This document shows, one piece after another, positions 1 to 35,484 of a stretch of DNA of 35,484 bases. The position numbers and the translations under genes are program-made. Positions within the stretch are counted from its first letter, which is position 1; every line of letters begins with the position of its first letter. The stretch is from Clostridium sp. (GTDB lineage: Bacteria > Bacillota > Clostridia > Lachnospirales > Lachnospiraceae). The DNA is taken from NCBI GenBank assembly GCA_023664605.1, contig JAMPFF010000031.1:1-35484 (forward strand), given 5' to 3'. The notes beneath the pieces are model-generated. The model worked only from the letters and a program-made list of their open reading frames with translations, had not been told where the DNA came from and did not search any database.

Positions 1-160
1 TTTCTGTTTTTATATCCGGATATAATGGATGAAATGTCTTGTATATTTCTTTAATACTTTCTATTTCCTGTGAAGATATAACTTCATCTCCCATGTTTCT
101 GAATAAATGAAATGATTTTCTCTTAAAAATCATTTCATATAAATCGCTATTTACAGTCAT
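1..160 (-). CDS. nitroreductase-like protein, N-terminal part (runs off the window)
   Basis: The window holds the first 53 codons, starting at the ATG ending at 160. A ribosome binding site (GGGGTG) lies about 7 nt upstream. The peptide begins MTVNSDLYEMIFKRKSFHLF and continues with an acidic, helical stretch and a PLYPDIKTE segment. I recognise the 'IFKRKSFHLF' opening as typical of clostridial nitroreductase-family flavoproteins, where this segment belongs to the FMN-binding N-terminus. Without the rest of the protein this is a family guess only. The codons are more AT-rich than in the neighbouring genes. The next gene leftwards cannot be seen, and a 424-nt gap separates this gene from the ABC permease. 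Confidence 0.55.
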   Translation of the reverse strand, partial: MTVNSDLYEMIFKRKSFHLFRNMGDEVISSQEIESIKEIYKTFHPLYPDIKTE

Positions 161-350
161 ACTATCACCCCGTCAAACCGGAAGTTATCGCTTCACAATA
201 AAATTAGCAACTTCCACATTTCCGTCTATCTCTTTGCTGTCAATGCAAAATCGGTATTTGTTGAATTGTCTAACGCTGTTATTTTACCACAATCGCGCTC
301 GCACTTCCATTAATTTTTGCTTCATCTCCTTTTCCCTATTCCGTTCAACA

Positions 351-551
351 GGCATTTGCGAAATGTCTCTGCTAGTGCTTGGTATAGAGTAACATATACA
401 TTCCGTAAGTGGGTACTGTGAAAGCGTCGGTGTTTACATGCGGTATTTTCGCATGTTATGCACCGCTACGCTTGAAGTGTAGCGCAAGCGTGCCCACGTT
501 GGACTGTATATGTTACTCGTAACAATTCTATATAGGCGTTTCGCAATCGCC
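351..551. repeat. ~200-bp multi-armed imperfect palindrome in a gene-free stretch
   Basis: The 161-584 interval has no credible gene. Most of it is one nested inverted repeat. Outer arms 351-365 and 537-551 match at 12 of 15 bases. Inside them, 387-404 pairs with 501-518 with one mismatch. Further in are GTGGGTAC against GTGCCCAC-like arms, a CATGCG/CGCATG hairpin near 437-457 and an ACGCTT/AAGCGT hairpin near 470-490. The right arm also carries a short palindrome GTTACTCGTAAC at 512-523. The shape fits a cruciform mobile element remnant (MITE-like) or a structured RNA. No transposase or promoter was found to decide between them. Confidence 0.65.
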
Positions 552-568
552 TAATTCCGTTCCAAGTT

Positions 569-595
569 AAAAGGAAGGTAATTTCTACCTCCCCT
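569..595 (-). terminator. rho-independent terminator overlapping the permease stop codon
   Basis: On the minus strand about ten base pairs (two G-U) form between 586-595 and 571-580 around a 5-nt loop, followed by a short T run. The stop codon of the ABC permease lies in the stem and loop. The T run is only about four bases, so termination may be weak. It would end the sigma-ABC operon. Confidence 0.5.
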
Positions 596-1772
596 GCACC
601 TGATACCCCTTATACACCCGATACCCGATTCCGGCTAAAATAACCGCCGTCGCCAGATAGAAAACCGGCGCTGTCTGCAATATGGTGAACTGCTTTCCGA
701 AAACATCAAATAACCGCTTATCCAAAAACGCAGTATCGTTAAAGAATCTCATCGGCATCAAAGTATATAACTGCGAAATGACGCCGTAACGAATCGGAAC
801 CGAAACAAATACGGTAAAAAGCGTCGCGCCGGACACAACGGAGAGCGCAGCAACTCCATTCCGGAAAAGTTCGGACAATAACATGGTAGACACACTGCAT
901 AACACCGCCGCCGCAAGGGAAAGCCAAAAGGAAATGACAATCGCGCCGCCAAGGCTTATCGGCAGAGCGCTCATCCATAAATAGAGCTGCAGCGGCAAAG
1001 CAAAGCCGCTCATTCCATAGATTGTCGCTATGACGGCAAACTGTACAAGATAAAATAAAACTGTTGCTCCCATGCCAAACGTAACGCCTGCCGCCATCTT
1101 CGCGAGATAGAGCGGCGTTTTTCCATTCTTACTGCATAAAATAAGCTGATCCGTCCTGCGGGTATGTTCCTCTCCGAAAAAATTCGCCAGTCCGATTGCT
1201 ATAAAAGCAAGCCATAGACAGGTCAGCAGAATAAGACGCGCAAAAAACAGACACGCCCCGCTCTTATACTCATATACAAAAGGCTTTTCAATCGTACTTT
1301 CCTGCTCCTCCCAATACCTGATTTCTTCTTCGCTTAACTCCCAGTACTGATTTTCCTCATCGAGCGCATCCCGCCTGATTTGATACAGACTTTTCTCATC
1401 TATGGCAAGAACCTCTTCATAACCTGTATAATTGATAACATAATTATAAACTTCCTGATACGTCCACTGGTCTTTCCCCGTCACTTCGTCATTACGCATA
1501 TCCGCATACGCCTTTTTCATCTCGCTAAGCAGGTTATCGTCAATCTTTCTTCCCGCTATCGCCTGCGCCGCCTCTTTTATCCCCATATCTTCCTCATATC
1601 CCGTCCGATAGGCGATATTGCCGTCCGCATCCGTATATCTGTATGAAATAAGCAGGCTGCATACATTCGCCGCTATTTCCAATACAAGCATAACCACGGC
1701 TGCCGCCCGGACGATTCTTTGATTCCATATTTTCTTACATTCAAATAAATATATCGTAGTAAAATGTTTCAT
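585..1772 (-). CDS. ABC-2 type transporter permease (second of two paralogues)
   Basis: Membrane subunit of an ABC transporter. One membrane segment near the N-terminus is followed by a ~150-residue polar, probably extracytoplasmic, loop rich in E, Y and K. About five more hydrophobic segments follow. It is a clear paralogue of the gene upstream: both share EEH/KEH-xxRTDQL motifs after the second membrane segment and end in YQVxGR. I set the start at 1772 (MKHFTTIYLFECKK), because GGAGG at 1779-1783 is 6 nt upstream. A longer frame runs up into a repeated element and is not part of the gene. It is the last gene of the sigma factor operon. Substrate unknown; a peptide or antibiotic exporter is plausible. 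Confidence 0.85.
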   Translation of the reverse strand: MKHFTTIYLFECKKIWNQRIVRAAAVVMLVLEIAANVCSLLISYRYTDADGNIAYRTGYEEDMGIKEAAQAIAGRKIDDNLLSEMKKAYADMRNDEVTGKDQWTYQEVYNYVINYTGYEEVLAIDEKSLYQIRRDALDEENQYWELSEEEIRYWEEQESTIEKPFVYEYKSGACLFFARLILLTCLWLAFIAIGLANFFGEEHTRRTDQLILCSKNGKTPLYLAKMAAGVTFGMGATVLFYLVQFAVIATIYGMSGFALPLQLYLWMSALPISLGGAIVISFWLSLAAAVLCSVSTMLLSELFRNGVAALSVVSGATLFTVFVSVPIRYGVISQLYTLMPMRFFNDTAFLDKRLFDVFGKQFTILQTAPVFYLATAVILAGIGYRVYKGYQVQGR

Positions 1773-1778
1773 CCTCAT

Positions 1779-1931
1779 CCTCCATGTCAGAGCAACTTGT
1801 TGCGATGACACCGCGCCGAGAATCTCAAATTCTCGGCTGCGCTCAAGGCATATTTGAGGCTCTGACTCATAATTGCAGTCTGAACAAGTTCAGACTTTGA
1901 AAAAATAAGCTATCGAGCTTATTTTTCAATC
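1779..1931 (-). repeat. dispersed intergenic structured element, copy 1
   Basis: Read on the minus strand: an AT-rich hairpin (1898-1929), an extra palindrome unique to this copy (1877-1896), then an outer stem 1859-1866 with 1786-1793 (GTCAGAGC/GCTCTGAC) enclosing a 23-bp hairpin at 1815-1837. The element ends directly in the GGAGG ribosome binding site of the downstream permease. Copies 2 and 3 have the same architecture. It separates the two paralogous permease genes, about 20 nt after the upstream stop codon. Confidence 0.9.
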
Positions 1932-1951
1932 TAATTCCCATTTCCTTTCTC

Positions 1952-3172
1952 TTATCTGCCGCTTACCTGATAGTTCCGATAAGCGCGCATCCCCAAATAG
2001 ATAAAAAGCGTTCCAAGCAGAATATATAAAAGCGGCGCCGCCTGCCATATTGTAAGATAACCGCCGAAGAACGAAAGCAGCCTGAAGCCCAGAATCCTAT
2101 CCGTATTAAGAAGTCCCCCCGGCAGATAGTCCCACAACTGCGCTGCGACCCGAAACTGTGCCGGAATACCCACAAAAAACGGAATCATGCTGATACCAAA
2201 TACTGTGGCAAGCGTTGCCGCCGCATTGCCGAAAAACTCCGAAAGCATCATCACGAACGCCGCAGTCAGTAAAACGGCAAGAATCATCAGCGCATACATC
2301 ATGATAACCGCCGTTCCTGCGCTTAGCTTTAACGGATAATCGACCGCATGTATCTGAACCGCAGCCCCAAAACCGTCCGCACCGTATATGCCTAACGCCG
2401 TAAGTATAATGATAACCGTCATTCCAAACGTACTAATCAGCGTAAAACTCATGCCCGCCGCCACTTTGGCAAAATAGAGCCGCCGCTTGCCAAAACGGCT
2501 GCTCAAAAGAAGCTGGTCGGTCCGCCAAATATGTTCTTTTGTAAAAATGTCGGATAAACATATTGCGCAAAAAAGTAACATCATAAACGCAATCGTCTGT
2601 GCGGAAGAAATCAGTTTCCAATACCCATCCGCATATGTAAAGACAAACGGCTTGGCAATCGCCTCCGCTTTTTTCCTCCAATACGCTTTCTCCCCCTCCG
2701 TCAAAAAAACGCTGTTATACGCCGCTTCCCTGGTTTTCTCAACAGCGTCATAGAACGCCTCTTCGTCCGCCTCCCACGCGCATATGTCCACGATATCGGA
2801 TATATTAGAAAAGCGCATGACTTTTCGTACAATCTGAAATATCTGGCTATAGGGGCGGGCATAGGTTTGATATTCGTCCGTTAAACTGTAACGTGCTTCC
2901 TCCGTCGGCACTTTGGCGTATGCCGCCTGCATCTCTTCTATCAGTTCCAAATTGATTTCTCTGCCGTTTAGTTTCCTTGCATACTCCCTGTCCTTCTCCA
3001 TCAAATGGTAATGGGTATCATAAACTACGCCGTCCACATAATATTTTCCGCTCACATCGGAAGTAACAGACATAAGGGAAAGCGCGAAGATAACCGCTCC
3101 CGCAATCCAGACTATTTTACGCCGCATTAACTTCTTCATCTCATAGCGGTATAACACACCAAAGTTATTCAT
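1952..3172 (-). CDS. ABC-2 type transporter permease (first of two paralogues)
   Basis: Integral membrane component of the same transporter as its neighbours. It has a TM segment near residue 20-40, then a large hydrophilic loop of about 150 residues containing YAKVPTEEARYS and aromatic-rich stretches, then about five TM segments. The start is the ATG at 3172 (MNNFGVLYRYEMKKLM). It overlaps the ATPase stop codon by 8 nt and has GGAGGGCGG just upstream, so translation is probably coupled. Longer in-frame starts lie inside the ATPase gene and were not used. Shares the RTDQL motif and a YQVSGR end with the second permease, indicating tandem duplication. Confidence 0.88.
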   Translation of the reverse strand: MNNFGVLYRYEMKKLMRRKIVWIAGAVIFALSLMSVTSDVSGKYYVDGVVYDTHYHLMEKDREYARKLNGREINLELIEEMQAAYAKVPTEEARYSLTDEYQTYARPYSQIFQIVRKVMRFSNISDIVDICAWEADEEAFYDAVEKTREAAYNSVFLTEGEKAYWRKKAEAIAKPFVFTYADGYWKLISSAQTIAFMMLLFCAICLSDIFTKEHIWRTDQLLLSSRFGKRRLYFAKVAAGMSFTLISTFGMTVIIILTALGIYGADGFGAAVQIHAVDYPLKLSAGTAVIMMYALMILAVLLTAAFVMMLSEFFGNAAATLATVFGISMIPFFVGIPAQFRVAAQLWDYLPGGLLNTDRILGFRLLSFFGGYLTIWQAAPLLYILLGTLFIYLGMRAYRNYQVSGR

Positions 3173-3920
3173 TCGTCCGCCCTCCCGCTTTTTTTGCGTC
3201 GTCAGAGCGCTTTGTTTCCGATTGCGCCGTATCAAACTGCTCCAGATAAAACGCCTCCAAATCCTCATCGCTACCATCCCATTTATCATGATAAATCAAG
3301 CATCCGTCCTTCATTATCAAAATATCACTGTCCGCGATATGCTCAATATCCGATACGATATGGGTAGATAATAAGACAATGTTATCCTCTCCCAAATCCG
3401 TAATCAGATCCCTGAAACGCACCCTTTCTTTCGGGTCCAGCCCCGCCGTCGGCTCATCCAAAATCAAAAGGTCGGGTTCATTTAAAAGCGCCTGTGCGAT
3501 ACCGAGTCTTTGCTTCATACCGCCGGAATATGTCTTTATCTTCTTTTTCGCCGCATCCTGTAACGCTGTCAGTTCCAGCAGTTCTTTTGCTTTGCGTTTT
3601 GCATCCGCTCCGGAAAGTCCTTTTAACGCCGCCATATAGAGTAGAAAATCCATTCCCGTAAATTCGGGATAATAACCGAAATCCTGCGGCAGATACCCAA
3701 GTCTGGCGCGATATGCTTCTGTCGATACGTCCAGTCCGTCCAAAGTGATTGTGCCGCTTGTCGGTTTCAAAATACCGCATATCATCCGCATTAACGTTGT
3801 TTTTCCCGCGCCGTTTGCTCCCAAAAGTCCATGCACCCCCACGCCCAGATGCATCGATATACGGTCTACCGCTATCTTATTTTTATACTGTTTTGATACT
3901 CTGTCTATTGTAAGTTCCAT
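3165..3920 (-). CDS. ABC transporter ATP-binding protein
   Basis: Nucleotide-binding subunit, 251 residues. Walker A GANGAGKT is at 34-41, the Q-loop in YLPQDFGYYP near 77-86, signature YSGGMKQR at 131-138, Walker B LLILDEP at 151-157, the D-loop AGLDPKER and the switch histidine in STH at 187. The FGYYPEFTG segment and single-NBD length fit the bacitracin/lantibiotic-export or Nod-type ABC-2 families. It overlaps the upstream membrane-protein gene by 16 nt and the downstream permease by 8 nt. GGAGGAG about 6 nt ahead of the ATG supports the start. With two permeases it should form the complete transporter. Confidence 0.95.
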   Translation of the reverse strand: MELTIDRVSKQYKNKIAVDRISMHLGVGVHGLLGANGAGKTTLMRMICGILKPTSGTITLDGLDVSTEAYRARLGYLPQDFGYYPEFTGMDFLLYMAALKGLSGADAKRKAKELLELTALQDAAKKKIKTYSGGMKQRLGIAQALLNEPDLLILDEPTAGLDPKERVRFRDLITDLGEDNIVLLSTHIVSDIEHIADSDILIMKDGCLIYHDKWDGSDEDLEAFYLEQFDTAQSETKRSDDAKKAGGRTNE

Positions 3921-4624
3921 GCTAACTCCTCCGTCTCCTTAATCGTCCGGCGCCACTCTGCACCGAATATAAAAATTAATAAGAAAAATCCTGCCGCCCA
4001 CCATGAAAAATATCTCTCATGATACACAATACCGTTGCTTCCCAATATAAAAAAAGTAACGCTCACTAACGCCGCTATCCCCGCGCACACATAGCCGGAC
4101 TCTTTTCCGTGAATGCGTCTTGCCGCCACAAGTCCCGGTATAACCGTCAAAAGATATGGCACTGTCAAATACACACCCGCCTGTAACGGTCCATACATTT
4201 GATTTCGCAGACTGACAGGTATCATGCAGCAAATCAGTAGAAAATGCACTCCCCCAAGAATCCCCATTCTGGCAAGCATAACGCTTCTTAAAGAAAATCT
4301 GGACGCCATCTCAAGTTCCTCCATGCCATATGCCGCCGACCTGATATTCTCCGTTGCGGCGGTAAGCGCGATAAAAGGCGTCAGCGCCGAAAAAACAACC
4401 AGTATATTTCTTTCCACAAACGCCGCCGCTTTTAATACAATGCCTAAAACTAAAACAGATACTATCCAGACCCATTTTTTCATATACACAGCCTGTAATA
4501 ACATAAATTTCATATGGCTTATCTGCGCTTTGGGAAGTTTTTTTAAAAAGCCGTCTTTTCGCAGCGGTTCGGGCGCATCAAAGGCTGCCTGTATCATTTT
4601 TTTAATATCTTTACTGATTCCCAT
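3905..4624 (-). CDS. membrane protein between sigma factor and ABC genes
   Basis: About 239 residues: a cytoplasmic N-terminus of ~40 residues (KKMIQAAFDAPEPLRKDGFL) followed by about six hydrophobic segments and a short charged C-terminus. I do not recognise a catalytic motif. Position directly after a sigma factor and before an ABC ATPase suggests it is a transporter subunit or a membrane regulator acting on the sigma factor. The second is inference: there is no zinc-binding anti-sigma motif. I chose the ATG at 4624 because GGAG lies 7 nt upstream. The ATG at 4642 has only a distant GAGG. The 3' end overlaps the ATPase start. Confidence 0.75.
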   Translation of the reverse strand: MGISKDIKKMIQAAFDAPEPLRKDGFLKKLPKAQISHMKFMLLQAVYMKKWVWIVSVLVLGIVLKAAAFVERNILVVFSALTPFIALTAATENIRSAAYGMEELEMASRFSLRSVMLARMGILGGVHFLLICCMIPVSLRNQMYGPLQAGVYLTVPYLLTVIPGLVAARRIHGKESGYVCAGIAALVSVTFFILGSNGIVYHERYFSWWAAGFFLLIFIFGAEWRRTIKETEELAWNLQ

Positions 4625-4658
4625 ACAACCACTCCATTCCATAAAATTTAGTTTATCC

Positions 4659-5147
4659 TCATTCTTTTAGACACTCTTCCAGCTTTTTTAATGCCGTTTT
4701 CAATTTCCGATAAACGCTGAAACGGGAAAGTCCAAATATCCTGCAAATCATATAAATTGGTTCCTCATTTACATACCGCAGCATAAGAAGTTCCCTCTCC
4801 TCTTCCTCTAACTTCGCCAGCGCAAGCTTTAGCGAAACAGCGTTAAACATCTTTTCCTCCGCTCCGCTATCTTCTATCTGCTCTTCCTCCAATGCAAGTA
4901 ACGGTTTCTTTTTTCGATACTCGTCAATGCATAAATTATGGGCAATCGTATACAGATACGGTAGAACATGTGCGGCATGAAGGTCATTTCCGTGGTTTAG
5001 GAAACGAAGAAACGTCTCCTGTGTAATATCTTCCGCCAGTTCTCTCTGCTGCAGTTTGCAATAGCAATAACGGTATATCTTATCATAATGTCCTGCCAAA
5101 TCCGACCCCTGCCCGGAACCTTTGTCCGAAACGTTATTTATGGACAC
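4659..5147 (-). CDS. RNA polymerase sigma factor, sigma-70/ECF-like
   Basis: 162 residues. Region 2 spans about 25-55, with the core-binding/-10 recognition segment YCKLQQRELAEDITQETFLRF and IAHNLCIDEYRKKK. Region 4 spans about 108-158, with LEEEERELLMLRYVNEEP followed by a helix-turn-helix (IFGLSRFSVYRKLKTALKKLEE). The linker between them is short and acidic, as in ECF sigma factors. It starts with GTG at 5147; AAAGGAGG lies 8 nt upstream. It is the first gene of the ABC operon, so it probably directs transcription of the transporter, perhaps of itself too. No classical anti-sigma gene is adjacent. Confidence 0.88.
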   Translation of the reverse strand: MSINNVSDKGSGQGSDLAGHYDKIYRYCYCKLQQRELAEDITQETFLRFLNHGNDLHAAHVLPYLYTIAHNLCIDEYRKKKPLLALEEEQIEDSGAEEKMFNAVSLKLALAKLEEEERELLMLRYVNEEPIYMICRIFGLSRFSVYRKLKTALKKLEECLKE

Positions 5148-5218
5148 GCTTCAAGCCTCCTTTCACCTTGTATAACGGATGACGCCCCGCTTATGTGCGG
5201 GCTGTTATTATTTTAGCC

Positions 5219-5251
5219 AAAAAAACTTCGACGCCGATAACGCGCCGAAGT
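5219..5251 (-). terminator. rho-independent terminator after the HAD hydrolase gene
   Basis: On the minus strand an 11-12 bp GC-rich stem (ACTTCGGCGC... pairing with ...GCGTCGAAGT, 5225-5251) is followed by seven T residues (5225-5219). It sits about 60 nt after the HAD stop codon and before the sigma gene, so it separates the two operons. Confidence 0.85.
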
Positions 5252-5308
5252 CTGGTATTTTTACTAATGATGCCTTTTTATGCCGATTCTATGCTGATTT
5301 CATACTAA

Positions 5309-5911
5309 TTAATCTACGCCGAGTTTTTTTAGTTCCGCTCTCGCCTGTGCCTGATTTTCAAAGTGAATCGTATGAATGCCGAACGCTTCCGCCCCTTTCA
5401 GGTTTCTTTCCGTATCGTCCAGAAAAACGCATTCCTTCGGAATCAGATGATAACGATTTATCAGAATATCGTATATTTCCGGCATCGGCTTAATCACCTT
5501 TTCCCGGTATGATAAAATCCCGCCGTCCATATAAGGTAAAAAATCCAGTGCATCCGCGCAGTCTCTTTCCGCCTTGGTTCCGAAATTGGACAGATACAGC
5601 GTTTGATAGCCTTTTTGCTTTAATTCCTGTATCCAGGGAATCGCATAGTCATTCTTTACCACCATGCCCGTTACGTTAGCAAGGCATCTGCGGATATCCT
5701 CCCCTATCTCCGGGTCGTTTTTGATAAGCTCCTGCAGCACTTCCTCATCCGTAAGGACGCCCCTGTCAATCTCGTTCCACTTTTCGCTTCTGACCGTCGC
5801 GTCGGCAAGCCTTTCCAATATTTCGCCCGTATAGCCGAAACGCATATAGTGTTCTTTCCATTTAAAATCGGCCAGCACATTGCCGATATCAAAGATAATC
5901 GTCTTTATCAT
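5309..5911 (-). CDS. HAD-superfamily hydrolase, subfamily IA (YihX-like)
   Basis: About 200 residues. Motif I is FDIGNVLADF at the N-terminus, with the nucleophile Asp and the G-N replacement typical of YihX-like enzymes. Motif II is YLSNFGT, and motif III/IV is KPMPEIYDIL ... CVFLDDTERNLKGAEAFG. The cap is a small helical domain. The family dephosphorylates small phosphorylated metabolites such as sugar phosphates; the substrate here is unknown. I prefer the ATG at 5911 (MIKTIIFD): GGAG is 10 nt upstream. It is only 1 nt from the ATG at 5920. The start lies inside the end of the LysR gene (about 20-nt overlap), so the two are translationally coupled. Confidence 0.9.
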   Translation of the reverse strand: MIKTIIFDIGNVLADFKWKEHYMRFGYTGEILERLADATVRSEKWNEIDRGVLTDEEVLQELIKNDPEIGEDIRRCLANVTGMVVKNDYAIPWIQELKQKGYQTLYLSNFGTKAERDCADALDFLPYMDGGILSYREKVIKPMPEIYDILINRYHLIPKECVFLDDTERNLKGAEAFGIHTIHFENQAQARAELKKLGVD

Positions 5912-6818
5912 AGTTTCCATACTCCGTTTCTCTTTTTTCTTCTACTAATGCAAGCAAATTCCTTGCCGCGGCCGACATGGGATTTTTCTTATCCGTCACC
6001 ACGCAGAAATGCCTCTTCGGTATAATCTTATTAAAGCGCAGTTCAAACAACTGCCCCGAATCCAGATATTCCCTTGCAAAATCCCTGACAACGCAGCCCA
6101 CCCCCAGATTACGCAGGGCAAACTGAATAATCATATCGCTGGTGGCAAGTTCAAACTCCGGATGAATCGTTACCCGGTTTTTCTGTAAAAACTGGTTCAT
6201 ATTATTCCGCGTGCTTGTTGCGCCCTCTAAAAAGATGGTCGGTAGATTCTCCAGTTCCTGCAAATCCAACATCCTGTTCTTATAGGGAATAAACTTTCTG
6301 CCCGCCACAAAAACATCCTCTATCTCCCGCACAATGATTGACTGCATAAAAGGCTGCTCGTCAAAGGGCGTACTCACAACGCCGAAATCAATCTTGCCTT
6401 CCCTCAAATTATGCAGCGTTTCCGGCGTCGGCGCATTTGTGACGATAACTTTAATGTCCGGATACTGCTCATGAAAAGATTCCAAAAAGGGAAGCAGATA
6501 AAACTGCAATGTCATGTCGCTTGCACCAATCCGAATTTCTCCCAAATCCAGATTGAGCATCTGTTTTAGCTTTTTTTCACCCAATGCAATCTGCTCATAC
6601 CCTTTGGCAACATAGTTAAAAAGCAAGGCTCCCTCCTGGGTTAAACGCACGCCCTTTGACGCCCTTGTGAACAGCTTCGTTCCAAGCGCCGTCTCAAGCT
6701 GCTTTAAAGACTGGCTGACCGCCGGCTGGGAAATCGCCAGTTCATCCGCCGCCGCAGTCAGGCTCTGGCTGCGCGCCACATGATAAAAGACCTTATAATA
6801 TTCTAAATTATGAATCAT
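5889..6818 (-). CDS. LysR-family transcriptional regulator
   Basis: 309 residues. An N-terminal winged helix-turn-helix covers 1-60 (SQSLTAAADELAISQPAVSQSLKQLETALGTKLF), followed by a linker helix and a periplasmic-binding-protein-like effector domain (LGEIRIGASDMTLQFYLLPFL ... GVGCVVRDFA). Ligand not predictable. Start at 6818 (MIHNLEYYKVF) because GGAG, contributed by the repeat element, is 6 nt upstream. The ATG at 6830 is the ATGGAG of the ribosome binding site itself. It overlaps the HAD hydrolase downstream. A dispersed repeat separates it from the Cof-type phosphatase gene upstream. Confidence 0.93.
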   Translation of the reverse strand: MIHNLEYYKVFYHVARSQSLTAAADELAISQPAVSQSLKQLETALGTKLFTRASKGVRLTQEGALLFNYVAKGYEQIALGEKKLKQMLNLDLGEIRIGASDMTLQFYLLPFLESFHEQYPDIKVIVTNAPTPETLHNLREGKIDFGVVSTPFDEQPFMQSIIVREIEDVFVAGRKFIPYKNRMLDLQELENLPTIFLEGATSTRNNMNQFLQKNRVTIHPEFELATSDMIIQFALRNLGVGCVVRDFAREYLDSGQLFELRFNKIIPKRHFCVVTDKKNPMSAAARNLLALVEEKRETEYGNYDKDDYL

Positions 6819-6819
6819 A

Positions 6820-6972
6820 CTATTCTCCATGTCAGAGCAGCTTGCTGCGATGACACCGCGCCGAGAATCTTAAATTCTCGGCTGCGCTCAAAGCATATTT
6901 GGGGCTCTGACCCAAATTGCCGATTGAGAAATAAGCTATCGAGCTTATTTTTCAATCTATTCTCCATGTCAG
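6820..6972 (-). repeat. dispersed intergenic structured element, copy 2, with 16-bp direct repeats
   Basis: Minus-strand order: near-perfect 36-bp AT-rich hairpin (6922-6957), then an outer stem 6904-6911 with 6831-6838 enclosing a 23-bp hairpin at 6860-6882, then the GGAG of the LysR gene. The element is bounded by an exact 16-bp direct repeat, 6820-6835 and 6957-6972. The distal repeat contains the stop codon of the upstream phosphatase. Removing one repeat plus the element leaves a compact stop-GGAG-ATG junction. Confidence 0.92.
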
Positions 6973-7802
6973 TTAATTAATTTTAAGATATGTCGGAGCG
7001 CATAGGCAATCCCGTCCTCGTCATGATGTTTTGTGATAAAATCGGCCGCCGCCTTACATGTCTCGGAAGCGTTTTCCATCGCTATCCCGCAACCCGCATA
7101 CCGTAACATATCCACATCATTATCCGCGTCTCCAAACGCCGCCGTCTCCTCTCGGTTTATCCCTAACAGCTTGGTAATAAAGACAAGCCCCGCGCCCTTT
7201 CCGGCGTTTTTGTCGGCAATTTCCACGAGATGCTGTACAGATGATGTTATGTAAACTTCATCCGTCGCCTCCTGTACTTTCTGCCAGACTCTTTTTTTCA
7301 TCTCTTCGCCATTTACGATAATATCCATGCTGTCCAGATGGCGCTTATGTTCTTTAATGAACTTCATAATATCATCCTGCATATGCCTCGTTGCTCTCAC
7401 ATATGTAAGTGTCTGCGGCGTCGCCCCGAACCGAAGCGGCTCCGCCAGATATCTTTTATCCGCATAGGCGACGCCGTCTATAAACGCCTCGTATGTCACA
7501 TCTTCGCCTTTCGTCGCACGCATAACGGCTTCTATCGCCTGTTCGGAAAGCTGATAACGCTTCAGGCATTTCCCCGTCGGCAGATGATACATCGCCGCCC
7601 CGTTTCCAGTAATCGCGTATTCAATGCCGGGTAATGATAACATATCCTGCGGTAACGTATCAAGCGCGCGTCCGCTGGCAATCACAACATGAATCCCGGC
7701 CGCCATGGCTTTTTCCAACGCTTCTTTATTCTGCTTGGAAAGCCTACCCTCTTTATTTAATGTTGTCCTGTCTAAATCAAGCGCAATACATTTCACTGCC
7801 AT
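6969..7802 (-). CDS. Cof-type HAD phosphatase
   Basis: About 277 residues. Motif I is ALDLDRTTL, with the nucleophile and acid/base aspartates but R where most relatives have G. Motif II is VIASGRA, motif III has the conserved Lys of KNAGKGAGL, and motif IV is FGDADNDVDMLRYAG. A large C2-type cap lies between motifs II and III. The family acts on sugar phosphates, flavin mononucleotide or pyridoxal phosphate; which one is not visible. I chose MAVKCIALD at 7802 by family N-terminus. The ribosome binding site is poor for both this ATG and the ATG at 7826, so the start is uncertain. The TGA stop lies inside the direct repeat of the intergenic element. Confidence 0.9.
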   Translation of the reverse strand: MAVKCIALDLDRTTLNKEGRLSKQNKEALEKAMAAGIHVVIASGRALDTLPQDMLSLPGIEYAITGNGAAMYHLPTGKCLKRYQLSEQAIEAVMRATKGEDVTYEAFIDGVAYADKRYLAEPLRFGATPQTLTYVRATRHMQDDIMKFIKEHKRHLDSMDIIVNGEEMKKRVWQKVQEATDEVYITSSVQHLVEIADKNAGKGAGLVFITKLLGINREETAAFGDADNDVDMLRYAGCGIAMENASETCKAAADFITKHHDEDGIAYALRHILKLIN

Positions 7803-7921
7803 CTCGCCGCAGCACCCTTTTCTCATCCTGTAAATTTATATCTGCTATCTGTTTCTTTTTCATGACTAAATATATCAAATTTTCCACTGTTTGCCTAGTC
7901 TTTTTGCTCCCTAAAAAAATC

Positions 7922-7950
7922 TTGACAAATATTTTCCATTCAGGCATAAT
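7922..7950 (+). promoter_or_regulatory. sigma-A promoter for the ECF S component operon
   Basis: TTGACA at 7922-7927, 17-nt spacer, CATAAT at 7945-7950. Transcription should start near 7957, just before the tandem hairpins, giving a leader of about 324 nt. The 7803-8280 gap between divergent genes holds this promoter, the hairpin array, an AT-rich stretch and a terminator. A weaker minus-strand TAGGCA-N17-TATATT may serve the phosphatase gene. Confidence 0.75.
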
Positions 7951-7963
7951 ATTTGTTGGAAAA

Positions 7964-8053
7964 GTCAGCAAGAAGCTGACCGTCAGCAGAAACCTGACAA
8001 CCGGCAGGAAGCCGGCGGCTGATAAGGAATCAGCTGTGAACGCAGAAGCGTTC
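7964..8053 (+). repeat. five tandem 18-nt palindromic hairpin units
   Basis: Five short inverted repeats sit at an exact 18-nt period, with hairpins at 7964-7980, 7982-7998, 8001-8015, 8018-8034 and 8038-8053. Stems are 5-6 bp: GTCAGC/GCTGAC, GTCAG/CTGAC, CCGGC/GCCGG, GCTGAT/ATCAGC, GAACGC/GCGTTC. Loops are mainly short and purine-rich: AAGAA, CAGAAAC, AGGAA, AAGGA, AGAA. Stem sequence differs from unit to unit while pairing is kept, so structure rather than sequence is conserved. It is placed at the predicted 5' end of the transporter leader. Confidence 0.85.
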
Positions 8054-8182
8054 CGTTTATCTGAATCATATCTATTTCAATATTTATTGCGTTTTATGTT
8101 TTTACTAATTACATTTTTATTAATTTTGTTATGCGTATTTCATGTTATTTACATAATATATTGTGTGTATTAGTATATCAGG

Positions 8183-8224
8183 AAGGTATGCGTTTTCCCA
8201 GAAGGGAAAGGTCATACCTTTTTT
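8183..8224 (+). terminator. attenuator-like terminator upstream of the ECF S component
   Basis: An 8-bp stem AAGGTATG (8183-8190) with CATACCTT (8213-8220) encloses a second stem, TTTCCC/GGGAAA, and is followed by a T run from 8219. It lies after the promoter and hairpin array but 57 nt before the start codon. It can therefore act as a transcription attenuator or end a ~265-nt small RNA. Confidence 0.75.
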
Positions 8225-8280
8225 CTGTTTTTTAGGAAAACTGCACCACAACGCACTTGATTTTTACAGGAGGTACACAA

Positions 8281-8858
8281 TGAACGAAACTATGAAAGAA
8301 ACGACTAAAAAATTGACATTATCCGCAATGTTTATTGCTATAGGGCTTATCCTGCCCATCTTCACCGGTCAAATCCCGCAGATTGGGAATATGCTGCTTC
8401 CCATGCATATCCCGGTATTTTTGTGCGGACTGATTTGCGGCTGGAAATATGGTGCGGCAGTCGGTTTTGTCCTTCCTTTGATGCGCTCTGTTATTTTCGG
8501 TATGCCCGTACTGTTTCCGACAGCGCTTGCCATGTCATTTGAACTTGCCACTTATGGTTTTGTTGCAGGTCTTCTCTATGGCATATCCCGCTGGCAGTGC
8601 ATACGCGCTCTTTACCGTTCCATCATTATTGCCATGTTTGCAGGCCGCGCCGTATGGGGTGTTGTTCAGATTATTCTGCTCGGCATATCCGGCAGCGCTT
8701 TCACCTGGCAGATGTTTATGGCAGGCGCCTTTTTTAACGCCATCCCCGGCATTATCATACAGCTTGTCTTACTGCCCGCCGTTATGCTTGCGCTGCATCG
8801 TACCGGCCTCGTAAAATTTCGTAAGACGCCAAAGCAGACCGCCGCGGAAATAAATTAA
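8281..8858 (+). CDS. ECF transporter substrate-binding (S) component
   Basis: 192 residues with about five to six membrane segments. The N-terminus MKETTKKLTLSAMFIAIGLILP and the segment LPMHIPVFLCGLICGWKYGAAVGFVLPLMRS are typical of the PanT-like/COG4684 group of energy-coupling factor S components. These bind a vitamin or precursor and dock on a shared EcfT-A-A' module, which is not encoded here. AGGAGGT at 8269-8275, 6 nt before the ATG, decides the start; an in-frame start at 8163 lies in the terminator and is rejected. A small-molecule kinase gene follows 18 nt later. This suggests uptake followed by phosphorylation. The ligand is not identifiable from sequence alone. Confidence 0.85.
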
Positions 8859-8875
8859 AAACGCAGGAAACGGAT

Positions 8876-9442
8876 ATGATTTCGACAATCATCGAAGCAA
8901 TTAAAGCTTTACCAAAAGAAAAACAACTGCAGCTTGTAGCTATCGAAGGCAGATGCGCTGCGGGGAAAACAACCCTTGCAGAGCGTCTGTCTAAAGAATT
9001 AAACTGCCCTGTTATTCACATGGACCATTTTTTTCTGCGCCCTGAACAGCGTACGAAAAAAAGGCTTTCCACACCGGGCGGCAACGTGGACTATGAACGC
9101 TTCCTGATGGAAGTCATGGCTCCACTGCGGATGGGTATGGGCGAAGATTTCCGCTACCGCCCCTATGACTGCCAGAAAAAAAGATGGGCAAAATCCATCC
9201 ACATCATTCCGCAAGACTTGGTAATCGTAGAGGGTTCTTATAGCTGCCATCCTGCACTATGGGAAAACTATGACTTGAAAATCTTTCTGAATGTAGATAA
9301 AGAAAAACAGCTTAAAAGAATCGAGGAGCGCGGCGGCAAAGACGCACTCACAGCATTCCGCGAAAAATGGATTCCGTTAGAGGAGATGTATTTTTCCGTC
9401 TGCCGGATAGCGGAACACTGTGACTTGCACTTTCAGGTTTGA
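8876..9442 (+). CDS. P-loop kinase, uridine kinase-like
   Basis: 188 residues. Walker A GRCAAGKT is at 25-32, followed by the VIHMDHFFLRPEQR segment that in uridine kinase/phosphoribulokinase relatives carries the substrate-binding acid. VIVEGSYSCHP is the second strand motif, and a lid region is rich in basic residues (KQLKRIEERGG). It likely phosphorylates a nucleoside-like or vitamin-like substrate. Location directly behind an S component with an AGGAAAC ribosome binding site points to trapping of the imported compound. Alternatives are a (d)CMP- or nicotinamide riboside-type kinase. The stop is 6 nt from the convergent rubrerythrin stop. Confidence 0.8.
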   Translation: MISTIIEAIKALPKEKQLQLVAIEGRCAAGKTTLAERLSKELNCPVIHMDHFFLRPEQRTKKRLSTPGGNVDYERFLMEVMAPLRMGMGEDFRYRPYDCQKKRWAKSIHIIPQDLVIVEGSYSCHPALWENYDLKIFLNVDKEKQLKRIEERGGKDALTAFREKWIPLEEMYFSVCRIAEHCDLHFQV

Positions 9443-9448
9443 GATATT

Positions 9449-9985
9449 TTAGTAATTTGCTTCGCTGATTTCAAAATAACTCTGCGGATGCGCGCATACC
9501 GGACAAACCTCTGGCGCGTTTGTGCCGACAACGATATGTCCGCAGTTACGGCACTCCCAAACTTTCACTTCACTTTTGGCAAATACGGAAGCCGTTTCAA
9601 TATTGTTTAATAATGCGCGGTAACGTTCTTCATGATGTTTCTCAATCGCACCAACCATACGGAATTTCTCCGCCAGCTCCGGGAAACCTTCCTCTTCCGC
9701 CGTCTTTGCAAATCCCTCATACATATCCGTCCATTCATGATTCTCGCCGTTAGCCGCCGCCGTAAGATTGTCGGTCGTCGTACCGATGCCCTGTAACTCT
9801 TTTAACCACATCTTGGCATGTTCTTTCTCATTCTCAGCGGTCTTTAAGAAAATGGATGATATCTGCTCATATCCCTCTTTCTTTGCCACGGAAGCAAAGT
9901 AAGTATACTTATTTCTTGCTCCCGATTCACCGGCAAAAGCCGCCTCCAAATTTTTCTCTGTCTGTGTTCCTGCGTATTTACTCAT
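9449..9985 (-). CDS. rbr: rubrerythrin
   Basis: 178 residues, two-domain rubrerythrin. The ferritin-like four-helix domain (1-~140) has diiron ligands in [26 protein letters not shown] and [10 protein letters not shown]. The C-terminal rubredoxin-like zinc/iron knuckle has CRNCG and CPVC at ~143-165. It acts in the cytoplasm as an NADH-linked peroxidase in anaerobes and protects against oxidative stress. The electron donor partner is not adjacent. Likely the last gene of a minus-strand group with the DUF362 and GyrI-like genes (gaps of about 50 and 66 nt). An AAAGGATAGG ribosome binding site precedes the ATG. Confidence 0.96.
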
Positions 9986-10034
9986 CTTATTGTACCTATC
10001 CTTTCTTTATTTATAAATCTTTTTTCTTATCGTT

Positions 10035-10931
10035 CTACTTAATTTCAGCCAGCTCATATTCCGTCGTGCCATAGCCAAGCTGCGCCGCCGCTTCAATCGT
10101 GTGCATACCGTGCCTTGATTCCACTCTCTCTAAGAAATGGTCGCGTCCGGGATCTTTTGACTGATAAATAAAATCCATACACGCCTTATCCAATGCCACC
10201 GGGTCAAGGGATGAGAGGATGCCGATATCTTTCATACACGGGTCCTCCGCTACGGCACAGCAGTCGCAGTCTACGGACAGATTGCACATCATATTGACAA
10301 ACGCCGTATTTCCCTTAAAATATTTCATTACGCTCCCTGCCGCGTCCGCCATCGCCTCGCAAAAAGCGTCCTGCTTCGCCGTATGGCTCCATACCTCATT
10401 CTGGTCTTTCGTAAAACCGCCGGAATGAATATAGGACTTGCCTGCACTGGATGCACAGCCGATAGAAAGCTGCTTTAACGCGCCGCCGTAACCGCCCATC
10501 GGATGCCCTTTAAAATGCGAAAGCACCAGCATGGAATCATAGTTTGCGATATTTTTCCCTACATAATTTTCTTTTAAGACCTTGCCGTCTGCCACCGGCA
10601 GCGCCAAATCCGGTCCCTCGGCGTCCATCAGATCCACCTGAAAATATCTGCTCCATCCATGTTCCGCAATCAGGCGCACATGCTTGTCGGTCGTATTTCT
10701 TTCCCCGTCGTACGCCGTATTGCATTCCACAACCGTTCCGTTTACCGCCTCCACCATAGGGCGCATAAAATTCGGCCGCAGATAATTCTGGTTCCCCTTT
10801 TCACCGGAATGGACTTTAACAGCTACTTTTCCCGGCAGCTTTTTACCTAATGCTTCATACATTACGATTACCTTTTCGGGGGTAATCGCTTTTGTAAAAT
10901 AGACTTTTGCTTTTTCCATCTTAATAACCAT
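10035..10931 (-). CDS. DUF362 domain-containing protein
   Basis: 298 residues. It contains KVAVKVHSGEKGN, YDSMLVLSHFKGHPMGGYGGALKQLSIGCAS and a cysteine cluster (NLSVDCDCC ... EDPC) near 215-230, typical of DUF362 proteins, which are thought to bind Fe-S clusters. The C-terminus GILSSLDPVALDKACMDFI is also family-typical. Molecular function is not established. Start set at 10931 (MVIKMEKAKVYF): GGAG lies 8 nt upstream. A longer frame to 10988 lacks a ribosome binding site. Proximity to rubrerythrin fits redox or stress metabolism, but that is inference. Confidence 0.88.
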   Translation of the reverse strand: MVIKMEKAKVYFTKAITPEKVIVMYEALGKKLPGKVAVKVHSGEKGNQNYLRPNFMRPMVEAVNGTVVECNTAYDGERNTTDKHVRLIAEHGWSRYFQVDLMDAEGPDLALPVADGKVLKENYVGKNIANYDSMLVLSHFKGHPMGGYGGALKQLSIGCASSAGKSYIHSGGFTKDQNEVWSHTAKQDAFCEAMADAAGSVMKYFKGNTAFVNMMCNLSVDCDCCAVAEDPCMKDIGILSSLDPVALDKACMDFIYQSKDPGRDHFLERVESRHGMHTIEAAAQLGYGTTEYELAEIK

Positions 10932-10997
10932 GCCTTTCTCTCCGGTTTTGTTTCTATATATTCTATCATTCTCTTTTTGCGCATACAAGCGTATATT

Positions 10998-11633
10998 TTA
11001 TTTTTCTTTTTTTACCGGGTGGCGTATGACCGTTTTCAAACGCTCCGGCGCAACCTTTCTGGCATCGCTTAGATAGATTTCATGATGCAGCCTCTTTTGC
11101 GTAATATCCAGTCCGTACCCCTCTGCGCGCATAAACTCGTGCATCATCTCCACCGTTGCGGGTTCGTCGTCATAAGCGCCGATGTGCATACATTGTACGC
11201 ACAATCCCTCGTCATAAGTCAAAAACTCCACTTTGGAAAAATCCTTTTGTTTTTTGTGGGAAGCCTCTTCTATCGCCCAGTCAAAATCCTCTTTCGTCAC
11301 AAAATCAGGCAGCCGGATAACAGAAATAAACCTAAAATCCTCTTTTCGGGTATAATTGATGCCTGCCACGCCCTCCTGCCACCAGAATCCTTCCAACGGC
11401 GGCACTACATAATCAAAATATCCCGCAATCTGACGATTTCCTTTTTTACTCATTTTAATTGTAAAGGCGATAGCATAAAGCAGACCGATCGACTCTTTAT
11501 ACTCGCCGCCCTCCACATTCGGATTGCCTTTGCCGCGCACCGCAATATAATTCATCGGCGGCACCGTTACGATACAAGGCTTATTTTTCGGCATATAAAA
11601 CTCTTTATATTCTTTTTTATAGTCAAACGCCAT
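10998..11633 (-). CDS. GyrI-like small-molecule-binding domain protein
   Basis: 211 residues, single domain. The pattern PPMNYIAVRGKGNPN, then YFDYVVPPLEGFWW, then EFLTYDEGLCVQCMHIGAYDDEPATVEMMHEFM, is that of the GyrI-like/SOUL fold found alone or fused to AraC regulators. In the family it binds amphipathic small molecules, and some members hydrolyse cyclopropanoid toxins. The aromatic residues FWW and conserved E in YDDEP would line the pocket. A ribosome binding site, GGGAGG, lies 8 nt before the ATG. First gene of the minus-strand group with DUF362 and rubrerythrin. Confidence 0.9.
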   Translation of the reverse strand: MAFDYKKEYKEFYMPKNKPCIVTVPPMNYIAVRGKGNPNVEGGEYKESIGLLYAIAFTIKMSKKGNRQIAGYFDYVVPPLEGFWWQEGVAGINYTRKEDFRFISVIRLPDFVTKEDFDWAIEEASHKKQKDFSKVEFLTYDEGLCVQCMHIGAYDDEPATVEMMHEFMRAEGYGLDITQKRLHHEIYLSDARKVAPERLKTVIRHPVKKEK

Positions 11634-11756
11634 TTGTATACCCTCCCGTTTTTTCTGTTAAACCTCTTTCTATTATAGATAATCAGAAAATGCCTGTCCA
11701 TGATTTTATCTTGAAAATTGTATCTAAACAATCATATTTAAAAAACAAAAAAAGAA

Positions 11757-11785
11757 ATGACGGACAGCGCGGTTTGTGCTACAAT
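11757..11785 (+). promoter_or_regulatory. candidate promoter for the TraX-like gene
   Basis: ATGACG at 11757-11762 (4 of 6 to consensus), 17-nt spacer, TACAAT at 11780-11785 (5 of 6). The start site would be near 11792, giving a ~77-nt leader that contains the hairpins at 11810-11855. Confidence 0.5.
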
Positions 11786-11809
11786 ACAAGCGGCGCTATA
11801 TACCGCGGC

Positions 11810-11862
11810 GCAGAATTTGAGATTCTGCCCGCATCCTCAGCGTAAAACGCTTCAGAATGGAG
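11810..11862 (+). repeat. possible partial copy of the dispersed intergenic element
   Basis: A hairpin GCAGAATTTGAGATTCTGC (11810-11828) shares its AGAATTTGAGATTCT core with the inner hairpin of copy 1. It is followed, after a spacing like that of copies 1-3, by AATGGAG, the ribosome binding site of the next gene. A second hairpin, AGCGTAAAACGCT, lies between. The long AT-rich hairpin of the full copies is missing. It could be a decayed copy or convergence. Confidence 0.45.
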
Positions 11863-11868
11863 AAAATA

Positions 11869-12627
11869 ATGGACAATGCTGTTATTGTAAAAAATGAAAA
11901 AGGCTGTTTGAACAGGAACCAGATAAAATATATCGTGATTATCGCCATGCTAATCGACCATATCGCATGGGGATTTGTAGACGCCGTTAATCCGCTTTTG
12001 GGCGGATGTATGCACTTTATCGGACGCCTGACCGGTCCGACGATGGCATACTTTGTCGGCGAGGGTTACCGATATACAAGAGACGTCGGCAAATATCAGC
12101 AAAGGCTCGCTGTCTTTGCCCTTATCTCCTGGATACCGTTCGTATGGTTTGAATATGGCAGACTGCCGTTTTATTTTGAAGAGGGGCGGCTTATGTTCAT
12201 CCCCGTACAAAGCGTTATCTTCACACTCTTTCTCGGTCTTACCGCCATCAGGCTGTATGAGAGCCGGAAAATAAACAAGCCTCTTAAAATCATCGGTATC
12301 ATACTTCTTAGTCTGCTCGCCTGCATAGGCGACTGGCTGTTCATGGATGTGCTGGGCTGTTTGTTCGTCCATATCTACCATGATAAACCGAAAGCAAAAT
12401 GGACTGCTTTCACGCTTACTTTCCTGCTGCCGAATGTCTTTATCGCGCTGCTGTCCGGTCTGGAATACACCTGGTTCCAGTTCGGCGTGCTGCTCGTACC
12501 CTTGATGCTGTATTTTCTCTATAACGGTCAGAGCGGCAGCAAGGCAAAAGTGCATAAATGGTTCTTTTACTTCTTTTATCCGGCACATTTGCTTGTGCTG
12601 GGGATATTAAGACAAATACTTCCCTAA
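11869..12627 (+). CDS. TraX-like integral membrane protein
   Basis: About 252 residues with some seven to eight hydrophobic segments. The opening LNRNQIKYIVIIAMLIDHIAW, the HFIGRLTGPTMAYFVGEGYRYTRD motif and the closing FYFFYPAHLLVLGILR are the signature of the TraX family. TraX acetylates the pilin N-terminus in F plasmids, but chromosomal Firmicutes members probably acylate cell-surface molecules. Start at 11869 because GGAG is 6 nt upstream; the ATG at 11857 is the ATGGAG of that site. No conjugation genes are nearby. Its last 21 bases overlap the end of the convergent histidine kinase gene. Confidence 0.92.
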   Translation: MDNAVIVKNEKGCLNRNQIKYIVIIAMLIDHIAWGFVDAVNPLLGGCMHFIGRLTGPTMAYFVGEGYRYTRDVGKYQQRLAVFALISWIPFVWFEYGRLPFYFEEGRLMFIPVQSVIFTLFLGLTAIRLYESRKINKPLKIIGIILLSLLACIGDWLFMDVLGCLFVHIYHDKPKAKWTAFTLTFLLPNVFIALLSGLEYTWFQFGVLLVPLMLYFLYNGQSGSKAKVHKWFFYFFYPAHLLVLGILRQILP

Positions 12628-15600
12628 AACGCTGATAAGCTGGTCGATATCAATCGGCTTGGCAATATGCGCGTTCATGCCGTTCTTTAAGGCTGCCTCC
12701 TTATCTTCCTCCATGGCGTTTGCTGTCATGGCGATAATCGGAAGCGTCTCCACATCCTTACGGTGCAGGGCGCGGATAGTACGCGTAGCCTCGTAACCAT
12801 CCATAATCGGCATCTGCACATCCATCAAAACAGCATCATAGTAACCTTCCTCTGAATTGCTGACCATTTCCACCGCATCCGTGCCATCCGGCGCGCTTTC
12901 TACCACAAAACCGCTCTCCGTAAGAATATACTCCGCAATTTCTCTGTTAAGCTCGATATCTTCTACCAGCAAAATGCGTTTGCCGCCGAAATCAGCCTTT
13001 GTCCACGGCAGTTCAATTTCCTTTTCAACAAGATTGTTGGCGGACAGTAACGCGCTTTTTAAATCCGACATAAACAGCGGTTTCGCGCAAAAGGCTGTAA
13101 CGCCTGCCTGCATAGCCTCTTCCTCAATATCCGTCCAATCATAGGCCGTCAGGATAATAATAGGACTTTCCGGGCCTACCGCAGCACGGATTCGTCTGGT
13201 CGTTTCAATACCGCTCATCTCCGGCATCTGCCAGTCGATAATATAAGTGTGATAAGAATCGCCCTCATTGTGTGCGCTTTTGGCACGGTAAACGGCCTCC
13301 CTTCCGGAAATCGTCCACTCGGAACGCATTCCAATCTGCGTAAGCATCCGGGTAACACTCTCGCAGCTATCACAATCATCATCCACCACAAGAGCGCGCA
13401 GACCTTGCAGTTCCTTGATGCCTGCCGCGTTTTTCTCAACGTCCTGCAGCTTTAAGCTTAATTCTACCCTAAACTCGCTGCCCTTGCCTTTTTCGCTTTG
13501 TACGGTAATGGTTCCGCCCATCATTTCTACGATATTTTTCGTAATCGCCATGCCCAATCCGGTTCCTTCGATACCTGTCCTTGTCGTGCTTTCCTCTCTC
13601 TCGAAAGGTTCAAAAATATGTTCCACAAAACCGGGCGTCATGCCGATACCGTTATCCTTGACGATAAATACATAGTCGCCGTATCCCCGATGGAACGTCG
13701 TCTGCTGCTGGATGCGGAAACTTACCGTTCCGCCCGCCGGCGTATATTTCACGGCATTGCTCAACAGGTTGACAAAAATCTGGCTCAATTTCAGGGAATC
13801 GGCAACGACGTCCTCGTTTGCCACATCAAATGTATCGATGAATAATTCCAACTGCTTTGCCTTTACCTGCGGCTGAATAATATTCACCAGATTGTGGGTC
13901 AGGTCTGAAATGTTGCATTCCTGCTCCTTAATCTGTAACTTGCCGCTCTCGATACGGCTCATGTCGAGAATATCATTAATCAGGCTGAGCAGATGATTAC
14001 TGGACGACAACACTTTTTGCAGACAATCCAATACCTGCGACTTATTATCAATATGACTGACCGCAATCGTAGTAAAACCGATAATGGCATTCATAGGCGT
14101 ACGGATATCGTGGGACATATTGGAAAGGAACGTCGTCTTGGCGTTGTTGGCGTGCTGCGCCTGCAATAAGGCGTCCTGTAACGCCTGCGTCTGCTCCCGC
14201 TGTTTCTGCACCTGCATTGTAATATCCCTGGATACTACCATAACCATAATATCGCCGTTCTGCTCGTCCCGCGTCATAATAAAGGACTGCCGCACACACA
14301 TCGGCGCCATATCGGGCGCGCCGCCCCAGTAATCCACCGTAACTTCGGCTTCCCCCTGTTCAAAACGCTGTTTTAAATTTTCTATATTGACAACAGCGCT
14401 ATATTCCTCTCTGGATTCCGCTAAAACAAATTCTTTCCATTTATCAAAACACGCCGAAGCCGCACACGGTGTGGATAAGCCTGTCTTTTCCAAAAGGGAG
14501 ACCCTCTCTCCGTCTACCATGCGGACAATATCCTGCTCAATTAAATCCCGCGTCAGATTAAACTCGAATGTATTGAAAGCCGCGGAAGTAATGGCGATAC
14601 GGTACTGCCTTTCCTTACGGTTCATCACGGCGCGTTCTTTTTCCTCCTGAAGTTCTTGTAACTTCAACTGCGTGTTATCCTGACGGACGAAAAGGATTTT
14701 AGACGCTTTGCCCTCTTCATTCCGGCTCAGACAGACGGTAATAAGAAGCTCCCATTTTTCCTCACCGCCCCGCATCACATGACACTCATAATTAAGGACG
14801 TCAGTTTTTTCAAAATTCTTAATCAGATTATTCACCTCAAAATAGCGGTGGAAATCCTCTTTGCCCTCTTCTTCAATAATATCAGCGCTGTGAATACACA
14901 GTATATCTTCAAACGTCCCCTCCATAGCCAGGTCTTTGCTTAACGGATGCTCGCCCGCCATATAGGAATAGCGGTTCGTCTCCAAGTCCACCGTAAGATA
15001 ACGGGAGGAAAAAAGCGTATTCAATCCCTCCAGCACATAACTGAACTGGTCGTTCTGCTTTTCCAACACTGTCCGCGTCCGTCTTGCCCGAACCAGCAAA
15101 ACCAGCATATAGCAGACAAACACAATTATCAAAATCGTCTGCAGAATCATACCGGTACGGTTTGCCTCCCGTACCATCATCTGCGTCACGTTCTTGGGAA
15201 AAGCCTGAATCAGAACATAATCCGTATCCGGCACATGCAAAGCGCACAGGTTGTCCGTCAGGCTGCTCTCATCACAAATAAAGCTTTTTTCATCCACATC
15301 GCCTCTAAATACCGCCCAGACATTTTCCGCAGTCGCAGCATCAATGACTCCGGCGTCCCGCAAAACGTCCGGCAGTAATTTATCGTATTTTTCCCCGTTG
15401 GAAGAAGCTATAACCTCGCCGTCCCGCGTACACAGATAGACATCCGCCTCCTCGCCAAAATAGCTTGTTTTCAATATCTCCTGCAGATAGTCCTCGGCAA
15501 GATAAAGCCCGAGCAGTACGCCGGCGATTCTATCGCCCTCCCGTACCGGAGCGTAAAACACCATCGTCGTCCTTCCCGTAACACGGGAATTTAATACCAT

Positions 15601-16017
15601 CGAAGTGCCGCTCTCACCCTGCATTCCGGCAATAAAATAATCTCTGTCCGCACTGTCGGAAACCGTTCCTTCGGATGTCAGGTTAGCGCCCTTTTCATTG
15701 ACAAAGCGCATGGAATCAAAATCCACATTGTTTTCCAGCTCTTTTAACATATCCGCGTCAACCTCCGACGCCCTCATTCCTACGCTTAAAAAATAGGCAT
15801 AATTGCGCACCCGCCGCCCGGCATTCATAAACTCGTTGCCAATCCCTGCCGCGGTCTGATGGGCGGAGTCCATCGCATAATTTGAATTACGTTCTTCAAT
15901 CTGACGCCTGTTGGAAACAGCGTACCATCGAAACAATATAATAACCGCCGCCAGCACAATCAATATGTACAACACATTCTGCCACGTCTTTTGGGCTGCA
16001 CTTTTTGTCTCATTCAT
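12607..16017 (-). CDS. hybrid sensor histidine kinase with two receiver domains
   Basis: 1136 residues. TM1 is at ~15-31 and TM2 at ~288-308, flanking a double-Cache-like extracellular sensor domain (~35-285, with DRDYFIAGMQGESG and YAPVREGDRIAGVLLG). PAS-like cytoplasmic segments follow (~330-605). HisKA has SNMSHDIRTPMNAIIGF with phospho-acceptor H636. HATPase has QIFVNLLSNAVKYTP, DNGIGM ~788 and GTGLGMAI ~818. Receiver 1 has D928 and K979, receiver 2 D1066 and K1120. No HPt domain or output regulator is adjacent, so the phosphorelay partner is elsewhere. Start at 16017: GGAG lies 10 nt upstream; the TTG at 16026 is too close to it. It converges on the TraX gene with a 21-bp overlap. Confidence 0.95.
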   Translation of the reverse strand: MNETKSAAQKTWQNVLYILIVLAAVIILFRWYAVSNRRQIEERNSNYAMDSAHQTAAGIGNEFMNAGRRVRNYAYFLSVGMRASEVDADMLKELENNVDFDSMRFVNEKGANLTSEGTVSDSADRDYFIAGMQGESGTSMVLNSRVTGRTTMVFYAPVREGDRIAGVLLGLYLAEDYLQEILKTSYFGEEADVYLCTRDGEVIASSNGEKYDKLLPDVLRDAGVIDAATAENVWAVFRGDVDEKSFICDESSLTDNLCALHVPDTDYVLIQAFPKNVTQMMVREANRTGMILQTILIIVFVCYMLVLLVRARRTRTVLEKQNDQFSYVLEGLNTLFSSRYLTVDLETNRYSYMAGEHPLSKDLAMEGTFEDILCIHSADIIEEEGKEDFHRYFEVNNLIKNFEKTDVLNYECHVMRGGEEKWELLITVCLSRNEEGKASKILFVRQDNTQLKLQELQEEKERAVMNRKERQYRIAITSAAFNTFEFNLTRDLIEQDIVRMVDGERVSLLEKTGLSTPCAASACFDKWKEFVLAESREEYSAVVNIENLKQRFEQGEAEVTVDYWGGAPDMAPMCVRQSFIMTRDEQNGDIMVMVVSRDITMQVQKQREQTQALQDALLQAQHANNAKTTFLSNMSHDIRTPMNAIIGFTTIAVSHIDNKSQVLDCLQKVLSSSNHLLSLINDILDMSRIESGKLQIKEQECNISDLTHNLVNIIQPQVKAKQLELFIDTFDVANEDVVADSLKLSQIFVNLLSNAVKYTPAGGTVSFRIQQQTTFHRGYGDYVFIVKDNGIGMTPGFVEHIFEPFEREESTTRTGIEGTGLGMAITKNIVEMMGGTITVQSEKGKGSEFRVELSLKLQDVEKNAAGIKELQGLRALVVDDDCDSCESVTRMLTQIGMRSEWTISGREAVYRAKSAHNEGDSYHTYIIDWQMPEMSGIETTRRIRAAVGPESPIIILTAYDWTDIEEEAMQAGVTAFCAKPLFMSDLKSALLSANNLVEKEIELPWTKADFGGKRILLVEDIELNREIAEYILTESGFVVESAPDGTDAVEMVSNSEEGYYDAVLMDVQMPIMDGYEATRTIRALHRKDVETLPIIAMTANAMEEDKEAALKNGMNAHIAKPIDIDQLISVLGKYLS

Positions 16018-16069
16018 AAAACACAATCTCCTTTGTCAAAAAATTCCCCGATAAAGCTCTTTTCCACCC

Positions 16070-16098
16070 ATTATATCACTGAATTTAAAGACTGACTA
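16070..16098 (-). promoter_or_regulatory. promoter of the hybrid histidine kinase gene
   Basis: Minus strand TAGTCA (16098-16093), 17-nt spacer, TATAAT (16075-16070), preceded by TG to give an extended -10. It lies about 50 nt upstream of the start codon. Confidence 0.65.
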
Positions 16099-16134
16099 TT
16101 CTTTTTGTCAGATTGTGTTTTCAAATTGTGTCTT

Positions 16135-17100
16135 TTATTTAAAAACCGTACACGCCATATCCTTTTGCAGAGAATCCCACACAGGCATGGAGACATTTGC
16201 AGACACTCCCGCTTTACTCCTGCGCAGTTCCTCCCACGCTTCGTCAAGCATCGTTATCTCGCTGAGCGCATGAGCGCAGTGGTCGGTAACCGCCAGACGC
16301 CCTAACGGCGTTTTGCACATCACAAACATCACCGCCCGCCAGAACATCCGCATTGCTTTACCTGTAAATAATCCCTCATCGTTTTCGGGTTTTATGGGAT
16401 AGCCTAACGCTTTCAAAAATACGAATCCCTCCGCAGTGGCGTCCACCATTGCTTTCCGCTGGGCTTTTGATGCCTGTGGCAGCTTGCAGTCAACGGCATA
16501 GGAAACATAAGCAAGCGGAAGTATCTCCGCCATATGGCATTTCAGCCACGCATCCATCTGATTTTCCCATGTCAGGCTGCATCCCGATTTGGAAAATGCT
16601 CTGTATATGCGCTTCTTAAAGCCGGAGGACAGTTCCCCGTCCTTTCCTCCTACCGTGAGGTGCGCGCGGACATGGATGCTGATAACCTGCCCGTTCTCCC
16701 GTCTGCCTCCCGCCATCATAAAACCAAACGCGGCTTCTTTTTTGACCGGGGAACCAGACTGCGCCGCCGCTTCCGTTTTTTCCGCCCACGGATTATTGCC
16801 TATAAAAACCACATAGCGGCTCACATTCGCAGAAATTGCCGGCAATATATCCGCCACCTGGTCTGCCTGCATGACAACAAAAATAATATCATATTTATCA
16901 GCCGGAGCCAGACTGCCCGTAATTTTTATTTTATCTGTCGTCGTTTTTCTTTGCAGATAATGGCGTATGATAAGCCCTCTCTTTTCAAGGGTATCTTTCC
17001 ACGCGCCTCTGGCAAGCAGAGTTACGTCGTTTCCGCCTTTCTTTAACACATGCGCCAGTTCGCAGCCAATTACGCCCGCGCCGTAAACAAGTATTTTCAT
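16135..17100 (-). CDS. ketopantoate reductase (ApbA/PanE)-family oxidoreductase
   Basis: 321 residues. N-terminal Rossmann fold with the nucleotide motif GAGVIG (7-12) and LLAR as in PanE. FVVMQADQV replaces the usual VK-x-Q/T loop, and a helical C-terminal domain follows (YAVDCKLPQASKAQRKAMVDATAEGFVFLKALGYPI). True PanE has Lys/Asn/Glu catalytic residues; K is seen in WLKCHMAEILPL, where relatives have K-x-x-x-N-x, so activity on ketopantoate is doubtful. A different keto-acid or drug-like substrate is possible. GGAGG is 8 nt before the ATG. The gene is divergent from an ATC-hydrolase-family gene, and its promoter carries three GTTAGY-N4-RCTAAC sites. Confidence 0.82.
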   Translation of the reverse strand: MKILVYGAGVIGCELAHVLKKGGNDVTLLARGAWKDTLEKRGLIIRHYLQRKTTTDKIKITGSLAPADKYDIIFVVMQADQVADILPAISANVSRYVVFIGNNPWAEKTEAAAQSGSPVKKEAAFGFMMAGGRRENGQVISIHVRAHLTVGGKDGELSSGFKKRIYRAFSKSGCSLTWENQMDAWLKCHMAEILPLAYVSYAVDCKLPQASKAQRKAMVDATAEGFVFLKALGYPIKPENDEGLFTGKAMRMFWRAVMFVMCKTPLGRLAVTDHCAHALSEITMLDEAWEELRRSKAGVSANVSMPVWDSLQKDMACTVFK

Positions 17101-17117
17101 TGGGTAAACCTCCTTTG

Positions 17118-17133
17118 GTTAGTAGTAACTAAC
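17118..17133. promoter_or_regulatory. operator palindrome GTTAGT-N4-ACTAAC
   Basis: Perfect 6+4+6 palindrome, immediately ahead of the GGAGG of the reductase gene and downstream of its predicted promoter. Same motif as seven other sites in the window; likely TetR-family operator. Confidence 0.8.
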
Positions 17134-17182
17134 TCATTTCTCCACTTCTCCTGTAAACATTTCATGCTATGTTTACAGATGT

Positions 17183-17211
17183 ATGTTAGTATGGACTAAC
17201 TCGTTTGTCAA
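17183..17211 (-). promoter_or_regulatory. reductase promoter with an operator in its spacer
   Basis: Minus strand TTGACA (17211-17206), 17-nt spacer, TAACAT (17188-17183). A perfect GTTAGT-N4-ACTAAC palindrome occupies 17185-17200, overlapping the -10 and spacer, so binding would block RNA polymerase. The arrangement is nearly base-for-base the same as at 28322-28350. Confidence 0.75.
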
Positions 17212-17219
17212 GTGATTTA

Positions 17220-17248
17220 TTGACATATTGCAGAACAAATGCTAGACT
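17220..17248 (+). promoter_or_regulatory. promoter for the ATC-hydrolase-family gene
   Basis: TTGACA 17220-17225, 17-nt spacer, TAGACT 17243-17248. The predicted start site falls at about 17255, next to the operator at 17256-17271. Confidence 0.65.
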
Positions 17249-17255
17249 AAAGCCA

Positions 17256-17271
17256 GTTAGCAGTTGCTAAC
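17256..17271. promoter_or_regulatory. operator palindrome GTTAGC-N4-GCTAAC
   Basis: Perfect palindrome placed at +1 of the predicted plus-strand promoter. Variant of the shared GTTAGY-N4-RCTAAC motif. Confidence 0.75.
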
Positions 17272-17370
17272 CGATTAAGGTAAAAAAGACGTTGCTTTTT
17301 AACAAAGCGAGGAGAAAAAGTATATTATGAATTTAATGGAGGCAAATATGCAGTATCGTATGCGCGTGAG

Positions 17371-17922
17371 ATGAAAAAATTTTTTTCAGAGTCCGAATCC
17401 GGCATTCTGTGGGAAGCCGCTGAGAACGCGTTTCAGAATCTTCTAAAAGAGAATCCCGGACAGCCAAAAGCCGTTGCAAGGCACACGCACATCAGCATTT
17501 TTCCTGCGATAGCAGTCTATAAAACGATAGCGGCGAAATATCCGGATAAGGCAATGCTGATTTTAGAAAACGGCGCGGCAGCAATATCTAAGCCAGCCGG
17601 TGAAAAATATGCCAGACTTCTGAAATTTCCGGGGATAAAAATGATTTTTCTCAAGATTTTTTCCCAGGGCGTCAAGAAAGGGTTTGGTCCTGAAGCGGGA
17701 TTTGCCCATGAGTTTATAACCGCTTCCAACAAGGCACTGGCATTCAATGTAAACAAGTGTCCTTACCAATATTACTGTGAAAAATATGGATGTCAGGAAA
17801 TCGTTCACATATTTTGTAAAAATGACGAATATGCGTATGGGAATCTGCCACATATCCGTTTTATCAGGACGCAGACATTAGGAACCGGCGGAAACTACTG
17901 TGATTTTAGATTTGAGCGATGA
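17371..17922 (+). CDS. L-2-amino-thiazoline-4-carboxylic acid hydrolase family protein, possible 5' frameshift
   Basis: 183 residues. The C-terminal half shows the family pattern: ITASNKALAFNVNKCPYQYYCEKYGCQEIVHIFCKNDEYAYG, then IRFIRTQTLGTGGNYCDF, with conserved Cys, His and Asp that would form the active site. Family members are named after an enzyme of L-cysteine synthesis; most have unknown substrates. The ATG at 17371 has no good ribosome binding site. The same frame is open upstream and reads KYAVSYAREM before it, without a start codon. The nearby ATGs (17327, 17348) with GAGGAG/GGAGG upstream are in another frame. One extra base near 17345 would fuse them, so a frameshift or sequence error is likely. 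Its end overlaps the diguanylate cyclase end by 17 bp. Confidence 0.8.
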   Translation: MKKFFSESESGILWEAAENAFQNLLKENPGQPKAVARHTHISIFPAIAVYKTIAAKYPDKAMLILENGAAAISKPAGEKYARLLKFPGIKMIFLKIFSQGVKKGFGPEAGFAHEFITASNKALAFNVNKCPYQYYCEKYGCQEIVHIFCKNDEYAYGNLPHIRFIRTQTLGTGGNYCDFRFER

Positions 17923-19627
17923 CTCTCGCCGCCTTAATCTGCTTCTTATTTTCATACATACGGGCGTCCGCCTGCTGATATACGTCCATCAGCATTTCGT
18001 TCTCATGAAGCTTGTCGTAGACCGCATAACCGCTGGCGATACTGATGCGAAATGGCTGTCCTTTCACAGAGTTATAGTCGTCCATTGCCTTTTTAAAGCA
18101 GTCGAGCGCCTGTTCGCAGCATCCTGCCATGTTCTCTCCGCTTAAAATACACGCGAACTCATCCCCGCCGATTCTGTAGCAGACGCCGCTTACGGATTCC
18201 GCCGCCGTCTTGATGATTTGGGCGCTGCACACTATCAGTTGGTCTCCCTTTTGATGACCCTGATTGTCGTTTATCAGCTTTAGGTCGTTTACATCAAACA
18301 TGATAATAGCGATTCCGGGAAGCTGTTTCTTTTCTTTCTCCAGTTCCTCCAGCCGTTCTTGAAAAGCCGTCCGGTTTCCAACGCCGGTCAGTCCGTCCTG
18401 ATAGGCAAGCTGGCTGACAAATTCCGACTGCACTCCAAGCTTTACCGTATTTATGATTTTTTCTAAGCTGGAGATTCCATAACACAATATGAACATCAAC
18501 AGACCAATGCGCACAAACATAGCGTTGTCCTTGCCGCGGCCTTTATAATATCTTATAATATCTATCGCTCCGGCAAGGCCAAGTCCCACAAATCCAACGA
18601 TACGCAATATGCTATAAACATTCCTGGTCTTGCTTTTCCACTCCCTAAACGCATTCGTCACGCTGGAATATATCAGTAAAATCAGCGAAATGGCAAGCAC
18701 AACCATGGAAAAAGACAATGTCTCGTGGTAATCTTTCACCCCTGTGAAATGCAGAAGAGTACAAATAACAAACTCTGCCACAGACAGTCCGATGATAGCA
18801 GGCGCAATCACTTTACTTTTAAAGCCAAAAGCCGCATCCTGATAAAGCACTATCGGAATAGGAATCGTAATCAAAGAACAGCAGGACACAAGCTGAATAA
18901 TCCTGCTGTCGTCCGTGTAAAACTGTAAAAGCCCCGTCTCCGCCAGACACCAGAGCGCAACACATATGGCAAACAGCCCGAGATAAAGCAGCTCGTGGCT
19001 TTTACGCATCTGCAGACTTGCCGGAACATCCGCCACAACTAACAGCAGTCCGACAAACAATATGAACAGGCAGGTAGAAAAAGACATCGACTTATCAATA
19101 ATTGTAGCGGCAATCTCCCCGGATGCAAATCCCAGACGGAGATTATCCATACAGGCACGGCCGCTCTCATACACGGTATGAAAACGTACTTCCAGAATTT
19201 TTCCGGCATCCTTACTGTAAAGCGGAACATAATTCCACCTGTTTCCCAAGGATTTATTATAAATACGGCTCTCCCGACGCACCGGCTCATAACGCAGTTC
19301 GCCATCCACATATACCTGATAATCAATATTTTTTGAGCGGAAGCACAAGGAAAGCCCTTCCGCCAAATCGTCGGGCAAGCTGTGATAAACGCTCTGTTCC
19401 TGATAGGGCGCCACAGAGGGAATTTCATTCAAGTGACTTACATCCGCCGCGCTGCCATCCTCCAGATACCATCCCTCGTCAAAGGCAATATTGCTTTCAG
19501 AAAGCCGCTCCACCGGAGACTGTCCCCGGTTTGCCACCGCCACCCCTATGATGATAGCTAAAAAAAATGCAACCATAACGGCATACGCAATATGATAAAT
19601 CCTGTTTTTTGTCCCTGATATGTTCAT
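17906..19627 (-). CDS. membrane-bound diguanylate cyclase (GGDEF)
   Basis: 573 residues. TM1 is at ~14-32; an extracytoplasmic domain of ~140 residues (35-175) contains YQVYVDGELRYE and WNYVPLYSKDAGKILEVRFHT, resembling a beta-sandwich sensor (7TMR-DISM type). About seven TM segments follow (183-390), then a GGDEF domain (405-570) with DGLTGVGNR, DVNDLKLIND and an intact GGDEF at 487-491. It makes cyclic di-GMP. The RxxD inhibitory site five residues upstream of GGDEF is absent, so product inhibition through it is unlikely. Start at 19627: GGAG is 8 nt upstream. It follows the ABC exporter and a small ORF on the same strand, about 100 nt after the latter. Confidence 0.94.
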   Translation of the reverse strand: MNISGTKNRIYHIAYAVMVAFFLAIIIGVAVANRGQSPVERLSESNIAFDEGWYLEDGSAADVSHLNEIPSVAPYQEQSVYHSLPDDLAEGLSLCFRSKNIDYQVYVDGELRYEPVRRESRIYNKSLGNRWNYVPLYSKDAGKILEVRFHTVYESGRACMDNLRLGFASGEIAATIIDKSMSFSTCLFILFVGLLLVVADVPASLQMRKSHELLYLGLFAICVALWCLAETGLLQFYTDDSRIIQLVSCCSLITIPIPIVLYQDAAFGFKSKVIAPAIIGLSVAEFVICTLLHFTGVKDYHETLSFSMVVLAISLILLIYSSVTNAFREWKSKTRNVYSILRIVGFVGLGLAGAIDIIRYYKGRGKDNAMFVRIGLLMFILCYGISSLEKIINTVKLGVQSEFVSQLAYQDGLTGVGNRTAFQERLEELEKEKKQLPGIAIIMFDVNDLKLINDNQGHQKGDQLIVCSAQIIKTAAESVSGVCYRIGGDEFACILSGENMAGCCEQALDCFKKAMDDYNSVKGQPFRISIASGYAVYDKLHENEMLMDVYQQADARMYENKKQIKAARVIAQI

Positions 19628-19730
19628 CGTCATTTCTCCGTTTCATCATTCGTCCGGAAATTTCAACCCTGACGCACTATCCAGCATAAAACCATACCCG
19701 ATATTATCATATCAATGGAATCCTTATCAG

Positions 19731-20012
19731 TCAAATAAAACTTTCTGTTGTTCGTATATGCCGTGATTTAATTTCATCAACAGAAACAATCTTTAAAACG
19801 CAGTCATTCCTGCAGGATTCCCTGCTCCCGAAGTTTTCATATTTCTTTTTATGGGATTCCCGCGACCATTCCAGCCTGCCCTGCAGCTTTTTCCTGTCAA
19901 GGTACTTATCCGCAGTTCCTAATGCCTTACGGAATACCATATTGGCATACAGCCCATCCTTTAATAATTCATAATTCTCCTCCGGGGTTTGCAGGAACTT
20001 CCATAAAAGCAT
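19731..20012 (-). CDS. small ORF of unknown function, possibly frameshifted
   Basis: 93 codons, rich in K, R and E, no membrane segment, no motif I recognise (ENYELLKDGLYANMVFRKAL, then DRKKLQGRLEWSRES). Its ATG at 20012 has no ribosome binding site. An ATG near 20040 preceded by AGGGAGA is in another frame: it reads MKENF and soon stops. A one-base change in the A/T run there would join it to this frame (FFCEVIRMLLWKF). It sits 44 nt after the ABC exporter gene. It could be a broken gene, a small partner protein or non-coding. Confidence 0.35.
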   Translation of the reverse strand: MLLWKFLQTPEENYELLKDGLYANMVFRKALGTADKYLDRKKLQGRLEWSRESHKKKYENFGSRESCRNDCVLKIVSVDEIKSRHIRTTESFI

Positions 20013-20055
20013 CCGTATAACTTCGCAGAAAAATTTTCTTTCATATATTCTCCCT

Positions 20056-21789
20056 TTATAATTTCCAACCTACAGCAAGCTTACGGGCATCAACAAAACG
20101 TCTGTAGATTCCATTCTGTTGCATCAAGTCTTCATGTCTGCCCTGCTCCACAATCCGCCCCCGGTCAACCACAAGAATCTGGTCGGCATTACGCACTGTT
20201 TTCAAACGATGGGCAATCATCAGAATCGTTTTCTCTCTGGTCAGCGCATCAATGGCTTCTACCAACTCCCTTTCATTTTCCGGGTCCACATTCGCAGTTG
20301 CCTCATCCAGAATAATAATCGGCGCGTCTTTCATAATGGCGCGGGCAATGGATATCCGCTGTTTTTCCCCACCGGAAAGACTGGCGCCTCCTTCTCCAAT
20401 TTTCGTTTCGTACCCCTGGGGAAGCTGCATAATAAAATCATGGCAGCAGGCGGCTTTTGCCGCTTCAATTACCCGTTCCATACTCGCTTCCGGCTGTCCG
20501 AAACGGATATTGTTAGCTATGGTATCCTGGAACAAATAGACATTCTGGAATACGAAACTGAAATTTTTCATCAGACTGTCATAGCTGTAGTCTTTCACAT
20601 CCATTCCGCCTAACTTTACGCTGCCCTCCTGCACGTCCCAAAATCGGGAAATCAGATGGCATAAAGTTGTCTTACCGCCGCCGCTTGGACCAACAATAGC
20701 CGTAGTCGTCTTCTCCGGGATATGTACGGAAATCCCATCAATAATCTTCCGTTCATCATAAGAAAAACTGATATTTTCCACATCAATGTCAAAATGCTGC
20801 GGCGCGGCTTCCTGTCCGCTGATATCCATCGGCTCTAAATCAAGAATTGCCTGCGCCTGGTCAACGCTTAAATCAACGGCACGCAGCAGGGAGGAATAAT
20901 TTCCGGCGCTGTCAAGGCTGGAATAGATAAGAAAAGAACTAATCAACATTATAACACAGGTCAAAAGTTCCATGCTCCCGTCAAAATAAAAATACAGAGA
21001 CAATACGCACATGACAACCCCTGTCATCTTCGTGACAAAGTTCTGCAGCGTCATATAAGGAATAAAACGAAACTCCATCCTTGTATTGACTGCCACGCTC
21101 TCATCAATGGCTTTTTTTAATTTCTCACTCTTATCCCCTATCAGGTTATAGGCTTTCACTTCCGAAATACCCTGAATGTATTCCAGTACCTTTTCCACCA
21201 GTCCCGCATCCGCAGCTATCTTTTTCGGCGCCATCTCTCCGGATGCCCTTTGCAGTCCGCTGTTTACAAGAAAAAACAGAAGAAGCCCCGCCAAGACTAC
21301 CAAGCCGATACGCCAGTCATAAACAAGCAGCATCGCAGCAATTAAAACCGTAGTCAGGATTCCGGATGTGGTCATCATTACCACGCGGGTAGCGATATTG
21401 CCCAGATTCTCCATCGTGTTCGTCGTCACGGATGTAATATAACCAAGACTGTTATGATTAAAATATCCCATTGGCAGATAGCGGAGATGCTCTGCTATCT
21501 CGATTCTCTTGCCCGCACAGGTATCATAACCAGCTTCCGTCTGCAGCATGGTGGAACGGTATTTTACCACAGAACCGCCTGCAATGCTAAACAGCATGAT
21601 ACAAAAACTTGCTAAAATGACTTCGTTTGTCATGTGCCCCTCTATAACTGCCCCCAGCATAACTGTAATCGCCGGAATCTTTAAGGCTTCAAAAAAGGCA
21701 AGCAGTACACCGAATGCTATAGACAGATAAAATTTCTTTTTATTTTCACCGCCGCAAAAATCAAAAAATTTCTGTAATATTTTAAGCAT
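20056..21789 (-). CDS. ABC exporter, membrane-ATPase half-transporter (second subunit)
   Basis: 577 residues. An N-terminal type IV (exporter) membrane domain of six TM segments (~20-300) is followed by a nucleotide-binding domain with Walker A GPSGGGKT 367-374, signature LSGGEKQR 471-478, Walker B IIILDEA 491-497, D-loop NVDPENE and the switch His in IAHRL. It pairs with the upstream gene, which it overlaps by 8 nt, to form a heterodimeric transporter. Similar pairs are annotated as multidrug exporters; some with the DPENE D-loop are siderophore-related (Irt/YbtPQ type). Substrate not deducible. Promoter and operators lie upstream of the first subunit. Confidence 0.93.
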   Translation of the reverse strand: MLKILQKFFDFCGGENKKKFYLSIAFGVLLAFFEALKIPAITVMLGAVIEGHMTNEVILASFCIMLFSIAGGSVVKYRSTMLQTEAGYDTCAGKRIEIAEHLRYLPMGYFNHNSLGYITSVTTNTMENLGNIATRVVMMTTSGILTTVLIAAMLLVYDWRIGLVVLAGLLLFFLVNSGLQRASGEMAPKKIAADAGLVEKVLEYIQGISEVKAYNLIGDKSEKLKKAIDESVAVNTRMEFRFIPYMTLQNFVTKMTGVVMCVLSLYFYFDGSMELLTCVIMLISSFLIYSSLDSAGNYSSLLRAVDLSVDQAQAILDLEPMDISGQEAAPQHFDIDVENISFSYDERKIIDGISVHIPEKTTTAIVGPSGGGKTTLCHLISRFWDVQEGSVKLGGMDVKDYSYDSLMKNFSFVFQNVYLFQDTIANNIRFGQPEASMERVIEAAKAACCHDFIMQLPQGYETKIGEGGASLSGGEKQRISIARAIMKDAPIIILDEATANVDPENERELVEAIDALTREKTILMIAHRLKTVRNADQILVVDRGRIVEQGRHEDLMQQNGIYRRFVDARKLAVGWKL

Positions 21790-23572
21790 TTACCACCCCT
21801 CCAATCTCTGTCTGACTATCCGTACTGTCTTTTACCGATATATGGGCTTCCCACATATCCCTGTACAGACCGTTTCCCGCCAAAAGTTCTTCATGAGTGC
21901 CCTGTGCGTTCAGTTTTCCATTTTTTACCACAAAAATCCGGTCAGAATCCGCTATGGTAGAAAGTCTATGGGCAATAACAATCTGTGTCTTTCCTTTTAC
22001 CAGTTTTGCTACTGCGGCTTGTATCACCGCTTCATTCTCCGGGTCGGTATACGCAGTGGCTTCGTCCAGAATCACAATCGGCGCATCTTTCAACATCGCA
22101 CGGGCAATGGCAATGCGCTGACGTTCCCCGCCGGACAGATGAGAGCCTGCTCCGCCCGCAATCGTATCATAACCCTTTTCCAGTCCCATAATAAACTCAT
22201 GGCATCCGCTGCGTTTTGCAGCTTCCTCAACCTCTGCATCAGTCGCGCCCTTTTTTCCCATACGGATATTCTCCCGAATGGTATCGTCAAATAAATAATT
22301 ATCCTGAGAAACATATGCTATCATCCGGTTATATTCTTCCAACGGAATTTCCCGAATATCCACACCTCCCACAAGGATACTCCCGCCGTCCACATCCCAC
22401 AGGGACGCTATCAGTTTCGCCAACGTAGATTTTCCGGAACCGGAAGGACCTACAATAGCATTCACAGTACCCTCTCTGATATCCAGACTGACGCCATGAA
22501 GCACTTCCTTTTCATGGTAGCCGAAGCGGATATTTTCCACTTTGATGTCATAATGTTTAGGCAGTCTGCCTGCCTTTTCCGGTCTATGCAGTTCTTTCTG
22601 TGTCAGGATAGCAGCCACTTCGCCGATAATCGACTGCAGCGCGTGCAAATCATCGCTATAAGACATACATGTGATAAGCGGCGCAATCAATCCTACCGAA
22701 ATCATGATAATCAAGATAAAATCAGCCGGGGAAAGACTTCCGTTTTTTATGAGCAGACCTCCGATTGGCAATACGGCAACCATCGTACTCGGCATGACTA
22801 ACATACCTATCGTAAAAGGCACATTGCAGGTGCGCATCCAGTCCACAAAACAGGCGGAGCCTTCTTTTGCCGCTGTGACAAAACGCTCATAAGAATTCTT
22901 TGCCTTGCCAAACGCCTTGATTACCTCAATGCCGTTTATGTATTCCACTGCCACATCATTAAGCGCTTTTGTCTTGACAATGGTATTCTGATAGTATTTA
23001 TCATAACCAATCATCATTCCCATATAGCAGAACATTCCAACAGGCACTGTCACAAGCGAGACAAGCGCCATACGCCAGTCAATGGCAAACAAATATATGA
23101 CAAGCACTGCAGGCGCAAGCAGATTGGAAGTAAATTCCGGCAATATATGGGCAAGCGTTGTTTCTATGCTGTCTACCCGTTCCACAATCGTACTTTTCAG
23201 ACCGCCGGACGGCGTATCCAGGACTGTTCCAAGCGGCAGCCTCGCCAATTTATCCAGCAGACGCTTGCGGATATTTCCCAGCACATAAAATGTCGCCTTA
23301 TGGGAAAGCGATGTGGAAATTGCCTGAAATACCACTTTTCCCGTCCATAAAACAGCCATGAAAAGACAGTCCGTCATATAAGCGGACACCTCCCGGTTTC
23401 CTTCCACGAGTCTTTGAATCATATGACCCATAATCAAAAATGGCGCCACAGCGCACAACACTCCCATAGCAGCCGTTACCACACTGGCAATATACAATAT
23501 CTTCCGCTCTGCTGCAAATTCAAATATCCAACTCCATGCGGAACGTGTTTTTTCTTTTTTCAATTCAACCAC
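21782..23572 (-). CDS. ABC exporter, membrane-ATPase half-transporter (first subunit)
   Basis: 596 residues. Six TM segments lie in ~25-310 (coupling helices near LARLPLGTVLDTPSGGLKSTIVERVD). The nucleotide-binding domain has Walker A GPSGSGKS 375-382, signature LSGGERQR 479-486, Walker B IVILDEAT 499-506, D-loop YTDPENE and switch H535. Both ATP sites of the heterodimer look complete. A 30-residue polar tail follows. Start is uncertain: the GTG at 23572 is only 1 nt from GAGGAG, while the TTG at 23563 is 10 nt from it. The pair is transcribed from the 23667-23695 promoter, flanked by two GTTAGT-N4-ACTAAC operators, so it should belong to the TetR regulon. Confidence 0.93.
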   Translation of the reverse strand: MVELKKEKTRSAWSWIFEFAAERKILYIASVVTAAMGVLCAVAPFLIMGHMIQRLVEGNREVSAYMTDCLFMAVLWTGKVVFQAISTSLSHKATFYVLGNIRKRLLDKLARLPLGTVLDTPSGGLKSTIVERVDSIETTLAHILPEFTSNLLAPAVLVIYLFAIDWRMALVSLVTVPVGMFCYMGMMIGYDKYYQNTIVKTKALNDVAVEYINGIEVIKAFGKAKNSYERFVTAAKEGSACFVDWMRTCNVPFTIGMLVMPSTMVAVLPIGGLLIKNGSLSPADFILIIMISVGLIAPLITCMSYSDDLHALQSIIGEVAAILTQKELHRPEKAGRLPKHYDIKVENIRFGYHEKEVLHGVSLDIREGTVNAIVGPSGSGKSTLAKLIASLWDVDGGSILVGGVDIREIPLEEYNRMIAYVSQDNYLFDDTIRENIRMGKKGATDAEVEEAAKRSGCHEFIMGLEKGYDTIAGGAGSHLSGGERQRIAIARAMLKDAPIVILDEATAYTDPENEAVIQAAVAKLVKGKTQIVIAHRLSTIADSDRIFVVKNGKLNAQGTHEELLAGNGLYRDMWEAHISVKDSTDSQTEIGGVVNA

Positions 23573-23642
23573 ACTCCTCTACAATTTTATTTCCGCAAAC
23601 AACGAGCATATTTGCTGATGTATCCATCTTGTAGTTATTGTA

Positions 23643-23658
23643 GTTAGTTTCAACTAAC
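23643..23658. promoter_or_regulatory. operator palindrome GTTAGT-N4-ACTAAC downstream of the ABC exporter promoter
   Basis: Perfect palindrome about 9 nt downstream of the -10 box, in the start-site region. Confidence 0.8.
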
Positions 23659-23666
23659 TATAAAGT

Positions 23667-23700
23667 ATAATATCATTATATAGAGTTAGTGTCAACTAAT
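23667..23700 (-). promoter_or_regulatory. ABC exporter promoter with second operator, inside the end of the MATE gene
   Basis: Minus strand TTGACA (23695-23690), 17-nt spacer, TATTAT (23672-23667). A GTTAGT-N4-ACTAAT palindrome at 23685-23700 (one mismatch) covers the -35 box. The promoter overlaps the last codons and stop (23676-23678) of the MATE gene. It gives the exporter its own control. Confidence 0.8.
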
Positions 23701-25043
23701 TTATTACTATTGCTTACCGCCAAAATCACCGCCGACAGCACAAACGACAGAATATCGGAAACAGGCTGGACGATATACAGACCGAAATCCCCCATTACCG
23801 CTCCCAAAACAAACAGCAAAGGAATATAGAAAATCCCTTGTCTTGCTATGGAAATAACCAGCGCTGTCATGTATTTACCGCAATTTTGCATATACATACT
23901 CGATACCGCATAGAACGCCATAAACGGAAACGAGATGCACTGATACCTTAAAATGACGGCGCCTGTCCGTATTACCTCATCATCCGCCACAAAAACGCCG
24001 ACAAGCGGCTTTGCAAATACCGCAAAGCACACTGCGGCTATTACCATAAGTCCGGTTCCTATGCCGACAGTAAGACGGAAAGCTTTGCTTACGCGGTCAT
24101 ATTTTTTCGCTCCATAATTCATTGCGCAGATTGGCTGAAAACCCTGTCCGAAGCCTATCATTATCATATATCCTAATGCCGCCACCCTTGACGAAACGGT
24201 AAATGCCGCAATCGTGGCTTCTCCGAAATCCGCCGCCGCGACATTGAGCAGAACGGACGCAATACTGGTTATCCCCTGACGGGAGAAATTCGGCGCACCG
24301 CCTGCAAGAATATGATACAGTCTGCCATCACTAAAATTACATCTGTTAAACCTCACAGGGATATTCCCGTGCCGATAAGAAAGAAACGCCAGCGCTACAG
24401 CGCCGATTATCTGTCCGATTAACGTCGCAAGTCCCGCGCCAAGCATTTCCATATGTAATAAAATGATTAATATCGGGTCTAAGATGATGTTTGTCAAAAT
24501 TCCCACAAGCAGTCCAATCATTCCATCTTTCACATTTCCGCACAGCCTGAGCTGATTATAGACCGTTGTGGCAAATAAGGAGAACGGAATGGATACTAAC
24601 ATTACCCTGAGATATTGGACGGTATATTTCATAAGGTTCTTTGATGCGTTTCCGCCAAGAAGCGCGGCAAGCGGCTCTATCCATATCAGCATTGGTATCA
24701 TCAGGGTTATTCCCGCAGCCAAAGCCATGACAACACCGTTAGAGGACACAATCTCCGCTTCTTGTCCGTTACTTTCTCCAAGCTTTCTGGACATAACATT
24801 ACCGCTGCCATAACCGAACCAAAATCCTACTGCCTGAATAAAGGAAACAAACGCAAACACAATTCCAACGGCGGCGGTCATGCTTTTATTGTTCATTTTT
24901 CCTATCCAGAATGTATCGGTAAGATTGTATAATGTTGTCACCAGCATTCCGATGATTGTGGGAATTGCAGTTTTTATTAAGAGCGGCAAAAGCGGTGCGG
25001 TAATAATCCGCTCGCGGCGCTGCTGTCTTGTTTCCTTAGCCAA
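23676..25043 (-). CDS. MATE family efflux transporter
   Basis: 455 residues, twelve predicted TM segments in two homologous halves. N-terminal MATE signatures are LLIKTAIPTIIGMLVTTLYNLTDTFWIGKM and AVGFWFGYGSGNVMSRKLGE. The second half has GGAPNFSRQGITSIASVLLN and GFGQGFQPICAMNYGAKKYDRV. It exports drugs or metabolites in exchange for Na+ or H+; the NorM/MepA-like branch fits. It starts with TTG at 25043, overlapping the stop of the phosphotransferase gene, with GGAGAGG upstream. It is therefore coupled to that gene and controlled by the TetR operon promoter at 28322-28350. Its 3' end contains the promoter of the ABC exporter. Confidence 0.93.
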   Translation of the reverse strand: MAKETRQQRRERIITAPLLPLLIKTAIPTIIGMLVTTLYNLTDTFWIGKMNNKSMTAAVGIVFAFVSFIQAVGFWFGYGSGNVMSRKLGESNGQEAEIVSSNGVVMALAAGITLMIPMLIWIEPLAALLGGNASKNLMKYTVQYLRVMLVSIPFSLFATTVYNQLRLCGNVKDGMIGLLVGILTNIILDPILIILLHMEMLGAGLATLIGQIIGAVALAFLSYRHGNIPVRFNRCNFSDGRLYHILAGGAPNFSRQGITSIASVLLNVAAADFGEATIAAFTVSSRVAALGYMIMIGFGQGFQPICAMNYGAKKYDRVSKAFRLTVGIGTGLMVIAAVCFAVFAKPLVGVFVADDEVIRTGAVILRYQCISFPFMAFYAVSSMYMQNCGKYMTALVISIARQGIFYIPLLFVLGAVMGDFGLYIVQPVSDILSFVLSAVILAVSNSNKLVDTNSI

Positions 25044-27516
25044 CTTTCTCTACCTCTCCTTTGGAACCGTTGACGCGTATCATCTCACCGTCTTTATAAC
25101 GGGTCGTTGCAAGTCCTACGCCCAGTACCGCCGGAATGCCATATTCCCGCGCTACGATAGCCGCGTGGGATAATGCCGCTCCCGTATCGGCAACTACCGC
25201 CGAAGCGACCTTAAAAAGCGGCGTCCACTCCGGGTCTGTATAAGGGCAGACAAGGATATCGCCCTTTTGTAGTTTGCCAAATTCTTCAGGATCGCGGACA
25301 ATACATACTCTTCCTACCGCTTCGCCGCTGCTGCCGCCTACGCCCGTCAGCACATCGCCCGCTTTTCCACTCTCGAATACGCAGAGTTTGCTACGTTCCC
25401 AGACTTTTTGGGCAAGTGTGCGCTTCTCTTTCCGGCGGGCGATGATTTCTTTGTATTTATCAGAATATCCCTCTTTACACATTGCCGTGAACTCATCAAG
25501 AAACAGATAGGCTATGCTGTCCGCAAAATCTTTGCTGCCCGTACAGAGAACAGCGGCGCGTTCCAATATTCTTTTGGAATAATAGAAAACCGTTTCCCAC
25601 TGATACTGGCTTTCCTCCCTCGCAACATGGAAAGCGCGGATGCAGTCTATCTGCTCTTTTACAGCAGGAAATTTCTTCTCGCCGCACACCTTGCGCACCT
25701 GCGCCATTAACGGAGCGAATTTCTCCTCATCCGGCGCGGCGGGAGTGGTTATTAACGGCTTTATGATGTGTAAAAGGCGGTCGGGATTCTCAATAAACGA
25801 CTTCGCATAAATACAGTAACAGTTATAGTCGGACTTCATACCGTGTTTTTTCATAAATGCCCTAAACTCTATATCAATATCAGGGAAATCGCGGCAGATA
25901 CGCTCATAACTGTCGCCGCACATTACCGCCGCGGTAAGCGCTTCGTCCGCACGGATTTTATCTGCAAGCGCCGCAATGTCACGGGTCACGATTACCGTTT
26001 TGTATTCAAGATTATAGTAAAGGTCGTATGCCGTAAGGTCAGGAGATATTTTCTTCAGTATTTTTTCAATACGCATATTGGCAAGAACTCCGGGGAAAAG
26101 CGCATACTTAAAACGCGCGTAAGCGATACGCTGAACAAGCCTGTACGCCTTATCTATGTACTCGCCGCATTGTTCCAAAGAAAGTTTGTCAAACGGCAGC
26201 TTCGCCATTTTATCTACGCTCTTCTGGTATTCCTTCAGATAGTGTTCGCACTTTTCCCGACAACCGGAAAGGTCTTTTAGTTCCTTAAGCAGACCAAATA
26301 TCCTGCATATCTTAGCGTTTATTTTTTTATCGTTAGGCGGCAGAATCATGATTCCGTCGTCATCAATCTGCGGCTCCATGGAAATGATAAGACCGACTTC
26401 TGAAAAAATCTGCGCTTTCTGGTTGTTGACCGAACCGCAGAAGCTATGGTCGAGAGGCAGCTGCGAAACGGGCATTTTTTCAAGCAGGAACGCAAAGTTT
26501 TCACGCAGAGCGCCGGTTATCTTGTTTTTGCTGATGTATTTTTCTATTTCGGCTTCATCGACATTGTCCGCAAGCGTAGTGATTGCCCGCGCCTGTAAAA
26601 TATAAACGTTTTCTCCGCGGATTGCCCACTCAATATCCATCGGACATCCATAGTAATTTTCCACTGCGACAGCCGTCTGGCAGAGTGTCCTGATTTCATT
26701 TTCTGACAGGCACAATGCATTGCTTTTCTCAGGGGAAACAGCTTCTTCCCTCGTGCCGTTTTCGGCATAAATAATCTCTATTTCCTTGCTGCCGATAACG
26801 CTGGACTTGATATTCCCGTCTTTATCGCAGATAAACGTGTCCGCCGTCACCTTGCCGGAAACGACAGCTTCGCCGAGTCCGTAGGAAGCGTTCAGTTGCA
26901 TTTCGTCACGGTTGTTATTTACCGGATTTGCCGTAAAAAGCACGCCCGCTTTCTCACTCTCTACCATTTCCTGCACAACGACGGCAAGCGCAACGCTCTT
27001 CTGGTCATAGCCCGCAGTCTGGCGGTAGCTTACCGCGCGGTTTCCCCAGAGCGAAGCATAGCAGCGGATAATGTTTTCGCAAAGCGCATCGATTCCGACA
27101 ACATTCAGATAGGTTTCCTGCTGTCCTGCAAAACTCGCGTCGGGTAAGTCCTCCGCCGTAGCGGAAGAACGCACCGCGACACGCAAAGCGTCGTTTCCCG
27201 CATTTTTGCAGAGAATGAGGTAGTTTTGGCTAACCTCCTCCCGCAAAGAAGCGGGCATACTTCCCGCTGTGATAAGCGCACGAATGTTTTCCGCCGCAGA
27301 GAATAGTTTCTGCTCATCTGCGCCCGCATCGTCAAGGAGTGCGGTTATTTTTTCATCGATATGATTTTCTGTAAGGAAACTGCGGTATGCGTCCGCCGTT
27401 ACCACAAATCCGGATGGAACAGGAAGCCCCGCCCGGGTCATCTCACCAAGATTGGCGCCTTTACCGCCTGCAGTCATAACATCGTCTTTGCCAATTTCAT
27501 TAAATGTACGAATCAT
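25036..27516 (-). CDS. rifampin phosphotransferase-like enzyme (PEP-utilising/PPDK family)
   Basis: 826 residues. An ATP-grasp domain (1-~320) begins MIRTFNEIGKDDVMTAGGKGANLGEM and contains RSSATAEDLPDASFAGQQETYLNV and PMDIEWAIRG. A long, mostly helical middle domain (~330-720) follows, then the phospho-histidine swivel domain at the very C-terminus, with GAALSHAAIVAREYGIPAV; the histidine is about residue 784. PEP synthase and PPDK have this domain in the middle followed by a PEP-binding barrel; that barrel is missing. The order ATP - substrate domain - His matches rifampin phosphotransferase (Rph), which inactivates rifamycins with ATP. Whether rifampin is the real substrate is unknown. Start at 27516 (GGAGG 5 nt upstream). 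Operon with TetR and MATE. Confidence 0.85.
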   Translation of the reverse strand: MIRTFNEIGKDDVMTAGGKGANLGEMTRAGLPVPSGFVVTADAYRSFLTENHIDEKITALLDDAGADEQKLFSAAENIRALITAGSMPASLREEVSQNYLILCKNAGNDALRVAVRSSATAEDLPDASFAGQQETYLNVVGIDALCENIIRCYASLWGNRAVSYRQTAGYDQKSVALAVVVQEMVESEKAGVLFTANPVNNNRDEMQLNASYGLGEAVVSGKVTADTFICDKDGNIKSSVIGSKEIEIIYAENGTREEAVSPEKSNALCLSENEIRTLCQTAVAVENYYGCPMDIEWAIRGENVYILQARAITTLADNVDEAEIEKYISKNKITGALRENFAFLLEKMPVSQLPLDHSFCGSVNNQKAQIFSEVGLIISMEPQIDDDGIMILPPNDKKINAKICRIFGLLKELKDLSGCREKCEHYLKEYQKSVDKMAKLPFDKLSLEQCGEYIDKAYRLVQRIAYARFKYALFPGVLANMRIEKILKKISPDLTAYDLYYNLEYKTVIVTRDIAALADKIRADEALTAAVMCGDSYERICRDFPDIDIEFRAFMKKHGMKSDYNCYCIYAKSFIENPDRLLHIIKPLITTPAAPDEEKFAPLMAQVRKVCGEKKFPAVKEQIDCIRAFHVAREESQYQWETVFYYSKRILERAAVLCTGSKDFADSIAYLFLDEFTAMCKEGYSDKYKEIIARRKEKRTLAQKVWERSKLCVFESGKAGDVLTGVGGSSGEAVGRVCIVRDPEEFGKLQKGDILVCPYTDPEWTPLFKVASAVVADTGAALSHAAIVAREYGIPAVLGVGLATTRYKDGEMIRVNGSKGEVEKVG

Positions 27517-27520
27517 TGTC

Positions 27521-27663
27521 TCCTCCATTCCGGAGCGTTTCCGCGACGGGGCGACGCAAATATCAGATTTGCGTCTGCCATCAAGGCATATTTGTGACGC
27601 TCCGGCACAAATTGCCGATTGAAAAATAAGCTATCAAGCTTATTTTTCAATCTTTATCTCCAT
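27521..27663 (-). repeat. dispersed intergenic structured element, copy 3
   Basis: Perfect 36-bp AT-rich hairpin (27617-27652), outer stem 27597-27605 with 27530-27538 (CCGGAGCGT/ACGCTCCGG), inner 23-bp hairpin 27553-27575. The outer and inner stems differ from copies 1 and 2 almost completely but still pair. The hairpin encodes the last residues (KIEK) and stop of the TetR gene, and the other end supplies GGAGG to the phosphotransferase gene. Confidence 0.9.
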
Positions 27664-28278
27664 TTCTACGCTGTCTGTATCAGCGTTTTTTATATATTTT
27701 TTCGCTCCTGCATCCAGAAACGCTCTGAATATTTCATCAAAATAAGTCCTGTCTATCATTTCATTATGAACAAACAGTACGAACGCTCCCGCCATAACGC
27801 CGCACATTCCTTCAATATCCACTTCGACAGGAATGCCTTGCTTCTCCCAAGAAGCGCTAACTCTTTCCATAAATCCGCGGAATAACGTTATGCTCCGCGC
27901 TCCGAGCTTCTCCTGCTGCTTCACCAGCATTTTAAATACCTCGGAATAAGCCTCGCGTGTGTCGGTTTTATGCTTCATATCAATCAGGTAATCAAACAAC
28001 ACCTTGCTCATCTGCGCGGCGGGGTCATCCGTCCACTGCAAAAACAATTTTTCCGCATCCGCTATTTTCTGTGCCGAGCGGTATCTCATCACATCCAGTA
28101 CAAACTCGTCCTTATCCTTGTAAAAAGTATAAAATCCGCCCTGTGAAATACCGGCTCTTGCAGTCAGCTCCCGTATGTTTACCGCTTTTACCGAATTGTC
28201 ATGAAACATTTCCGTACCTGTTTCCAGCAGTTTTTTTCTTATTTCCTGTTTTTCTTCGTCCGAAAATGCCTTTCCCAT
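27640..28278 (-). CDS. TetR-family transcriptional regulator (regulator of the Rph-MATE operon)
   Basis: 212 residues. The N-terminal helix-turn-helix spans ~25-60 (NIRELTARAGISQGGFYTFYKDKDEFVLDVM), and a helical ligand-binding domain follows. It should repress its operon, with the ligand probably a substrate of the pump or enzyme. Start at 28278: GGAG lies 8 nt upstream; the ATG at 28299 is unlikely. The final four residues are encoded inside the repeat element, suggesting the original C-terminus was altered by insertion. It is the best candidate to bind GTTAGY-N4-RCTAAC, because one such site overlaps its promoter. A second palindrome (28291-28316) is an alternative own operator. Confidence 0.9.
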   Translation of the reverse strand: MGKAFSDEEKQEIRKKLLETGTEMFHDNSVKAVNIRELTARAGISQGGFYTFYKDKDEFVLDVMRYRSAQKIADAEKLFLQWTDDPAAQMSKVLFDYLIDMKHKTDTREAYSEVFKMLVKQQEKLGARSITLFRGFMERVSASWEKQGIPVEVDIEGMCGVMAGAFVLFVHNEMIDRTYFDEIFRAFLDAGAKKYIKNADTDSVEMEIKIEK

Positions 28279-28290
28279 GGTTCCATCTCC

Positions 28291-28316
28291 TATGAACATT
28301 TTATAATTTGTTCATA
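28291..28316. promoter_or_regulatory. inverted repeat TATGAACA-N10-TGTTCATA
   Basis: Perfect 8-bp arms between the -10 box and the ribosome binding site of the TetR gene. It may be a second operator, or in RNA a hairpin next to the GGAG. Confidence 0.6.
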
Positions 28317-28321
28317 GCTAT

Positions 28322-28350
28322 ATGTTAGTATATCCTAACTTACTTGTCAA
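28322..28350 (-). promoter_or_regulatory. promoter of the TetR-Rph-MATE operon with operator in its spacer
   Basis: Minus strand TTGACA (28350-28345), 17-nt spacer, TAACAT (28327-28322). The palindrome GTTAGT-N4-CCTAAC at 28324-28339 (one mismatch) covers the -10 and spacer. The layout is nearly identical to 17183-17211. Confidence 0.75.
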
Positions 28351-28397
28351 GTGATTTGCAAAAATACTTATTTTCTATCCCCTCTCACAACACCAAT

Positions 28398-28449
28398 GCC
28401 GATATCGGCAGCGATGTTGATATTTTGACCCAATACGGGTATAATACGG
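28398..28449 (+). promoter_or_regulatory. promoter and likely autoregulatory sites of the toxin-antitoxin operon
   Basis: TTGATA 28417-28422, 17-nt spacer, TATAAT 28440-28445. A perfect 12-bp palindrome, GCCGATATCGGC (28398-28409), lies just upstream. A direct repeat of AATACGG (28432-28438, 28443-28449) overlaps the -10. Either could be the antitoxin binding site. Confidence 0.7.
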
Positions 28450-28470
28450 TTAATAAGGAGGGTAAAAACT

Positions 28471-28776
28471 ATGGCACAGGCAACATTTAGTGTATGTATG
28501 GATGAAAAATTAAAAAAACAGTTTGACGATTTATGCTTAGATTTTGGAATGACTGCTTCTACAGCAATCAACGTGTTTGCAAGGGCAGTGGTGCGCGAGC
28601 GTAAAATTCCATTTGAAATCGTATCTACGGAACCCAAGATTACGAGAGAAAAAGCTATGCAGGCATTTATATCCATTAGGGAGCAGTCGGAAAGGAATTT
28701 TCCGCAAGGAATGACACTTGATGAGATAAATGAAGAAATTCATAAGGCAAGGTACGGCGAGGAGGACGCAAAATGA
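28471..28776 (+). CDS. RelB/DinJ-family antitoxin
   Basis: 101 residues. The N-terminus MAQATFSVCMDEKLKKQFDDLCLDFGMTASTAINVFARAVVRERKIPFEI is a ribbon-helix-helix DNA-binding domain of the RelB/DinJ type. The acidic, flexible C-terminus (NEEIHKARYGEED) would bind and neutralise the toxin. It is normally paired with RelE/YafQ toxins; here the next gene is a PIN-domain protein, overlapping by 4 nt (ATGA). A strong AGGAGGG ribosome binding site lies 7 nt upstream. Probably represses its own promoter. The locus is more AT-rich than its surroundings. Confidence 0.9.
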   Translation: MAQATFSVCMDEKLKKQFDDLCLDFGMTASTAINVFARAVVRERKIPFEIVSTEPKITREKAMQAFISIREQSERNFPQGMTLDEINEEIHKARYGEEDAK

Positions 28777-29195
28777 TATGTTATGCAGTCATTGACACAA
28801 ATGTACTTGTTTCTGCATTAATCTCCAATCATGCCGATGCCGCTACTGTGCAGCTTGTAGAAAGATTAATCAGTGGTGAAATCATTCCGGTTTATAGCGA
28901 TGAAATCATGTGTGAATATCGAGAGGTACTTGGTCGAAAGAAATTCAAATTTGAACAGGACATGGTAAATTATATTCTGGCGGCAATAGAAAGATATGGT
29001 GTTATGATTGAACCCTCCGCAACAGGAGTAATTTTACCCGATATGAAAGATGTTCCGTTCTATGAGGTTGTTATGGAGAAAAGAGAAGATGGAGCATATT
29101 TGGTAACAGGTAACTTAAAGCATTTTCCGGCACAACCTTTTATTGTGACGGCACGAGAAATGCTCAATATTCTGGATGGAAAGGATTTTATGTGA
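28773..29195 (+). CDS. PIN-domain toxin (COG1569-type)
   Basis: 140 residues. PIN nuclease features are an N-terminal VIDTNVLVSALIS with the first metal-binding Asp at 8, acidic residues in SDEIMCEYREVL (44-51), the PDMKDVPFYEVV segment (D90, D93) and the terminal LVTGNLKHFP motif typical of this PIN subfamily. PIN toxins cleave RNA, often tRNA or mRNA, with Mg2+/Mn2+. It overlaps the antitoxin gene by 4 nt, so translation is coupled. Its stop codon is 1 nt from that of the convergent membrane protein gene. Confidence 0.9.
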   Translation: MICYAVIDTNVLVSALISNHADAATVQLVERLISGEIIPVYSDEIMCEYREVLGRKKFKFEQDMVNYILAAIERYGVMIEPSATGVILPDMKDVPFYEVVMEKREDGAYLVTGNLKHFPAQPFIVTAREMLNILDGKDFM

Positions 29196-29196
29196 T

Positions 29197-29691
29197 TCAT
29201 TTCCCAATAAATATACATATCCATGCAATAAACGCACAAACAAAAGGATAAACGATAATACGGATTATCTGGCTTTTTAAGTTAAAACCGTATTTGTGAA
29301 AACTCTCACATTCATCTACCTCCGGATAATATGTTTGAAAGAAATGTGAACGGGTCACAAGTAAAAAATCAAAGCAAATCATATCATACGCCTTATAAGC
29401 GTACAGCATGGTCAGGAATCTCACAAAAAACTGCCAGAACCCAAAACTGTTCTGCGCGCCGTTCCATACAGCAAAAAATGCAGCTGCTATGAGCATCAGC
29501 AGGCTTACAATTAAAAGCGCCCATCCAAGTAAATGCTGTCCTTTGAAGCGTTCCGGTTTGGGCTGTATCAATTTCTGGGCGTCCTTGGGCGCAGAGCCAA
29601 AAAAACGCTTATCCTGCACCAGCGCAACCGCCGAATACAGCATCAGAGTAATTCCGGCTATCACAAGTAATGCAAGTATAAATGTTACCAT
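29197..29691 (-). CDS. membrane protein of unknown function (paralogue of the next gene)
   Basis: 164 residues, about four TM segments. No family recognised. The motif YKAYDMICFDFLLVTRSHFFQ resembles YDTFFLDWVLFANMKRFRL in the preceding gene, so the two are probably distant paralogues. GGAGG is 7 nt before the ATG. Last gene of the methyltransferase operon. It may act as a partner of the membrane methyltransferase or as a heterodimer with its paralogue; both are inference. Confidence 0.75.
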   Translation of the reverse strand: MVTFILALLVIAGITLMLYSAVALVQDKRFFGSAPKDAQKLIQPKPERFKGQHLLGWALLIVSLLMLIAAAFFAVWNGAQNSFGFWQFFVRFLTMLYAYKAYDMICFDFLLVTRSHFFQTYYPEVDECESFHKYGFNLKSQIIRIIVYPFVCAFIAWICIFIGK

Positions 29692-29736
29692 ATATGTCCT
29701 CCTTCAAAATAAATGCCTCATTTTCCCGCTGCCTTA

Positions 29737-30243
29737 TTAAATTACTGCAATGATAATCCCAACCAACACAGCCGGAATCAGCGCAAAAATAATGCCGGGA
29801 AACAGCATCCCTTTCACATGAAACCACTTTTGATGGTATTCCTTATCCATGTGTTCCGTTCCCTCCAGCCGAAAGCGCTTCATATTAGCGAAAAGAACCC
29901 AATCCAAAAAGAACGTATCATAAGCTCCAATCCAAACCATCAATCCAAAAGCGATACCGAAGCCTTCCACAAACTTTTCTGCACCTGCGGCATATGCGCA
30001 TATCGTAAGGATTCCCGTAAAAATCAAAATCCCGATTGATTTTATAGCAATTACCCTGCCGCTTAACGGCTGTACCGCTATCCGCTTATGCGTCTTAAAA
30101 TATTCTTCCTGTATTTCGGGTGGATAGTTATGTATCTGCAGCTTAGATTTCTTCCCTGTTGTCGCAAAACCTATAACTGTAAATAAAATACTGAATATTG
30201 CCATTTCCGCAATTATAATGCTTATACTCATTTTAATCCCCAT
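29737..30243 (-). CDS. membrane protein of unknown function
   Basis: 168 residues. TM segment at ~8-26, a cytoplasmic loop with NYPPEIQEEYFKTHKRI, then about four TM segments. The central YDTFFLDWVLFANMKRFRLEGTEHMDKEYHQKWFHVKG places charged residues between TM helices. Shares this layout with the downstream gene. Family not certain. GGAGAGAAT precedes the ATG at 30243. Separated by 26 nt from the isoprenylcysteine-methyltransferase-type gene, so same operon. Confidence 0.77.
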   Translation of the reverse strand: MGIKMSISIIIAEMAIFSILFTVIGFATTGKKSKLQIHNYPPEIQEEYFKTHKRIAVQPLSGRVIAIKSIGILIFTGILTICAYAAGAEKFVEGFGIAFGLMVWIGAYDTFFLDWVLFANMKRFRLEGTEHMDKEYHQKWFHVKGMLFPGIIFALIPAVLVGIIIAVI

Positions 30244-30269
30244 ATTCTCTCCTGTTTGTAGTTTGAACT

Positions 30270-30755
30270 CTACCTCTGGTTTCTATGCCACGGAATACAT
30301 CGGTTTACCCGGCTGCAGTATTCTTCATATTCCCTGCCGTATAAGTTTTGCAGCCATTTTTCTTCCGTACCTTTCATCAACACGGTCATAAATATCCAAT
30401 AAAAAAAGAATAAAGGCAGGAAAAACAGATTGCCCGCTATCACAAGCGCGCCTGTGCAAACAAACATAAAAGCCGAGTAAATTGGATTTCTCACCAGCGC
30501 ATATACGCCTGTAGTGGCAAGATTATTCTCTATAATATGGCTGTCTATCTTAGACTGAAACATCGCTCCTGCCCACAGGTATACCCCAAGTAAAATCAGC
30601 CAAACTCCTATGATAAACAGCGGGATTTTCAAAAAATCAACCCTGCCTTTTGCAAACGCCGTACTTCTTCCCACAATAACGGCAATTACAGTTAAAGCAA
30701 TGATTACCGCCACATAGACCGGTCCCACTCCCATCATCGGCAGATGTTTTTTCAT
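30270..30755 (-). CDS. isoprenylcysteine carboxyl methyltransferase (ICMT)/PEMT-type membrane methyltransferase
   Basis: 161 residues, four to five TM segments. The C-terminal half has the family signature: TTGVYALVRNPIYSAFMFVCTGALVI, then EEKWLQNLYGREYEEYCSRVNRCIPW, with the conserved RNP and E-E pair that bind S-adenosylmethionine. In bacteria such proteins methylate unknown lipids or small molecules. Start at 30755 (MKKHLPMMG): AGGAG is 10 nt upstream. A longer frame to 30953 lies inside the previous gene and was rejected. Same operon as the cytosolic methyltransferase. Confidence 0.86.
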   Translation of the reverse strand: MKKHLPMMGVGPVYVAVIIALTVIAVIVGRSTAFAKGRVDFLKIPLFIIGVWLILLGVYLWAGAMFQSKIDSHIIENNLATTGVYALVRNPIYSAFMFVCTGALVIAGNLFFLPLFFFYWIFMTVLMKGTEEKWLQNLYGREYEEYCSRVNRCIPWHRNQR

Positions 30756-30796
30756 AAATGTCTTTCTCCTCTCGTTATCAATCTCCATTCGCCTGT

Positions 30797-31510
30797 CTAT
30801 TTCTTCTTCGTTACCAAAAGCAGTCCGCCAAACATCCAGAGATTCCCGAGGCTGATCCAGCCCGTTGCAAGCGCATTCAGAAGCGGCAGATTCGGAATCT
30901 TTAATACCACCGCCGCCAGCAGACCAAACAGAACCGAAAATATCCACGTCCATTTCGGAAGCGGCGTCACTCCTTTTGCAAAAGTTCTTATCTGCGTCAC
31001 ATTTAAGACAAAAAAGAAAATCAAAAACAGAACCGTTGCAGGCGCAAGGAAATAAGCCAGAAATTTCGTTGTCATTTCAAACGCCGTATCCGGGCTATAC
31101 TCATACATTTTCTTTAGAAAATAAACCACTGCACAGCAGGGAACATGAACGCCGCAGCCTCCGAAAATCAGGCAGCCGAAAATCCCCGTGCGGTATGTAT
31201 GCGCATATTTTTCACTTTTATAAGCTATCAGCCTATAAATCGCAAAATAACAGAGGCACTCCAACGGGATGCCTATCATCCCTAAAACTGCCGACCAAAA
31301 TATTCTTCCATCCGATACGGTCAGATATCTTGCAAAAGTTATCGGAATACCGGACACTTCGGCATCCGCCGCCCCATAACCTAACAGCATATCTCCGGTC
31401 AGTACCATGATTGCCGCGACAAGCCCGATTTTCATAAGGTGCCGAATCCTTGGCATATCCAGTTCGCTGCTGATACCGATATTGTTAAAATGATTTTTTG
31501 TCTTTTCCAT
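30797..31510 (-). CDS. multi-pass membrane protein (possibly DUF6796-like)
   Basis: 237 residues, about six TM segments. Features: GDMLLGYGAADAEVSGIPITFARYLTVSDGRIFW, a Cys-rich stretch FGGCGVHVPCCAVVYF, and a short basic C-terminus KKK. I think this belongs to a family of uncharacterised Firmicutes/Bacteroidetes membrane proteins, but I cannot confirm the name. GGGGATTACAT precedes the ATG. Gaps of about 33 and 41 nt to its neighbours indicate one operon. The conserved cysteines could be a metal or redox site (inference). Confidence 0.75.
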   Translation of the reverse strand: MEKTKNHFNNIGISSELDMPRIRHLMKIGLVAAIMVLTGDMLLGYGAADAEVSGIPITFARYLTVSDGRIFWSAVLGMIGIPLECLCYFAIYRLIAYKSEKYAHTYRTGIFGCLIFGGCGVHVPCCAVVYFLKKMYEYSPDTAFEMTTKFLAYFLAPATVLFLIFFFVLNVTQIRTFAKGVTPLPKWTWIFSVLFGLLAAVVLKIPNLPLLNALATGWISLGNLWMFGGLLLVTKKK

Positions 31511-31543
31511 ATGTAATCCCCTTTTTGTTTTAATAGGCAGATA

Positions 31544-32197
31544 TCATTCTCCTCTGTCCTTATCTCCTATGAACCAATAATCACAGGTATCTGCTCCCTG
31601 TGCAACGGTGTGGTGGCGGATGAGTCTGGCGTGAAGCGCTTCTGCAGACTTAATATCGCTTGCACACAGCAGAGGCAGAATATCCGTATACCCGTGTTCT
31701 TTGGCAAAGTCTGCAATAGGACAGCCCACCAGCGTCACGGCAAGACCGTGGTCGTGACCTTCCGGATTGACCTGAATGCCCCAGGTATTGTTCCAATCTT
31801 TCCCCTTGTGGTCATTAATCTTTTTGCCAATCTTTTCCATCAGGCGATGGATGGGTTTTACAATCCACGGCTTATCTAAATAGTTAAAATTGACAAACCT
31901 GCCAATTTTTCGATAATGGCTCACCATTACCACATCCAGCATCTCATTAATCACATCAGCAGGAAGAGTTTTCCCTGACGCTTCATACAAGGCAAAAAAC
32001 GGAAGCGCCATATCCAGATTGTTACTCATAATATTCTCTTTTCCGCCGATCGAAGGCGTCACGGCAAGAAAACGCTCGTAAATCGGTTCCATATCCCGCA
32101 AAAGCCTTTCCGTTTCGCGCTCGCCGCAGCGGCGCACCAGCACCGGACGAATCTGCCGTATCGCCTCAAAATATGCCTTATCATTTCTTTCCATCAT
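31544..32197 (-). CDS. L-2-amino-thiazoline-4-carboxylic acid hydrolase family protein (second)
   Basis: 217 residues. N-terminal helices (EAIRQIRPVLVRRCGERETERLLRDME) are followed by the family hallmark FLAVTPSIGGKENIMSNNLDMALPFFALYEA. The C-terminal catalytic-type region has GHDHGLAVTLVGCPIADFAKEHGYTDILPLLCASD and HTVAQGADTCDYWF, with the paired Cys-Pro, Cys-Ala-Ser-Asp and final Cys-Asp-Tyr. Only distantly related to the protein at 17371. Real substrate unknown. Start at 32197: GGAGG 7 nt upstream; a longer frame enters the methyltransferase gene. It follows that gene by 26 nt, so the two may modify one compound. Confidence 0.85.
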   Translation of the reverse strand: MMERNDKAYFEAIRQIRPVLVRRCGERETERLLRDMEPIYERFLAVTPSIGGKENIMSNNLDMALPFFALYEASGKTLPADVINEMLDVVMVSHYRKIGRFVNFNYLDKPWIVKPIHRLMEKIGKKINDHKGKDWNNTWGIQVNPEGHDHGLAVTLVGCPIADFAKEHGYTDILPLLCASDIKSAEALHARLIRHHTVAQGADTCDYWFIGDKDRGE

Positions 32198-32223
32198 ACT
32201 AAATCCTCCTCTCAATCCCTGAT

Positions 32224-33021
32224 TCAGTTCTTTCGCAGCACAGCTAATTTGTTTGAGATATTTTTTACCGCCGGTATCCATCCAAACAGCCGATACACGG
32301 GCATAATGATTTTCATGCCCTCCGCAAGGCTTTCATCATAAACCCATGTATATCCCGGAGCAATTTTTGCAAGCTCTTTTCCTGATTTCATTCCCCAACT
32401 GAACTTTGCCGACGTTTTATGAATGGATTTTTCCTTAAGGTTTTTTACAACCCAAGGATTCATAATCTCCATAATAATGTCCACAGAATGGAAACGCTTA
32501 CTGATAATCGACAGTATTTTTTTCACGTCCGATTCGGACAGATACATAACCAAGCCTTCTATAATGACAAGAACCCTGCCCTTAGGTTCTTCGATAATAT
32601 CCGCCCAGCTTTCGTCCATAGCGGACTTTGCAATCATGGAAATATGACCGTTTTCCGTAAGAAATCTGCGGCGGACTTCTATGGTTTCCGGAAGGTCGAT
32701 ATTATACCAGCGTACAGACTCGCTTATGTTCAGACGATACGCCCTTGTGTCCATTCCGCAGGCAATATTGATAACTGTACACTCAGGATTTTTTCGGATA
32801 AAATCACCTGCCATACGGTCAAGCAGTATTGTTCTGGCAATCACGCCTTTGGACATCGTCATATCTTTTTGAGCCAATGAAAAATCATAATCCATGCGGG
32901 ATATAATCTTCTCCGCCCTGTCATCATGGAATTTCGCATTCTGCTGTCTGGAATATGCCGCACGCGCATATAGCGTCTGCAGCATTGTTTCCGGTACGCC
33001 CTGCATTTGTATTTTTTCCAT
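32224..33021 (-). CDS. class I SAM-dependent methyltransferase, LCMT/TcmP-like
   Basis: 265 residues. S-adenosylmethionine site: VINIACGMDTRAYRL (83-97), with the DTR-YRL signature of the leucine carboxyl methyltransferase/TcmP O-methyltransferase family; RWYNIDLPETIEVRR carries the acidic residue; LVIIEGLVMYL (~151-161) is motif IV. TcmP-type members methylate carboxyl or hydroxyl groups of polyketides and other small molecules. First gene of a six-gene operon. It has a promoter at 33148-33177 and two GTTAGY-N4-RCTAAC operators. AGAGGAAG precedes the ATG. Confidence 0.9.
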   Translation of the reverse strand: MEKIQMQGVPETMLQTLYARAAYSRQQNAKFHDDRAEKIISRMDYDFSLAQKDMTMSKGVIARTILLDRMAGDFIRKNPECTVINIACGMDTRAYRLNISESVRWYNIDLPETIEVRRRFLTENGHISMIAKSAMDESWADIIEEPKGRVLVIIEGLVMYLSESDVKKILSIISKRFHSVDIIMEIMNPWVVKNLKEKSIHKTSAKFSWGMKSGKELAKIAPGYTWVYDESLAEGMKIIMPVYRLFGWIPAVKNISNKLAVLRKN

Positions 33022-33080
33022 TCTTCCTCTTCCCCCATTCCCTTTATCCTGGAAACGCTCTTCAATATTGCGCGGTCATA

Positions 33081-33096
33081 GTTAGCACTAACTAAC
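33081..33096. promoter_or_regulatory. operator palindrome GTTAGC-N4-ACTAAC
   Basis: One-mismatch copy of the shared 6+4+6 motif in the leader of the methyltransferase operon, 60 nt upstream of its start codon. Confidence 0.7.
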
Positions 33097-33124
33097 TTCG
33101 CATCAAATAAAAACGGCTACATTC

Positions 33125-33140
33125 GTTAGTAGCCGCTAAC
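33125..33140. promoter_or_regulatory. operator palindrome GTTAGT-N4-GCTAAC at the start site
   Basis: Lies 8 nt downstream of the -10 box of the methyltransferase operon promoter, at the expected transcription start. Confidence 0.75.
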
Positions 33141-33147
33141 TGTTTTT

Positions 33148-33177
33148 AGTATACTCCATACCGGTAAGGCTTGTCAA
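33148..33177 (-). promoter_or_regulatory. promoter of the methyltransferase operon
   Basis: Minus strand TTGACA (33177-33172), 18-nt spacer, TATACT (33153-33148), just after the end of the alpha/beta hydrolase gene. Confidence 0.75.
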
Positions 33178-33196
33178 TAGGGGGCGCTTACCCGTT

Positions 33197-34099
33197 CTAC
33201 AGCTCTTGCGCATCCATAAAGTCGTTGATGATGTTCATAAAACCGTCGGTATCAAGCATCATGGCAAGATGCCCGCCGGGAATTTCCCGTACAACTGCCG
33301 GGTCTGTCATGGATTCTATCAATGACTCCTTGATATCTTCCGTAAATGTTTTATCGTCGTCCGGCTCAATAATCAGCACTCTTCCTTTCAGGTATGTAAA
33401 GTCATCTTTAGAATGCGTGCCGACATGGTTTCTCAAATCCCCCAGCAGACGCCCCATATGGCACAGATATTCATTCGTCAAATCGGGCTTCACCTGATTC
33501 AGTATCTCTTTTACAGCCTCCTGCCCTCCCGGATTATCTTTTAAATGCTTCTTGAAAGCAAGATTCATAAGCGCAGGCAAAAGAGAGAGCGGCAGCTTCT
33601 TAAATTTCCTGATATTTTTCTGCTCTTTCTCCTCGCCAAGCATCCTCACGAGACATTTCATCCCTTCAAAACGCAGACCGGGCGTCATACTTGCAGTCGA
33701 GGTAAGGATGAGTCCTTTTACCACATCCGGGTGCTTCCTGGCAATAATCTGGGCAAGCACGCCGCCATAGGACTGCCCCCAGAGGTATACATTTTCCGCC
33801 TCCAAAGTCCTGATAAGTTCCGCAATGGCGTCAGCCAGCCGTTCATTGTCCTTATACGCCGGCGGATAATTGAAGTTGATAAGCGAATACCTGTCCATAA
33901 AACGCCTGGCAAACGCCGCAAAGGCATCCCCTAACCCCGAACCGCCGGCAAGCATCAAAATAGTCGCATTGACCTTAGGCGACGGGTTTTTGTAATAACG
34001 GTACTTAAATTCCCCGCCAAGAATCTGCGCCGTCTTAACCGGAGCAGCTTCATTATAATATGCAAATTCCTTTTTCATATCCACAGATGCAAAATCCAT
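33197..34099 (-). CDS. alpha/beta hydrolase
   Basis: 300 residues. Strand-turn LMLAGGSGLGDAF forms the oxyanion-hole region. The nucleophile elbow is WGQSYGGVLAQ (Ser about residue 111), a lid is rich in Lys (GEEKEQKNIRKFKKLP), the acid is likely in LIIEPDDDKTF, and the catalytic His is in EIPGGHLAMM near the C-terminus. Cytosolic serine hydrolase of broad type; substrate unknown. Start at 34099 (MDFASVDMKKEF), with GAAAGG 12 nt upstream. The TTG at 34111 is less likely. It follows a TetR gene by 29 nt, so expression is controlled by that regulator. Confidence 0.9.
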   Translation of the reverse strand: MDFASVDMKKEFAYYNEAAPVKTAQILGGEFKYRYYKNPSPKVNATILMLAGGSGLGDAFAAFARRFMDRYSLINFNYPPAYKDNERLADAIAELIRTLEAENVYLWGQSYGGVLAQIIARKHPDVVKGLILTSTASMTPGLRFEGMKCLVRMLGEEKEQKNIRKFKKLPLSLLPALMNLAFKKHLKDNPGGQEAVKEILNQVKPDLTNEYLCHMGRLLGDLRNHVGTHSKDDFTYLKGRVLIIEPDDDKTFTEDIKESLIESMTDPAVVREIPGGHLAMMLDTDGFMNIINDFMDAQEL

Positions 34100-34128
34100 A
34101 CTAATAACCAACCTTTCTCAATTCTTAC

Positions 34129-34701
34129 TCAATTTATTTTTCCATTTACGATGTATGCGGCAAGCGCATTGCAAAACACCCGGACAGCTTCCTCATACCC
34201 CGCCGCATTCATTTCATCGCGGTTAGCTTTCGCAAGCCCTAAAACATTGCACATACTGACAACAGCCTCCGGCTCTCCTTTACAGCCGCCTATTTTACTC
34301 ATCAGCTCTACGGCAAAGTCCGCGCTGTCATTTTCGCTGTCTCCATCCGGGAGCCGCCTGAGAATCTGACGCATTTCCTCCGGTGTAAAGTAATCGTAAA
34401 CCGTTTTCGTATTCATATATCTCTTAAAAAGGCAGTCCGCGATTTCACTGACAGACGCCCTTTCAGGTAACGCCCGCAGGGGGACTCTTGCCTGTTCCTT
34501 AATGTATTGCATGACCTTGTAGAAAAAAACTTCCTTAGACGGGAAGAAACTGTAAAAAGTTCCCTTAGCAACTCCGACTGCCATCGCTATTTCTTCAACG
34601 GATATATTCTTATAACGCTTACTCTCCAGTTTCTTTATACCGGCGTCCAATATCTTCTTTGTTAAAATATCCCTGTCTTTTTCTGAAAAAATTTTCGGCA
34701 T
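34129..34701 (-). CDS. TetR-family regulator of the alpha/beta hydrolase
   Basis: 190 residues. Helix-turn-helix ~28-62 (NISVEEIAMAVGVAKGTFYSFFPSKEVFFYKVM), then a helical effector domain. Probably represses the hydrolase operon and itself through the palindrome at 34716-34743, which sits at the start site of a consensus promoter. Ligand unknown, perhaps the hydrolase substrate. AAGGAT precedes the ATG. Confidence 0.92.
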   Translation of the reverse strand: MPKIFSEKDRDILTKKILDAGIKKLESKRYKNISVEEIAMAVGVAKGTFYSFFPSKEVFFYKVMQYIKEQARVPLRALPERASVSEIADCLFKRYMNTKTVYDYFTPEEMRQILRRLPDGDSENDSADFAVELMSKIGGCKGEPEAVVSMCNVLGLAKANRDEMNAAGYEEAVRVFCNALAAYIVNGKIN

Positions 34702-34715
34702 AGTTAAACATCCTT

Positions 34716-34743
34716 AATGACTGTATTTGTTTCTTTAGTCATT
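34716..34743. promoter_or_regulatory. operator AATGACT-N14-AGTCATT
   Basis: Perfect 7-bp arms directly downstream of the -10 of the minus-strand TetR promoter. It shares its AATGACYGTATTT left side with the operator at 34822-34852. Confidence 0.7.
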
Positions 34744-34744
34744 T

Positions 34745-34773
34745 ATTATAATGGATATCTTCTGCTTTGTCAA
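34745..34773 (-). promoter_or_regulatory. consensus promoter of the TetR-hydrolase operon
   Basis: Minus strand TTGACA (34773-34768), 17-nt spacer, TATAAT (34750-34745): full match to sigma-A consensus. Confidence 0.9.
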
Positions 34774-34790
34774 CCATGTCGTTCCACCTC

Positions 34791-34819
34791 TTGACAATCC
34801 GTCCAATATATCGTAATAT
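34791..34819 (+). promoter_or_regulatory. promoter of the rightward TetR operon
   Basis: TTGACA 34791-34796, 17-nt spacer, TAATAT 34814-34819. It is divergent from the promoter at 34745-34773. Confidence 0.8.
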
Positions 34820-34821
34820 AG

Positions 34822-34852
34822 CAATGACCGTATTTAACAAAATCGGTCATTG
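34822..34852. promoter_or_regulatory. operator CAATGACCG-N13-CGGTCATTG
   Basis: Perfect 9-bp arms covering the start site of the rightward promoter and reaching to within a few bases of the GAGG ribosome binding site. Likely bound by the TetR protein encoded just downstream. Confidence 0.75.
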
Positions 34853-34865
34853 CGAGGAAAACCAT

Positions 34866-35462
34866 ATGCCAGCCTCATTTACGAAAAAACAACAGAATAA
34901 AATACGGGAACAGCTTTTTCATGAGGGAATAAAGCTCTTTCGGACATATGGCGTACAGCGCACGACGGTTTCAAAACTGACTTCCGTCTGCGGAATCGCT
35001 AAGGGCAGTTTTTACAGCTTTTATGAATCAAAAGAAGCCTATATTCTTGCGCTTATCAAATGGGCTGAATCGAAAACCGAAGAAATGCTGAAAGAAAAAC
35101 TTGCAGGCCGCAGCCGGATGTCTGCGCATGAATTTCTCGAATTTTTCAGGGAATATCTGTATTCCGAATATGACCTTATGAACGGTCTGACCATCGATGA
35201 TTTTCTCTGGCTGAAAACACATATGGCGGACGCTGATTTATTCAACCCTGTAGACCAGATGGCGCAGGCAAAGATATGGCTTTCATTAATTTATGATGTA
35301 CGGGATGGCATTGACTACGGCATAGTTGTCAATTTAATAAAATCCATATACGCTATGCGCGAGCATAGGGATACTTTGGTAGAGGCGTCCCTTGATAACA
35401 GCATCGACATTATGCTGCGGACACTGGAAATTTACATATCGGGAAAAGGAGAATTATTATGA
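34866..35462 (+). CDS. TetR-family transcriptional regulator (rightward operon)
   Basis: 198 residues. Helix-turn-helix ~31-65 (TTVSKLTSVCGIAKGSFYSFYESKEAYILALI), then a helical ligand domain. Start at 34866 (MPASFTKKQQNKIREQL): GAGG lies 8 nt upstream. The in-frame ATG at 34767 lies before the promoter and is impossible. The stop overlaps the next gene's ATG, so the regulator and its target are co-transcribed, probably under autorepression through 34822-34852. Confidence 0.92.
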   Translation: MPASFTKKQQNKIREQLFHEGIKLFRTYGVQRTTVSKLTSVCGIAKGSFYSFYESKEAYILALIKWAESKTEEMLKEKLAGRSRMSAHEFLEFFREYLYSEYDLMNGLTIDDFLWLKTHMADADLFNPVDQMAQAKIWLSLIYDVRDGIDYGIVVNLIKSIYAMREHRDTLVEASLDNSIDIMLRTLEIYISGKGELL

Positions 35463-35484
35463 ACTGGTTAAGAACACTATTGGA
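35459..35484 (+). CDS. start of next gene, cut by the window end
   Basis: An ATG at 35459 overlaps the TetR stop (ATGA). GGAG lies 7 nt upstream. Only MNWLRTLL is visible, so the product cannot be named. By position it is the likely target of the adjacent TetR, for example a transporter or enzyme. Confidence 0.7.

Follow-up and report, generated by a model that had tools for sequence, protein, structure and literature searches.

The dispersed element described here, which is about 140-150 bp long and in general non-coding, is best explained overall as a structured leader that is mobile, inserts into translation-initiation regions and leaves the gene behind it translatable; from comparison of its copies, we consider this reading probable. 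The junctions, the copy numbers and the loci occupied in one genome and empty in another show that it has repeatedly moved into such regions, nearly always in the sense orientation, landing between the native Shine-Dalgarno (SD) sequence and the start codon. According to this explanation, the element would insert a few bases upstream of the start codon and downstream of the native SD and, transcribed within the mRNA, would form hairpin A, P1, P2 and, directly next to an SD of its own, the 3′ hairpin P4/P3. Alternatively, the P1 loop could pair with the 3′ strand of this last hairpin as a pseudoknot. The element's own SD and a fold able to leave this SD open would make insertions before housekeeping genes tolerable, and the structure would therefore be preserved. 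Less certainly, the competing helices, together with a third and weaker pairing, between CUC and the SD, may tune initiation downstream. A stronger version, in which the element homes to start codons, inserting only between SD and AUG and in sense, and in which a two-state RNA leader re-supplies and gates the SD as a mobile translational switch spreading through gut Lachnospiraceae, is tentative and seems somewhat doubtful to us.

Within the window, i.e., the whole analyzed stretch of 35,484 nucleotides, the covariance model R1, built from 16 copies of the window's own genome with P1, P2 and P3/P4 as structure and the pseudoknot excluded, gave exactly three matches. These are the three copies with a common minus-strand layout that had been pointed out in the original prediction, each at the position given there (Table 1). 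The stem changes quoted in it are likewise present, with GTCAGAGC/GCTCTGAC vs. CCGGAGCGT/ACGCTCCGG in the outer stem and CCGAGAAT vs. GACGCAAAT in the inner arms. Their interpretation has to be revised, since the "outer stem" thought to enclose a hairpin is really the P1 loop pairing with the 3′ strand of P3/P4, here called the pseudoknot, and P1 itself had been missed. In copy 2, the left SD core belongs to a 16-bp direct repeat, CTGACATGGAGAATAG, which also closes the element. Copy 3 carries an in-frame ATG inside the element's SD (ATGGAGGAGACAATG, 27514-27528), so that the list of open reading frames begins the PPDK-domain gene four codons early.

Table 1. Positions of the element copies and of one empty site in the window.
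Copy or site	Feature	Position	Strand	Basis
Copy 1	native SD region AAAGGAAATGG and spacer, left junction	1932..1948	-	filled/empty comparison with G233
Copy 1	AT-rich hairpin A	1897..1931	-	sequence and family layout
Copy 1	extra hairpin module AGTCTGAACTTGTTCAGACT, absent in copies 2 and 3	1877..1896	-	sequence, family layout
Copy 1	P1 hairpin, imperfect in this copy	1847..1876	-	alignment
Copy 1	P1 loop TCAGAGC, 5′ pseudoknot strand	1865-1859	-	pairing analysis
Copy 1	P2 hairpin with bulged A	1812..1841	-	alignment and pairing
Copy 1	P4/P3 hairpin	1785..1810	-	pairing
Copy 1	GCTCTGA within P4/P3, doubling as 3′ pseudoknot strand	1793-1787	-	pairing
Copy 1	SD (GGAGG)	1779..1783	-	sequence
Copy 1	downstream start codon ATG	1772-1770	-	alignment with G233
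Copy 2	left SD core GGAG	6962..6965	-	sequence
Copy 2	hairpin A	6922..6957	-	sequence
Copy 2	P1 hairpin	6892..6921	-	sequence, alignment
Copy 2	P1 loop TCAGAGC	6910-6904	-	sequence, alignment
Copy 2	P2 hairpin	6857..6886	-	sequence, alignment, pairing
Copy 2	P4/P3 hairpin	6830..6855	-	alignment, pairing
Copy 2	3′ pseudoknot strand GCTCTGA	6838-6832	-	alignment, pairing
Copy 2	SD core GGAG	6825..6828	-	sequence, domain scan
Copy 2	start codon of LysR-type gene	6818-6816	-	sequence, domain scan
Copy 3	hairpin A	27617..27652	-	sequence
Copy 3	P1 hairpin	27585..27616	-	sequence, alignment
Copy 3	P1 loop CCGGAGCGT	27605-27597	-	sequence, alignment
Copy 3	P2 hairpin	27550..27579	-	sequence, alignment, pairing
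Copy 3	P4/P3 hairpin	27530..27549	-	alignment, pairing
Copy 3	3′ pseudoknot strand ACGCTCCGG	27538-27530	-	alignment, pairing
Copy 3	SD (GGAGG)	27522..27526	-	sequence
Copy 3	start codon of PPDK-domain gene	27516-27514	-	alignment with G219/G205
Empty site	site without element, filled by a copy in the relative G233	9989..10034	-	locus comparison

Elsewhere in the window, two promoter regions (17147-17218 and 28286-28357, minus strand), situated before an ApbA-like gene (16135-17100) and a TetR-family gene (27640-28299), both carry TTGACA and a GTTAG..CTAAC palindrome. They also share a pre-RBS hairpin whose arms differ yet pair (TGTAAACAT/ATGTTTACA vs. TATGAACA/TGTTCATA), and another GTTAGTTACTACTAAC is located at 17133-17118. 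These regions look like putative operators of this TetR-family protein.

Read along the sense strand from 5′ to 3′, the element family is ordered as follows: SD-like sequence of the host gene, hairpin A, P1, P2, P4/P3, the element's own SD, spacer and start codon. Hairpin A, e.g., GTGTGAAAAATCACACTGATGTGCTGATTTTTCACAC or GATTGAAAAATAAGCTCGATAGCTTATTTTTCAATC, had been described as nearly constant; in the wider family its sequence differs between genomes while pairing is kept, and in some copies (copy 1 of the window, L096, L107, L067, and L155) it is followed by a second hairpin of variable sequence. P1 comprises about 11 bp (e.g., GGCAATTTGTG/CACAAATaTGCC), with a bulged A in some types, and its loop reads TCAGAGC in type A, CCGGAGCGT in type B and TCTGAGCG in type C, other loops also occurring. 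Most copies have a bulged A in P2. In types A, B, and C, P4/P3 has the form NNN-UC-stem-UC-NNN, with GCUCUGA, ACGCUCCGG, and CGCUCAGA as variants of the 3′ strand. The element had been assumed to end before a ribosome-binding site, but it normally contains one, usually ATGGAG(G/A), followed by a short spacer and the start codon. Its location is the SD-to-AUG interval, which is more specific than the stretch from a stop codon to the next ribosome-binding site given in the original prediction. Tandem copies (L110 and L340) were found as well as a mosaic copy (L014/L049), whose left half is of type B and whose right half is of type C. Five 5′-truncated copies, all from the window's own genome (L168, L170, L172, L173, and L174), retain the 3′ SD end, and L048, also 5′-truncated, keeps its 3′ end.

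The fold was examined in an alignment of 102 copies (100 loci; seven from the window's genome) found by R1 at E ≤ 1e-8, which was fitted to P1, P2, and P3/P4 but not to the pseudoknot. In these three helices 96.9% of the cells were paired, compared with at most 43.1% after sliding by 1-3 columns, and double changes occurred at 28 of the 33 pairs. The pseudoknot, with 105 double-change cells, was paired in 91.1% of its cells; sliding by 1-3 columns left no more than 43.8%. Compensatory change and a structured nucleic acid, both proposed in the original prediction, are thus supported, and the stem changes exceed chance. Corrected mutual information placed the best 12 of 4656 column pairs all within helices, while the best two pseudoknot pairs took ranks 20 and 32. 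Against a tree null, which was our own simplified simulation of alignments on a tree and not R-scape, 13 pairs were significant at E < 0.05. Eleven of these belong to P1, P2, and P3/P4, for which covariation is thus above the phylogenetic background, the generic test for a structured RNA; the remaining two connect the loop of P2 with its top pair.

Taken singly, no pseudoknot pair was significant against the tree null: the best five of the nine pairs had E values of 0.87 to 6 and the other four were without covariation. The helix sum of the pseudoknot, in contrast, was 207.9, compared with never more than 58.8 for the same helix in 150 simulations and with a maximum of 96.4 for stacks of nine in 60 simulations (0/60). 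Among 3081 stacks the pseudoknot ranked 19th, the best 12 being registers of P1, P2, and P3/P4. In the alignment, the pseudoknot is thus supported at the level of the whole helix and not pair by pair. An exchange test of the three strands, covering 98 of the 102 copies, gave loop-to-3′-strand pairing of 273/294, compared with 222 ± 12 when strands were swapped between genomes (maximum 252 in 1000), and the P1-loop triplet was identical to the P4 triplet in 46 of the 98 copies. The three strands have changed together because the 3′ strand pairs with the P1 loop as well as with the 5′ strand of P4/P3. Next to the SD there is thus a single strand claimed by two helices; on these statistics, we read the pseudoknot and P3/P4 as alternatives that are both conserved.

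Mispairs in the four helices, read on the sense strand, comprised 108 G-T and 41 A-C cells (binomial p ~4e-8, relatedness ignored), the G-T excess being concentrated in P1 and the pseudoknot (P2 12:7, P3/P4 11:9). Such an excess is expected for RNA and implies that selection for pairing acts on the sense strand, in the simplest case on the mRNA. For the pairing of CUC with the SD, which would sequester the latter, the mean energy was -3.34, compared with -3.04 ± 0.21 when tails were exchanged between genomes, so that coevolution of this pairing did not reach significance (p 0.06). In computed folds of 68 copies, the SD was unpaired with a value of 0.34 in the free ensemble, 0.68 with P3/P4 forced and 0.51 with the pseudoknot strands reserved; the joined flanks of 49 copies, lacking the element, also gave 0.51. 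A second folding set yielded 0.33 for the element's SD (90 copies) vs. 0.58 for the left SD (79 copies). The values with P3/P4 forced suggest that the P3/P4 state would open the SD and that losing P3/P4 would tend to close it. The unconstrained predicted ensemble tends to hide the element's SD, which, if considered alone, does not favor a leader that keeps translation open.

The position of the element was analyzed in 95 copies, which remained from 133 pooled rows with enough upstream sequence (antisense palindrome hits included) after removal of 36 rows without a clear hairpin A, one antisense hit and one duplicate. A left SD core was present in 66 of the 95 copies, compared with 5-16 of 95 in eight windows placed 20-250 nt further upstream; in the left-spacing count, 28 of 95 were without it. 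A right SD core was found in 84 of 95, and in 61 of the 81 copies having both this core and an ATG the distance between them was 6 nt. By a loose test for which there is no background figure, an open reading frame of at least 60 codons started at the 3′ end in 93 of 102 copies, a shorter one in seven and none in two, with some of the copies lacking a frame of at least 60 codons running into another hairpin A. Relative to the downstream gene, copies are nearly always in sense orientation. The assumption that all copies lie inside operons agrees with 76 of the 95, which have a co-directional upstream open reading frame of at least 100 codons ending within 300 nt, but not with eight that have a divergent upstream frame only and 11 that have neither. 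Of ten proteins scanned for domains, two are encoded by neighboring genes and eight by genes directly downstream of copies in the window's genome, those of the three window copies and of five others; 27 downstream frames of this genome had been translated. The eight downstream genes contain FabA-like, tRNA pseudouridine synthase, semialdehyde dehydrogenase, RuvA, PfkB, PPDK, LysR, and ABC-2 domains, i.e., unrelated Pfam families, and no functional coherence was found among these eight. In G060, a copy with its core at 701-800 is preceded by a T-box leader (L094:878-1162), which scores 99.2 bits and exceeds the gathering threshold; about 40 nt separate the end of this leader from hairpin A of the copy.

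A coding function was rejected as general explanation, since a stop codon typically ends the frame of type-A and type-C copies after 14-16 codons, and since length changes of a single base preserve the pairing yet break the frame. Many copies nevertheless have an NTG codon (often NTG AAA AAT) 4-7 nt past the left SD, and in many type-B copies the frame is open for about 44-48 codons or more. In L033, L038, L041, and L043, the frame from the NTG at hairpin A crosses the element into the downstream gene (400, 247, 329, and 544 codons, respectively), a possible N-terminal fusion as judged from the reading frames.

Searches for further copies, as proposed in the original prediction, were successful within the Lachnospiraceae. 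In the window's genome, a DNA search gave 27 matching places, six of which are reverse-strand hits of the palindromic hairpin A, and R1, by which 150 of 1788 candidates were scored, found 42 matches (E ≤ 0.01). With the own genome counted each time, matches were present in 30 of 41 genomes at the genus level (1-90 each), in 29 of 200 at the family level and in 25 of 392 at the order level, five of the latter belonging to a second family. At the phylum level the own genome was the only one of 398 with matches, the 397 others giving none. For the family, order, and phylum searches, 10-19 candidates per genome were scored under stricter filters, and their counts are lower bounds. Among the 80 stretches listed of at least 117 carrying the exact core motif, most are metagenome-assembled Acetatifactor, Eisenbergiella, Roseburia, Lachnospira, Fimimorpha, and unnamed Lachnospiraceae, and some are titled Clostridium, Eubacterium, Clostridiales or otherwise. 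Contigs of JAMPCN01 (L288, L302, and L315) titled "Bacillus sp." have element positions as in G233, a genome of the window's genus, and this title is probably a misnomer. Several copies are situated at contig ends (hits at base 22-31 in L059, L245, L259, and others), so assembly is probably interrupted where copies are near-identical, and the real number of copies may exceed that counted. One 22-base core pattern had no exact match in a single scan of viral contigs, and a plasmid search gave no match to the element. Three short unannotated fecal "Bacteriophage sp." records, possibly bacterial fragments, match 43-92% of the query; the unannotated record MT838414.1 ("Bacteriophage sp.", fecal, 5.3 kb) contains an element-like match at 1710-1842 with 74% identity over 92% of the query.

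At three loci, one genome carries the element and a relative lacks it, and the differences run both ways. Copy 1 is absent from G233, where the surrounding locus is 90-96% identical and reads SD-spacer-ATG. Copy 3 is absent from G219 and G205 (surroundings 79-87% identical), which had no R1 match in the genus-level search; at the same site G233 has a different, degenerate variant, read by eye, which complicates this comparison. Conversely, a copy of G233 is absent from the window at 10034-9989, and copy 2 is present in both. Within eight genomes, nearest copies are alike at medians of 90-97% and their flanks at 43-52% (global alignment, no background figure). The left flank and the right end of a copy have copy-specific stretches in common that include the SD, e.g., in L150, L122, L142, and L146. 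Their mean longest length was 6.25, compared with 5.42 ± 0.16 when permuted within genomes (0/2000; 83 of the 95 copies, from genomes with at least three). The common stretch is variable in length, and the occupied and empty loci show no fixed-length duplication; it looks as if insertion had duplicated or exchanged a portion of the SD.

How the element moves can be weighed against several mechanisms. Movement at the DNA level, as a MITE or REP/IS200-like transposable element whose hairpins serve a transposase as single-stranded DNA ends and whose RNA fold is incidental, seems unlikely. The strict orientation to an SD-like target and the similarity of left flank and right end are reminiscent of the cleavage sites of IS200/IS605, and the copy-specific stretches including the SD speak for this mechanism. 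By eye, however, no terminal inverted repeats were seen, the start (GTGTGAAAA/GATTGAAAA) and the end (GGAATGGAGATTA) not being complementary, and the G-T excess points to the sense strand, although sense single-stranded DNA would give the same excess. Moreover, Y1_Tnp, the domain of the IS200/REP-type enzyme that would suit the hairpin-processed DNA element also considered in the original prediction, had no match in G000 (42 element matches; 95.5% complete) or in G060 (at least 17 element matches; estimated 100% complete), and it is carried by 12 of the 29 element-positive genomes compared with 115 of the same 200. RVT_1, with no match in G000 or G060 either, is carried by 16 of the 29 compared with 115 of the 200. 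The two obvious mobilizing routes are therefore without support in these two genomes, and neither IS200/REP mobilization nor a resident reverse transcriptase is supported for copy-rich genomes without the respective domain. The lack of an RVT_1 match in both genomes also weighs against a SINE-like RNA intermediate, in which an element RNA ending in the SD would pair with the target SD and be reverse-transcribed in trans. Such a route would fit the 5′-truncated copies, the rather constant 5′ boundary at hairpin A and a 3′ junction whose place in the SD is variable, but a truncation bias is also expected if loss of the 3′ SD harms the downstream gene and because the search model needs the core; we give it very little probability.

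Ectopic gene conversion or template switching between SD-flanked repeats would need no dedicated enzyme and is in agreement with the SD-like sequence on both sides of the elements and with the tandem and mosaic copies. As the shared SD stretches of about 6-12 bp are short for conversion and the conserved fold is left unexplained, it is rather improbable. Similarly improbable is a cis-regulatory RNA serving a regulon, as a riboswitch-like leader or one that binds a protein, which would be inherited and owe its spread to selected co-regulation and not to mobility of its own. A conserved fold with competing helices beside an SD is typical switch architecture, and the copy at L094 follows shortly downstream of a T-box leader. 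Against it, the eight scanned downstream genes share no pathway, the number of matches ranges from 0 to 90 within one genus, copies are alike within a genome and different between genomes, and orthologous sites are occupied or empty between relatives of about 90% identity.

Small dispersed bacterial repeats are usually regarded as parasitic palindromes tolerated by chance. For the mobile leader proposed here, site, orientation, own SD, and covariation all concern initiation, so that the colonization of housekeeping expression signals without silencing them becomes testable. The copies would provide a naturally diversified collection of portable translation leaders. The element would also be a candidate for inclusion in Rfam as a new family and would cause start codons to be miscalled in Lachnospiraceae genomes. 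Comparison with Rfam 15 gave no match to a described RNA family: none in the window at the gathering score and none overlapping an element at E ≤ 5 in five loci or at E ≤ 1 in 20 loci. A literature search, with most subscription journals outside its reach, found no paper naming the element among those listed. It works like a mobile leader and is a member of no family tested. REP sequences and RAYT/IS200 transposases are similar in their dispersed hairpins and a possible asymmetric target, whereas no Y1 transposase domain was found in two copy-rich genomes. Translational riboswitches and leaders likewise have mutually exclusive helices beside the SD; the element differs from them in having no Rfam match, unrelated downstream genes, and repeat-like behavior.

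Like the element, the pneumococcal BOX sequences are modular small dispersed repeats in transcribed regions with predicted RNA stem-loops, according to the passages on them (PMC3049150), in which one BOX lies between the T boxes of a trp leader and BOX is judged parasitic rather than having a particular role. Unlike the element, they have terminal inverted repeats, target-site duplications, and different modules, and the SD-to-AUG interval is not mentioned in these passages (PMC3049150). The text of a survey of stem-loop repeats, which tabulates Clostridium perfringens and C. tetani, returned neither "Lachnospir-" nor "Shine-Dalgarno" in a term search (PMC2267715). ERIC/IRU, NEMIS/Correia, and the Caulobacter CIR repeats are, in the sections describing them, also about 100-155 bp long and largely intergenic, and ERIC and NEMIS are reported to affect the mRNA with which they are co-transcribed; CIR RNAs have separate arms with a linker, as the element does, while the other repeats fold through pairing of their two ends (PMC2229807). 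The covarying pseudoknot, the own SD, and the SD-to-AUG location set the element apart from ERIC, NEMIS, and CIR as described there. Rickettsia palindromic elements (RPEs) are, in the same account, comparable as mobile structured repeats at functional positions that leave the gene usable; they enter reading frames, RNA genes, and intergenic regions, whereas the present element enters translation-initiation regions (PMC2229807). By what these passages describe, BOX, ERIC, NEMIS, CIR, and RPE are the nearest in kind.
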